DNA of 64,000 bases from Clostridia bacterium. GTDB taxonomy: Bacteria > Bacillota > Clostridia > Christensenellales > Aristaeellaceae. The stretch covers positions 80,075-144,074 of the forward strand of contig JAFWQU010000023.1 in NCBI GenBank assembly GCA_017508975.1. Direction: 5' to 3'. The notes beneath the pieces are model-generated. The model did no database searches, was not told the DNA's origin, and worked only from the letters and a program-made list of their open reading frames with translations. Both the position numbers and the translations under genes were made by a program. This document shows, in pieces, positions 1-64,000 of this stretch (position 1 is its first letter; each line of letters opens with the position of its first letter).

Positions 1-348
1 GCGGTGTTCTACTCCGGCAACGACGACCTGATCGTGCCCACGATGGCCTGCGGCTTCCGGGGCGTGATCTCGGTATTGTCCAACCTGATGCCCGCGGAGA
101 CCGTGGAGATGGCGCACGCGGCGCTGGACGGGGATTTCGCGAAGGCCGCGGGGCTGCAGATGAAGCTGCTGCCGCTGATCAACGCGCTGTTCTGCGAGAC
201 AAGCCCGATCCCGGTGAAAGCCGCCATGGCGCGGATGGGCTGGTGCGACGAGGAGCTGCGCCTGCCGCTGGTGCCCATGCAGCCCAAGAACCGGGAGAAG
301 ATGTTCGCGCTGATGGATGAGCTGGGATTGAGAGGGGAAGCGCAGTGA
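1..348 (+). CDS. dapA: 4-hydroxy-tetrahydrodipicolinate synthase, C-terminal part
   Basis: This is the 3' end of a gene cut by the window edge; the reading frame is open from base 1 and ends with TGA at 346-348. The 115 visible residues match the C-terminal third of DapA: the GNDD stretch followed by GVISVLSN, then SPIPVKAAMARMG, which is the helix region after the TIM barrel. DapA condenses pyruvate with aspartate semialdehyde in the cytoplasm, the first committed step to diaminopimelate and lysine. The stop codon overlaps the GTG start of dapB, so the two are translationally coupled. The catalytic lysine and tyrosine lie upstream of the window. Confidence 0.93.
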   Translation, partial: AVFYSGNDDLIVPTMACGFRGVISVLSNLMPAETVEMAHAALDGDFAKAAGLQMKLLPLINALFCETSPIPVKAAMARMGWCDEELRLPLVPMQPKNREKMFALMDELGLRGEAQ

Positions 349-1097
349 AGATCTGGCTGAGCGGTGCCGCTGGACACATGGGCCGCGCGGTGGCGGAGGC
401 GGCGGAGAGCCAGGGCGTCCGGGTGCTGGCCGGCGTGGACCGCGTCGAAGCCGACCTGGGCTTCCCGATGGTGAGCCGTTTCGCGGACCTGCCCGAGGGC
501 GGCGACGCGCTGATCGACTTCTCCGCGCCCGCCGCGCTGGGGGAGCTGCTGCCCTGGGCGCTGGAGCGCCGGGTTCCGCTGGTGCTGTGCACAACCGGCT
601 ACGATGAGGCGCAGCTGGAGCAGATTCGGGAGGCCTCCCGGCAGCTGGCAATCTTCCGCTCGGGCAACATGAGCGTGGGGATCGCGCTGCTGCGGCGGCT
701 GGCACGGGAGGCTGCGCAGGTGCTGGGCGAGCCCTTCGATATCGAGATCACCGAGACCCACCACCGCCGGAAGGCCGACGCGCCCTCCGGCACCGCACTG
801 ATGCTCCTGGAGGCGGTGCGCGGGGCGAATTCCCAGCCGGTATTCGGACGGCATGGCCGCGAGAGCCGCCGCCAGCCCGGGGAGATCGGCGTCCACGCCC
901 GCCGCGGCGGCACCGTGGTCGGCGAGCACGAGGTGGCGTTCCTGGGCGATCAGGAGCGGATCTGTCTCTCCCACAGCGCGGAGAGCCGCTCGGTGTTCGC
1001 GCTGGGCGCCCTGCGCGCGGGGGCCTTCCTGATCGGCAAGGCTCCCGGTACCTATGAAATGGACGACCTGCTGGCCGAACGGCTGCAGGGGATTTGA
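345..1097 (+). CDS. dapB: 4-hydroxy-tetrahydrodipicolinate reductase
   Basis: DapB reduces hydroxy-tetrahydrodipicolinate to tetrahydrodipicolinate with NAD(P)H, the step after DapA. The protein is 250 residues, close to the family norm of about 250-270. The N-terminal nucleotide loop reads GAAGHMGRAV at residues 7-16. The CTTGY motif, the RSGNMSVG segment and the catalytic ETHHRRKADAPSGTA motif follow in the expected order. The GTG start overlaps the dapA stop by four bases (GTGA), typical of coupled translation. No later lysine gene follows; instead repeat copies begin nine bases after the stop. Confidence 0.96.
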   Translation: MKIWLSGAAGHMGRAVAEAAESQGVRVLAGVDRVEADLGFPMVSRFADLPEGGDALIDFSAPAALGELLPWALERRVPLVLCTTGYDEAQLEQIREASRQLAIFRSGNMSVGIALLRRLAREAAQVLGEPFDIEITETHHRRKADAPSGTALMLLEAVRGANSQPVFGRHGRESRRQPGEIGVHARRGGTVVGEHEVAFLGDQERICLSHSAESRSVFALGALRAGAFLIGKAPGTYEMDDLLAERLQGI

Positions 1098-1106
1098 TCC
1101 CGTCTA

Positions 1107-1228
1107 ATACTGATCTCAGCTTTATATGCTTATTGTCAACAGCGGGTTTTCGCGTCTGCGGACGCGACCAGGGCTTTCCGATCGCCCTGGACCTTCGGGT
1201 GCATACTGTTGCTTGATTTGTGGTTTTT
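1107..1228 (+). repeat. Interspersed TIR element, copy A (forward)
   Basis: This copy begins with the terminal motif ATACTGATCTCAG and carries both internal hairpins: one near 1151-1166 with CGCGTC pairing GACGCG, and one near 1168-1190 with CCAGGGC pairing GCCCTGG around the fixed loop. It lacks its own right-hand terminal repeat and runs directly into copy B, so the two form a head-to-tail tandem with a 122-base period. Its T:A pair in the first hairpin replaces the C:G pair of most copies. Confidence 0.85.
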
Positions 1229-1365
1229 ATACTAATCTCAGTTTAGAATGCTTATTGTCAACAGCAGGTTTTCGCGCCTGCGGGCGCGACCAGGGCTTTC
1301 CGATCGCCCTGGACCTTCGGATACATGCTGTTGCTGGATATGCAGTTTTTACCTGAGATTGGTAT
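1229..1365 (+). repeat. Interspersed TIR element, copy B (forward)
   Basis: This is a full-length copy of about 137 bp. It starts with ATACTAATCTCAG at 1229 and ends with TGAGATTGGTAT at 1354-1365. The terminal dodecamer is repeated once more at 1370-1381, which may be the remnant of a further copy. Both internal hairpins are intact. Confidence 0.87.
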
Positions 1366-1410
1366 TACATGAGATTGGTATAACCGCAAAGCCCCGACTT
1401 CTCCAAAAAA

Positions 1411-1475
1411 GTGCACCCGAAGAGTCCAGAGGCGATCGGAAAGCCTCTGGCCGCGCCCGCAGGCGCGGAATCCTT
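1411..1475 (-). repeat. Interspersed element, copy C (reverse, core only, variant stem)
   Basis: Only the core is recognisable here. The first hairpin stem reads CCAGAGGC/GCCTCTGG instead of CCAGGGC/GCCCTGG, while the GATCGGAAA loop is unchanged. The second hairpin is CCGCGCC/GGCGCGG around CGCA. No terminal repeats are visible, so this is a diverged or truncated member. The stretch 1098-1557 holds copies A to C and a terminator and no gene. Confidence 0.75.
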
Positions 1476-1514
1476 TTGCGGGAACAATTGTATTTTGAAG
1501 AAGAATCGTATGAC

Positions 1515-1545
1515 AAAAACCGTCCCCGCGAAAGGGACGGTTTTT
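1515..1545. terminator. Bidirectional rho-independent terminator
   Basis: A stem of CCGTCCC pairing with GGGACGG is flanked by five A on one side and five T on the other. It lies 12 bases past the end of the minus-strand gene at 1558 and can serve both that gene and any reading from dapB. Confidence 0.85.
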
Positions 1546-1557
1546 CAGTGGCCCGCG

Positions 1558-2715
1558 TTACCGCGGCAGGGTGACAGAGTAGACCTCGTTGCCGCAGGCC
1601 ACGATCGCGCGGCCGTTGGAGGTCAGACCGAGCAGTGCGGTGATCTCGACACCGGCGGGCAGCGGAATCTGATGGCTGTAGAACTGCTGGCGGCTGGAGG
1701 AGGTGCGGTAGATCACATTCCCGGACAGGGCATAGATGCTGCCGTTCTGCACCGCGGCGCCCACGCAGCGGGTCGGGACGATGAAGCGGCGGTCCGTGCG
1801 GCCGTTCAGGATCCGCAGGTCTGTGATGCCCTCGGCGCTGTTGAGCTGTGAGGTGCGGGCAAGCAGGATATCCGCGCTGCCCCGGACCGGGATGGACTCG
1901 TTGACGACCTGCCAGCCGTGCACCAGCATGGAAGCGGACAGATCCTGCACCGCCTTGTAGTCGTAGACATACATCTGCTGGGTGGTGAAGACGCGCAGAT
2001 TGCTGTTCTCATAGACCACATGGTAGGCCAGGTAGGAGCCCAGATTCACCACGCCCGTGTTCATCTTGCCGACCTGGAAGGTGTTGAGCACCGTATTGAT
2101 CGAGACGCCGTAGACGTCCATCGCCAGCGTCCACATGTACTGGTCCGCCTCGCCGTAGAAGCCCACGTCCAATAGCAGCATGCCCGGATAGGCGTCGCGC
2201 TCGATGTCCACATGCGTGCCGTCCATGTTCTTGACCATCAGGGTGGGCTCGGTGTCCGTGCCGAAGACCACCGCGCAGTAGCGGCTGCCCACGCGGGCGA
2301 ACTGGACGGCGCCCTCCATGTTCTCATTGTAGGTCGCATGGCCGTTACTGTCGATGATGAAGACCTCCGAGCCGCTCCAGGCGACCACGTGGGTGTCCGA
2401 GACCGAGTAGCGCGCGCCGACGCCCACCGGGAATGACCAGCGGATGCCGCCGCCGGCGTTGAGACAGTGGATCGAGGTGCCGTCATAATAGAGGACGTTC
2501 TCGCCGAAGGGCGTCACGTCCTGGGTGGCCATGCAGGGCAGCAGGGTCGCGCTGATGCGCCCCTCCAGGCGGCTGCCGGGCAGCAGAAAACGCACCGCCG
2601 TGACCACGGCGAAGACCAGCAGCATCAGCACGAGCAGGACCAGCACCCGCCGGAGAACGCTCGGCTTCTCCACATTCTGCCGCTGGCGGTACCGGCGGCT
2701 GGGTTCTTTTTGCAT
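1558..2715 (-). CDS. Membrane-anchored beta-propeller-like protein (DUF5711-like)
   Basis: The protein has 385 residues, with a basic N-terminus (about residues 1-25), one strong membrane segment at about 27-45, and a large outer part of short beta-rich repeats that alternate hydrophobic strands with D/G/N turns. This looks like a WD/PQQ-type propeller facing the cell exterior. I recall similar proteins as DUF5711 but cannot verify the family here. The start at 2715 was chosen because AGGAGG lies seven bases upstream; the longer open frame to 2916 lies inside the upstream gene. It is the last gene of a MoxR-DUF58 operon, 11 bases after the zinc-ribbon gene, so it may help assemble or sense an envelope complex. 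Confidence 0.6.
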   Translation of the reverse strand: MQKEPSRRYRQRQNVEKPSVLRRVLVLLVLMLLVFAVVTAVRFLLPGSRLEGRISATLLPCMATQDVTPFGENVLYYDGTSIHCLNAGGGIRWSFPVGVGARYSVSDTHVVAWSGSEVFIIDSNGHATYNENMEGAVQFARVGSRYCAVVFGTDTEPTLMVKNMDGTHVDIERDAYPGMLLLDVGFYGEADQYMWTLAMDVYGVSINTVLNTFQVGKMNTGVVNLGSYLAYHVVYENSNLRVFTTQQMYVYDYKAVQDLSASMLVHGWQVVNESIPVRGSADILLARTSQLNSAEGITDLRILNGRTDRRFIVPTRCVGAAVQNGSIYALSGNVIYRTSSSRQQFYSHQIPLPAGVEITALLGLTSNGRAIVACGNEVYSVTLPR

Positions 2716-2726
2716 GGATATCCTCC

Positions 2727-3410
2727 TTATTGTTCCAGAAAGCAGTCCGGCAGGCGCAGATCCTTGCGGCGGCCGAGATGCTCCCGGATCAGCGAGGTCA
2801 GCTCCGGCCAGCACTCCGCGGTGCAGGGCAGCGCCATGCGCAGCCAGGGCGCGGGGGCGTAGAGCAGGAGCAGCGAGTGCTCCTGCCACCACTGGACCCG
2901 CCGGATCTCTTTCCATCGCAGGCTTTGTTCACTGAGCAGCAGCCCGTACTCCCGCTGCAGGTCCGCCCGGGCGGCGAGCTTCGGGCTGCGCAGGTGGGCG
3001 AGCAGGCAGAGCGCGCCGGGCTTGGGCAGCAGGACGCGCAGGGTGACGCCGCTCTTGTCGGCGGTCATCTCGAGCGTCTCCCGGCCGCGCAGCAAGAGCC
3101 CAGCAAAAACCAGGAGCACCGCCGCGCCGAGAATCAGCAGCAGGACGCGGGGCGTGGCGCCCCGCAGGAGCGTCCGGACGCCTTCCAAACCTTCCATCGC
3201 GGCCTCGGTGCAGACCAGCGCGGCGGCCACGAGCGCAAGCACCGGAATCACGACCCGCAGCGGCGCGTTCCAGCTGATCCAGTCGCTGACCGGACGCCGC
3301 TGCACGCGCCAGAGCGTGTGGGGCGTCCCCAGCTTTCCGCCGCAGTAGGGGCAGGAAGCGCCGGAGAGCACCTCCTTGGCGCACTTTTTGCAGAAACAGC
3401 TCAGGGCCAA
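2727..3410 (-). CDS. Zinc-ribbon membrane protein of unknown function
   Basis: A 227-residue protein that opens with a zinc ribbon (CKKC near residue 7 and CPYCGG near residue 20). Two hydrophobic segments follow at about 48-70 and 88-108, then a soluble C-terminal domain with a PH-like, beta-rich look. The start is a TTG at 3410, whose SD sequence GAGGAGG lies inside the end of the DUF58 gene; the two genes overlap by ten bases. The position between DUF58 and the propeller-like gene suggests a role in the same membrane complex. I do not recognise a specific family. Confidence 0.6.
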   Translation of the reverse strand: MALSCFCKKCAKEVLSGASCPYCGGKLGTPHTLWRVQRRPVSDWISWNAPLRVVIPVLALVAAALVCTEAAMEGLEGVRTLLRGATPRVLLLILGAAVLLVFAGLLLRGRETLEMTADKSGVTLRVLLPKPGALCLLAHLRSPKLAARADLQREYGLLLSEQSLRWKEIRRVQWWQEHSLLLLYAPAPWLRMALPCTAECWPELTSLIREHLGRRKDLRLPDCFLEQ

Positions 3411-4546
3411 GGAACCACCTCCTCGGGCACGGGATCCACCGGAAAGACCTCAACCCCGGCCTGGGCCAGACGGGGCAGAAGCGGCCGCCAGGACTCCGGC
3501 GGCGGATTATCCTGAATCAGGTACAGCCGGAGGGTCGGCCCCAGGCGCCGCAGGTCTGCCAGCCGGTCCGCGGTCTCCCCGTCCAGCCGGCCGGTAATCA
3601 CGACGGTCGCGCCGACCTGCCGCAGCCGGTGCGCGGCCAGCTGCAGCTCCCGGCAGAAATCTCCCTCGGGGCTGAACTCCATCTGGGCCAGCTGCCGCAG
3701 GAGGGCGGGCATCCCCATGCGGAGATTCAGCTCCGTCGGGTGTACGCCGCCCAGGGACAGTCGGACCTCGTGTTCCGCGCCCTGCTGACTCTGCAGGACG
3801 CTGGCCGTGGTCTCGAGCAGCGCGTCGCGGATAGACGCCGTGTGCGGTCCGGGCTCCGGTGCGGTGCCGTCGAGCAGCACCAGCACCTCCGGCTGCGCGG
3901 GCTCCTCAAAGCGCCGCACCAGCAGCTCCCGCCGGCGGGCGGAGAGCTTCCAGTGGACTTTTTTCAGCGAGTCGCCGCGCTGCCAGGAGCGGATCTCCAT
4001 CGGGTCGGAGGCGTCCTCCTTGGCGCGGGCCATGGTGCCGAGCCCCTGGTCCGCCGGGGCGATGGTCAGCGGGGTGAGCGGGAAGACTGCTGGGGTCACG
4101 GTCAGCTCCGTGCGCGTGTCGGGCGTCTCCCGCTCCCATCGGAAGAAGCCGAAGGGGTCTTCCAGGGCGCAGCGGATGACGCCGGGCCGGCTGACGCCCA
4201 CGTGCAGCGCGGGGAGCAGATAAGCGTGTGTGCCGGAGACCGTCTGCGGGACGGGCTCCGTGCCGGGGCCGCGGTCGAGCCAGAGCGTCACCGGCGCGAG
4301 GGGCAGCGGGCAGCGGTGCCGCACGGTCAGGTTCAGCCGGCAGCGCTCCCCGCGGGTCATCTGCACGGCGCTCAGCGACGCCTCCAGCCGCAGCGTACGG
4401 GCGGCCCAGAGAACGGAGAACCCGCAGACGGCCACAAGCAGGACCAGCAGCCCGGCGGCGGCCAGCAGCATCGGGTTGCCCACCGAGAGCCCCGTGACCG
4501 CCAGTGTGGCGGCCAGACCGAGGGGCCAGGCGATGCGGTGCCTCAT
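3401..4546 (-). CDS. DUF58 domain protein
   Basis: A 381-residue protein with two N-terminal membrane helices (about 9-50), an immunoglobulin-like beta region, and the DUF58 signature RSWQRGDSLKKVHWKLS near residues 188-204, followed by ARRRELLVRRFEEP. The VLVLLDGT stretch after it begins a von Willebrand A-like fold. DUF58 proteins are standard partners of MoxR ATPases, and its start overlaps the MoxR stop (ATGA), so the pair is co-translated. The family is thought to act in protein complex maturation at the envelope; the client here is unknown. Confidence 0.85.
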   Translation of the reverse strand: MRHRIAWPLGLAATLAVTGLSVGNPMLLAAAGLLVLLVAVCGFSVLWAARTLRLEASLSAVQMTRGERCRLNLTVRHRCPLPLAPVTLWLDRGPGTEPVPQTVSGTHAYLLPALHVGVSRPGVIRCALEDPFGFFRWERETPDTRTELTVTPAVFPLTPLTIAPADQGLGTMARAKEDASDPMEIRSWQRGDSLKKVHWKLSARRRELLVRRFEEPAQPEVLVLLDGTAPEPGPHTASIRDALLETTASVLQSQQGAEHEVRLSLGGVHPTELNLRMGMPALLRQLAQMEFSPEGDFCRELQLAAHRLRQVGATVVITGRLDGETADRLADLRRLGPTLRLYLIQDNPPPESWRPLLPRLAQAGVEVFPVDPVPEEVVPWP

Positions 4547-5487
4547 AGCCGGACCGGGACCGGCAGCGCGCTGAGCAGGGTCTGCATCACCTGCTCGGCG
4601 GTCATGCCCTGCAGCCGGGCCTCCGCCTGGAGGCTCAGCCGGTGGCAGCAGACCGGGAGCGCCATGTGCTGGATGTCCTCCGGCACCACATAGTCGCGGC
4701 CGCTCAGCAGCGCGCAGGCCTGCCCGGCGCGCAGCAGCGCGATGGCCGCGCGGGTGGAGAGCCCGAGCTGCAGGGCTTGGGCCTTGCGGGTGGCGCCGGC
4801 GATGGAGGCGACATAGGAGCGGATCTCCGGGGAGCAGTAGATGCTGGCGGCCAGGTCCTGCAGCGCCAGAACATCATCCGCGGTGCAGACCGGCTGCAGC
4901 TGCTCCAGCGGGCGGGTTTTGCCGCTGTAGCGCTCCAGGACGTCCATCTCCTGCGCCAGGGTCGGATAGCCGATGGAGATGCGCAGGAAAAAGCGGTCGA
5001 GCTGGGCCTCCGGGAGCGGATAAGTGCCGACAAAGGCGCCGGGATTCTGCGTGGCGAGCACCATGAACGGGCTGGGCAGCGGATGCGTCACGCCGTCCAC
5101 CGTGACCTGGTGCTCCTCCATTGCTTCCAACAAGGCGCTCTGGGTCTTCGGACTGGTGCGGTTGATCTCGTCGGCAAGCACCATCTGGCTCATGATGGCG
5201 CCCTCGCGGAACTCCTCCTCCCCGGTGCGCAGGTTGACCAGCGTGTAGCCGGTGACGTCGGAGGGCATCAGGTCCGGGGTAAACTGGATGCGGCGGAAGG
5301 AGCAGTCCAGGGAGCGGGCGAGAGCCGCGGCCAGGGTGGTCTTGCCGACCCCGGGCACGTCCTCGATGAGCACATGGCCTTTGCAGAGCAGCGCGATGAG
5401 GGCGTACTCGATGGCTTCCTCCTTGCCGACGATCACCCGGCTCACATTGTCGAGCAGGGCGCCAATGACTTTTCTCGGCTGCAGCAT
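4543..5487 (-). CDS. MoxR-family AAA+ ATPase
   Basis: A 314-residue AAA+ ATPase with Walker A GVGKTT near residue 43, Walker B ADEINR near 106, then a sensor/arginine region and a C-terminal helical lid. MoxR ATPases act as chaperones that insert or activate metal centres or von Willebrand A proteins. The start at 5487 has GGAGG seven bases upstream; the longer frame to 5595 runs through the promoter region. It heads the four-gene minus-strand operon MoxR, DUF58, zinc ribbon and propeller-like protein. Confidence 0.92.
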   Translation of the reverse strand: MLQPRKVIGALLDNVSRVIVGKEEAIEYALIALLCKGHVLIEDVPGVGKTTLAAALARSLDCSFRRIQFTPDLMPSDVTGYTLVNLRTGEEEFREGAIMSQMVLADEINRTSPKTQSALLEAMEEHQVTVDGVTHPLPSPFMVLATQNPGAFVGTYPLPEAQLDRFFLRISIGYPTLAQEMDVLERYSGKTRPLEQLQPVCTADDVLALQDLAASIYCSPEIRSYVASIAGATRKAQALQLGLSTRAAIALLRAGQACALLSGRDYVVPEDIQHMALPVCCHRLSLQAEARLQGMTAEQVMQTLLSALPVPVRL

Positions 5488-5535
5488 GTCAAACCTCCGC
5501 GCGCGTGATTCTAGTGAAAGAATGGAACCATCGCC

Positions 5536-5564
5536 AGTATACCCAACTTCCCGAACTTTTTCAA
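5536..5564 (-). promoter_or_regulatory. Sigma-70-type promoter for the MoxR operon
   Basis: TTGAAA and TATACT are separated by 17 bases, reading on the minus strand towards the MoxR gene. Its -35 box lies only three bases from the -35 box of the birA promoter. Confidence 0.7.
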
Positions 5565-5567
5565 GCC

Positions 5568-5596
5568 TTGCAAAAGCCCCGGGAACGCGGTACAAT
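5568..5596 (+). promoter_or_regulatory. Sigma-70-type promoter for birA-acpS
   Basis: TTGCAA and TACAAT are spaced by 17 bases, with the -10 box 37 bases before the chosen birA start. Confidence 0.75.
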
Positions 5597-5633
5597 GGCG
5601 CGGGACGGAATGAGTTGATCGGGAGCGGTGCAG

Positions 5634-6599
5634 ATGGCGGATTTGCTGGGTTTGCTCGCCGGGGGCGGGTTTGTGTCCGGGGAGCGGCTCAGCCGTGAGC
5701 TGGGCGTCACCCGGGCGGCAGTCTGGAAACAGATCCACGCCCTGCAGGATGCCGGCTGGCCCATCGAGAGCGGCGGCAAGCGCGGCTACCGGCTGGGCGC
5801 CTGCGACCGGCTGGAGCCGGAACTGTGGCGCGGCAGCCTGACCACGGCGGCGCTCGGGCGCGACACGGTCTGGTACCGGGAGGAGACGGACTCCACCAAC
5901 CGGCAGCTGAAGCTCCTGGCGGCGGAGGGCGCGCCCCACGGCAGCCTGTGCCTCTGCGAGCGGCAGACGGCGGGACGCGGGCGGATGGGCCGCGTCTGGC
6001 AGAGCCCGGCGGGGGTTGGCCTGTGGCAGTCGGTGCTGCTGCGGCCCAGCCTTCCCCCGGAGCGGGCGGCGTTGATCACCTTCTGCGCGGCGCTGGCCAT
6101 GGCGGACGCGGTGGAGGAGAGCTGCGGGCTCCCGCTGGACATCAAGTGGCCCAACGACCTGCTCTGCCGTGGAAAAAAGGTCTGCGGTATCCTGCTGGAG
6201 ATGAGCGCGGAGCCGGACCGCCTGGAGTATGTGGTGGCCGGCGTGGGGCTCAACGTGCTGCCCGGCTCGGTGCCGGAGGAACTGCGCGGACAGGCGGCCT
6301 GCCTGGCGGAATTCTGTGAGCCGGCCCCGCGCCGGGAGATCCTCTGCCGCTATCTCGCCTGCCTGGAGGGCTGGCTGGAGCGGCTGGAGACGGGCGGCTG
6401 GGAGGCTGTCGCTGGGAGCTACAAGGCGCGGTGTGTGACGCTGGGACGCGCGGTGCGGGTCTCCGGCGGACAGACGATGACGGGCACCGCGGAGGACCTG
6501 GACGGCCAGGGCTGCCTGCTGGTCCGGGACGAGCGCGGGGAGCTCCGCCGGGTGTTTGCCGGGGACGTGTCGGTGAGGGGCGTGATGGGCTATGTCTGA
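5634..6599 (+). CDS. birA: Bifunctional biotin--protein ligase / biotin repressor
   Basis: BirA activates biotin with ATP and attaches it to biotin carboxyl carrier proteins, and its N-terminal helix-turn-helix represses biotin genes. Here residues 1-60 form the winged helix (LSRELGVTRAAVWKQI). The ligase signature GRGRMGRVWQSP lies near residue 112, KWPNDL near 172, and a C-terminal SH3-like domain follows. The length of 321 residues is typical of the bifunctional type. The ATG at 5634 was preferred over the GTG at 5628 because GGGAG is eight bases from the ATG but only two from the GTG. It overlaps acpS by eight bases. Confidence 0.95.
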   Translation: MADLLGLLAGGGFVSGERLSRELGVTRAAVWKQIHALQDAGWPIESGGKRGYRLGACDRLEPELWRGSLTTAALGRDTVWYREETDSTNRQLKLLAAEGAPHGSLCLCERQTAGRGRMGRVWQSPAGVGLWQSVLLRPSLPPERAALITFCAALAMADAVEESCGLPLDIKWPNDLLCRGKKVCGILLEMSAEPDRLEYVVAGVGLNVLPGSVPEELRGQAACLAEFCEPAPRREILCRYLACLEGWLERLETGGWEAVAGSYKARCVTLGRAVRVSGGQTMTGTAEDLDGQGCLLVRDERGELRRVFAGDVSVRGVMGYV

Positions 6600-6957
6600 A
6601 CTGCGCACCGGGCTGGATCTGTGCGAGATCAGGCGGATGGAACGGATGACGGAGCATCCGCGCTTTCTGGAGCGCTGCCTGACGGAGAGCGAGCGGGCGT
6701 GGCTGGCGGAGCGCGGAAAACAAAAGGCCGCGAGCCTCGCGGGGCTCTGGGCGGCCAAGGAAGCGCTGCTGAAGGCGCTGGGGACCGGGCTGGAACTCCC
6801 GATGCGGGAGGTGGAGATTCTGCACGGCGCGAACGGCGAGCCGTTCTATCAGCTCCACGGGGAGGCGGCCCGGCGCGCGGGGGAGGCGATGCTCTCCCTC
6901 TCCATCACCCACGACGGCGGCATTGCCGCGGCGGTCTGCGTGCTCCTGCGGATCTGA
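6592..6957 (+). CDS. acpS: Holo-[acyl-carrier-protein] synthase
   Basis: AcpS transfers phosphopantetheine from CoA to the serine of acyl carrier protein, enabling fatty acid synthesis. The 121-residue protein has the family pattern: GLDLCEIRRME at residues 7-17 with the metal-binding Asp, WAAKEALLKALG near residue 53 with the catalytic Glu, and a C-terminal SITHD. Its ATG lies inside the end of birA (8-base overlap), so it is translated by coupling. The stop is one base from the stop of the convergent gene at 6959. Confidence 0.94.
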   Translation: MSELRTGLDLCEIRRMERMTEHPRFLERCLTESERAWLAERGKQKAASLAGLWAAKEALLKALGTGLELPMREVEILHGANGEPFYQLHGEAARRAGEAMLSLSITHDGGIAAAVCVLLRI

Positions 6958-6958
6958 C

Positions 6959-7435
6959 CTACTGGAGCGCCTCGATCAGGAGGTGCAGGCTGTCCAGATC
7001 GGCGGTCAGCTGGGTCTGCAATTCGCCGGTCTGGCTGCCGACGTTCAGGCGGTTGAAATAGTTGTCGAACAGCTGGTAAAAGCCGTCGAACACGTTCTGC
7101 GGGAGCATCAGCGGACCGCCCGCCGCCTGGTTTGCCTGGTTCATCAGCTCGATGGCATAGATCTCCGAACGGATCTGGGCGAGAATCTCATAGCTGGAGG
7201 TGGAGGCGGTGCGGCTGAGCTTTTTGGCCTGCTGCACGGCGTCGTCACACTCGGTGAGCATCCGGTTGACATAGTAGTGCTCGGTCTCCCGCCGGTAGTT
7301 GGCGGAGGGGAGCAGAAGGATCAGCGAGACCGCCAGCGCAACGGCGAGCAGCAGAATCAGGATCGCCTGGGTGCGCCGGATCGACGCCGAGCCGTCGCTG
7401 AAGGACACGCCCGGCCGGCTGGAATAGCGTCTCAT
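6959..7435 (-). CDS. Small single-pass membrane protein, unknown function
   Basis: A 158-residue protein with a basic, serine-rich N-terminus, one transmembrane helix at about residues 23-43 and a C-terminal domain that looks largely helical, with Q/N/L-rich heptads that could form a coiled coil. GGAGGTG lies a few bases before the ATG, and its own promoter lies upstream. No family is recognised. The N-in/C-out layout would place the helical domain outside the membrane. Confidence 0.6.
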   Translation of the reverse strand: MRRYSSRPGVSFSDGSASIRRTQAILILLLAVALAVSLILLLPSANYRRETEHYYVNRMLTECDDAVQQAKKLSRTASTSSYEILAQIRSEIYAIELMNQANQAAGGPLMLPQNVFDGFYQLFDNYFNRLNVGSQTGELQTQLTADLDSLHLLIEALQ

Positions 7436-7477
7436 GGAAAATGCACCTCCGTGCTGGTTTCATCAGAATCCGTGACT

Positions 7478-7506
7478 ATTGTATCACACTTGTGCGGATC
7501 CGTAAA
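7478..7506 (-). promoter_or_regulatory. Promoter for the small membrane protein gene
   Basis: TTTACG and TACAAT are spaced by 17 bases on the minus strand, about 40 bases before the start codon at 7435. Confidence 0.6.
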
Positions 7507-7583
7507 GCGGCCGGAAATCGCCGCTTGCGGCCCGGGAGAGGCGGCAGGGATGTCATAAATTTGTCATTTAACCTTCATAACTC

Positions 7584-7613
7584 TTGACAAAACGACACAC
7601 TCTCGCGTACAAT
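7584..7613 (+). promoter_or_regulatory. Strong sigma-70-type promoter for the surface protein gene
   Basis: A consensus TTGACA and TACAAT are separated by 18 bases. Transcription would start near 7620, giving a leader of about 75 bases that contains the SD/hairpin arrangement at 7663-7699. Confidence 0.8.
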
Positions 7614-7662
7614 ACTCTAGGTGAATTCTAACTTGCCGTACCCTGCAAACAGGGGAACTGGA

Positions 7663-7699
7663 AGGAGGAAGGACAGCGGGGCTGTCCGGATCAGCGATG
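7663..7699 (+). promoter_or_regulatory. Ribosome site separated from its start codon by a hairpin
   Basis: The only good SD, AGGAGG at 7663-7668, is 28 bases from the ATG at 7697, far beyond the normal 5-10. Between them is a perfect 7-bp hairpin (GGACAGC 7671-7677, loop GGG, GCTGTCC 7681-7687). Folding it would bring the effective spacing to 11 bases. No closer SD or in-frame ATG/GTG/TTG is visible. Confidence 0.55.
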
Positions 7700-9442
7700 A
7701 AACGCAAACTGATTGTGCTGTGTGTGGCTCTGTTGTTGCTGACGGCGCTGGCATCGTTGGCGCTGGCGGATGGAGACGCGCTGAAGTTCAAGATGGACGT
7801 CCAGCCGAACCGTTTCACGGGGCCGCAGGAGGCCTCGGTGGGCATCCAGGTGTCCAACTCCGGCGAGAGCGATATGCCCGGCCCGGTGACGCTTTATGAT
7901 CCGAACGACCAGCAGATCGAGGAGTTCGGCGCGCCGGTGCTGACAGCGGGAAGCTCCCAGTCCTGGATGGGCAAGGTGCAGGTCACCCAGGAGATGCTGG
8001 ACAAGGGCGAGATCGCCTTCAGCATCCGCTATCCCTACACGAACGACGAGGGCGAGATCAAATACAAGCACAAGACCTTCCGCAAGCCGATCACCTACGA
8101 CACGAACAAGGTGCAGGTGGAGGTCAACCGCTCCATCACCCCGCCGACGACCGCTGGCAAAGGGCAGACGGTCACGGTGACCTACGAGATCGTCAACACC
8201 GGCACGGTCGACATCACGGACGTGCGGATCACGGAAAACAAGTCCATCTCCACCTCCCCGGGAACCATCAAGAAGGTGGCGCCCGGTTCGAAGGAGAGCC
8301 ATACGTTCACCGTCAAGATGGGCACCAAGAACCTGGTCTCCCAGGCGACGATCATCTATACGGCTGACGGCAATAAGGTCACGGTGACCAAGGAGCCGGT
8401 CACGATCTACTACGGGGAGATCAAGCTCAAGGCCACGCTGACCGCGGACAAGACCGGCGGTATGGTCGGCGACACGGTGAAGCTGACGCTGAAACTCGAA
8501 AACACCAGCAAGGATGAGACCTACAGCAACATCACGATCACCGATCCGACGCTGGGCGAGGTCTTCTCCGGGCTGTCCCTGGATCCCGGCGAGACGCTGA
8601 ACGAGGTGAAGGAGGTCACCCTCAGCGAGGACACCACCTACCAGTTCACGGCGCTGACCCGCAACGCGGACGACCGTGATGTCCAGACCTCCACCGAGCA
8701 GGTCAAGATCCTGGTCATGGAGCCCTCCGAGGCGGCCAACCTGACGGTGAAGGCCGAGGCGGACCGCACCACGATCTACGAGACACCCGGCACGGTGCGT
8801 TTCACGGTGTTCGTCACCAACAACTCCGCCGCGGACATTGAGAATGTGTCGATCTATGCGACCGGCGTGCAGCTGTACCAGTTCCCGCTGATCCTGGCCG
8901 GCGAGACCCGGGAGTTCACCCGGGACATCGGCGTGTCCATGGCCGGCAGCTACCAGTTCGTCGCCCGCGTGCGCAACAAGCTGAATGAGACGGAGAGCTT
9001 TGAGAGCAACATCGTGCGCATCGGCTACGCCCGTCCCACCGCGGTTCCGACCGAGGCGCCCATGGTGACGCCGCCCGCGCCCCAGAAGGTGCCGGTGCCG
9101 CAGGTCGACGACCTGCCGGAGAGCTACACGAACCTGGCGACCACGCTGAAGAGCGTGGGACTGGGCCTGCTGGTGCCCGTGGCGATCGGCGCGCTGCTGA
9201 CCCTGATCGGCCTTGTCGCCCGCATCATCCGCGGCATCCAGTCCCACGGCGCGCTGGACCACCTCGAGCGGACGGTCAGCCGCGACTATGAACAGCCCGG
9301 CGAGGAAGCCAAGAGCGAGAAGAAAAAGAAGGACGACGACGAGAAGAAGGAAAAGAAGGACGAGGAGCCCCTCGGGGATGAGGACGACGACACCGCGATC
9401 GTGCGGCGCCGCCACCGCAGAACCGACGACGAAGAATCCTGA
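7697..9442 (+). CDS. Exported, C-terminally membrane-anchored protein with tandem Ig-like repeats
   Basis: A 581-residue protein with a classical signal peptide (basic KRK, hydrophobic core, ALA near residue 24). Three to four beta-sandwich repeats of about 100 residues follow, of the CARDB/DUF11 adhesin type, each with a V.V.Y.I.NTGT or L.L.LENTS strand pattern. A proline/threonine linker lies near residues 445-475 and a transmembrane helix near 490-515. The cytoplasmic tail is extremely charged, rich in K, D and E. The ATG was fixed by the signal peptide. It has its own strong promoter and a terminator, so it is monocistronic and probably abundant. Its ligand is unknown. Confidence 0.7.
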   Translation: MKRKLIVLCVALLLLTALASLALADGDALKFKMDVQPNRFTGPQEASVGIQVSNSGESDMPGPVTLYDPNDQQIEEFGAPVLTAGSSQSWMGKVQVTQEMLDKGEIAFSIRYPYTNDEGEIKYKHKTFRKPITYDTNKVQVEVNRSITPPTTAGKGQTVTVTYEIVNTGTVDITDVRITENKSISTSPGTIKKVAPGSKESHTFTVKMGTKNLVSQATIIYTADGNKVTVTKEPVTIYYGEIKLKATLTADKTGGMVGDTVKLTLKLENTSKDETYSNITITDPTLGEVFSGLSLDPGETLNEVKEVTLSEDTTYQFTALTRNADDRDVQTSTEQVKILVMEPSEAANLTVKAEADRTTIYETPGTVRFTVFVTNNSAADIENVSIYATGVQLYQFPLILAGETREFTRDIGVSMAGSYQFVARVRNKLNETESFESNIVRIGYARPTAVPTEAPMVTPPAPQKVPVPQVDDLPESYTNLATTLKSVGLGLLVPVAIGALLTLIGLVARIIRGIQSHGALDHLERTVSRDYEQPGEEAKSEKKKKDDDEKKEKKDEEPLGDEDDDTAIVRRRHRRTDDEES

Positions 9443-9467
9443 GTCCCGGAATCCTGAGTAAAGCAAG

Positions 9468-9497
9468 CCCCTTCATCCGGCTGGATGAAGGGGTTTT
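9468..9497 (+). terminator. Rho-independent terminator of the surface protein gene
   Basis: An 11-bp stem, CCCCTTCATCC pairing GGATGAAGGGG with a 4-base loop, is followed by TTTT, 25 bases after the stop codon. Confidence 0.9.
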
Positions 9498-9506
9498 GTG
9501 TTATGA

Positions 9507-9620
9507 ACTGCAAATCTGGCAACAGCATGCATCCGAAGGTCCAGGGCGATCGGAAAGCCCTGGTCGCGCCCGCAGGCGCGAAATCTCCCCGCTGACAATG
9601 GGAATAGAGACAGAGATCAT
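9507..9620 (-). repeat. Interspersed TIR element, copy D (reverse)
   Basis: The core with both hairpins (CCAGGGC/GCCCTGG and CGCGCC/GGCGCG) is intact. The left terminal repeat is decayed; the right one is shortened to GAGATCAT. Its last base, 9620, is also the last base of the TGA stop of the minus-strand gene 9620-10462. Confidence 0.8.
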
Positions 9621-10462
9621 CAGCTGATCGGCCAGTTCTCCAGGGTCAGACGGGCGGCCTCCGCGTTGGCGGGGACGGTGTCCTCCAGAGTCATGGGAAT
9701 GCCGGGATGCGAGTGGGCCAAACGGAGCAGGCGCGTGTAGTCCATGACACCGGTGCCGCAGGCCATGGAGCGCACATCCTCGCGGCCGGGCTCCACCCGG
9801 TAATCCTTCATGTGCAGCACGCGGATACGGTCGCCGAAGAGCTCTTCGCTCCTGTCGATCAGTGCGTCGCACTGCGAGCAGTTCTCGGGGGTCAGAAGAT
9901 TGACCGTATCCAGAATGATCTGCAGGCTCGGGGAGTTGAGCGCCCGGAGCACACGGGCCGCGCGCTCCGGCGTCGAGACAATGTGCCGGCAGACGGGCTC
10001 GATGGCCAGAATCGCGCCCTCATCCTCCGCGCGGTTGACCACCGGCAGCACCCGGTGGATGAAGAGATCCAGGGAGGCCGCGGTCCAGCAGGCGGGCTCG
10101 GTGCGGTAGGCGGTGTTGGGCGCGCCGGTCTCCGTGCCCACCACGCCGGCGCCGATCCAGCGGGCGAAGCGCAGATGCGCGTAATAGATCTCCAGCGTGC
10201 GCTGATAGGCCTCCTCGTCGGGGGTGGCGAGGTTCAGGTAGCAGCCGAGCACGGCACAGCTCATGTCCCGCTTCGCAAAGGCGGCGCGCACCTCCTCCGC
10301 CAGCTCCTTCGTGAGGAGCTTCGGCGCATCCTCCATGCGGAAGCCGGGCAGAACCTTCTGCATGGCCACATGCGCGCAGGAGAAGCCCTGCGCCTTCGCG
10401 GCGTCCAGCCGGTCCTCCAGAGCGTTTCCGGCGACATCGTGGAGACGGATTCCGATGTTCAT
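9620..10462 (-). CDS. Sugar phosphate isomerase/epimerase-like TIM barrel
   Basis: A 280-residue protein of the xylose isomerase-like (AP endonuclease 2) superfamily. It has an N-terminal IGIRLHD strand, ETGAP near residue 120, ILAIEPV near 160, ILDTVNLL near 200, and HMKDYR then LEDTVP towards the end, which supply the acidic and histidine ligands for a divalent metal. Such proteins isomerise or dehydrate sugars and inositols in catabolism; the exact substrate cannot be read from sequence. AGGAGG precedes the ATG by eight bases. It is flanked by repeat copies on both sides and appears monocistronic. Confidence 0.78.
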   Translation of the reverse strand: MNIGIRLHDVAGNALEDRLDAAKAQGFSCAHVAMQKVLPGFRMEDAPKLLTKELAEEVRAAFAKRDMSCAVLGCYLNLATPDEEAYQRTLEIYYAHLRFARWIGAGVVGTETGAPNTAYRTEPACWTAASLDLFIHRVLPVVNRAEDEGAILAIEPVCRHIVSTPERAARVLRALNSPSLQIILDTVNLLTPENCSQCDALIDRSEELFGDRIRVLHMKDYRVEPGREDVRSMACGTGVMDYTRLLRLAHSHPGIPMTLEDTVPANAEAARLTLENWPIS

Positions 10463-10479
10463 CTGTTCATCCTCCTGTT

Positions 10480-10587
10480 CTGATCCTGTTCTCTGGCAAA
10501 AGAGATTTCGCGCCTGCTGGCGCGACCAGAGACTTTCCGATCGCCTCTGGACTCTTCGGGTACATGCCTTATTTTGCGATTTGGTAT
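10480..10587 (+). repeat. Interspersed element, copy E (forward, variant stem)
   Basis: The core is present with the variant stem CCAGAG/CTCTGG also seen in copy C. On the complementary strand its one imperfect pair is a G:T wobble. The left end is decayed; the right end reads GATTTGGTAT at 10578-10587. Confidence 0.72.
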
Positions 10588-10727
10588 CAAACCGATCTCA
10601 ATTAAGAATTACAAATACGGCAACAACATGCTGCCGAAGGCCCAGGGCGATCGGAAAGCCCTGATCGCCGCCCGTAGGCCGCGAAATCTCACTGCTGACA
10701 ATAAGCATTCTAAACTGAGATCAGTAC
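10588..10727 (-). repeat. Interspersed TIR element, copy F (reverse)
   Basis: A nearly full-length copy with left end ACCGATCTCA and right end TGAGATCAGTAC. The right terminal repeat itself supplies the TGA stop codon (10721-10723) of the membrane protein gene upstream. One pair of the second hairpin is mismatched. Confidence 0.8.
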
Positions 10728-11935
10728 CAGCCGTTGTAGACGGCAACCGTGCCCAGAAACTGAATGACTGTTCCCAGCAGCATCAGCGGGAGATTCCAGC
10801 GGGTGAAGCGGTCGTCCTCCGCGGGCTGCCAGCAGAGAATGCCGTACCAGACCCAGGGCATGAGGTCCACCAGATAGCGGTTGCCAAACTGCCAGGCGCC
10901 CAGGGTGCGATGGCAGAGAATGACTGTCAGGTAGGCGAGGGTGAGGACCGGCAGGAGCACCCTGAGAGCGCCGTCTCCGGGTCTCCGCAGAGAAACGATC
11001 CAGGCGGCGAGCGCGGTCCAGAAGATCGGGTTCACCAGCCAGGCGGCCCCGCCGTCCGCGCTCTGCAGCCGCAGGGCGCCGTTCTCCCCGACCATGGGCG
11101 GCGCGAGGTAGGCGAGCAGGTTGTCCGGCAGGTAGCGCAGGCTGAACTGGCTGCCGTAGGTCTGGAACTCCGGCAGATAGCTGTGGCCGAACTCCAGCGG
11201 ATTCCCGAAGCGCAGGACGTTGAGCGTCATGTAGAACGCCGCCAGCAGCACCGGGCCGACCGCCCAGCGCAGGTGACTGCGAACGCGCCGGAGGGGCGGA
11301 CAGCCGGGCTCGCGTTCCTCCAGCTGCCTCCAGAGAATCCAGAGCAGCATCGGCCCGTAGATCACCGCCATCGGCCGGCAGCCCACCGCAGCCGCCCAGC
11401 AGCTCAGCGCCCAGCCGCCGCGCCCGCGCCGCGCGTGGTGCAGCGCCGCAAGGGAGAGACAGAAGCAGAGATTCTGCGCCAGAAACCAGACCCAGCCGTT
11501 CAAACAGAGATAGAGATAGCCGTTGCCCAGAAGCAGATAGAGCACCCAGAGCCCTGCCTCCCGCCGCCGGGGCAGACAGTCCTCCGCCAGCGCCATCGCG
11601 TGCCAGAGCGAGAGCAGCGCGGCGGCCAGCGCCACGAAGCCGTCCGGCGTGACCGCCCCGAAGAGCAGCACCAGCGGAAGCAGAACGAGCGAGGGAAAGG
11701 GCGGGAAGGAGACATAGTACTTGCCGTCCAGCTGCGCAAGCTCCAGCCATTCGTACAGGCCGCCGTCCTCCAGGTCCAGCCGCCCCTGCAGCCAGGCCTG
11801 CGCCTGTAGACTGTAGGAGTTGTAGAAATAGTTGAACCCAGGGAGTCCGTGTCCGGTCAGCAGGGCGGCCAGCGTCCAGACCAGGACAAAGCACAGTCCG
11901 GCGATCAGCAGCCTGGTACATCGCTCCCGGCTCAT
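10721..11935 (-). CDS. Polytopic membrane protein, possibly GT-C-type glycosyltransferase
   Basis: A 404-residue protein with about nine to ten predicted membrane helices. After the first helix comes a long outer loop with acidic residues (YNSYSLQAQAWL, then ELAQLDGKYYVSFPPFPS), a plan like GT-C mannosyl/arabinosyl transferases that use lipid-linked sugars; this assignment is an inference. The start at 11935 overlaps the AlaX stop as ATGA. Its last two codons and stop (TGG TAC TGA) run into repeat copy F, so the C-terminus may have been redefined by insertion of that element. Confidence 0.55.
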   Translation of the reverse strand: MSRERCTRLLIAGLCFVLVWTLAALLTGHGLPGFNYFYNSYSLQAQAWLQGRLDLEDGGLYEWLELAQLDGKYYVSFPPFPSLVLLPLVLLFGAVTPDGFVALAAALLSLWHAMALAEDCLPRRREAGLWVLYLLLGNGYLYLCLNGWVWFLAQNLCFCLSLAALHHARRGRGGWALSCWAAAVGCRPMAVIYGPMLLWILWRQLEEREPGCPPLRRVRSHLRWAVGPVLLAAFYMTLNVLRFGNPLEFGHSYLPEFQTYGSQFSLRYLPDNLLAYLAPPMVGENGALRLQSADGGAAWLVNPIFWTALAAWIVSLRRPGDGALRVLLPVLTLAYLTVILCHRTLGAWQFGNRYLVDLMPWVWYGILCWQPAEDDRFTRWNLPLMLLGTVIQFLGTVAVYNGWY

Positions 11936-13089
11936 AGGGCGCACGCCTCCAGCGCCGCGCGGAGCGTCTCCGGCGTACCGCCCAGAAGCATGCCTTGGAC
12001 CATGTCCGGCGCGCCGCCGCCCTTGCCGCCGAAGCGTTCGCACAGCTGCCGGGCAGCCGGGCGGACGTCCCCGGAGCCGCTCAGAGCGAAGGACCAGCCG
12101 CCCTCCGCGCGGGGGATCAGCACCAGCGCCAGCCGCGCACCCTCCGCGAGCTGCGCGGCCGCTTTCCGCAGCTGCGGCGCGGGCAGTCCCCCGGCCGCCA
12201 CCAGCCGCACCGGATGATCCGCCTCAGCCTCCGCCTGGACCGCAAAGAGCTTCTGCGCCTGCGCGCCCAGCTGGTAAGCAAGCTGATCCCGTTCCTGCAG
12301 GAGGCGCGAGACCGCCGAGGCGATCTCGTGGGGTTTGGCGGAGAGCGCGTGGGAGACGGCGCGGACTTCGCCGTGCATCTGCCGGACCCAGCGCAGCGCC
12401 CGCGCGCCGCAGCGGATTGTGAGCCGCATGCCGCCCTTGTAGTGGATCGCGGAGAGAATCTTGATCAGCCCGACCTCGCCGGTGGAGCGCACGTGCGTGC
12501 CGCAGCAGGCGCAGGTGTCTGCGCCGGGGATCGAGACAATGCGTACGTCGCCCGTCAGCTCCTTCTTGCTGCGGTAGGCGAGCTGCCGCAGTTCCTCCGG
12601 GTCGGGCACCCAGACGCGCACCGGGACGTTCCGCCAGACGCAGGCGTTGGCGGCGTCCTCCACCTGCTGCAGCTCCTCGTCGCTGAGCGGACGGCTGAAG
12701 TCGACGGTGACGTCCTCCGCACCGATGTGGAAGCCGACGTTGCGGCAGCCGAAGGTTGTGCAGATGAGCCCCGAGAGGATGTGTTCGCCCGAGTGCTGCT
12801 GCGTCTGGTCCATGCGGCGCTCCGCGTCGACCTGCCCGTGGACCTGGACGCCCTCCGGGAGCGGGGCATCGGTTTGGTGGAGAATGAGGCCGTCCCGCTC
12901 CTGGGTGTCCAGCACCCGGACGCCGTCCAGTATGCCCCGGTCGCCGCCCTGGCCGCCGCCCTCCGGGAAGAAGGCGGTCTGATCCAGCACGATCTCCCAG
13001 CCCTCGCCGGCCTCCCGGCAGAGAAGGACCTCCGCCTCGAAGTCCAGCAGCCGGGCGTCCTCGTCAAAGAGTCTCCGGGTCTTGTTCAT
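11932..13089 (-). CDS. AlaX-type alanyl-tRNA editing protein (long form)
   Basis: A 385-residue stand-alone relative of the editing part of alanyl-tRNA synthetase. It hydrolyses mischarged Ser- or Gly-tRNA(Ala) in trans. FFPEGGGQGGD at about residues 42-52 begins the barrel domain. The zinc site is HSGEH near residue 100 (HxxxH) plus CACCGTH near 195. The C-terminal DHHA1 region ends with GGGAPDMVQG. The aminoacylation core is absent, which separates it from AlaS. The start at 13089 matches the family N-terminus and lies 26 bases inside the upstream caspase gene. Confidence 0.88.
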   Translation of the reverse strand: MNKTRRLFDEDARLLDFEAEVLLCREAGEGWEIVLDQTAFFPEGGGQGGDRGILDGVRVLDTQERDGLILHQTDAPLPEGVQVHGQVDAERRMDQTQQHSGEHILSGLICTTFGCRNVGFHIGAEDVTVDFSRPLSDEELQQVEDAANACVWRNVPVRVWVPDPEELRQLAYRSKKELTGDVRIVSIPGADTCACCGTHVRSTGEVGLIKILSAIHYKGGMRLTIRCGARALRWVRQMHGEVRAVSHALSAKPHEIASAVSRLLQERDQLAYQLGAQAQKLFAVQAEAEADHPVRLVAAGGLPAPQLRKAAAQLAEGARLALVLIPRAEGGWSFALSGSGDVRPAARQLCERFGGKGGGAPDMVQGMLLGGTPETLRAALEACAL

Positions 13090-14590
13090 CGGAATCTTCC
13101 CTTCGTATGATGGCAAAAGTGCGGTCGTCCGCCTCCCAGCGCTCGTCACCCACGATGGCGGTCACGCGCAGGGTGTAGGTCCCCGGCGGGACGAGCTCGC
13201 CGGCGGCGGTGAGGCCGCTCCAGGTGTAGGTGGACGCGCTGGGATTCAGCTGCTCCGGGCGCGTCGGTTCGCGGGAGACCAGCCGCCGCACGGTTTTTCC
13301 TTCGCCGTCAAGGATCAGAACGGTGATCTCACAGGGCAGGCTGTGGGCGACGGAGAAGCTGAGCTCCTCGCCGCGGGACGGGTCGAAGGCCTCGGGGACC
13401 TCCACAAGGAGCTCCGGGTCGCCGCCAACAGGCGGGATGCACAGAACGGTGCCGCCCACGACGGTCAGCTCCTGGCCGGTCAGCGCGAGCAGCTGCAGCA
13501 GGACATAGCCGTCGCCGTAGTCCTCGTCCGGGGTCTGCAGGGTGATGGTGCGCTCCTTGAATCCGGGGGTGAGCGCGCCGGGCATGTTGCCCAGCAGGCC
13601 GCCGTCCTCGCCGTCGTCGTAGATCCAGACGGCGTTGTCGAAGTCCCAGCGCCCGCCCTGCTGGTAGACCAGCTGGTAGACCATTCGGAGCGGGGAGAGC
13701 ACCGTGAAGGACATCTGGATGCTTGGGGAGGCGAAGGACAGCGCGCCGGTTTCCAGGCTGATGCCCTCCACCAGCGCGGCCCGCCGCTGGACGGTGACCG
13801 TGTTCACGTCGTAGGTCATCAGGGGAAAGTCGCTCTCCTCCGGCCAGGTCTGGACGGTGGAGGCGCCGTGGTTGGCCCGCAGATAGCGCTTCAGCTCGCG
13901 CAGGGTGACGGTGCCGTCGCGGTTGAGGTCGGAGTCGAAGCCCCCGGCGCCGGAGATGCCGCGCACCAGCGTGTCCGAGAAATACCCCGCGCCGGTCTTC
14001 TGTTCGAGGTCGTCCTCGGCGCCGGCCCAGAACCAGCTCTCCTCCGCACCGCCGGAGGAGCAGACAATCTTCCACTCCTCGCCCTCAAACAGCCGGTCAA
14101 AGGGTGCGGGCACGCCCTTGCCGATCACCGCGCCGGAGTGGCAGGCGTCGAGTATCAGGACCTTGGTGCCCGGCACGGGCTCCAGCAGCTCCTTCAGGCG
14201 GGAGGCCGCAAGACGGTGCTCCCGGTGGCCGTCTGAGAGCAGCAGCGTGAACTCGCCTGCGCTCTGACCCTCCTCCCACAGCCCGTGGGTGCTGATGTAG
14301 AAATAGCAGGTGTCCTCCTCCGTGGCCTCGCCGAAGGCCTCCTGGATCAGCTCCTGCAGTTCGGACTCGCGGCCCAGGCCGGTGCGGCGGGTGACGAGGC
14401 TGGCCAGGTTCATAGAGCCGCCGGAGAGCGCCCGCGCCATGTGCAGAACATTGTTTTCGGAGGCGGGGGAGGTATCGTCCTGGGTGAGAAAGTGGTCGCA
14501 GCCGATGAGCAGCGCTCGGTTCTCCGCCAGCGCCGGAACGGTGAGGAGCGCGAGAAACAGCGCCAGCCATGCGATCCGCCAGCGTGCCAT
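13064..14590 (-). CDS. Secreted caspase-like (C14) protease with EF-hand loop
   Basis: A 508-residue protein with a signal peptide (residues 1-23, ending ALAEN). The caspase-hemoglobinase fold follows, with catalytic His102 in YISTHG and Cys150 in LILDACHSG. Residues 221-232 form a canonical calcium loop (D-x-N-x-D-G-x-V-x-x-x-E), as in EF-hand or dockerin motifs. Beta-rich modules follow and the last about 80 residues look like a FlgD-type Ig domain (VPPGTYTLRVTA). Start 14590 was preferred to 14611 because AGGGGGG lies six bases before it. It is first in a coupled operon with AlaX and a membrane protein. Calcium-dependent activity outside the cell is inferred. Confidence 0.82.
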   Translation of the reverse strand: MARWRIAWLALFLALLTVPALAENRALLIGCDHFLTQDDTSPASENNVLHMARALSGGSMNLASLVTRRTGLGRESELQELIQEAFGEATEEDTCYFYISTHGLWEEGQSAGEFTLLLSDGHREHRLAASRLKELLEPVPGTKVLILDACHSGAVIGKGVPAPFDRLFEGEEWKIVCSSGGAEESWFWAGAEDDLEQKTGAGYFSDTLVRGISGAGGFDSDLNRDGTVTLRELKRYLRANHGASTVQTWPEESDFPLMTYDVNTVTVQRRAALVEGISLETGALSFASPSIQMSFTVLSPLRMVYQLVYQQGGRWDFDNAVWIYDDGEDGGLLGNMPGALTPGFKERTITLQTPDEDYGDGYVLLQLLALTGQELTVVGGTVLCIPPVGGDPELLVEVPEAFDPSRGEELSFSVAHSLPCEITVLILDGEGKTVRRLVSREPTRPEQLNPSASTYTWSGLTAAGELVPPGTYTLRVTAIVGDERWEADDRTFAIIRREDSDEQDPETL

Positions 14591-14625
14591 GCGATCCCCC
14601 CTCCCCGGCATTCAATGATGGGGAC

Positions 14626-14654
14626 AGTATACCGCGAAGCGTGGATTGCGTCAA
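14626..14654 (-). promoter_or_regulatory. Promoter for the caspase-AlaX operon
   Basis: TTGACG and TATACT are spaced by 17 bases on the minus strand, 36 bases before the chosen ATG. Confidence 0.75.
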
Positions 14655-14666
14655 ACAACTGACAGT

Positions 14667-14688
14667 AAAAAACTGCCTTGCGGCAGCT
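14667..14688 (-). terminator. Terminator of the polysaccharide deacetylase gene
   Basis: On the minus strand a CTGCC/GGCAG stem with a GCAA loop is followed by six T, starting just after the stop codon. Confidence 0.8.
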
Positions 14689-14689
14689 T

Positions 14690-15568
14690 TTAACAGGGTG
14701 GAAGGGAGCGCTTTGCGTCTCTCGGATAGACATAGGGCTCCGGACCGATCTCAATCTCCGGGAAATCCAGCAGTTCGCGGACGGTGACCAGCTCGTAGCC
14801 CTCCTCCAGCAGCCAGGGGATCATTTCCTTGATGCAGTTCATGTCCTTTTTCCGGGCGTGGAAGAGCAGGATGCTGCCGTTCTTGACGTCCTTTTTGGTC
14901 TGCTCGGCGTGTGTCTGGCTTACGTCCCACAGCACGACATGGTTATAGCCGAACTTCTCACAGGCTTTCTTGATTCTCGGAATCGTATGCCCCTCGTCGT
15001 CGGTGTAGTGGCCGAAGGGAGGCCGGAGGGAGACCATCCCGTAGTGATATCCCAGGACCTCGTCCAGAATCTCCTGAGTCCGGTAGATATGAATGCAGAT
15101 CCCGCCGTAGGACATATCGGGGAGATTGGAGTGGTGGTTGGTATGGCTCCCGATTTCGCAGCCGGAGGCGGCGATGGCCCGCCAGAGCTCGGCGTCCTTC
15201 TTCTTCAGCTGATCCCCGAGCGGGAAAAACGTCATGGGCACGCCTGCGTCCTGGCAGAAGTCGAAGATCTCGCGGATAATGCCCCGGTCATAGCAGTCGT
15301 CCATGGTGATGGCGACTCTTTTGACGTCCCGGGATCCGTGACGGATTGCGAAGGGCTGGCTGTCACACCAGCGCTCGACGGCGGGGGTGGCGGCCGGTTC
15401 GGCGGTCGGCTCGGGTGTCGTCAGAACGGCGGGAGGGGCGGACGTCGCGGCAGGAGCTTCCTCGTCCTCCGAGGTCGTGATCGTGATGAAACCGTTCTCA
15501 GCGAAAGCGCAGGTCAGGACGCAGGCCAGACACAGCGCGATGAGGAGGATCCGGATTCCCCTGTGCAT
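14690..15568 (-). CDS. Secreted polysaccharide deacetylase (NodB fold)
   Basis: A 292-residue protein with a signal peptide (to about residue 23), a Thr/Pro/Glu linker to about residue 63, and a NodB domain. The NodB motifs are visible in order: TMDDCYD (motif 1, the two Asp), SHTNHH (motif 2, metal histidines), RPPFGHY (motif 3), LWDV (motif 4) and ILLFHAR (motif 5). Such enzymes remove acetyl groups from peptidoglycan or chitin-like sugars. ATG 15568 was chosen over GTG 15577, which overlaps the SD GAGGTG. It follows the atp operon but has its own terminator. Confidence 0.87.
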   Translation of the reverse strand: MHRGIRILLIALCLACVLTCAFAENGFITITTSEDEEAPAATSAPPAVLTTPEPTAEPAATPAVERWCDSQPFAIRHGSRDVKRVAITMDDCYDRGIIREIFDFCQDAGVPMTFFPLGDQLKKKDAELWRAIAASGCEIGSHTNHHSNLPDMSYGGICIHIYRTQEILDEVLGYHYGMVSLRPPFGHYTDDEGHTIPRIKKACEKFGYNHVVLWDVSQTHAEQTKKDVKNGSILLFHARKKDMNCIKEMIPWLLEEGYELVTVRELLDFPEIEIGPEPYVYPRDAKRSLPPC

Positions 15569-15595
15569 GACAATCACCTCATGTGCGGAAGTGCA

Positions 15596-17295
<1,700 letters not shown>

Positions 17296-18097
17296 TTACG
17301 CGTTTCCGCCCGCGACAATCTCCGTGATTTCCTGGGTGATGGCTCCCTGGCGCGCCCGGTTGTACTGCAGCTGCAGGTCGTCGATCATGGCGCGGGCGTT
17401 CTTGCCGGCGCTGTCCATGGCGTTGCGGCGCGAGGCGACCTCGCAGGCGAAACTCTCCCGTACGCAGGCCATAATCTCGCCCGCCACATAGGCTGGGATC
17501 GCGGTCTCCAGAATGCTCCCGGCGCTCGGCTCGAAGATCATGCCGCTGGCGTTCTGGCTCTTTTCCGGCTTCGTGAGCGGCAGGAGCCACCGGAGCTTCG
17601 GCACCTGGGACATCATGGAGACATAGGTGGTATAGAGGATTCCGGCCCGGCGGCACTCGCCGGAGGTGAAGGCCCGGCAGAGGCGGTCCGCCAGCTCCCG
17701 CGCCTGGGCGGGGGCAAAGGTCTCCGCCAGCACCCGGGTTCCGTTCGGATCGAAACGGTCACAGGCGCGCTTGCCCACCGGGATCAGCTTCGCGTCGGGG
17801 TACTCCCGCAAGGCGCGGAAGATGTTGGCGTTGTAGCCGCCCGCCAGACCGCGGTCGCCGGCCACGACCACCAGCAGGGTATCGCCCTCCTCGCGGACAC
17901 GGAGCCAGGCGCTCTGCGCGCAGGCCTCGCTGCCGGCCAGAATGTCGATGGCGGTCTGAAAGGCCTCGGCGTGGTTCACGCTGGCGTCCATGCGCTCGGA
18001 GGCGCGGCGGATCTTGGAGCTGGCGACCAGCTCCATGGCGTGGGTCAGGTGTAGGGTCGAGTTGACGGAGCGGATGCGGTTGCGCAGCTTTTTGGTA

Positions 18098-18105
<8 letters not shown>
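17296..18105 (-). CDS. atpG: F-type ATP synthase subunit gamma
   Basis: The rotor shaft of F1, 269 residues (slightly short of the usual 280-290). The N-terminal helix [30 protein letters not shown] and the C-terminal [24 protein letters not shown] pair as the coiled-coil shaft. [16 protein letters not shown] near residue 72 is the conserved core. It overlaps atpA by eight bases. Confidence 0.96.
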
Positions 18106-19599
<1,494 letters not shown>

Positions 19600-19603
<4 letters not shown>

Positions 19604-20130
19604 CGGCTGATCACATCCTCTATCTCGCGCAGTCTCGCGCGCAGTGTGCCGTCCACCACACGGCCGTCGATCTCCATGACCATGCCGCCCAGGAGACTCG
19701 GGTCCACCTCACAGATCAGTTCCACCGTCGCCTGGGTGCGCTTCTCGAGATCCCGCCGCAGGCGCTCCTTCTCCGCGTCTGTGAGCGGCACCGCGCTGAC
19801 GATCCGCGCGGTCTTGCGCCGCTCGGACTCGTCGGCCAGCTGGCCGTAGCGCTCCGCGACATCGGGGATCAGGCGCGCGCGGCCCCGGACCGTGATCAGC
19901 CGCAGAAGGTTCAGCACCTCCGGGGAGACCAGCCCGCCCAGACTCTTCTCAAGAAGCTCCGCGCGCTCCTCGCCGCTGACCTCCGGGGAGGCCAGCAGGC
20001 TCAGGTACGCCGGCTGATCCGCAAAGAGCTTCACAGCCTTCTGCAGCTCGTCCGCCCAGGCGCGGACCTTCCCCTGCTCGACAGCCACGGAGAACAGCGC
20101 GTTGGCGTATTCTTTACTGATTTGTGTCAT
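19600..20130 (-). CDS. atpH: F-type ATP synthase subunit delta
   Basis: The 176-residue peripheral-stalk subunit that connects b to alpha. It opens with the family pattern [16 protein letters not shown] and has a C-terminal beta domain ([22 protein letters not shown]). Its start overlaps atpF by 17 bases. Confidence 0.95.
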
Positions 20131-20629
20131 GCTGCTCCTCCAGTTCGTTCAGGAAGGAGTCAATCAGCTGGCGGTGATCCGCCTCGTTGATTTCACGCCC
20201 CAGCAGCTTCTCCGCGAGCTCGGCGGAGAGGCCGGCCATCTCGCGGCGGATGTCCTGGGCGGCGACCCGGCGGGTCTGCTCGGCCTCGTCCTCCGCCTCC
20301 TGGAGAATGCCCTGCGCGCGGTTCTTGGCCTCGCCGATCATCGCGTCGCCGGTCAGGCGGGCGTTCTCCGCGGCGGCGGACAGGATGCGGTCGGCTTCCT
20401 CGCGGGCGCCCTGCATCCGGGCGTTCCACGCGTCACGGTCGGCCTCCGCCTTGGCGCGGGCCTCATCCGCCTGGGCATAGACGCCGTCGACATGGGCCTG
20501 CCGCTGCTCCAGCACCTTGCGCACGGGCTTGAAGAGAAATTTCTTCATCACGAAAAACAGGATGACCAGGTTCGCCAAGGAGATCAGCGCCTGCCAGATG
20601 TTAATCGAAATGACGCCCAGTGACTGCAT
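20114..20629 (-). CDS. atpF: F-type ATP synthase subunit b
   Basis: A 171-residue stalk subunit: one N-terminal membrane helix (about residues 10-30), FLFKPVRKVLEQRQ, and then a long charged coiled coil rich in A, E, R and K. One b gene is present, so the stalk is presumably a homodimer. Confidence 0.95.
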   Translation of the reverse strand: MQSLGVISINIWQALISLANLVILFFVMKKFLFKPVRKVLEQRQAHVDGVYAQADEARAKAEADRDAWNARMQGAREEADRILSAAAENARLTGDAMIGEAKNRAQGILQEAEDEAEQTRRVAAQDIRREMAGLSAELAEKLLGREINEADHRQLIDSFLNELEEQHDTNQ

Positions 20630-20641
20630 GCGGGAGCCTCC

Positions 20642-20938
<297 letters not shown>

Positions 20939-20985
20939 TTAAAAAGTGTCAGATTTGTGTCAGACGAAACTGCCTGTTTTCGGGG

Positions 20986-21909
20986 TCAGGCAGCCAGCAC
21001 CGAAGATTTTTCCGCGTGGGAGTGCCGCTTGATGTACTCCTCCAGCGGGAAGCCCCCGGAGACGTAGAGCATGGTCAGCATCGAGAAGATGTAGGCCTGC
21101 AGCGCGCCGGAGAACAGATCGAAGTAAACCGAGAGGATGGCGGGCAGACCCACCTGCAGGAAGGGGATCTCGCCCAGCACGCCGGGCAGCCAGCCGAGCA
21201 GCACGCTCGAGAGCCACTGCAGGAAAGCGGAGACCAGCACGGCGATGACCGCGCCGCTCATGACGTTGCCGTAGTGGCGGAAGGCCATGGAGATGGGGGT
21301 GGCGACCTCGCCGATCACGTTCAGCGCGGCGACCACCGCGCCGTCCGAGGTGAAGGTGCGGACATAGATCCGCGGGCCGCAGCAGGCCTTGTAGCCGGTG
21401 ATCACGAGGAAGACCAGCAGCGCCCAGCCGCCCACCACGCTCAGGTCGGAGGTGGGGGCGAACACGCCCAGGAGGCTCATCAGGCTCGAGAACACCGAGA
21501 GCCCCAGCACCGCGCAGACGAAGGCGGAGAAACTCTGCACGTGGAAGTCGCCCATGTTGGCGCGGACCAGACCCTCGACCTTCTCCACGATCCACTCGGC
21601 GATGTGCTGCCGGACTGTGACGGCGTGCTCCTGGAGTCCGTGCGTCAGGAAGAGGCACAGCCCCGTGATGGAGATCATGACCAGCCAGGAGTTGATCTGG
21701 GCGTCGGTCAGGATGAAGTCGGTGCTGAACACCTGGGAAAGGTCCGCGTCCGGGTTCGCGCTGTAGTAGACGCGCGCGCCCTCAATGACGATGCCCTCCT
21801 TCGCGGGGGCGGTGAGGACATTGAGCACCACCGCCGTGATCAGCGGCAGCACCATCATCAGGATCAGCAGCACGTCCACCGCGCGGGACGGACGCTTTTT
21901 CTCAGTCAA
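20986..21909 (-). CDS. atpB: F-type ATP synthase subunit a
   Basis: The stator channel subunit, 307 residues with about six membrane helices. The essential arginine is in FRHYGNVMSG, equivalent to the R-L-F-G-N motif of the family. The start is a TTG at 21909 with GGGAGGTG eight bases upstream; the open frame to 21981 lies inside atpI. It overlaps atpI by eight bases. Confidence 0.93.
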   Translation of the reverse strand: MTEKKRPSRAVDVLLILMMVLPLITAVVLNVLTAPAKEGIVIEGARVYYSANPDADLSQVFSTDFILTDAQINSWLVMISITGLCLFLTHGLQEHAVTVRQHIAEWIVEKVEGLVRANMGDFHVQSFSAFVCAVLGLSVFSSLMSLLGVFAPTSDLSVVGGWALLVFLVITGYKACCGPRIYVRTFTSDGAVVAALNVIGEVATPISMAFRHYGNVMSGAVIAVLVSAFLQWLSSVLLGWLPGVLGEIPFLQVGLPAILSVYFDLFSGALQAYIFSMLTMLYVSGGFPLEEYIKRHSHAEKSSVLAA

Positions 21910-22330
21910 GCCGATCACCTCCCTCGGCGGGCGCTTTCGGTTCCATGCCCTTTTTCCACAGAGGACGCAGGCGGACCGCAAGCTGCGGGAAGAAAAGACA
22001 GAGCAGAGTCGCGTAGGGCTGGAAGACGTCCTTGAGCACGAACGCCAGCACCAGCACGCCGGCCTGCAGCAGGAGCCGCAGGGTGTGCGAGGTGCTGACC
22101 GTGGCCCTGGCGTGTTTCTCGTCCTGCCCGACCGCTTTGGTCACGGAGAGACACAGGATCCAGAAGTTCCCGATGGCGGCGGTGCAGCCCAGCAGGGTGC
22201 CCCACAGCACCCGCAGGCTCCAGGCGCCGAATACCGCGAAGAGCAGATTCATGAGCAGCGCCAGCCCGAGCGTCCAGGCGGCAACCCAGCTCAGTTCGCG
22301 GCGGACCGTCGCGGCGTTCGCCTGTTCCAT
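21902..22330 (-). CDS. atpI: ATP synthase subunit I-like membrane protein
   Basis: A 142-residue protein with four hydrophobic segments (about 14-33, 37-60, 82-100, 103-118), first gene of the atp operon. AtpI homologues are assembly factors for the c ring, notably in sodium-type ATP synthases. Sequence identity in this family is low, so the call rests on size, topology and position. AGGAGGAG precedes the ATG. Confidence 0.8.
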   Translation of the reverse strand: MEQANAATVRRELSWVAAWTLGLALLMNLLFAVFGAWSLRVLWGTLLGCTAAIGNFWILCLSVTKAVGQDEKHARATVSTSHTLRLLLQAGVLVLAFVLKDVFQPYATLLCLFFPQLAVRLRPLWKKGMEPKAPAEGGDRLD

Positions 22331-22367
22331 GTCTCTCCTCCTCTCAAAATGTTATGATATCCTCTCC

Positions 22368-22396
22368 ATGCTACAGGATTTTCGGGCGGTTGTCAA
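22368..22396 (-). promoter_or_regulatory. Promoter of the atp operon
   Basis: Consensus TTGACA and TAGCAT with a 17-base spacer on the minus strand, 38 bases before atpI. Confidence 0.75.
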
Positions 22397-22403
22397 TCCT
22401 TCC

Positions 22404-22432
22404 TTGCGGGCGGAGGGGATTTTCGCTATAAT
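22404..22432 (+). promoter_or_regulatory. Promoter of the DUF4340 gene
   Basis: TTGCGG and TATAAT with a 17-base spacer, 29 bases before the chosen start. It is back to back with the atp promoter. Confidence 0.65.
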
Positions 22433-22461
22433 GATCCCGCCCGATGGGCAGGGAGGCAGCG

Positions 22462-24003
22462 ATGCAGAAAATTGAGCGAAAAAAGAGAAAGAGCCGGCCG
22501 GGCCTGCGCTGGGCGCTGCTCGCGGCGGCGGCGGTGATCCTGGCGGGGAGCCTGCTCGCGGCGCGGCTCCTGCAGCCCGAGCCGCGCAAGCCGGAACCCT
22601 CGGTCCATCCCAAAACGCTCCTGGCGCAGTACGAGCCCTCGGAGGTCCGGGAGGTGCGGGCCGCGCTGCGCAGCGGCGAGACCTGGCGGTTGACCGTCCT
22701 GGAGGACGGCAGCGTCCGGGGCACCGACGCCGGCGGCACGTTTGAGGCAGACGCGGGCATGGCCCGGCGCGTCCTGGCGGCCGTGTGCGTCGTGGAGGCG
22801 CAGGAGACGCTGGCGGAGGATCTCTCGCAGGTGGGGGAGGCCCCCGGCGTTTTCGGCTTTGATCCGGACCGGCTCACGCTGACCGTCGATTACACGGACG
22901 GCAGCCGTCTGACGCTGCACGTGGGGGACCGCGGCCCGGAGGAGAGCTGGTACTACCTGACCCGGGAAGGCGATCCGGCGCTCTACTGCTGGGACACGGG
23001 CAGCGTCTCGGACGTGACGCTGGAGGCCGCGCTGCTCCACCGGGTTCCGCAGCCGGAGCTCCACCAGGCGCGGATCGACCGGATCCGGGTGCAGAGCGGG
23101 GAGACTGTCCGGAGCTGGGAGCTGGACGCGGCGATCACGGACGCGGACGCGGCGGACCGCTGGATGCTGACCGAGCCGACGCGCTATCCCGCGGACGGCG
23201 AGGCGGTGAAAACCCTGCGCCGGAACCTGATCAACCTGCGCATGGGCGGTTACGCGGCCCCGGATACCCCGGAGAACCGGAAGCGGTACCATCTCGACGA
23301 GCCGGCCTGGGTCATCACGGTGCACCAGGCGGCCGGGGAGACTCTGGAGACGCGGGAGGACGGCAGCACCGCGGCCCGCGCCTGGCCGGAGGAGGAGCTG
23401 ACGTTTACGGTCAGCCCCTCGGACAACGAGCTGATCGACTGGGTGGCCTGGGAGGGCACGATCTGCACGGTCAGCCACTTCCTGGTCCGCGGCGTGGTGA
23501 ACACGGCGCCGGAGGACACCCTGACCCGCTACCCGGTGCTGACCAGCCTGAGCAACCTGCGCCGCCTCACAGTGGAGGACGCGCGGGGGGAGACCCATGT
23601 CTGGACCGTGACGCGCACTGAGCGGGTCGCGCCCAACAACGCGCTGGTCATGGACGAGCAGGGGAACGTGGTCATGGACACAGAAGTGACCTGCGACGGA
23701 CAGGCAATGCGCCGGGAGACCTTCGAGGCGGGCTACGGACAGCTGCTGCTGGTCACCGTCTCCGGCACGCTGCCGGCGTATTGGGCCGGCAGCGAGGCGG
23801 AAGCGCATACCCGGATGGTGTTCGAGACGGAGACCGGGGCGGTCCACCGCCTGGCTCTCTCGCCCTTCGACGCGCTGCACGACGCGGTCTGGCTGGACGG
23901 CAGCGCGGTGTTCTATCTGGTGAAGGACGGGCTCAATTGGCCTTTGCTGCTGCCGGAAGCTCCTGCAGCATCCGGCGGTAGGTCTCGCGGATCCGCTCGG
24001 TGA
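22462..24003 (+). CDS. DUF4340-like membrane-anchored protein
   Basis: A 513-residue protein with a very basic start (KIERKKRKSR), one membrane helix at about 18-39, and a long outer region of repeated beta modules with W-x-L and G-x-Y motifs. DUF4340 proteins often accompany gliding or ABC-type export genes, but none is adjacent here, so its role is open. ATG 22462 was chosen over 22444 because GGGAGG lies five bases upstream. Its 3' end overlaps the convergent plsC gene by 71 bases, an unusual antisense overlap. Confidence 0.65.
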   Translation: MQKIERKKRKSRPGLRWALLAAAAVILAGSLLAARLLQPEPRKPEPSVHPKTLLAQYEPSEVREVRAALRSGETWRLTVLEDGSVRGTDAGGTFEADAGMARRVLAAVCVVEAQETLAEDLSQVGEAPGVFGFDPDRLTLTVDYTDGSRLTLHVGDRGPEESWYYLTREGDPALYCWDTGSVSDVTLEAALLHRVPQPELHQARIDRIRVQSGETVRSWELDAAITDADAADRWMLTEPTRYPADGEAVKTLRRNLINLRMGGYAAPDTPENRKRYHLDEPAWVITVHQAAGETLETREDGSTAARAWPEEELTFTVSPSDNELIDWVAWEGTICTVSHFLVRGVVNTAPEDTLTRYPVLTSLSNLRRLTVEDARGETHVWTVTRTERVAPNNALVMDEQGNVVMDTEVTCDGQAMRRETFEAGYGQLLLVTVSGTLPAYWAGSEAEAHTRMVFETETGAVHRLALSPFDALHDAVWLDGSAVFYLVKDGLNWPLLLPEAPAASGGRSRGSAR

Positions 24004-24571
24004 GGGCCTCCGCCGAGGCAGAGTTGACGCCCTGGGCCCGCAGATCCTCCGTGGGGATCGGTTCGCCGCAGAGCACATACACTTTATGGAAGGGACGGAT
24101 CTTGCCGCTGATCAGCACCGGGATGACCGGGACGCCGCTGCGCAGGGCGATCAGGGAGGTGCCGCTCTCGATCTCCTCCATGATCCCCTGGTGGTGCCGG
24201 GTGCCCTCGGGGAAGATGCCCAGCACGTGCCCCTCCTTCAGTGTCCGCAGACAGGCGCGCATGGCCTCCATGTCGCTGGCGTGGCGGTCCACGATGATCA
24301 TGTGCAGCCGGGTCAGCAGCCAGTAGGCCAGGTTGGTCTTCACCAGCTCCTTTTTGCCGAGAAAGACCGTCTCATAGCGGGTGACGTACCGACCCGCGGC
24401 CAGAGGATCCATCCAGGAGAGGTGGTTGGAGATCAGCAGGAAGGGCGCCTCGCGCTGCAGGCGCTCCGGGCGGAGCGTGCGCACGGGGCAGAGGGTGTGG
24501 AACAGAACGCACGCGAAGCCGCGCGCTACGGTATACCAGAAGGTGCGCTCCTTTTTCGGAGACTCAGCCAC
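23933..24571 (-). CDS. plsC: 1-acyl-sn-glycerol-3-phosphate acyltransferase
   Basis: PlsC adds the second acyl chain in phosphatidic acid synthesis at the membrane. The 212-residue protein has motif I NHLSWMDP (H-x4-D) near residue 49, FLGKKEL near 71, FPEGTRHH (motif III) near 120 and VPVIPVLIS (motif IV) near 145. One N-terminal hydrophobic segment can hold it to the membrane. It overlaps cmk by eight bases; the cmk-plsC pair is common in Bacillota. Confidence 0.92.
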   Translation of the reverse strand: MAESPKKERTFWYTVARGFACVLFHTLCPVRTLRPERLQREAPFLLISNHLSWMDPLAAGRYVTRYETVFLGKKELVKTNLAYWLLTRLHMIIVDRHASDMEAMRACLRTLKEGHVLGIFPEGTRHHQGIMEEIESGTSLIALRSGVPVIPVLISGKIRPFHKVYVLCGEPIPTEDLRAQGVNSASAEALTERIRETYRRMLQELPAAAKAN

Positions 24572-25232
24572 GGCCCGTCGCCTCCCGGATGACCGCGAGC
24601 ACGGCGGCTACGCTTCCGTCAAAGTCCAGCTCGGTGGTGTCGACGACCACGGCGTCCTCCGCCTGGCGCAGGGGATCCACCTCGCGGTTCATATCCTGGC
24701 GGTCGCGGGCCTCGAGGTCGCGCAGCACCTCCTCAAAGGGGACGTCCTGTCCCTTTTTTTGGTACTCCAGCCAGCGCCGGCGGGCGCGCTCCCCGGCCGC
24801 GGCGGTGAGGTAGATCTTCACGTCGGCGTCGGGCAGCACCCGCGTGCCGATATCCCGTCCGTCCAGCAGCATGTCCGTCTTCGCGGCCAGCGCCTGCTGG
24901 GCGGCGACCATCGCGCGGCGCACGCCCGCGTAGGTCGCCACCCGGGAGGCGGCGGCGCTGACGGCCTCGGTCCGCAGACCGCCGGTCAGGTCCTCACCGT
25001 TGACCAGGGTGTGCTGTCCGTCGGCCTCGTGGCGCACGTCCATCTCGAGCTTTTCGCACAGGGCGGTGACCGCGGCCTCATCCTCGTAATCGATGCCGGC
25101 CTTCAGGCAGCTGAGGCCTACCGCGCGGTACATGGCCCCGGTGTCCAGGTGCAGGATGTTCAGCGCGTTGGCCACCGCGTCGGCGATGGTGGATTTCCCG
25201 GCGCCGACCGGCCCGTCAATCGCAATTTTCAT
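24564..25232 (-). CDS. cmk: Cytidylate kinase
   Basis: Cmk phosphorylates CMP and dCMP. The 222-residue protein has the P-loop GPVGAGKST at residues 6-14, LDTGAMYRA near 29 for nucleotide binding, DGRDIGTRVLPDADVKIYL near 122 and a lid with multiple arginines. It starts 27 bases after uxuB on the same strand and may be read from the uxu operon as well as from an unseen promoter. Confidence 0.96.
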   Translation of the reverse strand: MKIAIDGPVGAGKSTIADAVANALNILHLDTGAMYRAVGLSCLKAGIDYEDEAAVTALCEKLEMDVRHEADGQHTLVNGEDLTGGLRTEAVSAAASRVATYAGVRRAMVAAQQALAAKTDMLLDGRDIGTRVLPDADVKIYLTAAAGERARRRWLEYQKKGQDVPFEEVLRDLEARDRQDMNREVDPLRQAEDAVVVDTTELDFDGSVAAVLAVIREATGRG

Positions 25233-25259
25233 GGTTTCTCTCTCCTCCGTTATCCGTGC

Positions 25260-26873
25260 TCAGCCGAGATGGCGCACCAGGGCCGCGCGGACGGCGCCGG
25301 GGCCGGCCAGCTCCTCGCGGACCAGCGCGGTGACCTTCTCCGCCAGTCCGGCCTGGGTCAGATCCACACCGAAGATGACCGGGTTGGTCAGGATCGGCAG
25401 CAGCTTGTCCCCGAGAGTGTCCGGCTGCCCGAGGGTGACGCCCAGGAGCTGCGCCTGCAGCTCGTCGAGCATGGGGTCGCTGGAGACCTCCATCGGCTTG
25501 CCCTCGTCGTCCACCCCGATCAGATAGCGCAGCCAGCCGGCCAGCGCCAGCGGGATGCCGGTGAGGCTCGCGGGGTCGCGGGCGGGATCGGCCAGATAGG
25601 ACTTGATGGTCTCGCCGAAGCGGATCGGGATCTTCTGGGAGGTGTCGGTCGCGATGCGCTGCGGGGTGTCCGGCATGAACACGTTGGGCAGGCGCTCGCC
25701 GATGACTTCGTCAATAAAGGCTTTGGGGGAGAGAATGCCCGGGTCGGTGACCACGGGGAGCCCCTCGGTGTAGCCGATCAGCTCCACCAGGCGGGTCAGC
25801 TGAGGGTCCTTCATCTCGTCGGCGATCTTCACATAGCCCAGCAGGCAGCCGTAGACCGCCAGCGCGGTGTGCAGCGGGTTCAGGCAGGTGGTGACCTTCA
25901 TGCGCTCGACGCGGTTGACCGTGTTGCGGTCGGTGAAGTAGACGCCGGCCTTCTCCAGCGGCGGGCGGCCGTTGGGGAAGCGGTCCTCCACCACCAGGTA
26001 CTGCGGACGCTCGGCGTTGACGAAGGGCGCTAGGTAGGTGCCGCGCGGCGTGACCACGGGCGCCATGCCCTCGATGCCGTCGGCGGTGAGACTCTGCTCC
26101 ACGCTCGGCGCGGGGCGGGGCGTGATCTTGTCGATCATGGACCAGGGGAAGGAGACCTGCGACTCGTCGCTGACCCACGCCAGGAAGTCCTTCGAGACAA
26201 ATCCCTTGTCAGCCCAGGCCTGCGCGACCTCCAGCACCGCGCCGCGCAGCTTCTCGCCGTTGTGGGAGCAGTTGTCCATGCTGACCACGGCCAGCGGGGC
26301 GGCGCCTGCCAGGAAGCGCTCCTGCAGCAGGGCCGCGACGATGCTCATCGCGTGCTTCGCGTGGGCGGGGCCGTTTGCCAGGTCGGCGGCGGCCACGGGG
26401 CTGTAGTTCCCGTCCAGGCCGCGCAGGGCATAGCCCTTCTCGGTAATGGTGAAGGAGACCATCTGCAGCGAGGGGTTCCGGAAGATCCCGACCAGGCGCG
26501 CCCAGTCGGCGGCCTCCGCGGGCTGGGCGACCAGCGCCTCGGCGACGGAGCCCACGATCTCGCGATCGGTGTTTCCGTCCGCGCGCAGGGTGACCGCCAT
26601 GGTCAGACAGTCGTAGCCGCCGTAGATCAGGCGGATATTGTCCACGTCAAAGGTGTCCGCCGCGACGATGCCGCTCTCCGCGAGCCCCTCGTCGAGCAGA
26701 CGCTGCTGCAGCACCGCGATGAAAGCGCGGAAGATATTGCCGCCGCCGAAGTGCACCCAGACGGGTGCCTGGGCGGTTTTTTCACGCATGGCCGGGACGT
26801 CGTAGCCGGGCAGGCGCACATGGACGCTCTCCCAGAAGGCGCGCTCGTTCAGATTCTGCAGATTGATTTTCAC
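25260..26873 (-). CDS. uxuB: D-mannonate oxidoreductase (fructuronate reductase), mannitol dehydrogenase family
   Basis: UxuB interconverts fructuronate and mannonate with NAD(H) in hexuronate breakdown. The 537-residue protein has the N-terminal nucleotide-binding fold (VHFGGGNIFRAF near residue 40) and the long-chain mannitol dehydrogenase C-domain with the catalytic lysine in RMKVTTCLNPLHTALA near 318. Its position 16 bases after uxuA settles the substrate among mannitol, altronate and mannonate. It fits downstream of the GH67 glucuronidase found 11 kb away. Confidence 0.88.
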   Translation of the reverse strand: MKINLQNLNERAFWESVHVRLPGYDVPAMREKTAQAPVWVHFGGGNIFRAFIAVLQQRLLDEGLAESGIVAADTFDVDNIRLIYGGYDCLTMAVTLRADGNTDREIVGSVAEALVAQPAEAADWARLVGIFRNPSLQMVSFTITEKGYALRGLDGNYSPVAAADLANGPAHAKHAMSIVAALLQERFLAGAAPLAVVSMDNCSHNGEKLRGAVLEVAQAWADKGFVSKDFLAWVSDESQVSFPWSMIDKITPRPAPSVEQSLTADGIEGMAPVVTPRGTYLAPFVNAERPQYLVVEDRFPNGRPPLEKAGVYFTDRNTVNRVERMKVTTCLNPLHTALAVYGCLLGYVKIADEMKDPQLTRLVELIGYTEGLPVVTDPGILSPKAFIDEVIGERLPNVFMPDTPQRIATDTSQKIPIRFGETIKSYLADPARDPASLTGIPLALAGWLRYLIGVDDEGKPMEVSSDPMLDELQAQLLGVTLGQPDTLGDKLLPILTNPVIFGVDLTQAGLAEKVTALVREELAGPGAVRAALVRHLG

Positions 26874-26889
26874 GGCGTTTTCCCCTTTC

Positions 26890-27963
26890 TCAGCCCTTCA
26901 AACGGCACAGAGCCTCCCAGAGGCCGTTCAGGTAGGTGGCGCCCAGCGCGCGGTCGTACAGGCCGTAGCCGGGGCGTCCCTGCTCGTCCCAGATCATGCG
27001 GCCGTGGTCGGGGCGCACGTAGGTGTCGGGGCAGGTGTCGTAGATGGCCTCCATGATGGCGAACAGGTCCAGGTCGCCGGTGCAGCTCAGGTGCGCGGCC
27101 TCACGGAAGTGGTGGTAGCCCAGATACTTCACGTTGCGCACATGCATGGCGCCGATACGGTTCATGGCGCCGAAGTGGCGGATGATGGCCGGGATGTCGT
27201 TGTCCGGATTGCTGCCCAGAGAGCCGGTGCACAGGCACAGCGTGTTGGCCGGGCTGTCGTGCAGCTGCACCATCTTGTCGAAGTCCTCCTGGCTGTGGGT
27301 GATGCGCGGCAGGCCGAAGATGGGCCAGGCGGGGTCGTCCGGATGGCAGGCCATCTTCACGCCGACCTCCTCGCAGACCGGAATCACGGCGTCCAGGAAG
27401 TACTTGAAGTTCTTCCGCAGGTCGTCCGGGCTGATCCTTTCATACTGCTTCAGGGTCGTCTCGAGCAGGGCCAGACGCTCCGGCTCCCAGCCGGGCAGGG
27501 TGAAGCCGTGGCTGTCCTCGGCGGTCTTGCGCACGATCTCCAGCGGCCCCATCTCGCCCAGGTCCTTCTCGTCGAAGTACAGGCTGTTGGAGCCGTCCTC
27601 GGGGATCACCCGGGCCAGGTCGGTGCGCAGCCAGTCGAACACGGGCATGAAGTTGTACACGATCACCTTCACGCCGTGCTTCGCGAGCATCCGGATGGTG
27701 GAGATGTAGTTGGCGATGTATTCCTCGCGGGAGGGCAGGCCCATCTTGATGTCCTCGTGGACGTTGACGGACTCGATGACCTCGATTTCCAGCCCGGCGT
27801 CGTTGACCTCCTTCTTCAGGGCAACGAACTCCTCCTCGGGCCAGTCGACGCCGGCGGGTTTGTCCAGAAGCCCCATCAGGCCGGTCATGCCGGGAATCTG
27901 CTTCACATAGCGCAGCGGGATTGGGTCGGACGCGCTGCCGTACCAGCGGAACGTCATTTTCAT
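26890..27963 (-). CDS. uxuA: Mannonate dehydratase
   Basis: UxuA dehydrates D-mannonate to 2-keto-3-deoxygluconate with a Mn or Fe ion. The 357-residue protein opens with KMTFRWYG and [12 protein letters not shown], diagnostic of the family, and carries [20 protein letters not shown] and [11 protein letters not shown], which hold the metal-binding His, Cys, His and Asp. It leads the operon uxuA-uxuB-cmk-plsC. No kdgK or kdgA (later steps) is in the window. Confidence 0.95.
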
Positions 27964-28015
27964 ACGATATGCCCTCCTTACTCTTCAAGCGGGTCGGAAT
28001 GCTCCGTCTTCCATT

Positions 28016-28044
28016 ATTCTATCATATTTTTCGGCGGGTGAAAA
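28016..28044 (-). promoter_or_regulatory. Possible promoter of the uxuAB operon
   Basis: TTTTCA and TAGAAT with a 17-base spacer on the minus strand, 53 bases before uxuA. The -35 box is weak, as expected if an activator is needed. Confidence 0.5.
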
Positions 28045-28322
28045 GAGCGGCTTCCGGATTCCGCGGACAGTTCCGGAGAAAGCAGCAGTGGAGGAAAACC
28101 AGCAAATAGTGGCAATATAGTGGGAAATAAGACTCAAATATAAGACACAGATGTCAATTAACAAGTAAATAATGAAGAAAAACGCATGAAAAGTGGGGGC
28201 AAGTGGATTTAAAAGTCCAGCTGAAACCGGCCCCGCCGGGCAAAAGAATCCTGCACTCGGGCGGATAAACGAGAAAAATGCAGGAAAGACAAAAGAAAAA
28301 TGCATTTTAATGGTTTTAGGAC
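28045..28322. other. AT-rich intergenic island without a gene
   Basis: This stretch between uxuA and the aminotransferase gene is far richer in A and T than the rest of the window. I see no convincing coding frame, RNA gene or repeat copy. Clusters of GTGG occur at 28088, 28109 and 28120 and again at 28193 and 28203, at spacings near one or two helical turns, which could be protein binding sites. Confidence 0.4.
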
Positions 28323-28350
28323 TTGCTATTTTGCTGAAAATGACTATACT
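28323..28350 (+). promoter_or_regulatory. Promoter for the aminotransferase gene
   Basis: TTGCTA and TATACT with a 16-base spacer, 44 bases before the start codon. Confidence 0.65.
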
Positions 28351-28393
28351 GTGATTCGCAACGCCATTTTACGGATTTCAGGAGGAATTTACC

Positions 28394-29593
28394 ATGCAGC
28401 TCACCATCTCCCACCGCTGCCAGCACATAGCGCCGTCCCTCACGCTTGCCATCGATGCCCGCGCCAAGGAAATGCGCGCGGCCGGCATGGACGTGATCGG
28501 CTTTGGCGCGGGCGAGCCCGATTTTGCCACGCCGGCGCACATCGTGAAGGCGGCCAAGGAAGCGCTGGATCTGGGCATGACCCGCTATACGCCCGCGGTG
28601 GGCACCATGGACCTGCGCAAAGCGATCTGTGCGAAGCTCAAGCGCGACAACCAGCTGGACTACCAGCCGGCGGACATCGTGGTGAGCAACGGCGCGAAAC
28701 ACTCCCTGTTCAACGTTTTCCAGGCGATCCTGGATCCGGGCGACGAGGTGCTGATCCCCTCGCCCTGCTGGGTGAGCTATCCGGAGATGGTCCGCATGGC
28801 CGGCGGCGTGCCGGTGTTTGTGCCCGGCACCGAGGAGGAGGCGTTCATCCCCTCCTACGACGAGCTGGTGGGACACATCACCCGCCGGACCAAGGCCATC
28901 GTCGTGACCAGCCCGTCCAACCCCTGCGGCTGTGTGTGGAGCCGCGGCCAGCTGCAGGCCCTGGCGGACCTGGCGGTCGAGCGCAAGCTCTTCGTGGTCT
29001 CGGACGAGATCTATGAGAAGCTGCTCTACGACCAGCGCAAGCATATCTCCATCGCGCAGCTGGGGGAGGCCATCAAGCGGCAGACGCTGGTGGTCAACGG
29101 CGTCAGCAAGGCCTTCGCGATGACCGGCTGGCGGATCGGCTACACGGCCGGCCCGCGCGAGGTCATGCAGGCCATCGGCGCCTACCAGTCCCAGGCGACC
29201 AGCAATCCCAACGCCATGGCGCAGCACGCGGCCGCCGCGGCGCTGAACATGGACCAGACCTGCGTGTGCGAGATGGTGCAGGAGTTCGAGCGGCGGCGCG
29301 ATGCGATCTGCTGGCGGATCAACGCGATTCCGGGGCTCTCCTGCAACAAGCCGCAGGGCGCGTTCTACGTGATGATGAACATCAAGGCGATCCTCGGCAA
29401 GCGCTACAAGGAGCAGCGGATCGACGACTCGATGACTTTTGCGGAGGTGCTTCTGCGGGAGCAGAAGGTGGCGGTGGTGCCTGGCGTCGCCTTCGAGGCG
29501 GAGGGCTACTGCCGGCTCTCCTACGCCACCTCGATGGACAATATCCAGCGCGGACTGGACCGCATCGGCGCCTTCGTTGCGGCCCTGCGCTGA
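28394..29593 (+). CDS. Aspartate aminotransferase-type PLP enzyme (class I)
   Basis: A 399-residue class I/II aminotransferase. The PLP lysine is in VNGVSKAFAMTGWRIGY near residue 239; SPSNPCG near 176, SDEIYEKLLYD near 205 and the C-terminal arginine in GYCRLSYATS complete the site. The N-terminal SPSLTLAIDARAKEM and FGAGEPDF match the Bacillus/Thermus AspC subgroup that makes aspartate and 2-oxoglutarate from oxaloacetate and glutamate. AGGAGG precedes the ATG. It is followed 28 bases later by a DRE-TIM enzyme, so the two probably share oxaloacetate or 2-oxo acid metabolism. Confidence 0.85.
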   Translation: MQLTISHRCQHIAPSLTLAIDARAKEMRAAGMDVIGFGAGEPDFATPAHIVKAAKEALDLGMTRYTPAVGTMDLRKAICAKLKRDNQLDYQPADIVVSNGAKHSLFNVFQAILDPGDEVLIPSPCWVSYPEMVRMAGGVPVFVPGTEEEAFIPSYDELVGHITRRTKAIVVTSPSNPCGCVWSRGQLQALADLAVERKLFVVSDEIYEKLLYDQRKHISIAQLGEAIKRQTLVVNGVSKAFAMTGWRIGYTAGPREVMQAIGAYQSQATSNPNAMAQHAAAAALNMDQTCVCEMVQEFERRRDAICWRINAIPGLSCNKPQGAFYVMMNIKAILGKRYKEQRIDDSMTFAEVLLREQKVAVVPGVAFEAEGYCRLSYATSMDNIQRGLDRIGAFVAALR

Positions 29594-29620
29594 CCGGGAT
29601 ATCGGAAAGGAGACGCGAAG

Positions 29621-31015
29621 ATGGATCAATTCAGCCGGAAGAACAACGTGCTCATGCAGCACAAATACCACTATGAGCTGCAGGACGTGAAGGAGCCGAA
29701 TCTGTACCGGGAGATCTTCACCTACGACAGCGTGCCGATGATCACCTTCAACATGCGGCACGTGCCGGAGGACATGCCCGACGAGATCTGGATGACGGAC
29801 ACGACCTTCCGCGACGGTCAGCAGTCGGTCAGCCCCTTCACGCCCGAGCAGATCGTGTATCTGTTCAAGCTCCTGAGCCGCCTCGGCGGCCCCAAGGGGC
29901 TGGTCCGGCAGAGCGAGTTCTTCCTCTATACCGAGAACGATCAGCGCGCGCTGCGCATGTGCCAGGACCTGGGTCTGGAGTTCCCGGAGATCACCACCTG
30001 GATCCGCGCCAACAAAAAAGACTTCGAGCTGGTCAAGCAGGCGAACGTGAAGGAGACCGGCATCCTGGTCTCCTGCTCGGACTACCACATTTTCAACAAG
30101 ATGCACATGACCCGCTCCGAGGCGTGGGACAAATATCTGGGCATCGTGAAGGACGCCCTGGACATGGGCATCCGGCCGCGCTGCCACTTTGAGGATATCA
30201 CCCGCGCGGACTTCTACGGCTTTGTGGTGCCCTTCGCCACCGAGCTGATGAAGCTCAGCCGGGAGAGCGGCATCCCGATCAAGATCCGTGCCTGCGACAC
30301 CATGGGCTACGGCGTGACCTACTACGGCGCGGCGCTGCCCCGCTCGGTGCCGGGCATCATCTACGGCCTGCGGCACTACGCAGAGGTGCCCTCGGAACAG
30401 CTCGAGTGGCACGGGCACAACGACTTCTACAAGGTGGTCAGCAATGCCGGCGCGGCCTGGATGTACGGCTGCTCGTCCGTCAACTGCTCCCTGCTGGGCA
30501 TCGGCGAGCGCACCGGCAACTGCCCGCTGGAGGCCATGGCGGTCGAGTACATGGGCTTGCGCGGCGACACCGGCGGCATGGATCTGACGGCGGTGACGGA
30601 GATCGCGGACTTTATGGAGCGCGAGATCGGCATCGAGGTCAGCCCGCGGCAGCCCTTCGTCGGCCGCCACTTCAACGTGACCCGCGCGGGCATCCACGCC
30701 GACGGCATGCTCAAGGACGAGGAGATCTACAACATCTTCGACACCGGAAAGCTCCTGAACCGACCGCCGCTGGTGGCGGTAGACTCCCACGGCGGCCTCG
30801 CCGCGGTGGCGCACTGGATCAACACCTATTTCCGTCTGCCCCCGGACCAGGCGGTCGACAAGAGCGATCCCCTGGTGGCCGCGGTCCGCGCGGAGGTCGA
30901 CAAGCTCTACGCCAACGGCCGCAACACGGTCATGGGCGACGAGGAACTGGAGATCATGGTCCGCAACGCCGGCGTGGAGCGCTACGAGAAGCTGCTGTTC
31001 CGCAGGAGTAAGTAA
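29621..31015 (+). CDS. DRE-TIM metallolyase (isopropylmalate / homocitrate / Re-citrate synthase type)
   Basis: A 464-residue enzyme with a TIM barrel: TDTTFRDGQQ near residue 60 (catalytic Asp-Arg), RQSEFFL near 93, and the metal motif WHGHND near 266 (H-x-H). It also has the GERTGNCPLEA segment typical of isopropylmalate and homocitrate synthases. The C-terminal regulatory LeuA dimer domain seems absent. My recollection is that clostridial Re-citrate synthases have this size and look, and the upstream aminotransferase would fit citrate and glutamate synthesis, but the acceptor 2-oxo acid cannot be decided here. Its TAA shares its last base with repeat copy G. Confidence 0.75.
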   Translation: MDQFSRKNNVLMQHKYHYELQDVKEPNLYREIFTYDSVPMITFNMRHVPEDMPDEIWMTDTTFRDGQQSVSPFTPEQIVYLFKLLSRLGGPKGLVRQSEFFLYTENDQRALRMCQDLGLEFPEITTWIRANKKDFELVKQANVKETGILVSCSDYHIFNKMHMTRSEAWDKYLGIVKDALDMGIRPRCHFEDITRADFYGFVVPFATELMKLSRESGIPIKIRACDTMGYGVTYYGAALPRSVPGIIYGLRHYAEVPSEQLEWHGHNDFYKVVSNAGAAWMYGCSSVNCSLLGIGERTGNCPLEAMAVEYMGLRGDTGGMDLTAVTEIADFMEREIGIEVSPRQPFVGRHFNVTRAGIHADGMLKDEEIYNIFDTGKLLNRPPLVAVDSHGGLAAVAHWINTYFRLPPDQAVDKSDPLVAAVRAEVDKLYANGRNTVMGDEELEIMVRNAGVERYEKLLFRRSK

Positions 31016-31152
31016 TACCAATCTCAGTTTAGAATGCATATTGTCAACAGAGAGATTTCGCGGCCTGCGGGCCGCGACCAGGGCTTTCCGATCGCCCTGG
31101 ACCTTCGGATGCATGCTGTTGCTTGATTTGAAGTTTTACTTGAGATCAGTAT
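31015..31152 (+). repeat. Interspersed TIR element, copy G (forward, complete)
   Basis: A 138-bp complete copy: left end ATACCAATCTCAG, right end TGAGATCAGTAT. It has the 7-bp CGCGGCC/GGCCGCG hairpin and the CCAGGGC/GCCCTGG hairpin. Its first base is the last A of the preceding TAA stop codon. Confidence 0.9.
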
Positions 31153-31184
31153 AGCTTCAGTGCTGAATTTCCCCGAGCCATCAA

Positions 31185-31275
31185 AGGAGGGTGCTGCCGA
31201 AGGTCCAGGGCGATCGGAAAGCCCTGGTCGCGCCCGCAGGCGCGAAACCCCCTTGCTGAGGATATGCATTCCTGA
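31185..31275 (-). repeat. Interspersed element, copy H (reverse, no terminal repeats)
   Basis: The core with both hairpins is intact, in opposite orientation to copy G, 33 bases away. The outer arms are diverged and no terminal repeats are seen. It makes up most of the leader of the following gene. Confidence 0.78.
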
Positions 31276-31304
31276 TATTGCAACAGAACAGGCAGGCGAC
31301 ATCC

Positions 31305-31718
31305 ATGAGAAGAATCTACTTCGCCGGTTCGATCCGCGGGGGACGCGCGGACGCGGAACTCTACCGCCGGATGATCGCGCGGATGCAGGAGACCGATCTC
31401 GTCCTCACCGAGCACATCGGAAACCCGGAGCTGAGTCCCTTCGAGCAGATCCCCGGACAGGACCGGGAGATCTACTCCCAGGACACCGAGTGGCTCCGCA
31501 GCGCCGACCTCGTGATCGCCGAGTGCACAACGCCCTCCCTGGGCGTCGGCTACGAGCTGGCCTACGCCGAGGCGCGGGGGATTCCCTGCTACATCTTCTA
31601 CAATGCCTCCCGGACCAGCCTCTCCGCCATGCTGACCGGGGATCCGTATTTCAACATCTGTCCCTATTCCGGCGAGGAGGAGCTCATGGCCAGACTGGCG
31701 GAAATCCTGAACGCGTGA
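31305..31718 (+). CDS. 2'-deoxynucleoside 5'-phosphate N-hydrolase-like protein (DNPH1/Rcl type)
   Basis: A 137-residue member of the nucleoside 2-deoxyribosyltransferase superfamily. IYFAGSIRGGR at residues 4-14 matches the DNPH1 phosphate-binding loop, and SLGVGYELAYAEA near residue 84 holds the catalytic Glu. TEHIG and QDTEWLRSADLVIAE also match DNPH1, so it probably cleaves deoxynucleoside monophosphates to base and deoxyribose 5-phosphate in nucleotide pool cleaning. The ATG at 31305 was chosen; a TTG at 31278 in the same frame lies next to repeat copy H. A terminator follows directly. Confidence 0.82.
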   Translation: MRRIYFAGSIRGGRADAELYRRMIARMQETDLVLTEHIGNPELSPFEQIPGQDREIYSQDTEWLRSADLVIAECTTPSLGVGYELAYAEARGIPCYIFYNASRTSLSAMLTGDPYFNICPYSGEEELMARLAEILNA

Positions 31719-31719
31719 G

Positions 31720-31762
31720 AAAAGCCCGTCGTACCCGACTGTGCGGGTATGGCGGGCTTTTG
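31720..31762 (+). terminator. Rho-independent terminator
   Basis: AAAAGCCCG pairs with CGGGCTTTT around an inner hairpin (TACCCG/CGGGTA), directly after the stop codon of the N-hydrolase gene. Confidence 0.85.
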
Positions 31763-31765
31763 CAT

Positions 31766-31882
31766 TATAATCAGGAAAGGGTATGCAACCGAAGGTCCAG
31801 GGCGATCGGAAAGCCCTGGTCGCGGCCCGCAGGCCGCGAAATCCCGCTGCTGACAATAGGCATACGAAACTTAGATCAGTAT
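31766..31882 (-). repeat. Interspersed element, copy I (reverse, tandem with J)
   Basis: The core with 7-bp CGCGGCC/GGCCGCG hairpin is intact, and the right end reads TAGATCAGTAT. It stands head to tail with copy J at an offset of 122 bases, the same offset as copies A and B. Confidence 0.82.
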
Positions 31883-32000
31883 CAACTACAAATCAGAAAA
31901 GGGTATGCAACCGAAGGTCCAGGGCGATCGGAAAGCCCTGGTCGCGGCCCGCAGGCCGCGAAATCTCTCTGCTGTCATTCAGCGATACTGAGATTGGCTT
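31883..32000 (-). repeat. Interspersed element, copy J (reverse)
   Basis: The core is intact and the right end is TGAGATTGGCTT (31989-32000). Its last base is the last base of the TAA stop codon of the minus-strand kinase gene. Confidence 0.82.
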
Positions 32001-33538
32001 TACTCCTTAGTCTCCAGAAGGACCTCGATTTTGTCGCAGACATCGTCCAGAAATGTGTCTGTGTCGGCGGCGTGATAGCCGCCTTTCTCGCGGGAAAACT
32101 GCTTGACCTCAATCTCCGGAATCGTCCGGCCGTCGATCGCGTCCATACGGATGCGGGTGTACAATTCCTGAAGATAGGCATCCACTTCCGCGCGGCTGTA
32201 TCCCATCACAGCGGTGCGGAGCACAGGCGCCTGCAGCATGGAGAGGATCTCCTGCTTTTTCTTTTCATCGAAGAAGAACTGGGCACGGTAGGGCTTATGG
32301 AGAAGGAGTTTTTCAATGCCATCGCACACATCGTCCAGAAACCGGTCGGTCTCGAGCTTGTCATAGCCGCGCTTGGAGAGGGTGAACAACTCCTCCTCAA
32401 TGGTCTTGATGGTCTCCATGCTCTCCGTGGAAGCCGCGAGCACCGCCGCGATCCGGGCGCAGGAGGCATCCACCTCCGAGGGCTTGTATCCGACCGACTG
32501 GAACGAGGGCCGGAACGTCTGCAGCCGCGTGATCAGATCCTGTCGGACAGGCGCGCCGGGAGCGGCATTTTTCCGGACGGTCTGCAGGCCCTTTTTGATG
32601 TCCGCGAGCGCGTCGAGAAAGACTTCCGGGTTTGGAAAACGGTCGTCCGTACGGTAGGCAAGGGCCTTGCGGAGAAACGCGTTGACCTCCGGAGCGGCAT
32701 TCGGGAGGGCCGGAATGTCCGTGCCCCGGATCCGGAGGAGAAACGCCTGACGGCGGGTGGTACTCTCGCTCTCGAAGGGCAGGAAACCGCCGTTCAGATA
32801 CTGATAGAGCACCAGCGCCAGGGAGTAGAGGTCCGCGCGGTGGTCGTAGCGGCCGCCCGCCTCGTCCGGGGCGGAGTAGACCTCCGGCGCCATATAGCTC
32901 TCCGTGCCCACACGGTTGGACAGGTCGGAGGAGACACTTCCGGAGGCGCGGGCCAGGCCGAAGTCGCCGAGCTTGAAGCGCCCGCGGCCGGTGACGAAGA
33001 GGTTTCCGGGCTTGATGTCCCGGTGCAGGATCCCCTCCTGCCGGCAGACAGCCAGCAGGCCGCCGATTTCCTCCGCCAGCCGCCAGACGTCCGCCGGGCT
33101 CAGCGGATGCTGCTTCGCGTAGGCCGGGAGCGGCGTCAGCAGCTCCATGCGGATCAGCACCCGCCAGGTGCCGTCCTCCTCGAAGCGGTAGAGCCGGCAG
33201 TCCTCCAGCCGCACGGAGGCGGGCTCGTCGTGGATCGCGGCCATGGCGCGGACCTCTCGCTGAACATGAGCCACCCGCTCCTCCAGCTCCCGCTGCAGAT
33301 GACTCTCGCTGACGGAACGCTCCTGCAGGGCCTGCAGTTCGGCGTCATTCTGCGGGATGTCGATCACCTTCAAGGCACAGCGCAGCTCCGTCAGGCCGGT
33401 GGAGCGGATCTCATAGACCTTCGCCTGGCTGCCCTCGCCGATCTTCCGGACGATCTCCCATCCGTCCAGCACCGTGCAGCCCGGCTCGATGGGCTGCTCA
33501 GACCGGGAGGAGACGATCTCATAGCTGTATTCCGACAT
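32000..33538 (-). CDS. Cytoplasmic Ser/Thr protein kinase fused to DivIVA-like repeats
   Basis: A 512-residue protein. Residues about 27-315 form a Hanks-type kinase: glycine loop GEGSQAKVY (34-42), ATP lysine Lys57, catalytic HRDIKPGN (172-179), DFG (192-194) and MAPE (216-219). A charged insert (about 63-97) precedes helix C. The C-terminal 165 residues hold four short motifs starting GY at 350, 391, 446 and 487. Motifs 1 and 3 continue with EVDA; motifs 2 and 4 with TD-x-FLDDVCD-x-IE-x-LL, as in DivIVA family repeats. No membrane helix or PASTA domain is present. A paralogue starts at 63428. Targeting to septum or pole is inferred only. Confidence 0.85.
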   Translation of the reverse strand: MSEYSYEIVSSRSEQPIEPGCTVLDGWEIVRKIGEGSQAKVYEIRSTGLTELRCALKVIDIPQNDAELQALQERSVSESHLQRELEERVAHVQREVRAMAAIHDEPASVRLEDCRLYRFEEDGTWRVLIRMELLTPLPAYAKQHPLSPADVWRLAEEIGGLLAVCRQEGILHRDIKPGNLFVTGRGRFKLGDFGLARASGSVSSDLSNRVGTESYMAPEVYSAPDEAGGRYDHRADLYSLALVLYQYLNGGFLPFESESTTRRQAFLLRIRGTDIPALPNAAPEVNAFLRKALAYRTDDRFPNPEVFLDALADIKKGLQTVRKNAAPGAPVRQDLITRLQTFRPSFQSVGYKPSEVDASCARIAAVLAASTESMETIKTIEEELFTLSKRGYDKLETDRFLDDVCDGIEKLLLHKPYRAQFFFDEKKKQEILSMLQAPVLRTAVMGYSRAEVDAYLQELYTRIRMDAIDGRTIPEIEVKQFSREKGGYHAADTDTFLDDVCDKIEVLLETKE

Positions 33539-33567
33539 GGCTGTCCCTCCGCTTGAATTTCATTCCT

Positions 33568-33596
33568 ATTGTATCAAAAACCGCGCGGCCGCTCAA
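33568..33596 (-). promoter_or_regulatory. Promoter for the kinase gene
   Basis: TTGAGC and TACAAT with a 17-base spacer on the minus strand, 30 bases before the kinase start. Confidence 0.65.
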
Positions 33597-33606
33597 GCCC
33601 ATTTTC

Positions 33607-33635
33607 TTGCAGGAAGCGGACGCCTGTGGTATACT
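33607..33635 (+). promoter_or_regulatory. Promoter for nadK-argR-recN
   Basis: TTGCAG and TATACT with a 17-base spacer, 27 bases before the nadK start. Confidence 0.72.
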
Positions 33636-33662
33636 GGAACGGAATGGATAGGGGGGATGCGG

Positions 33663-34496
33663 ATGCTGCGCGTGGGACTGATGGCAGCGCCGGAACTGGA
33701 ACACGCCGCGGAGGCGGTCCGGGTGGCGGCCCGGGAGCTGTCTGCCGGCGGGGCCGCGGTGGCCTGCGAGGAACGGCTGGCGCAGCTGATCTCGGATCGG
33801 GCGCTTCCCCTGACGGATACACGGGTGGACGTGCTGGTCGCCCTGGGCGGGGACGGCACGGTGCTGCGCGCGGCGCGGGCCGCGGTGCAGCGGGACGTGC
33901 CGCTGCTGGGGGTCAACCTCGGGACCGTGGGCTTTCTCGCGGAGGTTGAGCCGGAGGGGCTCGAAGGCGCGATGCGGCGGCTCCTGCGGGGAAATTTCAC
34001 GGAGGAACGGCGAAACCTGCTGGAGGTCCGGCACGGCGCGCAGAGCGTCCTGGCCATGAACGACGCGGTGATCAGCCGGGGCGGCTATCCGCGGATGATC
34101 CGCCTGCAGGTCCTCGTGGACGGGCAGGAGGCGGGCGGCTACCGGGCGGACGGCCTGGTGGTGGCGACGCCCACGGGCTCCACGGGCTATTCGCTCTCCG
34201 CCGGCGGCCCCATTGTCGCGCCGGGCGTCGACGCGATGCTGGTCACGCCGATCTGCGCCCACAGCCTGCAGCACCGGCCGCTGGTCCTGCCGGGGGACGC
34301 CGTGATCCAGCTGCAGGTCAGCGCCAAGGAGCCCATCGAGGCCTCCCTGCAGGTGGACGGCGTGGACTTCGGCCGCGTGACGGCCGGGGACCGGGTGGAG
34401 ATTCTGCGCGGCGCACGGCATGTGCGGCTGATCCGCATGAAACCTTTCGACTTTTTCGGGGTCGTCCGCCGGAAGCTGACCGAATGGACGCGCTGA
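33663..34496 (+). CDS. nadK: NAD kinase
   Basis: NadK phosphorylates NAD to NADP. The 277-residue protein has GGDGTVL near residue 55 with the catalytic Asp, NDAVISRG near 130 and ATPTGSTGYSLSAGGP near 162. ATG 33663 was chosen over 33657 because the G-rich SD directly abuts the earlier ATG and is six bases from this one. It is first in the nadK-argR-recN operon, an arrangement common in clostridia. Confidence 0.95.
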   Translation: MLRVGLMAAPELEHAAEAVRVAARELSAGGAAVACEERLAQLISDRALPLTDTRVDVLVALGGDGTVLRAARAAVQRDVPLLGVNLGTVGFLAEVEPEGLEGAMRRLLRGNFTEERRNLLEVRHGAQSVLAMNDAVISRGGYPRMIRLQVLVDGQEAGGYRADGLVVATPTGSTGYSLSAGGPIVAPGVDAMLVTPICAHSLQHRPLVLPGDAVIQLQVSAKEPIEASLQVDGVDFGRVTAGDRVEILRGARHVRLIRMKPFDFFGVVRRKLTEWTR

Positions 34497-34517
34497 CAGA
34501 CGGGGAGTGAATAAGTG

Positions 34518-34970
34518 ATGATGAAATCCCAGCGGCATCTGGCGATCCTGGACCTGATCGAGCGCCAGGAGGTGGAGACGCAGGAGGCCATGGCGGACGC
34601 CCTGCGCGAAATGGGCATCCAGGTCACCCAGGCGACCGTCTCCCGGGATATCAAGGAGCTGAAGCTCATCAAGTCGCTCTCCGCCAGCGGGCGGTACCGC
34701 TATGCGCTGCCCAGCGGGAGCAGCCGCTCCATCGGCGACCGGCTGCACCGCATGCTGCAGGAGTCCATGCTGTCGGTTTCCTCCTCCGAGAGCCTGGTGG
34801 TGATCAAGACACTGTCCGGCTCCGCCAATGTGGCGGCGGAGGCGCTGGACGGGCTCGGCTGGGCCGAGGTGCTGGGAACGCTGGCGGGGGACAACACGAT
34901 TCTGCTGGTGGCCCGCAGCGCGTCGGAGGCGCCGGAGGTGGTCCGGCGTCTGCGGGAGTTAATGCGCTGA
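34518..34970 (+). CDS. argR: Arginine repressor
   Basis: About 150 residues. The N-terminal winged helix carries QATVSRDIKELKLIK (recognition helix), and the C-terminal oligomerisation domain holds the arginine-binding Asp in LAGDNTILLVAR. ArgR represses arginine synthesis and activates its breakdown; no arginine gene is in the window. Three possible starts (GTG 34515, ATG 34518, ATG 34521) lie together; 34518 fits the GGGGAG spacing best. Confidence 0.94.
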   Translation: MMKSQRHLAILDLIERQEVETQEAMADALREMGIQVTQATVSRDIKELKLIKSLSASGRYRYALPSGSSRSIGDRLHRMLQESMLSVSSSESLVVIKTLSGSANVAAEALDGLGWAEVLGTLAGDNTILLVARSASEAPEVVRRLRELMR

Positions 34971-34989
34971 GCCGCGCGGGGGAGAACAC

Positions 34990-36702
34990 ATGCTGCAGAG
35001 TTTGAACATCCGCAATGTCGCGCTGATCGAGCGGCTGACGATCCCGTTTGAGCGGGGCCTGCACACGCTGACCGGCGAGACAGGCGCGGGAAAATCCATC
35101 ATCGTGGACGCGGTGAACCTGGTTCTGGGCGGACGGGGCGACCGCGGGCTGATCCGCACGGGCACCGACCGCGCCGCGGTGGAGGCGGAGTTCTCCACAG
35201 ACCGGCCGGAGGCGCTCCGGTGGCTCGCGGAGCAGGAGATCGACGCGCCGGACGGGCAGATTACCCTCTACCGGGAGATCACGGCGAGCGGCCGCAGCAC
35301 CTGCCGGGTCTGCGGCGTGCCGGTGCCGCTGACCGCCCTGCGGGAGCTGTCGGCGCTGCTGATGGACGTCCACGGACAGCACGAGAACCAGTTCCTGCTG
35401 GACGAGCGCTACCATCTCCAGGTGCTGGACGGCACCGGGGACGAGGCGCACCAGCGGCTCCTGCGGGAGACGGAGGAGGCCTGCGAGGCCTTCCTCGGCT
35501 GCCATCGCCGCTGGTCGCACCTGGTGCGCGAGAACGAGCAGAAGCAGGCGCGCATGGCGGAGCTGGAGCGCAGCCTGGAGGAGCTGCGCCAGGCGAAACT
35601 GCGTCCCGGCGAGGAGGAGAAGCTGCGCGAGGAGCGCGAGCGCAACCGCCACGCGGGGAAGATCGACGCGGCGCTGCGGGAGGCCCGCGAGGAGCTGACC
35701 GGCGAGCCGGACGCGGCCCTGGGCCGGATCCGCGCCGCGGCGGAGTGCCTGGACGCGATCGCCCCGCTCGGGGAGAATTACCGCGCGCTGGCGGGCCGCA
35801 TCCGCTCCGCGTTTTTCGAGCTGGAGGAGGCGGGCTATGAGCTGGCCCGGCTGATGGACAGCGGCGCCTTCGATCCGAACCGCGCGGAGGCGGTGGAGAG
35901 CCGGCTGGAGCTGATTGCCCGCCTGGAGCGGCGCTATGGCGCGGACATTCCGGCGGTGCTGGCGGAGCAGCAGCGGATGGAGGAGGAGCTGGACCGCCTG
36001 ACCTCGATGGACAGCGAGCTGGCGAGCCTCGCCGCGCAGGACCGGCAGCTGCTGCAGCACTACCGGAGCCTGGCCCGGGAACTGACGGCCTCCCGTGAGC
36101 GCCTGGCCGCGCGATTTGAGCAGGGCATGGTCGAGCAGCTGCGCGATCTGGGCATGGAGCGCACCGAGTTCCGCGCCGCCTTTGCCCCGAAGCCGGAGAA
36201 ACCGCATCTGCCGCGCCCCACCGGGGACGACGAGGTCTCTTTCCTGATCTCCCCGAACCCCGGGGAGCCGCTCAAGCCGCTGGCGAAAATCGCCTCCGGC
36301 GGAGAGCTCTCCCGGCTGATGCTGGCGCTGAAGAATCTGGAGGCCCGGCGCGGCGGTGTGGACTGCATGGTCTTCGACGAGATCGACACGGGCATCTCCG
36401 GCCGGATCGCGCAGGCGGTGGCGGAGAAGATGGCGAATATCGCCCGGGACCGGCAGGTCCTGTGCGTGACGCACCTGCCGCAGCTGGCCGCGATGGCGGA
36501 TGTGCAGCTGCTGGTGGAGAAGACCACGGCGGAGGGACGCACGCAGACCCATGTCCGCACGCTGGACATGGCCGAGCGCGCGGAGGAGGTCGCCCGGATG
36601 CTCGGCGGCGCCGAGGGCAGCGGCGACAGCGCCTTGCAGCACGCCCGGCATCTGATTGAGGCCGCGGAGGAGCTCAAAGCGGCACAGCGGGGGAAAGCGT
36701 GA
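34990..36702 (+). CDS. recN: DNA repair protein RecN
   Basis: An SMC-like ATPase for double-strand break repair, 570 residues. Walker A GETGAGKS is at residues 28-35; the QHENQFLLD motif lies near 132; a coiled-coil arm covers about 150-370; the signature ASGGELSRLMLALK lies near 436 and Walker B CMVFDEIDTG near 458. It follows argR after 19 bases. The TGA stop shares its last base with repeat copy K. Confidence 0.97.
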   Translation: MLQSLNIRNVALIERLTIPFERGLHTLTGETGAGKSIIVDAVNLVLGGRGDRGLIRTGTDRAAVEAEFSTDRPEALRWLAEQEIDAPDGQITLYREITASGRSTCRVCGVPVPLTALRELSALLMDVHGQHENQFLLDERYHLQVLDGTGDEAHQRLLRETEEACEAFLGCHRRWSHLVRENEQKQARMAELERSLEELRQAKLRPGEEEKLREERERNRHAGKIDAALREAREELTGEPDAALGRIRAAAECLDAIAPLGENYRALAGRIRSAFFELEEAGYELARLMDSGAFDPNRAEAVESRLELIARLERRYGADIPAVLAEQQRMEEELDRLTSMDSELASLAAQDRQLLQHYRSLARELTASRERLAARFEQGMVEQLRDLGMERTEFRAAFAPKPEKPHLPRPTGDDEVSFLISPNPGEPLKPLAKIASGGELSRLMLALKNLEARRGGVDCMVFDEIDTGISGRIAQAVAEKMANIARDRQVLCVTHLPQLAAMADVQLLVEKTTAEGRTQTHVRTLDMAERAEEVARMLGGAEGSGDSALQHARHLIEAAEELKAAQRGKA

Positions 36703-36840
36703 ATCCAATCTCAAGGAAAAATGCAACATCCGGCAACAGCATGTGGCCGAAGGTCCAGGGCGATCGGAAAGCCCTGGTCGCGGCCCGCAGGCCGCGAAAC
36801 CCCGCTGCTGACAATCAGCATATTGAAATGAGATCAATAT
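36702..36840 (-). repeat. Interspersed TIR element, copy K (reverse, complete)
   Basis: A 139-bp copy with left end ATCCAATCTCAAG, right end TGAGATCAATAT, and both hairpins intact (7-bp CGCGGCC type). Its first base is the last A of the recN TGA. Confidence 0.88.
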
Positions 36841-36980
36841 GAGTTGATGGCAGCCGGTTCGGAATGGATTTGTACCGGCTGCTTTTTACTTGCATTTTCC
36901 AATCGCTGTTCTGGATCTTGCGGCATACATGTGGTACGATGGGTGCGGTTCCAAAGAATGCCGCAGAGGAGTATTCTTTC

Positions 36981-37889
36981 ATGAAAGATAGAAAAAACGA
37001 TCCCAAATCCCTGGCGATGATGATTACCTCCATGCTGATTTTCGGGTCGATCGGCGTGGTCAGACGGTCGATCCCGCTCTCCTCGGCGTTTCTGGCTTTC
37101 GCACGGGGAACGCTGGGCGGGCTGTTCATTCTCGCGTTCATGAGGCTGCGGAAGGGCGAGCCTGGGCAGAAGCCCACGGCAAAGCAGTTCCTGTGGCTGG
37201 CGGTCTCCGGCGCGGTGATGGGACTGAACTGGATCCTGCTCTTCGAAGCCTACAGCTATACCACTGTCGCCGTCGCCACGCTCTGCTACTACATGGAGCC
37301 GACGATCGTCGTGCTGCTCTCCCCGCTGCTGTTCAAAGAAAAACTGACCGCGAAAAAAGCGGTCTGCGCGGGAATCGCGATTGCCGGGATGGTGCTGGTC
37401 TCCGGCGTGGCCAGCGGAGCGGACGCGCGGGGCGGGGATTTCCGGGGCATCCTGCTGGGGCTCGGCGCGGCGGCGCTGTACGCCACGGTGGTCATCATGA
37501 ACAAGCGCATCAGCGGGATCGACGCCTATCGAAAGACGGTCATTCAGCTGCTCTCCGCCGGGCTGGTCATGGTGCCGTATCTGCTTCTGACGGGCGGATT
37601 CGGCGGCGGGGATTTCAGCGGAACGACGGCTGCGCTGCTGCTGGTGGCGGGGATTGTGCACACCGGAATCGCCTATCTGCTGTACTTCGGGTGCATGGAC
37701 GGCCTGAGGGCGCAGTCCATCGCGATCTTCAGCTACGTCGATCCGGTGGCCGCCCTGCTGTTCTCCGCGCTCTTCCTGAGGGAGCCGCTCAGCGGGATGG
37801 GAATCCTCGGCGCGGTGATGATTATCGGATCCGCGGTGCTCAGCGAGGTGCAGAGCAGCGGAGAAGCTGCGGTGACGGAACAGAAATAG
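36981..37889 (+). CDS. DMT-superfamily (EamA) transporter
   Basis: A 302-residue inner membrane protein with ten predicted helices arranged as two EamA repeats. FGSIGVVRR in helix 1, GAVMGLNWILLFEAYSYT in helices 3-4 and YVDPVAALLFSALFLREPL in the second repeat are typical. Members export amino acids or other metabolites; the substrate cannot be inferred. ATG 36981 has GAGGAG nine bases upstream; the longer frame to 36864 lacks an SD. A bidirectional terminator follows. Confidence 0.88.
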   Translation: MKDRKNDPKSLAMMITSMLIFGSIGVVRRSIPLSSAFLAFARGTLGGLFILAFMRLRKGEPGQKPTAKQFLWLAVSGAVMGLNWILLFEAYSYTTVAVATLCYYMEPTIVVLLSPLLFKEKLTAKKAVCAGIAIAGMVLVSGVASGADARGGDFRGILLGLGAAALYATVVIMNKRISGIDAYRKTVIQLLSAGLVMVPYLLLTGGFGGGDFSGTTAALLLVAGIVHTGIAYLLYFGCMDGLRAQSIAIFSYVDPVAALLFSALFLREPLSGMGILGAVMIIGSAVLSEVQSSGEAAVTEQK

Positions 37890-37902
37890 GAAAAAGCAAA
37901 AG

Positions 37903-37937
37903 AAAACTGCCGCTCCGGGGTGGAACGGCAGTTTTTT
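37903..37937. terminator. Bidirectional terminator
   Basis: AAAACTGCCG pairs with CGGCAGTTTTTT. It can stop the transporter transcript on the plus strand and the xylan operon on the minus strand. Confidence 0.85.
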
Positions 37938-37942
37938 CGTTC

Positions 37943-38078
37943 ATGCTGATCTCAAGAAAAACTACAACAAGAAAGAACATGTAACCGAAGGTCCAGGGCG
38001 ATCGGAAAGCCTTGGTCGCGGCCCGCAGGCCGCGAAATCTCACTTTTGATAATAAGTATTCTAAACTGAGATCAGTAT
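37943..38078 (-). repeat. Interspersed TIR element, copy L (reverse, complete)
   Basis: A 136-bp copy with left end ATGCTGATCTCAAG and right end TGAGATCAGTAT. Its last base (38078) is the last base of the TGA stop of the minus-strand GH67 gene. Both hairpins are present. Confidence 0.88.
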
Positions 38079-39889
38079 CAGTCGTATATGGTACGGCCGT
38101 GGGCGTCGTCGACGCCGCTGAGGCGGTGAAAGAAAGTGTTGATCACGTCGCGCCACTCGCGGGCGTTGGCGACCTGCAGGTCCATGCGCTTCAAGGCCTC
38201 CGTCCGGTCGGGCTCGGGGAGGGGCAGTGCTTTCAGAACCTCAGCCATCTTCTCCGCCTCCTCGGCGCCGGCGAAGTGGTCGTCGTAGATGCGCTGGATC
38301 AGCGTGCGGCCGTCGCGCATGACGAAGTCGTAGCGCAGGCGGTGGAAGAAGAGCAGCAGCTCGTCCGGGCAGGTGCCCGGATCCCCGTAGCGGGCCTGCA
38401 GCTCCGGCGGATACTGGGAGACATAGCCCGTGCCGGCGGCGGTGCGGTCGATGCCCACGGCGTCGCGGGAGGCGCGGTGGTAGGTGCCCCAGCGGTCGAA
38501 CTCATAGCCGCCGGGGTTGGGGCCGTAGTGTTCGTGCGGGTTCACCATCCAGCACTGGCCGAGGGTGCCGGTGTACAGCTCGTAGACCGCGCGGCTGCGG
38601 GACAGGATGCCGGTGAGCGCCTCGGCGGCGTCGGGATAGCTCAGGCGCGCCCACTCGCGGATGCAGGTCACCGGGTCCTCCCTGGGATTCCAGGCGATCC
38701 GCCCGAAACAGAAGAGGTTGGCGGCGGCGAAGGGGTGCCCGAACCAGTTCCAGTCCCGGCCGAGATTGCTCACCGCCGCGATGGCCACGATGCCGGAGGG
38801 GTGGATGTCCTCAAAGAACTCGTGGAAGACCGGCGCCAGAGCGCACAGGTCGATCTGATGGCCGGTGTACTCCTGCGCCAGCTGAAACTCCACCGCCGTG
38901 CAGGTCTTGTGCAGCGCCAGCAGCGTGGGGGAGATGGGCTCGCGGATCTGGAAATCGTAGGGGCCGTTCTTGACCTGCAGAATGACGTTCAGATCAAACT
39001 GCCCGTCCAGCGGCAGGTAGGTGTCGCAGGCGGCGCAGGGGCGGTCCACCGAGTGGTCGCGCCAGTCCTGCTGGCAGTTGTAGACGAAGGCGCGCCAGAC
39101 CACAAAGCCCTTGTAGGGCGCGACGGCGCGGGCGAGCATGTTGGCACCCTCCGCGTGGCTGCGGCCGTAGGTGAAGGGGCCGGGACGGTGTTCGCTGTCT
39201 GCCTTAACGAGGAAGCCGTAGAAGTCGGGAATCTGCTCCCAGATCGCCTTCGCGCGCTCCGCCCACCAGGCCTGCACCCGGGGATCCAGCGGATCGGCGG
39301 TGGGGATGCCGTGCTGCATCGGCTGGGAGAAGTCCACGCTGAGCATCAGCCGCACGCCGAAGGGCCGCAGGAGCGCGGCGAAGGCCGCCGTCTCCGGCAG
39401 CAGACCGTCGATGAGCTCCTGCGCGGGCTGGTGCACGTTGACGTTGTTGATGCACAGGACATTCAGCCCCACGGAGGCCAGCATGCGCCCCAATTGCCGG
39501 ATGCGCGCCGGATCGTACGAGAAACGGTTTCCCTCGAACCACAGGGAGCGCCCGGCGTAGCCGCGCTCGACGGTGCCGTCCATGTTGTCCCAGCAGTCGA
39601 TCATGCGGGCGTCGTAATAGGGTTTGCACAGCCCGCCGGGGACGGGGCGGTTCAGCTCCTTCGCCCGGATCAGCTCGTAGGCGCCGTAGAGGACGCCCGC
39701 GTGGCCGCCGTGCAGGATGTTCCCCTGCAGGGACCAGGCCTCCCGGGACAGCGCGGGCTGTTCCCGGACCTCGACGTCGATCCCGGCCTGGCGCAGCTCG
39801 AAGACGGCCACCTCCGCCGGGGTGGTCAGCTCCGCGGGAACCGGGGCCGGCAGACAGGAAAGCCAGGCGGGATGCAGATCATTCGGCAT
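38078..39889 (-). CDS. aguA: Alpha-glucuronidase, GH67
   Basis: GH67 enzymes remove methylglucuronic acid from the ends of xylo-oligosaccharides. The protein has 603 residues and no signal peptide, so it acts on imported fragments. Family marks are CINNVNVHQ, GFLVKADSEHRPGPFTYGRSHA, WRAFVYN and FEDIHPSGIVAIAAVSNLGRDWNWFGHP. The usual GH67 length is about 670-690, so the chain is somewhat short. ATG 39889 was chosen because AGGAGG is ten bases upstream; an ATG at 39898 overlaps the GH39 stop but sits directly on the SD. Confidence 0.9.
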   Translation of the reverse strand: MPNDLHPAWLSCLPAPVPAELTTPAEVAVFELRQAGIDVEVREQPALSREAWSLQGNILHGGHAGVLYGAYELIRAKELNRPVPGGLCKPYYDARMIDCWDNMDGTVERGYAGRSLWFEGNRFSYDPARIRQLGRMLASVGLNVLCINNVNVHQPAQELIDGLLPETAAFAALLRPFGVRLMLSVDFSQPMQHGIPTADPLDPRVQAWWAERAKAIWEQIPDFYGFLVKADSEHRPGPFTYGRSHAEGANMLARAVAPYKGFVVWRAFVYNCQQDWRDHSVDRPCAACDTYLPLDGQFDLNVILQVKNGPYDFQIREPISPTLLALHKTCTAVEFQLAQEYTGHQIDLCALAPVFHEFFEDIHPSGIVAIAAVSNLGRDWNWFGHPFAAANLFCFGRIAWNPREDPVTCIREWARLSYPDAAEALTGILSRSRAVYELYTGTLGQCWMVNPHEHYGPNPGGYEFDRWGTYHRASRDAVGIDRTAAGTGYVSQYPPELQARYGDPGTCPDELLLFFHRLRYDFVMRDGRTLIQRIYDDHFAGAEEAEKMAEVLKALPLPEPDRTEALKRMDLQVANAREWRDVINTFFHRLSGVDDAHGRTIYD

Positions 39890-39894
39890 GGAGC

Positions 39895-41394
39895 TCATTC
39901 CTCCTCTGCGCAGTACCAGCGGTAGTCATAGCCCTCGTCCGGGGTCAGCGGGGCGGGGGAGAGGGTGAAATGGGTGATCGCGTTGGGCGCGAGGGTCAGC
40001 GTCCAGGAGGCCTGATCCTCGCCGGTGCGAGCCTGCGCCCAGGGGCGGGCGCTCTCGCGCAGGAAGGAAAGCTGCTCCTCCGTGAGGGAGGCGGGCTCGC
40101 CCATCGCGTGCCAGAGGGCCAGCGGGTTGCCGTGTTCCTCGTCCACCGTGCGCGTCTGCAGGACGGCGCGGCCGGCGACGGGGAGCGCCAGCGTCACGCC
40201 CAGCGCCTCGCGGCCCTTGCGCTGCAGATTCCAGACGACGCCCTCGAAGGAGCCGTCCGCGCGGCGCATGACCACGCTGTGCGCGTCGCGGTGAACGCAG
40301 GAGCCGGACAGGTTGTTGAAGAAGGAGAATGCCCAGAGGGTGGGCTTGGGGATGCACTGGTCGGCCATCATGCCGAAGCCGCCGTGGAAGGGCGTCACCG
40401 GCACGCCGGTTTCCTCAAACACATCGCCGAAGGTCCAGTAGCTGTAGCTCGCCGCCACATCGCCCAGGCAGGCCAGGAGCCCAGCGATATGGCAGGCGTT
40501 CTCGGGCGTGTCGTGGATCGGACAGCGGGGATTGTAGCTGGTGTTGAACTCCGTGATGTGCATGGGCATGCCCCGGAATTCCGGGAAGCTGTCGATGACC
40601 TCGCGGGTGCCGCGCATCTCCTCCAGCGTCTCCTCCACCTCGCACATCTCGTGGTAGATGTAGCGGCCGCGGTGGTCGGGCGTTTTCGCCATGTAGGCGT
40701 GGCGGGTGACGAAGTCCACGGGCAGCTGTTTCTCCAGACAGAAGGTTAGGAAGTCACGCACCCAGTCGTTGGTCACGGGGCCGCCGCAGACCGCCGGGCC
40801 GCCGACCTGCATCCGGGGCAGCACGGCCTTCACCGCCTGTGAGGTGATCTCGTAGAGCCGCAGGTATTTCTCCTTGTCCGCGTGCTCCCAGAAGCCGGGC
40901 AGGTTCGGCTCGTTCCAGATCTCGCAGGGCCAGGTGGAGACCTCGTCCTCGCCGTAGCGGTCGCGGAGATGTGCGAGGGTGGCCTTCACCAGGTCCACCC
41001 AGTCCTCCTCGCTCTTGGGCGGAACGGTGTGGGCCTTCCAGTAGAAGAGCGTCTGTTCGCTGGAGGCCAGCGCGCCGGGCATGAAGCCGAGCTCGAGGAA
41101 GGGCTTGATGCCGATCTCCCGGTAGGCGTCCATGATCCGGTCCAGGTAGGTAAAGCAGTAGTATTTGTGACGGACGCCGTCGGGCGTGGTGAAATCCTGG
41201 TAGATGCTCATGTCGTCGTGGAACAGGCCGTGGCCGCGCATATAGCGGAAGTGGCAGAGCTTCTGCACCTGCCGCAGCTGCTCCTGGTATTCCGCCTGCA
41301 GGCCCAGGCCGATGCGGCCGGTGCCGACGCAGAAGGCGGCGTTGTTGACGAAGCTCGCGGATTCATCCGGGGTGATGGTGATGCTCGATGCCAT
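39895..41394 (-). CDS. xynB: Beta-xylosidase, GH39
   Basis: A 499-residue GH39 enzyme with the acid/base Glu162 in EIWNEPNL and the nucleophile Glu282 in HITEFNTSYNP, both conserved. There is no signal peptide, so it hydrolyses xylo-oligosaccharides inside the cell. It lies between the MBL-fold gene and GH67, and its product gives xylose beside the glucuronate released by GH67. AGGAGG is nine bases before the ATG. Confidence 0.92.
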   Translation of the reverse strand: MASSITITPDESASFVNNAAFCVGTGRIGLGLQAEYQEQLRQVQKLCHFRYMRGHGLFHDDMSIYQDFTTPDGVRHKYYCFTYLDRIMDAYREIGIKPFLELGFMPGALASSEQTLFYWKAHTVPPKSEEDWVDLVKATLAHLRDRYGEDEVSTWPCEIWNEPNLPGFWEHADKEKYLRLYEITSQAVKAVLPRMQVGGPAVCGGPVTNDWVRDFLTFCLEKQLPVDFVTRHAYMAKTPDHRGRYIYHEMCEVEETLEEMRGTREVIDSFPEFRGMPMHITEFNTSYNPRCPIHDTPENACHIAGLLACLGDVAASYSYWTFGDVFEETGVPVTPFHGGFGMMADQCIPKPTLWAFSFFNNLSGSCVHRDAHSVVMRRADGSFEGVVWNLQRKGREALGVTLALPVAGRAVLQTRTVDEEHGNPLALWHAMGEPASLTEEQLSFLRESARPWAQARTGEDQASWTLTLAPNAITHFTLSPAPLTPDEGYDYRWYCAEEE

Positions 41395-41408
41395 GGTTCA
41401 AGACCTCC

Positions 41409-42206
41409 TCAGAGTTTTGCGCCGTCGAAGACAAGCCGCTGTCCCGGCGCGGGCTCGACGCAGCGGGTGACGATGCCCCGCTCGTCCCCCTCCGGGCAGG
41501 GCTGCGCGTGGGCGAGGGCTTCGTCGGTCAGCCCGTTGACGAAGGCTTCCAGCGCTTCCCGCGGGAACACGCCCTGCTGGTGGGAGCAGATGACCCAGCG
41601 GAACGGGAGCGCCAAGAGCTTCCGCATGTTCTCCCGGTACTCCCGGACCGGCAGCGACTCCGGGAAGAACAGCCAGGTCGTCCAGTTCCAGTCGTCGCCG
41701 GTGATCAGGGTTTCCCCGTTGGCCAGGACCACCGCCGAGCCGGGGGTGTGTCCGGGGATCTTCAGAATCCGGACCTCCATGCCGCCGAGATCCGTCTCCT
41801 CCGGCGGCGGGACGGTGCCGGGCATCGGAAAGCTGAGATAATGCTGCTGCCACTGAAGCCCCAGGGGGATTCCCCGGGCCCTGGCGGAATCAAGAACCCG
41901 CCGGCGCTGCTCAATGCCGGAGTAGATGCTGCAGACCGGTATGTCCTCGGGAAACATCCAGACGCCGTCCGAACCGAATTCGTCGGCGCCGAGGATATGG
42001 TCGTGGTGGCCGTGGGTCAGGAGAAGCCTGCGGGGCTTGTCCGCCCCGATGAGCTCATCCACCTCTTCACGGACGCTGGAGAGACCGTAGCCGGTGTCGA
42101 TCAGCAGCGCCTTCTCCGAGCCCGCCAGCAGGGTCATGCACACGCCCATATTGTCGGTGATCTGGATCACGCCCGGGCGGAGCGTCTCCGCGTGAAAGCC
42201 TTCCAT
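41409..42206 (-). CDS. Metallo-beta-lactamase-fold hydrolase
   Basis: A 265-residue MBL-fold protein with the metal motif LTHGHHDHI near residue 63 (H-x-H-x-D-H), IPGHTPGS near 158 and TGDDWNW near 177 for the remaining ligands. Substrates of this broad family include thioesters, lactones and phosphodiesters. Its place between GH2 and GH39 suggests a lactone or ester met during uronic acid or xylan breakdown, but that is inference. ATG 42206 has GGGAGG seven bases upstream and lies two bases after the GH2 stop. Confidence 0.8.
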   Translation of the reverse strand: MEGFHAETLRPGVIQITDNMGVCMTLLAGSEKALLIDTGYGLSSVREEVDELIGADKPRRLLLTHGHHDHILGADEFGSDGVWMFPEDIPVCSIYSGIEQRRRVLDSARARGIPLGLQWQQHYLSFPMPGTVPPPEETDLGGMEVRILKIPGHTPGSAVVLANGETLITGDDWNWTTWLFFPESLPVREYRENMRKLLALPFRWVICSHQQGVFPREALEAFVNGLTDEALAHAQPCPEGDERGIVTRCVEPAPGQRLVFDGAKL

Positions 42207-42208
42207 GC

Positions 42209-45200
42209 TCATTCCTCCCATGAAAACTGAAAGCCGTAGAAGTTGAACTGCGCGCCGGGCAGGAAAACGAAATCCACCCGGCAGACCCCGGCGGGGACGT
42301 GCAGCTGGAAGGGCTGCGTGCCCTCCTCTGTGCCGCGGAACGCGCAGATGTGGGTTTCCTCGCGGCCCTGCGCGTCGGTGACGCGGACGTTGACCGCGCA
42401 GGTGTCCAGCGGGGTGACGCCCCGCAGGCACAGCAGCACGTCGCCGCCCTCGCCGAAGTCCATGTTTCCGAAGCCCAGGGTGACGTTGTTGCCGATCTCC
42501 TCGATGCCGCGGTCTGTGCGGGTGAAGCCGTCTCCGTAGACCTCGTCCGCCTCCAGTGGGGAGAGGGGCAGCCAGGCGCGGCTCTGCCGGGTGAAGGAGA
42601 AGCCCTGCAGGTGCACCTTCTCCTCCATCGAGAAGCAGAGGGTGTGCACGCCGGTCAGCCGCTCAGGCAGCGTCCAGGTCTCCGGCTGGTAGGTGTTCCA
42701 GATCGAGGGCTTCTGATAGGACAGGGTCGTGATGGCGCGTCCGCCCTCCCGGGGATCCCCGTCCCAGAGGGTCAGCTCCACCCGGTCGCCGCTCAGGGCG
42801 AAGATGGGCAGGGTGATCTCGTCCGAGCCCACGGGGCCGAAATCCACATGGGTGAAGCCTGCCATGCTGTAGCCGTCCCGGGCGAAGCTGATGCCCCGCT
42901 CATTGCCCGTGCCGATGTCGCCCTCGTGCAGGTCATACAGGCCGGCGGTGATAAAGCCGTAGGGGTCCAGCGCTGCGCTGCCGAAACCGCTCGCGGACAG
43001 CTCGATGTGGGAGAGCACGCGGGTGTGGTCCGCGCCGTTGGTCAGGCCGGCCCGCAGCCAGAAGGCGCCGTCGCCCGTGCCGGTGACCCGTACGCCCCCG
43101 GGGATCGGGGCCAGCACCGCGCCGGGCACCTCGATGCCGGCGCTGTTCACCGCCCGGAAACGGATCTCCTCCCCGACGGCCGCCTCGGGCAGCACCCGCG
43201 CGAGGATATCCACCGAGGGATGCTCCGGGGTCAGGGCGCGGTCTCCCAGCGCCTCCAGCTCAATGCGGCGGGCGAGCGGCTTCTCCGTGAGCGGGACCGG
43301 ACGGATCCGGGGGGGCACGGTGGGCAGGACGTCCGCACTGATCCGGCAGTCCAGGGTGAGGCTGGCGGGCGTGAGCCCCGGGGAGGTGACGGTCACGCGG
43401 GTCTCGCCCGGGCGGGTGGCAAAGCCCACCATCGCCAGGAGCTTGCCGGAGAAGAGGCAGCGGCTGTCCTGGCGGTAGCCGTCCGCGTCGCTGGAATCGC
43501 CGTTGTCCAGACCGATGAGCCGGGCGGGGCCTTCGACCTTCACCCAGACGCGGTTCGCGGCGTTCTCCACGGGCAGTCCCTGATCGTCCACCGCACGGAC
43601 CGTGAGGAAGGTCAGGTCGCGTCCGTCGGCACTGAGAGCGGTCTCCTCGGCGGAGAGCACCAGGCGCGCGGGTTCGCCGGGGGTGCAGCGGACGGCCTGG
43701 GCGCGGACATGCCCGTCGGCGTCGTAGCATCTGGCCTGCAGAAGACCGGGCTGGAAGGGCACCTGCCACACCGGCAGCGCCAGATCCTCCACCCGCTGAT
43801 CCACCGGCTTCCGGCCCAGGGAGACGCCGTTCAGGAAGAGTTCCGCCTCCGCCAGGTTGGTCATCACCGGCACGTCGATGAGCTGGCCGGGGTTCCAGTC
43901 CCACGGCACGCCGATATGGGCCATGGGCTTCTCCGTCCAGGCGGCCTGGAAACGGTAGTAGCTGTCCTTGGGAAAACAGCAGGTGTCCGTCTGCCCGAAA
44001 TAGCAGCAGCGGGTCTGATAGGGGGTGGGCTCGCCGATGTAGTCGATGCCGGACCAGATGAACTGTCCCATGCTGTAGGGGTTGTTCAGGTCGGCGGACA
44101 GGAGCTGGCTGATGCTCTTGCCGCCCCAGGAGGTGGAGCTGTTGCCCAGCGCGGAGCACTGCAGATCCTCCTCCGAGAGGATGTTCGTGCCCAGCGGAAA
44201 GTGGTAGATCCCGCGCGAGGCCAGGAAGGAGGCTGTTTCGCTGCCGTAGATCACCCAGTCGGGGTGCTCGGCGTGGTGTTTGTCATAGAGCTTCTCGCCG
44301 TAGTTGTAGCCGGCCAGCTTGAGCTCATCGGCGCAGCGCTGGGCGCCTTCCCAGGGCATGTAGTTGCTGCCCTGGGTGGGCCGGGCGTTCCCGGCCGGGT
44401 CGTGGGAGATCACCCAGTCCCGCAGTTGCGCGGTCAGCGCCGGTGCGGACTCGTCCGCGAAGCAGTCGTAGATCTCGTTGCCCACGGACCACATGATCAC
44501 GCTGGGATGGTTGCGGTCCCGGCGGACCCAGCTGGCCACATCCTCCTGCGCGCACTCGTCGAAGAAACGCGCGTAATCGTAGGCGGTCTTCGGGCGGCGC
44601 CACATGTCGAAGGCCTCGTCCACCACCAGGACGCCCATCTCGTCGCACAGATCCAGCAGGCGGGAGGCGGGCGGATTGTGGGAGGTGCGCAGCGCGTTGA
44701 CGCCCATCGCCTTCATCACCCGCAGCTGGCGGCGGGCGGCCTTCTCATGGAAGGCGCTGCCCAGGAGCCCCAGGTCGTGGTGCAGGCACACGCCGTGGAG
44801 CTTCAGGGGCTCCCCGTTGAGCAGGAAGCCGCGGTCCGGGTCAAAGACCGTCTCCCGGAAGCCGATGCGGTGCTGCAGCTCGTCCCCGCCCAGCCGCACG
44901 GTGAGCGTGTACAGGTTCGGCTCCTCCGGCGACCAGCGCAGCGGGTGGGCGACGCGGAAGCACACGCGGGCGGAGTCCCGCCAGGAGGGCGCCTCCAGCC
45001 GGGCCAGCGGCTTTCCCTGGCGGGAGAGCTCAAAGGAAACCGTCTGCCCCTCCGCGTGAACGGTCTCCGCGGAGACCTCCAGCGTCCAGATGCCCCCGGC
45101 CTCCGGGCGGGCGGCCGCGTAGACGCCGTCCGTCACCAGATGGGCGCCGGAGAAATGGCACAGGGTGACATCCCGGAAGATGCCCGCGCCGGAGTACCAG

Positions 45201-45559
45201 CGGGTGTTGGGCGAACGGTAGCGCACCAGCACGCGCAGCACGTTCTCCCCGGGGCGCACCCGGCCGGTCAGATCCGCGTCAAAGGCGGTGTAGCCGTAGC
45301 GGTGCGTCCGGACGACCCGGCCGTTGACCGACACGTCGCAGTCCATGTACACGCCGTCGAAGCGCAGCATCCAGGTGTCGCCGGCCGCCTCCTCGGGAAC
45401 CGTCAGGCGGCGTTCGTAGTGGCCGTCGCCGGTCTCGTACAGATCCTGCTCCTGGCCGATCATCCAGTCGTGGGGCAGGGTGACTTCCTGCCAGCATTCC
45501 GGCGTTCCGCCGGGGCCGGTTTTTGCAAATTGCCAGCCGTGGTTCAAAAGCTCGCGCAT
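42209..45559 (-). CDS. GH2 family glycoside hydrolase (beta-galactosidase-like) with C-terminal CBM6-like module
   Basis: A 1116-residue cytoplasmic enzyme. The N-terminal jelly roll (residues 1-140, including PHDW and YERRL) and an Ig-like domain precede the TIM barrel, with acid/base Glu362 in MWSVGNE and nucleophile Glu441 in YGSETAS. After about residue 560 come Ig/invasin-like beta domains. Residues about 880-1000 (FARDGYSMAGFTHVDFG) and the final about 100 residues look like CBM6-type carbohydrate-binding modules. GH2 covers galactosidases, glucuronidases, mannosidases and others; in this operon a xylan or pectin side-chain sugar is plausible. There is no signal peptide. Confidence 0.88.
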   Translation of the reverse strand: MRELLNHGWQFAKTGPGGTPECWQEVTLPHDWMIGQEQDLYETGDGHYERRLTVPEEAAGDTWMLRFDGVYMDCDVSVNGRVVRTHRYGYTAFDADLTGRVRPGENVLRVLVRYRSPNTRWYSGAGIFRDVTLCHFSGAHLVTDGVYAAARPEAGGIWTLEVSAETVHAEGQTVSFELSRQGKPLARLEAPSWRDSARVCFRVAHPLRWSPEEPNLYTLTVRLGGDELQHRIGFRETVFDPDRGFLLNGEPLKLHGVCLHHDLGLLGSAFHEKAARRQLRVMKAMGVNALRTSHNPPASRLLDLCDEMGVLVVDEAFDMWRRPKTAYDYARFFDECAQEDVASWVRRDRNHPSVIMWSVGNEIYDCFADESAPALTAQLRDWVISHDPAGNARPTQGSNYMPWEGAQRCADELKLAGYNYGEKLYDKHHAEHPDWVIYGSETASFLASRGIYHFPLGTNILSEEDLQCSALGNSSTSWGGKSISQLLSADLNNPYSMGQFIWSGIDYIGEPTPYQTRCCYFGQTDTCCFPKDSYYRFQAAWTEKPMAHIGVPWDWNPGQLIDVPVMTNLAEAELFLNGVSLGRKPVDQRVEDLALPVWQVPFQPGLLQARCYDADGHVRAQAVRCTPGEPARLVLSAEETALSADGRDLTFLTVRAVDDQGLPVENAANRVWVKVEGPARLIGLDNGDSSDADGYRQDSRCLFSGKLLAMVGFATRPGETRVTVTSPGLTPASLTLDCRISADVLPTVPPRIRPVPLTEKPLARRIELEALGDRALTPEHPSVDILARVLPEAAVGEEIRFRAVNSAGIEVPGAVLAPIPGGVRVTGTGDGAFWLRAGLTNGADHTRVLSHIELSASGFGSAALDPYGFITAGLYDLHEGDIGTGNERGISFARDGYSMAGFTHVDFGPVGSDEITLPIFALSGDRVELTLWDGDPREGGRAITTLSYQKPSIWNTYQPETWTLPERLTGVHTLCFSMEEKVHLQGFSFTRQSRAWLPLSPLEADEVYGDGFTRTDRGIEEIGNNVTLGFGNMDFGEGGDVLLCLRGVTPLDTCAVNVRVTDAQGREETHICAFRGTEEGTQPFQLHVPAGVCRVDFVFLPGAQFNFYGFQFSWEE

Positions 45560-45578
45560 GGGGCATCCTCCGTCCGAT

Positions 45579-45609
45579 AAAACGGGCGCCGGCCGGAGGC
45601 CGGCGCCCG
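45579..45609 (-). terminator. Terminator/attenuator between binding protein and glycosidase genes
   Basis: On the minus strand a perfect 12-bp stem (CGGGCGCCGGCC pairing GGCCGGCGCCCG, loop TCC) is followed by TTTT. It lies 17 bases after the binding-protein stop and would let that gene be expressed above the downstream hydrolases. Confidence 0.82.
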
Positions 45610-45625
45610 CAGGCTTGGCTTGGAA

Positions 45626-47224
45626 TTACAGGTTTCCGGGGAACACGCCGCGATAGTTGCCTTCCTTGTAGGCTTCGCGGAACTCGTCGATCATCTGCTG
45701 CGCGCCGGAGTTCAGGATGTCCTGCACGCCCGCGTCGTACACAGCGTCGAACTCAGCGGGATCGCAGCTGACCACGGCGGCCAGGAACTCACCCTGCTTG
45801 CTCTTGATGGTGGAGCCGTAGTCGGTCTCGGCCTGGATGGCCACGGTGAAGCTGATCTGCGTCCAGGCGTCGGTCAGGGCGTCCACATAGGAGGCCACAA
45901 CATCTTCCTCATAGCCGGCGAAGGGCAGGGCCAGCGCGGCGGAGTTCTTCTCGTCGGAGCCATAGTACAGGCCGTTGGAGATGAAGCAGATGTCGCCGGC
46001 GTGCATCTTGTTCTCGTTCGGAACAGCGTCAGCGCTCTTCACACCGTAGGGGATGCCCAGCTCGGGGCTGATGCCCTCGTAGTTGATGCCCTCGATACCG
46101 TTCTGCATGGCGAACATGTTCTCCGGAACAGCCATCCAGTCCAGATACTTCATGGCGGCAACCGCGGTCTTCTCGTCGGTGGTCAGCGGGATGATGATGC
46201 TCAGGCCGTTCGCGGCATAGATGTCATGCAGGGTCTTGCCGCCCAGGCTCTCGTTCTTGAAGGGGTTCACGGTGACCCAGTGTCCCTCGGGAACGTTCTT
46301 CTCGAGCTCGATCTGATAGTTCTTGTCGGTGCGCCAGGGCTGGTCGGGCTGCTGAGAGAAGAAGCCGTTGTAGCCCATGATCAGCGCGGTGTCGTTGGCC
46401 TTGTCGTTGTCGCTCAGAGCGAAGGTGTCCGGCAGCAGACCCTCATGATACAGGGTGTTCAGCCAGCGGAAGCCTTCCTTGGCGCCGGGCAGCATCTCGG
46501 GGTTGCGCGCATAGGCGAACCAGTCTTCCTCGGTCACCTGGGAGAAGTCGACCCAGGCGTCGGTGAAGCGGCGCACGTTGTACAGGGGATCCGGCACATA
46601 GATGCCGAAGGAGAAGGGCATGGTGTTCTCGCCGGCCAGCTTCGCTTCCTTCGCGGCGCGCAGATAGGCGGTGAACTCCTCGACGTTGGTGGGCTTCTCC
46701 ATGTTCAGGGCCTTGAGCCAGTCCTCACGGATGAAGTTGCCGACGTTGGCGACGCTGATGCGGCGGGCGGGGATGAACCACTGCTCCTTGGTGCCATCGC
46801 CGTCATGGTCGCTCTGGCCATAGCCCAGCAGCTCGTCGCCCAGGAAGGCGCGCAGGTTGGGGCCGTACTCAGCGATCAGGTCGTCCAGCTGCCAGATGCC
46901 CTCGTCATCGATGCACTGCTGCACGAGGCTTCCGTTGTAGGTCACGCAGATGTCCGGGGCGGTGCCGCCGGCCAGCGCGTTGGTGAGCAGGTCGCCTTCC
47001 GTCCAGCGGGCGTAGGAGACGAACTCAAGCTTGATGTGGTTGGGATCGCCGAAGTGCTCCTGCGCATAATGGAGCTGCCAGCAATCCGTCACGTCCAGAC
47101 CGGTGATCTCGCGATCGTAGGTCTCGACACGCAGGGTGATCCAGTCGTCATCCGCCACAGCCACGGTGCCGGTCATGCCCAGCAGCAGCGCGAGGGTCAG
47201 CAGGAGCGCCAAGATCTTCTTCAT
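45626..47224 (-). CDS. ABC transporter sugar-binding protein (family 1 type)
   Basis: A 532-residue extracellular solute-binding protein, large like the LplA/xylo-oligosaccharide group. It has a signal peptide (MKKILALLLTLALLLG) and a mature part with TEGDLLTNALAGGTAPDI and AVAAMKYLDWM. No lipobox cysteine is present near the cleavage site (TGTVAVADDD), although the genes around it suggest a Gram-positive host, where such proteins are normally lipid-anchored. With the two permeases it forms an importer whose ATPase is not in the window (probably a shared MsmK-type ATPase elsewhere). Confidence 0.9.
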   Translation of the reverse strand: MKKILALLLTLALLLGMTGTVAVADDDWITLRVETYDREITGLDVTDCWQLHYAQEHFGDPNHIKLEFVSYARWTEGDLLTNALAGGTAPDICVTYNGSLVQQCIDDEGIWQLDDLIAEYGPNLRAFLGDELLGYGQSDHDGDGTKEQWFIPARRISVANVGNFIREDWLKALNMEKPTNVEEFTAYLRAAKEAKLAGENTMPFSFGIYVPDPLYNVRRFTDAWVDFSQVTEEDWFAYARNPEMLPGAKEGFRWLNTLYHEGLLPDTFALSDNDKANDTALIMGYNGFFSQQPDQPWRTDKNYQIELEKNVPEGHWVTVNPFKNESLGGKTLHDIYAANGLSIIIPLTTDEKTAVAAMKYLDWMAVPENMFAMQNGIEGINYEGISPELGIPYGVKSADAVPNENKMHAGDICFISNGLYYGSDEKNSAALALPFAGYEEDVVASYVDALTDAWTQISFTVAIQAETDYGSTIKSKQGEFLAAVVSCDPAEFDAVYDAGVQDILNSGAQQMIDEFREAYKEGNYRGVFPGNL

Positions 47225-47275
47225 GTTGTCATACCTCCTTATAATTCACCGCCAACCTGGCGGCAGGTTACGCAA

Positions 47276-48178
47276 TCAGCCCTTCACGGCGCCGATGGTC
47301 ACACCGGCCACGAAATAGCGCTGCACGAAGGGATAGACGATCAGGATCGGCAGGGTGGCGTAGATGATGGTGGCCGGCTCGATGGACTCGGAGACCGCGC
47401 TGGCGACTGTCTGGGAGCCGCCCTCCATGGCCGCGATATCCACCGCCTGCGATCCTTTGATGATGTGGTAAAGCTTCAGCTGAAGCGGCTGGTAGGCCTT
47501 GGTCTGAATGTAGTACAGGGCGTCCTGGAAGCTGTTCCACTTGCCGACCGCGTAGAACAGGGTCAGCGTCGCCAGGGAGGCCATGGACAGGGGCAGGTAG
47601 ACCTGCAGGAGCACCTGGAAGTCGTTCGCGCCGTCGATGATGGCGGCCTCCTCCAGCTCATTGGGGAGCGCGGAGAAGAAACTCTTCAGGATGATCATGT
47701 TGTAGGTCGACAGCATGCCCGGCAGGATCAGGGACCAGGGGGTGTCCAGGAGGCCGAGCTCCTTGATGTTCAGGTAGATCGGGATGGTTCCGCCGGAGAA
47801 GTACATGGTGAACAGCGCCAGCATATTGAAGAACTTGCGGCCCTGCAGGCGCTTCTTGGTCAGCGGGTAGGCCATCAGAATGGTCAGCACCATGGAGAAG
47901 GCCGTGTAGACCACCGTGATGATGACCGTGAAGATCATGCTGCGGATCATGCTCGGATCGGCAAAGATGGCCTGGTAGGCGGTGGTCTCAAACTCCACCG
48001 GCCAGAAGGAGACCGCGCCGCGCAGGATCGCGGACTTGGAGCTGAAGGAGATCGCCGCGACGTTGATGAACGGCAGGACGCAGGAGAGGCTGACGATGGC
48101 GATGATCGCGGTCAGGATGATCTGCGGAGCAGTCCAGATCCGGGTGCGCTTCTGCGGAATCACATGCTGCATACTCAT
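47276..48178 (-). CDS. ABC sugar transporter permease (LplC/CUT1 type)
   Basis: A 300-residue permease with six membrane helices and the EAA loop LEEAAIIDGANDFQVLLQVYLP near residue 190, which contacts the ATPase. The ATG at 48178 follows GGAGG by about eight bases; the frame further upstream lies within the previous gene. It imports oligosaccharides together with its neighbour permease. Confidence 0.93.
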   Translation of the reverse strand: MSMQHVIPQKRTRIWTAPQIILTAIIAIVSLSCVLPFINVAAISFSSKSAILRGAVSFWPVEFETTAYQAIFADPSMIRSMIFTVIITVVYTAFSMVLTILMAYPLTKKRLQGRKFFNMLALFTMYFSGGTIPIYLNIKELGLLDTPWSLILPGMLSTYNMIILKSFFSALPNELEEAAIIDGANDFQVLLQVYLPLSMASLATLTLFYAVGKWNSFQDALYYIQTKAYQPLQLKLYHIIKGSQAVDIAAMEGGSQTVASAVSESIEPATIIYATLPILIVYPFVQRYFVAGVTIGAVKG

Positions 48179-48194
48179 GCTCACTCCTCCCTCC

Positions 48195-49139
48195 TTACCA
48201 GATGCCTTCTTCACCAAGACGTTTGGTGATGAAGTTGGCACCGGAGATCAGGATGAGACCCACCAGGGACTGGAACAGGCCGATGGCGGTCGCGCGCTCG
48301 AACTTGTGGTTCTCAATACCGGTGCGGTACACGAACGTGGAGAGCACGTCGCAGAATTTGCGGACCTGCGCGTTGCCCAGAATCTGCGGACGGTCGAAGC
48401 TGATGTTCATCATCTGGCCGATGTTGAGAATCAGCAGCACGACGATGGTGGAGCGGATGCCGGGCAGCGTCACGTGCCAGATCTGCTGCATCTTGTTGGC
48501 GCCGTCGATCTTGGCCGCCTCGAAGAGCTCCATGTTGATGCCGGTGATGGCGGAGAGGTACAGGATCGTGCCCCAGCCCATGCCCTGCCAGACGCCGACC
48601 AGCGTGTAGGTCGCCTGCCAGTGCGGGCCGTCGGTCAGGAAGGGGATGCTCTTGTCAATCCAGCCCCACCGCAGCAGGGTGGCGTTGATGATGCCGCTGG
48701 TGGGGGAGAAGATCTGCAGCACCATACCGCCGATGATGATCCAGCTCAGGAAGTGCGGCAGGTACAGGAGAGTCTGGAAGACCTTCTTCGTGCCGACGCT
48801 CCGCATCTCGTTGAGCATGATCGCCAGGATGATCGGGACCGGGAAGCCGCAGACCAGACCCAGCAGGTTCAGCCACAGGGTGTTGACCAGCGCGTAGGAG
48901 AAGTCCGACATCTGCATGGTGAAACGGAAGTTCTCCAGGCCGACCCACTTGCTGCCCCACATGCCCTTGAACAGGTTGTACTTCTGGAAGGCGATGATCA
49001 GGCCGACCATCGGCTTGTAGCAGAACAGCAGATACCAGAAGATGGGCAGTGCCAGCATCAGATACAGGCGCCAATCCCGCGCCAATCCCGCCATGCGGTT
49101 GGTTTTCCGCAGGGACGGGGCCTGCTTGTCAAACTGCAT
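48195..49139 (-). CDS. ABC sugar transporter permease (LplB/CUT1 type)
   Basis: A 314-residue permease with six helices (first near residues 25-45) and the EAA loop FEAAKIDGANKMQQIWHVTLP near residue 215. It is the first gene of the operon permease-permease-binding protein-GH2-MBL-GH39-GH67 and lies opposite the AraC-type regulator. Confidence 0.93.
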   Translation of the reverse strand: MQFDKQAPSLRKTNRMAGLARDWRLYLMLALPIFWYLLFCYKPMVGLIIAFQKYNLFKGMWGSKWVGLENFRFTMQMSDFSYALVNTLWLNLLGLVCGFPVPIILAIMLNEMRSVGTKKVFQTLLYLPHFLSWIIIGGMVLQIFSPTSGIINATLLRWGWIDKSIPFLTDGPHWQATYTLVGVWQGMGWGTILYLSAITGINMELFEAAKIDGANKMQQIWHVTLPGIRSTIVVLLILNIGQMMNISFDRPQILGNAQVRKFCDVLSTFVYRTGIENHKFERATAIGLFQSLVGLILISGANFITKRLGEEGIW

Positions 49140-49199
49140 GAGGATCCGCTCCTTTCACATTTCGTGGAAACTGATGACGGACACCTTTTAGTCGATTTT

Positions 49200-49228
49200 A
49201 TTATAGCAAACAGATTTCTGCGAGAATA
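49200..49228 (-). promoter_or_regulatory. Possible promoter of the xylan ABC operon
   Basis: A perfect TATAAT box on the minus strand, 61 bases before the first permease gene, with only a weak -35 (TATTCT) at 17 bases. This fits activation by the divergent AraC regulator. Confidence 0.55.
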
Positions 49229-49240
49229 CAGAAATAATGC

Positions 49241-49269
49241 TTGATTTTATGCAAATCCTGCATTATCCT
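49241..49269 (+). promoter_or_regulatory. Possible promoter of the AraC-type regulator
   Basis: TTGATT and TATCCT with a 17-base spacer, 30 bases before the start. It is back to back with the operon promoter, leaving only 12 bases between the two. Confidence 0.45.
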
Positions 49270-49299
49270 GTAGGGGAAAAGACGAGCGGAGGGAGACCC

Positions 49300-50196
49300 A
49301 TGAGAATCAGAAACACTCCGGAATTCAACGGCTTCAGCGGGATGAACAACGGCAGATCGGACTACGAGGGCTTCTATGACGTGAGCTCCTCCTACCGCTA
49401 CTGGGGCTCGCACACCCACGATTTTTACGAGTTTTATATCCATTACGCGGGCGGGTCCCAGATGGCCTGCAATGATCAGGTTTTTCAGCTCCAGCCCTGT
49501 CAGCTGTTCATCTTCCCGCCGTTCTGCGTGCACGGCCTGGTCTGCAAGTCCGAGCTGAAGAATTACGAGCGCGCGTACCTGTACTGCACGACGGACACGC
49601 TGCAGCGCGCCAGCTGCGGACAGATCGACCTGGACTATACCCTGCGCACGGCTCTGAGCGAGAAGGGGTACGCCTTCCTGCTCGGTGCGGCTGACGCGGA
49701 GATGTGCAGATCCTGCATACAGACGGTGTCGGTGAATCAGTACCTGCGGACGCCGGAAGCGGAGTTCGAGGATTACGCGGTGATCCTGCAGTTCCTGAAC
49801 TGCGTGCTGCGAACCGTGCGGGAGGAGGACGCGGACGCGCAGCCCGTGCCGGCTCCAAACCGGATGCAGCAGGTCATTACCTATATCAATGAGCACTACC
49901 GGGAGACGATCCACCTGCAGGACATCTGCGACCACTTCAATCTGAGCCAGTCCGCGCTGAGCCATGAGTTCACGCGCTACACCAACCGCGGCGTGTACGA
50001 CTACATCCTCTTCCGCCGGATCGTCTGGGCGCGGCAGATGATTCTCTCCGGGGCCCCGCTGGGGGAAATTGCGGAGCGCAGCGGGTTCTCCGACTACTCG
50101 AATTTCCTGCGGATTTTTACCAAACTCATGGGGATGAGCCCACGGGAGTACCGGGAGAAGATGACCGGGGAGACAAAGCTGCCCGCGGCGTGGTAA
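49300..50196 (+). CDS. AraC-family transcriptional regulator
   Basis: A 298-residue protein with an N-terminal cupin (HTHDFYEFYIHYAGGSQM, residues about 42-60, then FIFPPFCVHGL) that likely binds a sugar, and two C-terminal helix-turn-helix motifs (LQDICDHFNLSQSALSHEF near 218 and LGEIAERSGFSDYSNFLRIF near 265). It is transcribed away from the xylan import operon and is its probable activator. ATG 49300 has GGAGGGAG six bases upstream. Confidence 0.9.
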   Translation: MRIRNTPEFNGFSGMNNGRSDYEGFYDVSSSYRYWGSHTHDFYEFYIHYAGGSQMACNDQVFQLQPCQLFIFPPFCVHGLVCKSELKNYERAYLYCTTDTLQRASCGQIDLDYTLRTALSEKGYAFLLGAADAEMCRSCIQTVSVNQYLRTPEAEFEDYAVILQFLNCVLRTVREEDADAQPVPAPNRMQQVITYINEHYRETIHLQDICDHFNLSQSALSHEFTRYTNRGVYDYILFRRIVWARQMILSGAPLGEIAERSGFSDYSNFLRIFTKLMGMSPREYREKMTGETKLPAAW

Positions 50197-50200
50197 AGGG

Positions 50201-50236
50201 AAAGCCCCGCCGGAGGCAAACCGGCAGGGCTGAAAA
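50201..50236. terminator. Hairpin between convergent araC-type gene and thrS
   Basis: AGCCCCGCCGG pairs imperfectly with CCGGCAGGGCT around a 7-base loop, flanked by short A and T runs. It lies between the stops of the two convergent genes and could terminate both. Confidence 0.6.
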
Positions 50237-50244
50237 GCGAAGAA

Positions 50245-52017
50245 TCAGTCAACGCGGGTCGCGAGCTCCAGCGCGCGGCTCTCGTTGAGTTTTTTGCACA
50301 GGGCGATAAAGGCGTCCAGCGGCACGCCGTGCAGCTGCTCCTTGGAGCCGCGGATCGTCACCGACACGGTGCCCTCCGCCGTCTCCTTGTCGCCGACCAC
50401 GACGATGTAGGGGTGCTTCATGGTCTTGAAGGCCTTGATCTTCTCGTTCATGTTCTTGTCGGCGTAGTCAACCTCCACGCGGATGCCGGCGGCGGCCAGG
50501 GACTCCACGACCTTGCGGGCGTAGTCGTTGTGCTCCGTGCGGATTGGCACGACGGCGACCTGGTAGGGGTTCATCCAGAACGGGAAGGCGCCCTTGAAGT
50601 GCTCGATGATGATGCCGATGAAGCGCTCGAAGGAGCCGAAGATCGCGCGGTGAATCATCACCGGGCGCTTCTGCATGCCGTCGCGGGCCACATACTTCAT
50701 GTCGAAGTTCAGCGGAAGCTGGAAGTCCAGCTGGATGGTGCCCATCTGCCACTCGCGGCCCAGGGCGTCCTTCATCTTCAAGTCGATCTTGGGGCCGTAG
50801 AAGGCGCCGTCGCCCTCGTTGATCTCGAAGTTGCCCTCGCCGTAGACGTCGAGCAGGATGTTCTTGAGATCCTCCTCCGCCTTGTTCCAGACCTCGATAT
50901 CGCCCATGTAGTCGTCGGGGCGCGTGGAGAGCTCCGCGGCGTAGGTCAGGCCGAAGGTGCCGTAGATCTCCGTGGCGATGGCCATGATATCCTTGATCTC
51001 ATCGGCAATCTGCTCCTCGCTCACGAGGATGTGCGCGTCGTCCTGATGGAATTCCTGCACGCGGAACAGGCCGTTGAGCTCGCCGCTCTTCTCCTTGCGG
51101 TGGATGACGTCCACCTGGTTGATGCGGAAGGGCAGCTCACGGTAGGAACGGCCGCGGTTCATGAAGACCTTGATGGCGTTGGGGCAGTTCATGGGCTTGA
51201 GCGCCATGGTGTCCGGGCTGTCGACGGTCTCGCCGGGGATGATGAACATGCCGTCCATGTAGTGGTCCCAGTGGCCGGAGGTGACCCACAGCTCCTTCTT
51301 GGACAGAACGGGGCCGGAGATCTCCTGATAGCCGTGCTTCTCGTGGATGCCGCGCCAGAACTGCAGCAGCACGTTGTACATCTTCCAGCCGCGGGGCAGC
51401 CAGTAGGGCATGCCGGGCGCCGAGGGATCCATCATGAACAGATCCAGCTGCGGACCGAGCTTCTTGTGGTCGCGCTCCATGGCCTCCTTGATCAGGGCCT
51501 TGTGGGCTTTGAGTTCATCGCGGCTGGGGAAGGCCCAGACGTAGATGCGCTGCAGGGCGTCGTTGTGTTCGTCGCCGCGCCAGTAGGCGCCGGAGACCGC
51601 GTGGATCTCGAAAGCGGCGCTCATCAGCTCCTGGGAGTTTTCCACATGGGGGCCCCGGCACAGGTCGACGAAGTCCTCGCCGGTATGGTAGATCGTGATG
51701 GTCTCGTCCTCAGGCAGCTCCCGGATCAGCTCGGTCTTGTACTTCTGACCCTCGAAGAGCGCGAGCGCGTCGGCGCGGCTGATCTCGCTGCGCGTCCAGG
51801 TCTCCCGCCGCTTGAGGATCTCCTTCATCTTCTCCTCGATCTTGGCGAAGTCCTCGCTGGTGACCGAGACCGGCAGCAGGAAGTCGTAGTAGAAACCGTC
51901 CGCGATCTGCGGCCCGATGGCGTACTGGACCTCCTTGCCGTACAGCTCAATGACCGCCTTGGCCAGCACGTGGGCCAGCGAGTGGCGGTAGAGGCTCAGA
52001 TACATCTCCTTGTCCAT
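50245..52017 (-). CDS. thrS: Threonyl-tRNA synthetase lacking the N-terminal TGS domain
   Basis: A class II synthetase of 590 residues against the usual 640 or so. It starts directly with the N2 editing domain (RHSLAHVLAKA, zinc-type HxxxH at 12-16; later CRGPHV). The catalytic core holds MALKPMNCPNAIKVF, the motif 2 loop RKEKSGELNGLFRVQEF with DDAHI, and motif 3 HRAIFGSFERFIGIIIEH. A C-terminal anticodon-binding domain (VAVVPIRTEH) follows. A GGAGGG SD and a promoter just upstream confirm the start, so the missing TGS domain is real. Editing by N2 should be kept. Confidence 0.95.
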   Translation of the reverse strand: MDKEMYLSLYRHSLAHVLAKAVIELYGKEVQYAIGPQIADGFYYDFLLPVSVTSEDFAKIEEKMKEILKRRETWTRSEISRADALALFEGQKYKTELIRELPEDETITIYHTGEDFVDLCRGPHVENSQELMSAAFEIHAVSGAYWRGDEHNDALQRIYVWAFPSRDELKAHKALIKEAMERDHKKLGPQLDLFMMDPSAPGMPYWLPRGWKMYNVLLQFWRGIHEKHGYQEISGPVLSKKELWVTSGHWDHYMDGMFIIPGETVDSPDTMALKPMNCPNAIKVFMNRGRSYRELPFRINQVDVIHRKEKSGELNGLFRVQEFHQDDAHILVSEEQIADEIKDIMAIATEIYGTFGLTYAAELSTRPDDYMGDIEVWNKAEEDLKNILLDVYGEGNFEINEGDGAFYGPKIDLKMKDALGREWQMGTIQLDFQLPLNFDMKYVARDGMQKRPVMIHRAIFGSFERFIGIIIEHFKGAFPFWMNPYQVAVVPIRTEHNDYARKVVESLAAAGIRVEVDYADKNMNEKIKAFKTMKHPYIVVVGDKETAEGTVSVTIRGSKEQLHGVPLDAFIALCKKLNESRALELATRVD

Positions 52018-52072
52018 GGGAATCCCTCCGAAAACAATACTTCACCCAGCAACCGGCCGCGTGAGCACTCTC

Positions 52073-52101
52073 ATCTTATCACCCTTTTTTCCGCATTGCA
52101 A
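52073..52101 (-). promoter_or_regulatory. Promoter of thrS
   Basis: TTGCAA and TAAGAT with a 17-base spacer on the minus strand. The leader is only about 50 bases, too short for a T-box. Confidence 0.75.
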
Positions 52102-52112
52102 GGAATTCCGTC

Positions 52113-52139
52113 AAAAAACCCGCCGGACGGACCGGCGGG
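52113..52139 (-). terminator. Terminator of the TrpB-like gene
   Basis: On the minus strand CCCGCCGG pairs with CCGGCGGG and is followed by six T, 16 bases after the stop. Confidence 0.85.
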
Positions 52140-52155
52140 GGAGAAAAGGGGCTGC

Positions 52156-53529
52156 TCAGTCGATCTTCGGCAGGCGGGCGCGGAACTGGGCCAGCTCCTC
52201 GTCGGTGGGAACGTAATCGTCCATCCTGCCGTCGTGGAATTTCTCGTAGGCCACCATGTCGAAATAGCCTGTGCCGGTCAGGCCGAAGAGGATCGTCTTC
52301 TCCTCGCCGGACTCCTTGCACTTCAGCGCCTCGTCGATGGCGGCGCAGATGGCGTGGCTGCTCTCGGGCGCGGGGAGGATGCCCTCGGTCCGGGCGAAGA
52401 GCTCCGCGGCCTCGAACACGCGGGTCTGCGGGACGGAGACCGCCTCCATCAGGCCGTCGTCGTACAGCTGGCTGAGGATCGGGCTCATGCCGTGGTAGCG
52501 CAGGCCGCCGGCGTGGTTGGGCGCGGGGATGAAATCGCTGCCCAGGGTGTACATCTTGGCCAGGGGGCAGACCATGCCCGTGTCGCAGAAGTCGTAGGCG
52601 TAGACGCCGCGGGTCAGGCTCGGACAGGAGGCGGGCTCTACGGCGACAATGCGGTAGTCGGCCTCGCCGCGCAGCTTCTCGCCCATGAAGGGGCTGATCA
52701 GGCCGCCCAGGTTGCTGCCGCCGCCCGCGCAGCCGATGATGACGTCCGGCTTGACGCCGTATTTGTCCAGCGCGGTCTTGGCTTCGACGCCGATCACGGA
52801 CTGGTGGAGGAGCACCTGGTTCAGCACGCTGCCCAGCACATACCGGTAGCCGGGGGTGCCGACCGCCACCTCCACCGCCTCGGAGATCGCGCAGCCCAGG
52901 GAGCCCGTGGTGCCGGGGTGCTCCGCCAAGATCTTCCGGCCGACCTGCGTCGTCTCGGAGGGGGAGGGCGTCACCGACGCGCCGTAAGTGCGCATGACCT
53001 CCCGGCGGAAGGGTTTCTGCTCATAGGAGACCTTCACCATGAAGACCTTGCAGTCCAGCCCGAGATACGCGCAGGCCATGGACAGCGCCGTGCCCCACTG
53101 GCCGGCGCCGGTCTCGGTGGTCACGCCCTTGAGGCCCTGCTTCTTCGCGTAATAAGCCTGGGCGATGGCGGAGTTCAGCTTGTGGCTGCCGGAGGTGTTG
53201 TTGCCCTCGAACTTATAGTAGATGTGAGCCGGAGTCTGCAGCTTCTTCTCCAGACAGTAGGCGCGCACCAGCGGGGAGGGACGGTACATGCGGTAGAAGT
53301 CCTGGATCTCCTGCGGAATGGGGAAGAGGCGCGTGTCGTTGTCCAGCTCCTGGGCTACCAGGTCCTCGCAGAAGACCGCGGAGAGCTCCTGCGCGGTCAT
53401 GGGCTGGTGCGTGCCCGGGTTCAGCAGCGGCGCGGGCTTGTTCTTCATGTCCGCGCGGACGTTGTACCAGGCCGTGGGGATCTCGGACTCGTCCAGGTAG
53501 ATCTTGTACGGGATTTCGCGTGCTGTCAT
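52156..53529 (-). CDS. TrpB-like pyridoxal-phosphate enzyme (tryptophan synthase beta 2 type)
   Basis: A 457-residue TrpB2-type enzyme that joins indole and serine to tryptophan without a TrpA partner. The PLP lysine is in NNTSGSHKLNSA near residue 110; TETGAGQWG near 139 binds the substrate carboxylate and GCAGGGSNLGG near 250 the cofactor phosphate. The long N-terminal extension and 450-residue length separate it from TrpB1 (about 400). No trpA or other trp gene is nearby. The leader is a T-box, so it is induced when tRNA(Trp) is uncharged. ATG 53529 has AAAGGAG upstream. Confidence 0.92.
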   Translation of the reverse strand: MTAREIPYKIYLDESEIPTAWYNVRADMKNKPAPLLNPGTHQPMTAQELSAVFCEDLVAQELDNDTRLFPIPQEIQDFYRMYRPSPLVRAYCLEKKLQTPAHIYYKFEGNNTSGSHKLNSAIAQAYYAKKQGLKGVTTETGAGQWGTALSMACAYLGLDCKVFMVKVSYEQKPFRREVMRTYGASVTPSPSETTQVGRKILAEHPGTTGSLGCAISEAVEVAVGTPGYRYVLGSVLNQVLLHQSVIGVEAKTALDKYGVKPDVIIGCAGGGSNLGGLISPFMGEKLRGEADYRIVAVEPASCPSLTRGVYAYDFCDTGMVCPLAKMYTLGSDFIPAPNHAGGLRYHGMSPILSQLYDDGLMEAVSVPQTRVFEAAELFARTEGILPAPESSHAICAAIDEALKCKESGEEKTILFGLTGTGYFDMVAYEKFHDGRMDDYVPTDEELAQFRARLPKID

Positions 53530-53544
53530 GGGAATGCTCCTTTC

Positions 53545-53831
53545 TGTCGGTCGGGGACAGAAAAACGATCCTGTCCCAGTGTGATTCGCTGGGACAGGAT
53601 CGGGAGATCCTGCGGTGCCACCCGGCTTGCCGCGTAAAGCGGCCACTCTGCGCACACCACCATGTGCTGACCTTGCTGACGGAGGGTCTGCTCCGGCTCG
53701 CATACTCGGGCTGCCGCCCTTTCCGCTCGCCCTCAGAAGTCCATTCCACCCTGGGCTGCTGCCGCCTTTCCACCCCCGGCGGCTCTCTGGAAACAGTTGA
53801 CCCGAATGTACTCACACTTCCTCAACGGTTT
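53545..53831 (-). promoter_or_regulatory. T-box riboswitch, probably tryptophan-specific
   Basis: The minus-strand leader of about 285 bases contains the T-box core GGGTGGCACCGC (53622-53611), which pairs with the tRNA 3' end. Upstream, a Stem I-like region with AGAGAG and a GGAATGGACTTCTGAG segment places a TGG (Trp) codon at 53743-53741 in the specifier position. The core is followed by a terminator stem at 53561-53602. Specifier assignment is from sequence pattern only. Confidence 0.88.
53561..53602 (-). terminator. T-box regulated terminator
   Basis: CGATCCTGTCCCA pairs with TGGGACAGGATCG and is followed by five T on the minus strand. The 5' arm lies just after the T-box core, with which it competes. 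Confidence 0.9.
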
Positions 53832-53837
53832 AGCTGA

Positions 53838-53866
53838 ATGATACCATCGGCCGAGCGGGCTGTCAA
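53838..53866 (-). promoter_or_regulatory. Promoter of the T-box leader and TrpB-like gene
   Basis: Consensus TTGACA and TATCAT with a 17-base spacer on the minus strand; transcription would begin near 53831. Confidence 0.82.
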
Positions 53867-53912
53867 GGGAGCCGCGCTGTATTTTGGCTGTTTTTTACAG
53901 CTGCAAAGAAGA

Positions 53913-54341
53913 TTACAGTTCCGCGAGCTCCTCCTGGCTGACCAGGCGGATGCCCTTGCCGACGAGCGCGCCGGTGGCGCGGCTGTTGTCGGTGACGCGG
54001 AAGACCATGTAGGCGCCGGTGCCCTTGCCGACAAAGGCGTACATATACTCGACGTTGATGTTCTGCTCCGCCAGCACGGTGAGGACCTGGTTCAGGCCGC
54101 CGGGCACGTCCGGCACCGCCACGGCCAGCACGGAGGTCACGCTCGAGATGAACCCGGCGTCCTTGAGAACGGTCGCGGTGGCGATCACGTCGTCCACGAG
54201 GATCCGCGCGATGCCGAAATCGCTGGTCTCGGCCAGGGAGAAGGCGCGCATGTCAATCTCGTGCTCCGCGAGCACCTTGGTCATGGCCAGCAGGCAGCCG
54301 GGCTTGTTCTCCAGAAAAACAGAGATCTGCTTGACACTCAT
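53913..54341 (-). CDS. Tandem ACT-domain protein
   Basis: A 142-residue protein made of two ACT domains (about 1-70 and 71-142). The first opens KQISVFLENKPGCLLAMTKVLAEHEIDMRAF; the second has AVAVPDVPGGLNQVLTVLAEQNINVEYMYAF. ACT pairs bind amino acids and regulate partners. It sits 20 bases after the aryl-acetate CoA ligase gene, an arrangement often seen in anaerobes, so it probably senses an aromatic amino acid. The start has GGAGG eight bases upstream. Confidence 0.88.
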   Translation of the reverse strand: MSVKQISVFLENKPGCLLAMTKVLAEHEIDMRAFSLAETSDFGIARILVDDVIATATVLKDAGFISSVTSVLAVAVPDVPGGLNQVLTVLAEQNINVEYMYAFVGKGTGAYMVFRVTDNSRATGALVGKGIRLVSQEELAEL

Positions 54342-54361
54342 GTCCGAAGCCTCCTTGTCTG

Positions 54362-55663
54362 TCAGATTTTGCGCTTGTCGATCACGCGGACCGCCTTGCC
54401 CTCGGAGCGGGTGATGGTCTTGGGGGCCACGAGCGTGACCTTGGCGGTGAGCCCCAGCATGGAGCGCAGGCCGTCCACCAGCTGCTTCTGCCGCGCGGTG
54501 ATCTCGGCCAGGCTGTCGGTGAACATCTCCGGGGTCATCTCCACCTGCACGTCCAGGGTGTCGGTGTTGTTGACGCGGTCGACGATGATCTGGTAGTTTG
54601 CCGGATAGCCGAGGTTGAGGAGCACCGTCTCGATCTGGGACGGGAACACATTGACGCCGCGGATGATCAGCATATCGTCCGTGCGGCCGCGCGGCTTGCA
54701 CATCTTGACGTGGGTGCGGCCGCAGGGGCAGGGCTCGTGGCTGAGCACGCAGACGTCGCGCGTCCGGTAGCGCAGCAGCGGGAAGGCCTCCTTGTCCAGC
54801 GCGGTGAAGACCAGCTCGCCCTCCTGGCCGTCGGGGAGCACCTCGCCGGTATCGGGGTCGATGATCTCGGCGATGAAGTGGTCCTCGTTGATGTGCATGC
54901 CGTTCTGGGCGGAGCACTCGAAGGCGACACCGGGGCCGCTGGTTTCGGTCAGACCGTAGATATCGTAGGCCTTGATGCCCAGCGTCTCCTGAATCGACTG
55001 GCGCATCTCCTCGCTCCAGGCCTCCGCGCCGAAGATGCCGGCCTTCAGCGGAATCTGGTCCGGAGTCAGGCCCATCTCCTTCATGCTCTCGCCGAGGTAG
55101 GCCGCGTAGGAGGGGGTGCAGCAGAGAATGGTCGCCTTCAGGTCCATGAGGAACATGATCTGCCGCTCCGTGTTGCCGGAGGAGATCGGCACCGTCAGGC
55201 AGCCCACCTTGTGGCTGCCGCCGTTGAGGCCGGCGCCGCCGGTGAACAGGCCGAAGCCGTAGGAGACCTGGCAGACGTCCTCGTCGGTGCCGCCCGCCGC
55301 GGTGATGGCCCGGGCGCAGCAGTCGTCCCAGAGATCAATGTCGTGCTGGGTGTAGAAGGCGATGACGCGCTTGCCGGTGGTGCCGGAGGTGGAGTGGATG
55401 CGCACGCAGTCCTTCAGCGGAACCGCCAGCATGCCGTAGGGATAGGCCTCCCGCAGGTCATGCTTGCTGATGAAGGGCAGCTTGCGGAGATCGTCCACGG
55501 AGCGGATGTCGTCCGGGGTGACGCCCTTCTCCTCCATGAGCTTCCGGTAGTAGGGGACGTGATCCCAGACATGCCGCACCTGCTTGACCAGCAGCTCGTC
55601 CTGCAGGGCCCGGATTTTTTCCCGCGGCGCGGTTTCGATTTCCGGCTGATAATAGCGCTCCAT
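54362..55663 (-). CDS. paaK: Phenylacetate-CoA ligase family enzyme
   Basis: A 433-residue adenylate-forming enzyme. The phosphate loop is STSGTTGKRV near residue 92, the YGFGLFTGGAGLNGG segment is diagnostic of PaaK, YDIYGLTETSGPG near 237 is the A5 motif, and a C-terminal mini-domain ends with the active lysine region RSEGKAVRVID. It makes aryl-acetyl-CoA (phenylacetate, indoleacetate or hydroxyphenylacetate). With IorAB at 60-62 kb it could support reverse synthesis of aryl pyruvates. ATG 55663 was chosen because GAGAGG is spaced correctly; 55669 is too near the SD. Confidence 0.92.
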   Translation of the reverse strand: MERYYQPEIETAPREKIRALQDELLVKQVRHVWDHVPYYRKLMEEKGVTPDDIRSVDDLRKLPFISKHDLREAYPYGMLAVPLKDCVRIHSTSGTTGKRVIAFYTQHDIDLWDDCCARAITAAGGTDEDVCQVSYGFGLFTGGAGLNGGSHKVGCLTVPISSGNTERQIMFLMDLKATILCCTPSYAAYLGESMKEMGLTPDQIPLKAGIFGAEAWSEEMRQSIQETLGIKAYDIYGLTETSGPGVAFECSAQNGMHINEDHFIAEIIDPDTGEVLPDGQEGELVFTALDKEAFPLLRYRTRDVCVLSHEPCPCGRTHVKMCKPRGRTDDMLIIRGVNVFPSQIETVLLNLGYPANYQIIVDRVNNTDTLDVQVEMTPEMFTDSLAEITARQKQLVDGLRSMLGLTAKVTLVAPKTITRSEGKAVRVIDKRKI

Positions 55664-55825
55664 AGGCATTTTCCTCTCTTTTTGACAGCGTCGGATCTGC
55701 GGTATCCGCGGACCGGCGGCCGGAATATCCCGCCGCAAGCCATGCGCTGATCATACCATAGTTTTTTTGAAAGATGTTGTTTTTATCCTGTTCTTTCTTG
55801 GAAATAAGTGGAAGAAAACGGCATC

Positions 55826-55854
55826 TTGATCCGGTCTGCCGGATTGCGTATAAT
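55826..55854 (+). promoter_or_regulatory. Promoter of priA
   Basis: TTGATC and TATAAT with a 17-base spacer, 26 bases before the GTG start. Confidence 0.72.
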
Positions 55855-55880
55855 AGACAGGAAAGAACGGAGGTGGGGCT

Positions 55881-58118
55881 GTGTTCGCGCAGGTGATCGT
55901 GGATATCGTGCATGAGCGGGTCGCGCACACCTTCACCTATCTGGTGCCGCCGGAGTGGGAGAGCTGGCTGCGGCCGGGCTGGCGCGTCCGCGTGCCCTTC
56001 GGCAGCCGGCAGATGGAGGGCATCGTCGTCTCCCTCGGCGGGGAGAGCGACGTGCCGCCGGAAAAACTGAAACCGCTGCTCTCCGTCCTGGAGGATTATC
56101 CCGCCGTGCTGCCGCCGCTGCTGGACCTGGCGCGGCACATGGCGGAGGAGACCCACGCGCCGCTGGCGGAGACACTGCGGCTGATGCTGCCGGCGCAGAT
56201 GCGGGGCGGGCGCGTGAAGGTCAAGACGGAGCCCTCCGCGCGCCTCCTCCGGCCGGTGACCGAGGAGGAGAAACAGCAGGGGCGCTCGCGCAAACGGCAG
56301 CTGCTCCTGACCCTGCTGAGCGGCGGGGAGGTGCACCCGGTCTCGGAGCTGGCGGAGCTGGTGCGGGACCCGATGCCCGCCCTTCGGCAGCTGCGGGACC
56401 AGGGACTGGTGGAGCTGGGCGAGCTGGAGGTGCTGCGCCGACCCCGGAGCTTCGGCGGGGACGCCGCCCGGGAGGATCCGCCGCTGACCGACGAGCAGCG
56501 CGAGGCGCTGGAACATATGCTGCCCGAGGTGAAACAGGGACGCGGTCGCTTCCTGCTCTTCGGCGTCACCGGCTCCGGCAAGACGGAGGTCTTCATCCGG
56601 CTGGTCCGGCACTGCCTGGCGGAGGGGCGCGGGGCGGTCATCCTCGTGCCGGAGATCGCGCTGACACCGCAGATGGTGGACTGGTTCCGGGCGCGTTTCG
56701 GACAGGAGGCGGCGGTGCTGCACTCCCGGCTCTCCCCGGGCGAGCGCTTCGACGAGTGGCGCAGGATCCGCCGGGGGGATGCCCGGGTGGTGATCGGCGC
56801 ACGCTCGGCGGTCTTCGCGCCGATGGAGAATCCAGGCATTATTATAGTAGACGAGGAGCACGAGAGCACCTATCTCTCCGACCGGCATCCGCGTTATGAC
56901 GCCCGGGATATCGCCGCCTGGCGCTGTGAGCGGGAGGGAGCCGGCCTGGTGCTGGCCAGCGCGACGCCCTCGATCCTGAGCTTCGCGCGGATGCAGCAGG
57001 GGCGCTACCGCCTGGTGGAGCTCAGCCGGCGGGTCTTCGACCGGCCGATGCCCCAGGTGCAGGTGGTGGATATGCGCGCGGAGCTCAACCGCGGCAACCG
57101 GACCGTCTTCTCCGACGCGCTGCGCAACGCGCTGCAGGGCTGCATGCGCCGCGGCGAACAGGCGATGCTCCTGATGAACCACCGCGGCTACCACTCCTTC
57201 GTCTCCTGCCGAAGCTGCGGGCAGGCGGTCAAATGTCCGAACTGCGATGTCTCCATGACCTACCACGTGGGGCAGCGCGGGGTGTCGCTCCACTGCCACT
57301 ACTGCGGCGTGACGCAGCCGGTGCCGGAGACCTGCCCGAACTGCGGCAGCCGGGCGATCCGCTATTTCGGCGTCGGGACGCAGAAGATCGAGGAGGAGCT
57401 GCGGCGCCTGTTCCCGGACACGGGCATCGTGCGCATGGACGTGGACACCACCGGCGGCAAGGAGGGGCACGCGAAGCTCCTCAACGAGTTCCGCTCGGGC
57501 CGCGCGCGGCTGCTGGTCGGCACGCAGATGATCGCCAAGGGGCATGACTTCCCCCAGGTGACGCTGGTGGGCGTGGTGGCGGCGGAGATGACCCTGAACC
57601 TCCCGGATTACCGCGCCCGGGAGCGCACCTTCCAACTGCTGACCCAGGTGGCGGGCCGCGCGGGGCGCGGGGAGAAGCCCGGGCAGGTGATCATCCAGAC
57701 CTACAAGCCGGAGGACGAGGTGATCCTCGCGGCCGCCCGGCAGGACTACCGCGCGTTCTTCGCCGCGGAGCTCGCCCGGCGGCGCGCCAGCTTCTACCCG
57801 CCCTTCTCGGTGATGGCCCGGCTGCTGGTGGAGTCGCCCTCGGAGGCGGAGGCGCGCCGGCGGGCTGAGGCGCTGCACGGACAGGTGCAGGCGCTGCTCG
57901 AGACCCATCCGGACTGGAGGCGGCGCGTGCTGCTCTGCTCGCTCGACCGGCCCGGCGTCCAGCTGCTGCGGGGGCACGCCAGATGGCATGTGCTGCTCAA
58001 GCTCGCGGCCTCCCGCGAGGCGGAAGCCCTCTGCGGCGCACTGGCGGACCTGGCCGCCGAAGAATCCCCGCCCGAGGTCGATACCTATTTCGAATACAAC
58101 CCCGTGACCATGATGTAG
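55881..58118 (+). CDS. priA: Primosomal protein N' (replication restart helicase)
   Basis: PriA reloads the replisome at stalled forks. The 745-residue protein has the N-terminal 3'-binding domain (VDIVHERVAHTFTYLVP), Walker A FGVTGSGKTE near residue 228, the DEEH box IIVDEEHEST near 322, and the zinc cluster (CRSCG, CPNC, CHYCG, CPNCGS, residues about 443-485). Helicase C motifs follow, including GTQMIAKGHDFP and QVAGRAGRG. The GTG start has GGAGGTG five bases upstream. Its TAG stop shares its last base with repeat copy M. Confidence 0.97.
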   Translation: MFAQVIVDIVHERVAHTFTYLVPPEWESWLRPGWRVRVPFGSRQMEGIVVSLGGESDVPPEKLKPLLSVLEDYPAVLPPLLDLARHMAEETHAPLAETLRLMLPAQMRGGRVKVKTEPSARLLRPVTEEEKQQGRSRKRQLLLTLLSGGEVHPVSELAELVRDPMPALRQLRDQGLVELGELEVLRRPRSFGGDAAREDPPLTDEQREALEHMLPEVKQGRGRFLLFGVTGSGKTEVFIRLVRHCLAEGRGAVILVPEIALTPQMVDWFRARFGQEAAVLHSRLSPGERFDEWRRIRRGDARVVIGARSAVFAPMENPGIIIVDEEHESTYLSDRHPRYDARDIAAWRCEREGAGLVLASATPSILSFARMQQGRYRLVELSRRVFDRPMPQVQVVDMRAELNRGNRTVFSDALRNALQGCMRRGEQAMLLMNHRGYHSFVSCRSCGQAVKCPNCDVSMTYHVGQRGVSLHCHYCGVTQPVPETCPNCGSRAIRYFGVGTQKIEEELRRLFPDTGIVRMDVDTTGGKEGHAKLLNEFRSGRARLLVGTQMIAKGHDFPQVTLVGVVAAEMTLNLPDYRARERTFQLLTQVAGRAGRGEKPGQVIIQTYKPEDEVILAAARQDYRAFFAAELARRRASFYPPFSVMARLLVESPSEAEARRRAEALHGQVQALLETHPDWRRRVLLCSLDRPGVQLLRGHARWHVLLKLAASREAEALCGALADLAAEESPPEVDTYFEYNPVTMM

Positions 58119-58271
58119 TATCCAGTTTATAAGAAATGAGGATATCTCCCAAAGGGTGAATCCGAAGGTCCAGGGCGATCGGAAAGCCGCCAGTCCGGCT
58201 GCGGACCTGGTCGCGCCGGCAGGCGCGAAATTTCCCTGTTGACATTTAGCACACGATACTGAGATCAGTAT
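58118..58271 (-). repeat. Interspersed TIR element, copy M (reverse, with 17-base insert)
   Basis: A 154-bp copy, equal to a standard 137-bp copy plus about 17 extra bases inside the 3' arm of the first hairpin (near 58189-58205). The left terminal repeat is diverged (GTATCCAG); the right one is TGAGATCAGTAT. It lies between priA and def and makes up most of the gap. Confidence 0.82.
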
Positions 58272-58327
58272 TAGCCGACATTTCTCAAACACAATGAGCG
58301 TATCAAACAGAGAGGAAGGAAAAACAA

Positions 58328-58831
58328 ATGGCGATCCGGAAAATCATGAAGCTGGGGGACGACGCGCTGCGCAAGGTCTGCAAGCCCCAGGACAAGTTCA
58401 ACCTGCGCCTGTGGAACCTGCTCAAGGACATGGCGGACACCATGTACAAGGCGGAGGGCGTCGGCCTGGCCGCGCCGCAGGTCGGCATCCTGCGCCGGGT
58501 GGTGGTTATCGACATCTCGGAGGACCAGGATCAGCTGCTGGAGCTGATCAACCCGGAGATTATCGAGCGCAGCGAGGAGACCCAGTGCGGCCGCGAGGGC
58601 TGCCTGAGCCTGCCCGGCCGCGCGGGCATTGTCACCCGGCCCATGCGGGTCCGGGTCCGGGCGCAGGACCGCCACGGCATGGAGTTCGAGCTCACGGGCG
58701 AAGGCCTGCTGGCCCGGGCGATCTGTCATGAGCTGGACCACCTGGACGGCGTGCTCTATATCGACGAGATGGAACGCGAGATGACGCCGGAGGAGATCGA
58801 GGCGGACAACAAGCGCCAGTCCAAAGAATGA
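58328..58831 (+). CDS. def: Peptide deformylase
   Basis: Def removes the formyl group from new protein N-termini. The 167-residue protein has all three motifs: GVGLAAPQVG near residue 40, EGCLSLPG near 90 with the metal Cys, and HELDHLDG near 138 with the two metal His and catalytic Glu. AGGAAGG lies upstream of the ATG. fmt follows after ten bases. Confidence 0.97.
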   Translation: MAIRKIMKLGDDALRKVCKPQDKFNLRLWNLLKDMADTMYKAEGVGLAAPQVGILRRVVVIDISEDQDQLLELINPEIIERSEETQCGREGCLSLPGRAGIVTRPMRVRVRAQDRHGMEFELTGEGLLARAICHELDHLDGVLYIDEMEREMTPEEIEADNKRQSKE

Positions 58832-58841
58832 GGTGGCGGGC

Positions 58842-59747
58842 ATGAGAATCGTTTTCATGGGCACGCCGGAGTTTGCCGTACCCTCGCTGCAGGCGCTGCT
58901 GGACAGCCGTCACGAGGTCGCGGCGGTGATCACCCAGCCTGACCGGCCCGCGGGGCGCGGCAAGAAGCTCAAGGCCTCGCCGGTCAAGGAGCTGGCCATG
59001 GCGCACGGCATCCCGGTGCTTCAGCCGGTGAAGATCCGCCGGGATGGCGTGGAGGACCTGCGCGCGCTGGCGCCCGAGGTCTGCGTGACTGCGGCCTTCG
59101 GACAGATCCTCTCCCAGGAGATCCTGGACATCCCCGCGCGGGGGACGGTCAACGTCCACGCCTCTCTGCTGCCCCGGCACCGCGGCAGCGCGCCCATCGT
59201 CTGGGCCATGCTGATGGGGGAGGAGACCGTGGGCGTCACCACCATGCTGACCGACAAGGGGATCGACACCGGCGCGATGCTGCTGCGCAGGGAGACCCGG
59301 CGGGAGCCGGCGGAGACCTGCGGGGAGCTGACGGAGCGGTTGGCGAGGATCGGCGCGGAGCTGCTGCTGGAGACGCTGGACGCGATGGAGGCGGGCACTT
59401 TGCAGCCGACGCCGCAGGACGAGTCCGCCATGACCTATGAGCCGATGCTGACCAAGGAGCTCTCGCAGATCGACTGGCAGGCCTCCGCGAAGACGGTCGC
59501 GGACCGGATCCTGGCGCTGAATCCCTGGCCCTGCTGCGTCTGGAGGGGCATCAAGCTCCTGCGCGCGAAGCCGGCCGAGGGAGAGGGCGCGCCGGGCAGC
59601 GTGCTGCGGGCCGATCCGAAGACGGGCCTGGTGCTGGCCTGCGGCGCGGGCGCCGTGGAGATCACGGAGCTGCAGGCGCCCGGCGGCAAGCCGATGTCCG
59701 CCAGGGATTACCTGCGGGGCCACGCGCTGCCGCAGGAGAACGAATAA
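58842..59747 (+). CDS. fmt: Methionyl-tRNA formyltransferase
   Basis: Fmt formylates initiator Met-tRNA, the opposite partner of Def. The 301-residue protein has RIVFMGTPEFAVPSL at the N-terminus and the folate and catalytic motif VNVHASLLPRHRGSAPI near residue 104. A C-terminal OB-like tRNA-binding domain follows (about 205-301). ATG 58842 was chosen, with AGGTGG six bases upstream. Confidence 0.97.
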   Translation: MRIVFMGTPEFAVPSLQALLDSRHEVAAVITQPDRPAGRGKKLKASPVKELAMAHGIPVLQPVKIRRDGVEDLRALAPEVCVTAAFGQILSQEILDIPARGTVNVHASLLPRHRGSAPIVWAMLMGEETVGVTTMLTDKGIDTGAMLLRRETRREPAETCGELTERLARIGAELLLETLDAMEAGTLQPTPQDESAMTYEPMLTKELSQIDWQASAKTVADRILALNPWPCCVWRGIKLLRAKPAEGEGAPGSVLRADPKTGLVLACGAGAVEITELQAPGGKPMSARDYLRGHALPQENE

Positions 59748-59760
59748 GCAAATTCCGCTC

Positions 59761-59789
59761 TTTACTTTCGCGCCCTAGTGTGTTAAAAT
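59761..59789 (+). promoter_or_regulatory. Promoter of the yerC-iorA-iorB operon
   Basis: TTTACT and TAAAAT with a 17-base spacer, 34 bases before the GTG start of the yerC-like gene. Confidence 0.6.
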
Positions 59790-59823
59790 GCTAAAGAACG
59801 CACACGGACAGGAGGAGAGGACA

Positions 59824-60159
59824 GTGGCGAGAACCGGAAAGAAACCCCGGAGCAATGCGCTCTATGAGGCGATCCTGCAGCTGCGGGACATGGACGAGTG
59901 CCGGCGGTTTTTTGACGACCTGTGCACGCCCACGGAACTGCGCAGCATGGAGCAGCGCTTCGACGTGGCGGTGTATCTGCTCCAGGACAAGGTCTACGCG
60001 GAGATCCTGGAGAAGACAGGCTCGAGCAGCGCCACCATCAGCCGTGTGCGCCGCAATATCCTCGAGAGCGAGACAGGCGGCGCCATGCGGGAGATGATCC
60101 TGCGGCTGGGCCTGGCGGAGGATCCAGATCAAGAGACAAGCGGAGGAGAATCGGAATGA
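59824..60159 (+). CDS. YerC/YecD-type TrpR-related regulator
   Basis: A 111-residue all-helical protein of the TrpR-like superfamily. FFDDLCTPTELRSMEQRFDVAVYLL and the helix-turn-helix GSSSATISRVRRNIL match Bacillus YerC. The GTG at 59824 is preceded by AGGAGGAG at good spacing; the frame further upstream lacks an SD. Its TGA overlaps the iorA ATG by four bases, so this TrpR relative is co-translated with genes for aromatic amino acid metabolism and is a likely regulator of them. Confidence 0.85.
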   Translation: MARTGKKPRSNALYEAILQLRDMDECRRFFDDLCTPTELRSMEQRFDVAVYLLQDKVYAEILEKTGSSSATISRVRRNILESETGGAMREMILRLGLAEDPDQETSGGESE

Positions 60160-61901
60160 AACGACTGATGTTGGGCAACGCGGCCGCGGCCCGCGGACTT
60201 TATGAGGCGGGCTGCGCGGTGGTCTCCAGCTACCCGGGAACCCCCAGCACGGAGATCACCGAGGAGGCGGCGAAATTCGACGAGATCTACTGCGAATGGG
60301 CGCCGAACGAGAAGGTGGCGCTGGAGACGGCTTTCGGCGCCTCGCTGGCCGGGAAGCGCGCCTTCTGCGGCATGAAGCACGTGGGACTGAACGTGGCGGC
60401 GGATCCGCTGTTCACGATCTCCTACACCGGCGTGAACGCCGGCCTGGTGATCGCGGTGGCGGACGACCCCGGGATGCACTCGTCCCAGAACGAGCAGGAC
60501 TCCCGGCACTACGCCCAGGCGGCGAAGATCCCCATGCTGGAGCCCTCGGACGCGGCGGAGTCCCGGGCGTTCATGAAGGCGGCCTATGAGATCTCGGAGC
60601 GTTTTGACACGCCGGTGCTCTACAAGATGTGCACCCGCATCGCCCACTCCCAGTCCCTGACCGAGACCGACGCGCGCGTGGAGCCAGCGGTCCGGCCCTA
60701 TGAGAAGAACATCGCGAAGTATGTCATGATGCCCGGCAATGCGATCCGCCGCCATCCGTTGGTGGAGGAGCGCACCCGCAGCCTCACCGCCTGGGCGGAG
60801 GACTGCCCGCTGAACCGGGTGGAGGAGGGCGCGGATCACAGCGTCGGCTTCATCACCTCCTCCACGAGTTACCAGTATGTGAAGGAAGTCTTTGGCGACA
60901 GGCACCCGGTGTTCAAGCTGGGCATGGTCTGGCCCATGCCGGTGGAGGCGCTGAAGCGCTTTGCCGCGGGCGTGGAGCGGCTGGTGGTCGTCGAGGAGCT
61001 CGATCCCTTCATCGAGGAGCACTGCCGCTGCATCGGGCTGAACCCGGAGGGCAAGTCGCTCTTCCCGCTGGAGGGCGAGTTCAGCCAGAACCTCGTGGCG
61101 CAGAAGCTGGGCGTCGAGCGGGTGAAGGGCGCCGCCCTGGAGGAGAAGATCCCCGCGCGCCCGCCGGTGATGTGCGCCGGCTGTCCGCACCGCGGGCTGT
61201 TCTACACCCTGACCCGGAACCATTGCACGGTGCTGGGCGATATCGGCTGCTACACGCTGGGCGCGGTGGCGCCGCTGTCCGCCATCGAGATGACCGCCTG
61301 CATGGGCGCGTCCGTCAGCGGCCTGCACGGCTTCAACAAGGCGCTGGGCGCGGAGAGCGAGGGGAAGACCGTCGCCGTGATCGGCGATTCCACCTTCATG
61401 CATTCCGGCATGACCGGCCTGGCGAACATCGCCTACAACCAGTCCAACTCCACCGTGATTATCCTGGACAACTCCATCACGGGCATGACCGGCCACCAGC
61501 AGAACCCGACCACGGGCTACAACATCAAGGGCGACCCGGCGGGCAAGATCGACCTGGAGAGCCTCTGCCGCGCGATGGGCATCCGCCGCGTGCGGGTGGT
61601 TGACCCGTACAACCTGGCGGAGTGCGACCGCGCGGTGAAGGAGGAGCTAGCCGCGCCGGAACCCTCCGTGATCATCTCGCGGCGCCCCTGCGCCCTGCTC
61701 AAGTACGTGAAGCACAAGGCTCCGCTGCGGGTGAACCCGGACAAGTGCGTGGGCTGCAAGCAGTGCATGAAGATCGGCTGCCCGGCCATCTCCATCAAGG
61801 AGGGCAAGGCCCGGGTGGACGAGACCCTGTGCGTGGGCTGCGGCGTGTGCAGCCAGCTGTGCCGCGTGGGCGCGCTGGAGACGACGGAGAAGGAGGGCTG
61901 A
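60156..61901 (+). CDS. iorA: Indolepyruvate:ferredoxin oxidoreductase, alpha subunit
   Basis: IorA binds thiamine diphosphate and converts aryl pyruvates to aryl-acetyl-CoA with reduction of ferredoxin, or the reverse. The 581-residue protein begins with a PFOR-like pyrimidine domain (SSYPGTPSTEI near residue 24). The ThDP-binding domain holds CAGCPHRGLFYTL near 340 and GDSTFMHSG near 410. The C-terminus has two 4Fe-4S clusters (CVGCKQCMKIGCP and CVGCGVCSQLC). CGGAGGAG precedes the ATG. IorB follows after three bases. Confidence 0.96.
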   Translation: MKRLMLGNAAAARGLYEAGCAVVSSYPGTPSTEITEEAAKFDEIYCEWAPNEKVALETAFGASLAGKRAFCGMKHVGLNVAADPLFTISYTGVNAGLVIAVADDPGMHSSQNEQDSRHYAQAAKIPMLEPSDAAESRAFMKAAYEISERFDTPVLYKMCTRIAHSQSLTETDARVEPAVRPYEKNIAKYVMMPGNAIRRHPLVEERTRSLTAWAEDCPLNRVEEGADHSVGFITSSTSYQYVKEVFGDRHPVFKLGMVWPMPVEALKRFAAGVERLVVVEELDPFIEEHCRCIGLNPEGKSLFPLEGEFSQNLVAQKLGVERVKGAALEEKIPARPPVMCAGCPHRGLFYTLTRNHCTVLGDIGCYTLGAVAPLSAIEMTACMGASVSGLHGFNKALGAESEGKTVAVIGDSTFMHSGMTGLANIAYNQSNSTVIILDNSITGMTGHQQNPTTGYNIKGDPAGKIDLESLCRAMGIRRVRVVDPYNLAECDRAVKEELAAPEPSVIISRRPCALLKYVKHKAPLRVNPDKCVGCKQCMKIGCPAISIKEGKARVDETLCVGCGVCSQLCRVGALETTEKEG

Positions 61902-61904
61902 GCC

Positions 61905-62477
61905 ATGGAGACCAAGAACATCATGATCGTGGGCGTGGGCGGCCAGGGCAGCCTGCTCGCCTCCAAGCTCCTGGGACAGCTGCTGGTCGCGCAGAACTAT
62001 GACGTGAAGGTCAGCGAGGTGCACGGCATGAGCCAGCGCGGCGGCAGCGTCGTGACCTATGTGCGCTACGGCGACCGCGTGGCCTCCCCGGTGATCGACA
62101 AGGGTGAGGCGGACTTCATCGTCTCCTTCGAGCAGCTGGAGGCCGCCCGCTGGCTGGAGTACCTGAAGCCCGGCGGACAGATCGTGACCTCGACGCAGCA
62201 GATCGATCCCATGCCGGTCATCACCGGCGTGATGGCCTATCCGGAGAACCTGATCGAGAAGATGCGCGCAGCCGGCGCGAAGGTCGACGCCCTGGACTGC
62301 CTCTCCCTGGCCAAGCAGGCCGGCAGCGCCAAGGCCGTGAACATCGTCCTCATGGGCCGCCTGTCCCACTACTTCGACCTCCCCGAGGAGGCCTGGATGG
62401 CCGCTCTGGAGGCGGTTGTCCCCGCGAAGTTCCTGGAGCTGAACAAGAAGGCGTTTGTGATGGGGAAGAACGCGTAA
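61905..62477 (+). CDS. iorB: Indolepyruvate:ferredoxin oxidoreductase, beta subunit
   Basis: The 190-residue gamma-type subunit (PFOR domain III) that completes IorAB. IMIVGVGGQGSLLASKLLG at the N-terminus and SEVHGMSQRGGSVVTYVRYG near residue 36 are diagnostic. It is the last gene of the yerC-iorAB operon; its TAA shares its last A with repeat copy N. Confidence 0.95.
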   Translation: METKNIMIVGVGGQGSLLASKLLGQLLVAQNYDVKVSEVHGMSQRGGSVVTYVRYGDRVASPVIDKGEADFIVSFEQLEAARWLEYLKPGGQIVTSTQQIDPMPVITGVMAYPENLIEKMRAAGAKVDALDCLSLAKQAGSAKAVNIVLMGRLSHYFDLPEEAWMAALEAVVPAKFLELNKKAFVMGKNA

Positions 62478-62580
62478 TACCAATCTCAAGTAAAAACTGC
62501 AAATCCAGCAACAGCATGCGGCCGAAGGTCCAGGGCGATCGGAAAGCCCTGGTCGCGGCCCGCAGGCGCGAAACCTCCCA
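62477..62580 (-). repeat. Interspersed TIR element, copy N (reverse, 3' truncated)
   Basis: The left end ATACCAATCTCAAG and both hairpins are present; the second hairpin has a one-base bulge. The right arm stops after CCTCCC and the far terminal repeat is absent. Its first base is the last A of the iorB TAA. Confidence 0.8.
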
Positions 62581-62653
62581 TGATTGCTTGAAAGTTCAGA
62601 CTATCTGATGATCCTGATCAGAGGGATGGAAAAAAATACAGCGATGAACAAAA

Positions 62654-62684
62654 CGGCGGGTCTCATTGAGCGAGACCCGCCTTT
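62654..62684. terminator. Terminator hairpin downstream of the tRNA cluster and iorB
   Basis: GGCGGGTCTC pairs perfectly with GAGACCCGCC around a 7-base loop, with AAAA before and TTT after, so it can act on either strand. Confidence 0.75.
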
Positions 62685-62694
62685 CAGCATCAAG

Positions 62695-62729
62695 AAAACC
62701 CTTGCAAGCGCTGGCTTGCAAGGGCTTTT
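62695..62729 (-). terminator. Terminator of the tRNA operon
   Basis: On the minus strand CCCTTGCAAGC pairs with GCTTGCAAGGG and is followed by TTTTC, three bases past the tRNA-Cys end. Confidence 0.85.
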
Positions 62730-62731
62730 CG

Positions 62732-62803
62732 AGGTGCCACCCGGATTTGAACCGGGGAATGAAGGTTTTGCAGACCTTTGCCTTACCACTTGGCTATGGC
62801 ACC
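62732..62803 (-). tRNA. tRNA-Cys (GCA)
   Basis: The cloverleaf folds on the minus strand: acceptor GGTGCCA/TGGCACC, anticodon GCA in CTGCAAA, T arm CCCGG/CCGGG around TTCAAAT, discriminator U as expected for Cys. The 3' CCA is not encoded. It is last in a five-tRNA operon. Confidence 0.93.
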
Positions 62804-62906
62804 GAATTTTCTGTCAGAGGACATCCGGGGTTTCACCGGCCGTCGGGTCTGTCCTGGGAAGGAAGGACGGTGCGGTGGGCTGCCTTGCCCCCTGAAAAGA
62901 AAATGG

Positions 62907-62979
62907 AGCGGTAGACGAGGCTCGGACTCGCGACCTCCACCTTGGCAAGGTGGCGCTCTACCAACTGAGCTACTACCGC
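62907..62979 (-). tRNA. tRNA-Gly (GCC)
   Basis: Acceptor GCGGTAG/CTACCGC, anticodon stem CACCT/AGGTG with loop holding GCC, discriminator U. The 3' CCA is not encoded. Confidence 0.93.
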
Positions 62980-62991
62980 ATATATGGAGTG

Positions 62992-63065
62992 TGCCTTGGG
63001 GCGGAATCGAACCACCGACACGCAGATTTTCAGTCTGCTGCTCTACCTACTGAGCTACCAAGGCA
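62992..63065 (-). tRNA. tRNA-Phe (GAA)
   Basis: Acceptor GCCTTGG/CCAAGGC, anticodon loop CTGAAAA reading GAA, T arm GGTGG/CCGCC, discriminator A. The 3' CCA is not encoded. Confidence 0.93.
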
Positions 63066-63070
63066 AGTGC

Positions 63071-63144
63071 GACCCGGAAGGGGCTCGAACCCTCGACCTC
63101 CAACGTGACAGGCTGGCGCTCTAACCAACTGAGCTACCGGGCCA
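63071..63144 (-). tRNA. tRNA-Asp (GTC)
   Basis: Acceptor GGCCCGG/CCGGGTC, anticodon loop CTGTCAC reading GTC, T arm GAGGG/CCCCT-type with TTCGAGC, discriminator G, typical of Asp. The 3' CCA is not encoded. Confidence 0.93.
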
Positions 63145-63153
63145 TATAGATCT

Positions 63154-63228
63154 GGTGGGAACAACAGGGCTCGAACCTGTGACCCTCTGCTTGTAAGGCA
63201 GATGCTCTCCCAGCTGAGCTATGCTCCC
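63154..63228 (-). tRNA. tRNA-Val (TAC)
   Basis: Acceptor GGGAGCA/TGTTCCC, anticodon loop TTACAAG reading TAC, discriminator A. Unlike the other four, its 3' CCA is encoded. It is first in the operon, 53 bases after the promoter -10 box. Confidence 0.94.
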
Positions 63229-63280
63229 GTTCCCCAGGCCATCGGCCGTTGATCGCACGCCGCTCTCACAGCGCTTGCAC

Positions 63281-63309
63281 ATCATACAGCAGATTCTTTT
63301 ATTTGTCAA
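63281..63309 (-). promoter_or_regulatory. Promoter of the tRNA operon
   Basis: Consensus TTGACA and TATGAT with a 17-base spacer on the minus strand, reading towards tRNA-Val. Confidence 0.85.
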
Positions 63310-63358
63310 GAACTTTTTTTCAGACCCGTGCGAAACAGCGGAAAAGAAGGGCTCCGGC

Positions 63359-63387
63359 TTGCTTTTTTGGCGGGCTTGGTGTAGCAT
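63359..63387 (+). promoter_or_regulatory. Possible promoter of the second kinase gene
   Basis: TTGCTT and TAGCAT with a 17-base spacer, 40 bases before the ATG at 63428. Confidence 0.55.
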
Positions 63388-63427
63388 GCTTCATGAAAAC
63401 CGGACCACAGGAACGGAGGAGAGGGTC

Positions 63428-64000
63428 ATGGCGGAGCTGGAGTGCACGGTGCTCGGCTCTCGGGAGGAGCAGCGGATCGCGCCGGGCCAGTTTGTGCTGG
63501 ACGACAACTGGGAGATCGTCTCCCGCATCGGCGGCGGCGGACAGGCGACGGTGTATGAGATCCGGATGGGCGGCCTGATGGAGCGGCACTGCGCGCTGAA
63601 GGTGATCGACATCCCGAAGGACGAGTCGGAGGCGGAGTCCATCCGCGAGGAGTTTACCACCGAGAGCGCCTACCAGCAGGAGCTGGAGCGGCAGATTGCC
63701 CGGGTGCAGCGCGAGGTGCGGACGATGGATGCGATCCATGGCGAGCCCGCGGCGGTGCATCTGGAGGACTGCCGCCTGTACCGCTTCGAGGACGACGGAA
63801 GCTACCGGGTGCTGATCCGGATGGAGCTGCTGACGCCGCTGACGAAAAAGTACGGGCCGGACAACCCGCTGAGCCGCGAGGACACGATCCGTCTGGGCCT
63901 CGAGATCGGGGAGCTGCTGGAGGTCTGCGAGCAGGAGAAGATCCTGCACCGGGATATCAAACCGGGCAACCTTTTCGTGACGGATCGGGGACACTTCAAG
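63428..64000 (+). CDS. Second Ser/Thr protein kinase of the same type, N-terminal part
   Basis: The open frame runs from ATG 63428 (GGAGGAG five to ten bases upstream) off the window end, giving 191 residues. It is a clear paralogue of the kinase at 32000-33538: GGGGQATVYEIR glycine loop, CALKVIDIPKD, the same charged insert before helix C, EDCRLYRFEDDGSYRVLIRM, and HRDIKPGNLFVTDRG. The two agree over most of this stretch without gaps apart from a few residues. Whether it also carries DivIVA-like repeats is beyond the window. Confidence 0.9.
   Translation, partial: MAELECTVLGSREEQRIAPGQFVLDDNWEIVSRIGGGGQATVYEIRMGGLMERHCALKVIDIPKDESEAESIREEFTTESAYQQELERQIARVQREVRTMDAIHGEPAAVHLEDCRLYRFEDDGSYRVLIRMELLTPLTKKYGPDNPLSREDTIRLGLEIGELLEVCEQEKILHRDIKPGNLFVTDRGHFK

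Follow-up and report, generated by a model that had tools for sequence, protein, structure and literature searches.

A repeat family between the genes of a gut Clostridia genome

The 64,000-nucleotide stretch of DNA analysed here (the window) carries 14 copies of a repeat core, in both orientations, in the gaps between its genes (Table 1). This agrees with an initial annotation that had counted about 14 copies, and full copies without an insertion have the length of 136-139 bp proposed there. The complete ends described in that annotation hold for part of the set: by our criteria, both terminal inverted repeats (TIRs) are present in five of the 14 copies, one is present in five and none in four. 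The end motif ATACTGATCTCA occurs 17 times in the window with at most two mismatches, versus 1.83 occurrences expected.

Table 1. Coordinates, strand and features of the repeat copies in the window (TSD, target duplication).
Positions	Strand	Features
1107..1240	-	Right TIR; other TIR common to the next copy (tandem, 122-bp period)
1229..1365	-	Both TIRs; tandem partner of 1107..1240; extra lone TIR end at 1370-1381 (one count ran the copy to 1381)
1402..1479	+	Core without TIRs; AGAG-type stem (CCAGAGGC/GCCTCTGG)
9516..9606	+	Core; TIRs below recognition at the threshold used
10498..10574	-	Core without TIRs, AGAG type; head-to-head with 10589..10727
10589..10727	+	Both TIRs; flanks TCA/CCA; 7-base overlap with the predicted end of a - strand gene at 10721
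31015..31152	-	Both TIRs; right end lies on the stop codon of the + strand gene ending at 31015
31180..31259	+	Core without TIRs; head-to-head with 31015..31152
31772..31882	+	Right TIR; tandem with 31894..32000, 122-bp period
31894..32000	+	Right TIR degenerate (3 mismatches); copy ends on a stop codon (- strand gene, end at 32000)
36702..36840	+	Both TIRs; left end lies on a stop codon (gene end at 36702); TSD TGA/TGA
37943..38078	+	Both TIRs; right end lies on the stop codon of a - strand GH67 gene; TSD TCA/TCA
58145..58271	+	In the priA-def gap; hairpin GCCAGTCCGGCTGCGGAC inserted in the stem; right TIR
62477..62579	+	Left TIR, lying on a stop codon (gene end at 62477)

A search of the source genome, which is 66% complete, and of its relatives (see below) established that the family extends well beyond the window. 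A 15-mer allowing one mismatch has 350 matches genome-wide (reversed control, 1), and a relaxed core pattern matched exactly has 324 (control, 0). Across 464 kb, 105 copies score at least 30 bits, including 33 with both TIRs, 18 with one and 54 with none. The proposal that copies lie only between genes stands for the cores, none of the 105 falling inside a gene as placed by a home-made predictor in this GC-rich genome. It does not extend to copy ends: many share a single base with a gene end at its stop codon, and one runs seven bases into a gene end, at 10721-10727. Elsewhere, some copies fall in predicted open reading frames, 3 of 210 in related cellular loci and 7 of 70 in viral contigs; part of these are probably chance matches or wrong reading frames.

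The repeat matches no named RNA family in Rfam above the gathering threshold, either in the whole window or in 20 related loci, and a search of positions 30990-32010 at E≤10 returned nothing plausible. Within the literature searched, the sequence GCGATCGGAAAGC was not found in print, and none of the titles and abstract beginnings describes this family.

Transposon-like ends and stop codons

The initial annotation fused two things: a MITE with ends TACTGATCTCA and TGAGATCAGTA, and a core that is independent of these ends. Its assignment of the core to elements with such ends holds for the TIR-bearing copies and fails for the 54 copies that lack them. The same is true of the Correia- or RUP-style plan it proposed, which accounts for the TIR-bearing copies, with their target duplication and empty site, and does not cover the others. 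The duplication is TNA (3 bp): flanks agree in 20 of 28 cases, versus a shuffled mean of 7.6 and none of 20,000 shuffles as high. Because the duplicated target is TNA, TIR edges can coincide with stop codons, and they do so exactly in 21 of 51 TIR-bearing copies. An empty site was seen at one locus, priA-def, whose copy has one TIR; the gap measures 15-41 bp and is empty in seven genomes of the same genus, versus 209 bp with a copy here, and in another genome (G011) a gap of 155 bp holds a different copy. Correia and RUP elements have a TA target duplication. Like these and other bacterial MITEs, the repeat described here is short and non-coding, has TIRs and duplicates its target; it often sits at stop codons. 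It differs in its 3-bp TNA duplication and in carrying a structured core that is also found apart from its ends.

Insertion of the MITE form into TAA or TGA stop codons would leave the genes undamaged, and its driver is likely to be a DDE transposase of the IS5/IS1031 kind. The IS1031 group of the IS5 family follows a TNA target rule (ISfinder), a likeness that makes it our candidate driver type. However, the full transposon with the same ends that the initial annotation had suggested looking for was not found among 12 same-genus genomes with the models PF01609, PF13340 and PF13586. These gave 7, 0 and 1 matches, the eighth falling on one of the seven loci already matched, and at none of the seven, several of which are cut by contig ends, do the repeat's ends lie on both sides. 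At one locus (L160), a single site resembling an end coincides with a transposase gene's stop codon.

The repeat is very unlikely to be no more than the decayed remains of a transposon, in which the core would serve as passive filler. That account would explain the TIRs, the TNA duplication, the intergenic insertions and the lineage-specific insertion at priA-def, but it leaves aside the many copies without a recognised TIR and the presence of the same core, with other flanks, in other genera and in viral contigs. Conservation is also higher in the core than in the TIRs: in 22 full copies, after 38 rows were dropped from this comparison and from the mismatch recount given below, identity to the consensus is 97.5% in the core, 79-81% in the arms and 89% in the TIRs.

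Comparison with REP-type repeats

REP, BIME and REPIN sequences are interspersed palindromes at gene ends, with inverted pairs of unlike types and alternating arrays, and there is earlier work on the placement of REP elements near stop codons. The repeat studied here shares each of these arrangements of small palindromic units; to our knowledge it has no sequence likeness to any of them. Mobilisation by a RAYT (Y1) transposase, as in a REP/REPIN system, is nevertheless a very improbable explanation. Single and double Y1 matches do occur in two relatives with copies (one match in G005, with at least 33 copies by model R1, and two in G008, with at least two), but the Y1 model PF01797 has no match in this genome, so that the absence of a RAYT-like gene first reported for the window extends to the genome as assembled. 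The same model finds nothing in six high-copy relatives (G001, G004, G009, G011, G025 and G035, each 92-97% complete and with at least 49 copies by model R1, whose counts are lower bounds from 150 or about 91 candidates scored per genome), and some relatives that lack copies do have Y1 genes. A Y1 mobiliser was rejected on these grounds.

A hairpin probably clamped by its own tail

Read 5′ to 3′, the core consists of a tail CCGA, a linker AGG(N), a purine-rich arm ending in GGGC, the loop GATCGGAAA, a pyrimidine arm beginning GCCC, and then P3, a second GC hairpin present in this lineage. Of the two hairpins originally described, the second is thus recovered as such, while the first acquires an additional pairing between loop and tail. 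Linker and arm occur as the types AGGT/CCAGGGC, AGGTTT/CCAAAGGGC and AGGTGGT/CCGGAGGGC. The loop GATCGGAA resembles a sequencing adapter over a few bases, and this resemblance was dismissed.

Covariation was assessed in 57 gapless sequences (alignment A4), two of which (L060:7102 and L083:510) resemble chance matches and were retained. Pairing cells amount to 90.7% versus 78.7% in shuffled sequences, and the covariation score is 0.299 versus 0.111, with none of 500 shuffles as high; these shuffles leave the relatedness of the sequences in place. Registers slid along the alignment score at most 0.168. Weaker measures are unexceptional, changes on both sides being matched by 44 of 500 shuffles and further pair types by 40 of 500. 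The outer tail-loop pair is CG in 45 sequences, GC in nine and neither in three; the two middle pairs are fixed by the search anchors and have no test value, and the A-T pair in fourth place is absent from 18 of the 57. Covariation backs the stem, P3, the outer tail-loop pair and the linker-arm code described below.

An outer stem, P1, shows apparent covariation as judged by eye. A preference for folding of one strand, suggested by G.T versus A.C mismatches, proved to be an artefact of the pairing filter; a symmetric recount gave 26 versus 21.

The linker follows a purine-triplex code

Linker and purine arm were compared under the antiparallel purine-triplex code after 67 of 405 matches, whose stems were shorter than 6 bp, had been dropped here and from the triplet runs, and with loci L001-L004 and L153-L165 left out of the strict and looser counts and of the triplet runs. 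At register i=j+1, 389 of 439 positions fit, versus proportions of 0.71 and 0.58 at the neighbouring registers. For variable positions the figure is 202 of 250 (shuffled mean 157, maximum 177 in 2,000 shuffles). Opposite an arm A the linker carries T 63 times, A 12, C 4 and G 2; opposite an arm G it carries G 127 times, T 7 and A 3. A looser count gives 458 of 597 overall; among its variable positions, 236 of 351 fit, versus 158 in shuffles (maximum 182). The fit, at one register, is to the class I purine motif, in which a 5′ third strand lies antiparallel to the purine arm in G.GC, A.AT and T.AT triplets.

Triplet runs in this genome are short, ranging from 0 to 4 (three in 58 of 76 copies, four in 14), and so fall below the triplex stem of 6-15 nt used in the ITxF definition. 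Five triplets are usual in relatives and viral contigs, and 6-7 occur in 4 of 97 combinations. On the strength of these sequence patterns, the repeat is probably a pseudoknot-clamped class I intrastrand triplex, akin to BoxC/TM of E. coli and carried in part by a MITE.

Genomic placement and orientation

Across the 464 kb, 31 copies lie in convergent gaps and three in divergent ones, among 29 convergent and 36 divergent gaps longer than 60 bp. Copies in tandem gaps are divided between sense (36) and antisense (35), as are those in other cellular loci (49 versus 39), so that no strand bias is seen. A riboswitch or 5′-leader reading was rejected, with only 3 of 105 copies in divergent gaps and no sense bias. 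A few cellular copies immediately precede start codons. Viral contigs mostly have the conserved strand antisense to their genes (42 versus 13), and in 28 of 58 copies there the stem ends within 15 nt of the stop codon of an opposite-strand gene. This viral bias could instead reflect an insertion preference.

Of 17 head-to-head pairs here, 13 have unlike arms (chance 0.40), as do all 38 in other loci. The copies that the MITE does not carry form such pairs, mostly of two unlike types, and may spread by another route.

An alternative is a structured RNA, with a three-way junction and an H-type pseudoknot, that works in cis from untranslated regions, perhaps by affecting transcription or the stability of mRNA, and was spread by transposition. 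The covariation of stem, P3 and outer tail-loop pair, the apparent covariation of P1 and the constant loop are all compatible with such an RNA, as are the viral copies close to opposite-strand stop codons and the cellular ones before start codons. We consider it rather unlikely, however, given the even division of sense and antisense copies even in tandem gaps, the mostly antisense viral strand and the lack of an Rfam match. Moreover, the linker code is that of the purine motif, which according to the introduction of Holder et al. (2015, PMC4666352) cannot form in RNA, although RNA may still form single base triples. We infer that the core adopts this clamped triplex inside cells and does so as DNA, not as RNA.

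Distribution in relatives, viruses and plasmids

Some gut Clostridia carry hundreds of intergenic copies of the core, which is also present in viral (phage-like) contigs. Exact patterns are found in 28 of 149 other genomes of the family, with up to 421 copies; nine of the 28 have a single match, and those in G014 and G021 resemble chance. None of 291 other genomes of the class contains these exact patterns, which undercount: G025, with the loop GAGCGG, has at least 49 matches by model R1 and none by pattern. A plasmid search found no copy, and a search of phage records returned a single one, of 7.8 kb and unannotated.

Relation to an E. coli triplex repeat

The closest parallel is provided by the BoxC/PIT/TM sequences of E. 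coli, as described by Holder et al. (PMC4666352). These are GC-rich repeats of about 35 nt that can form a purine-motif intrastrand triplex of class II order, with the third strand 3′. They are intergenic, show no cellular strand bias and form inverted pairs of two unlike types in five of five cases; in that account they were not found on transposons, phages or plasmids, and the isolated strand folds while in vivo footprinting did not show the triplex.

The repeat described here is likewise GC-rich, about 35 nt long, intergenic, without strand bias and arranged in inverted pairs of unlike types, and from its sequence it is a candidate for the same kind of triplex. In contrast, its third strand is 5′ (class I; third strand, purine, pyrimidine), it forms fewer triplets, and it has a compensated loop-tail pairing, a constant loop and an added hairpin. 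It also differs in its hundreds of copies, its presence in phage-like contigs and its carriage by a MITE, and the TM sequences listed in PMC4666352 are unlike it.

Proposed mechanism and implications

Whenever the strand becomes single, during replication or behind RNA polymerase, the two arms would pair and the loop TCGG would pair with the tail CCGA. The linker would then run antiparallel to the purine arm within its major groove, supplying the third strand of a short triplex of the purine motif. Most likely the repeat is mainly selfish and tolerated at gene ends, with a folded strand that would hinder polymerases, and phages may have co-opted it at sites directly following stop codons. More tentatively, selection might maintain a DNA (not RNA) triple helix that forms in cells, as the covarying triples and compensated clamp would indicate. 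Phages of these bacteria might then position it immediately after stop codons, its folding strand serving as template, where it would be a roadblock to polymerases, or an insulator, specific to one strand.

Related genomes and viral contigs hold many copies that have diverged, with joint changes of linker and stem that obey triplex rules and compensatory changes in the clamp; such copies offer an evolutionary test of whether intrastrand DNA triplexes form in living bacteria. The family further provides a clear example of a MITE carrying a structured repeat, with a TNA target that makes stop codons safe places to land.

Abundance and range

Repeat searches of the window recover the interspersed family described in the initial annotation, including 14 cores, the number estimated at the outset. 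Its end motif occurs 17 times there (1.83 expected), and the 15-mer GGCGATCGGAAAGCC is present with at most one mismatch at 350 places in the genome (1.52 Mb, 26 contigs, 66% complete), versus one for the reversed pattern. When the window and 20 further stretches of 20 kb each (464 kb in total) are scanned with a profile, 105 copies score 30 bits or more, one per 4.4 kb; the first estimate was about one per 4.5 kb.

Copy numbers are very uneven among close relatives. Model R1 matches 15 of 60 genomes and a relaxed core pattern 29 of the 150 family genomes searched, the source genome being counted in both, with none in the other 121 and zero matches for the reversed control in all 150. The relaxed pattern finds 421 copies in the relative G009, 324 in the source genome and 267 in another relative, G035; nine family genomes have a single match, some probably by chance. 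A stricter pattern has no match in 291 genomes sampled evenly from the rest of the class, and a plasmid search did not find the repeat. Nearly all named records among the matches listed are titled Clostridia, Clostridiales or Ruminococcus MAGs, labels that may cover more than one family, and the hosts, where titles give them, are goat, sheep, deer and a rabbit. One record among those listed is labelled Poribacteria. A named RNA family, which the initial annotation had held would count against its proposal, was rejected as an identity, as no Rfam family matches; nor is GCGATCGGAAAGC printed in any paper of the literature searched.

Predicted fold of the core

In the source and near genomes, the core consists of the tail CCGA, a linker, stem P2 with loop GATCGGAAA, and hairpin P3, whose loop is mostly CGCA. 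P3 is absent from many distant and viral copies. Across relatives and viral contigs the P2 arms change with compensation, as in CCAGGGC/GCCCTGG, CCAGAGGC/GCCTCTGG, CCAAAGGGC/GCCCTTTGG, GCAAGGGC/GCCCTTGC, TAAGGGGGC/GCCCCCTTA and others. Among 57 gapless 37-mers picked by anchors only, 90.7% of cells pair versus 78.7% in shuffles, and the covariation score is 0.299, compared with 0.111 for shuffles and no more than 0.168 for slid registers. Two of five measures are unexceptional, since 44 of 500 shuffles are as high for pairs changed on both sides and 40 of 500 for further pair types. The outer tail-loop pair, which the anchor leaves free on both sides, is CG in 45 sequences and GC in 9, while 3 have neither; the anchor itself dictates the two middle pairs, and at the fourth position 39 sequences have an A-T pair and 18 no pair. 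Stem mismatches have no strand preference (26 G.T, 21 A.C).

Linker sequences mirror those of the purine arm: AGGTTT accompanies CCAAAGGGC, AGGGGT CCAGGGGGC, AGGAGT CCAGAGGGC and AGGTGGT CCGGAGGGC. With linker bases counted from the tail (j), arm bases counted from the loop (i), and G.GC, T.AT and A.AT allowed, the register i=j+1 fits a triplex code at 389 of 439 positions in 97 distinct combinations, a count that left out 67 of 405 matches with stems below 6 bp; the neighbouring registers j and j+2 reach 0.71 and 0.58. The code holds at 202 of 250 variable positions, compared with a mean of 157 and a maximum of 177 when 2000 shuffles are made among equal lengths; an earlier, looser tally was 236 of 351 (shuffles 158, maximum 182). 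Opposite A, the linker base is T in 63 cases, A in 12, C in 4 and G in 2. The code is that of a purine motif in antiparallel orientation; read from the other strand, it would call for A facing A-T pairs in a parallel motif, which is non-standard. A single register, counted from the clamped end, is valid across stems of differing length, as expected if tail and loop pair with each other and the linker follows the major groove. According to PMC4666352 the purine motif cannot form in RNA, which favours DNA as the folded form. The weak point of the triplex reading is its short length: the source genome has runs of three triplets in 58 of 76 copies and four in 14, most viral copies have five, and 4 of the 97 combinations have six or seven.

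A mobile vehicle for the core

By the criteria applied, both terminal inverted repeats (TIRs) are present in 33 of the 105 copies, one in 18 and none in 54, with a nearly identical core throughout. Across 22 full-length copies (130-142 bp), consensus identity is 97.5% in the core, 89% in the TIRs and 79-81% in the connecting arms. Because the core is common to copies with and without TIRs and is better conserved than TIRs or arms, it is not mere filler of a MITE, although homogenisation among copies may also play a part in this conservation. About 21 of the listed copies, some with TIRs and some without, carry a nearly invariant hairpin, GCCAGTCCGGCTGCGGAC, inserted into the 3′ stem arm.

The 33 full copies have the form TNA-TACTGATCTCA...TGAGATCAGTA-TNA, with the left T in 29 and the right A in 32. 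The middle base agrees in 20 of the 28 having both (shuffles 7.6; 0 of 20000 as good). A TNA rule also applies in the IS1031 group of IS5. The stop codons TAA and TGA fall within TNA, and 21 of the 51 copies bearing a TIR share exactly one base with a predicted stop codon at the TIR edge, so that insertion leaves the gene whole. Searches of 12 same-genus genomes with PF01609, PF13340 and PF13586 gave 7, 0 and 1 matches, the last on one of the seven PF01609 loci; MITE ends on both sides were not found at these seven, several of which are cut by contig ends. A Y1/RAYT mobiliser was rejected, as Y1 was found neither in the source genome (66% complete) nor in six high-copy relatives; a single Y1 match does occur in G005, a same-genus genome that has 33 copies.

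The priA-def gap measures 209 bp with a copy in the source genome, is empty (15-41 bp) in seven same-genus genomes (G001 and G003 to G008), and in G011 is 155 bp long and holds a core of a different type, GCGA/TCGC; G009 could not be assessed, and no orthologous locus was obtained from G002 or G010. Although it concerns a single locus, the comparison shows that insertions took place separately at sites of the same kind.

Locations of features in the window and in loci (L) of this genome, its relatives or viral contigs
Feature	Location	Strand
Tandem copies with one TIR in common, 122-bp period	window 1107/1229; 31744/31866	
TIR edge on stop codon	window 31015, 32000, 36702, 38078, 62477	
Inserted hairpin, examples	window 58175-58242; L005:16709-16816	
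Right-end pieces without first stem	L005 near 5827-5897; L013 near 8601-8672	
TIR-like sequence at stop codon of DDE_Tnp_1 transposase gene, near contig end	L160:2259 (genome G002)	
Tandem arrays of P3-less cores, other genomes	L101:4176-4329; L066:7411-7510; L112:709-773	
Inverted repeats I1-I3, 70-81% alike	window 32000-33538; about 63509-64000	-; +
Ser/Thr kinase-like gene, DivIVA match at very C-terminus	window 32000-33538	-
Probable paralogue of this gene	window about 63509-64000	+
Five-tRNA-gene cluster	window 62732-63228	-

Placement and pairing of copies

The initial annotation placed copies only between genes, which holds in the source genome (0 of 105 cores inside a predicted gene) but not strictly elsewhere, where predicted ORFs contain 3 of 210 cores in other loci and 7 of 70 in viral contigs. 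Both orientations do occur, with 36 sense and 35 antisense copies in tandem gaps. Convergent gaps in the 464 kb hold 31 copies and divergent gaps 3, the available gaps above 60 bp numbering 29 and 36; divergent promoters are avoided.

Of the neighbours less than 300 bp apart, 18 are head-to-head, 7 tandem and 1 tail-to-tail; the corresponding numbers for related loci are 31, 15 and 11. Head-to-head partners, typed by anchors, have unlike linker-arm types in 13 of 17 pairs in the source genome (chance 0.40); in related loci partners are unlike in 38 of 38 head-to-head, 12 of 12 tail-to-tail and 10 of 18 tandem pairs. Unlike partners lack a long perfect shared palindrome, so each copy would fold on itself. 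The E. coli TM repeats (BoxC/PIT intrastrand triplex repeats) are likewise paired, all five inverted pairs combining types A and B (PMC4666352). A second palindrome, CCCCAGCTTGCTGGGGAGATGCCGCG...GGCAGAGGGG, is also interspersed and is found between head-to-head cores or next to them, near TIR-free cores of four loci (L006, L009, L010, L023); another spacer type near TIR-free cores contains CCCTCCCTACCGAGGGAGGGG.

Viral copies and possible role

Viral contigs contain 48 matching stretches. Phage genes were identified with PHROGs in the two contigs checked, L216 (terminase large subunit and portal) and L227 (head maturation protease), and copies occupy gaps between such genes. Among 58 viral copies, a count that may include related phages more than once, the conserved strand runs antisense to the genes on both sides in 42 and in the sense direction in 13, and the stem end lies within 15 nt of the opposite-strand gene's stop codon in 28 (other side, 2). 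The corresponding numbers are 39 antisense and 49 sense in cellular related loci, with 9 and 2 of 197 stem ends near a stop codon, and 23 and 23 in the source genome, with 0 and 0 of 73.

The core is better kept than the transposon ends. According to PMC4666352, PIT/BoxC elements have neither promoter nor terminator activity and block DNA polymerase in vitro with no effect in vivo, which argues against a strong functional claim for this repeat. A folded strand would hinder polymerases, and gene ends would be places where the repeat is tolerated. In phages it may be put to use just after stop codons, where the folding strand would be the template.
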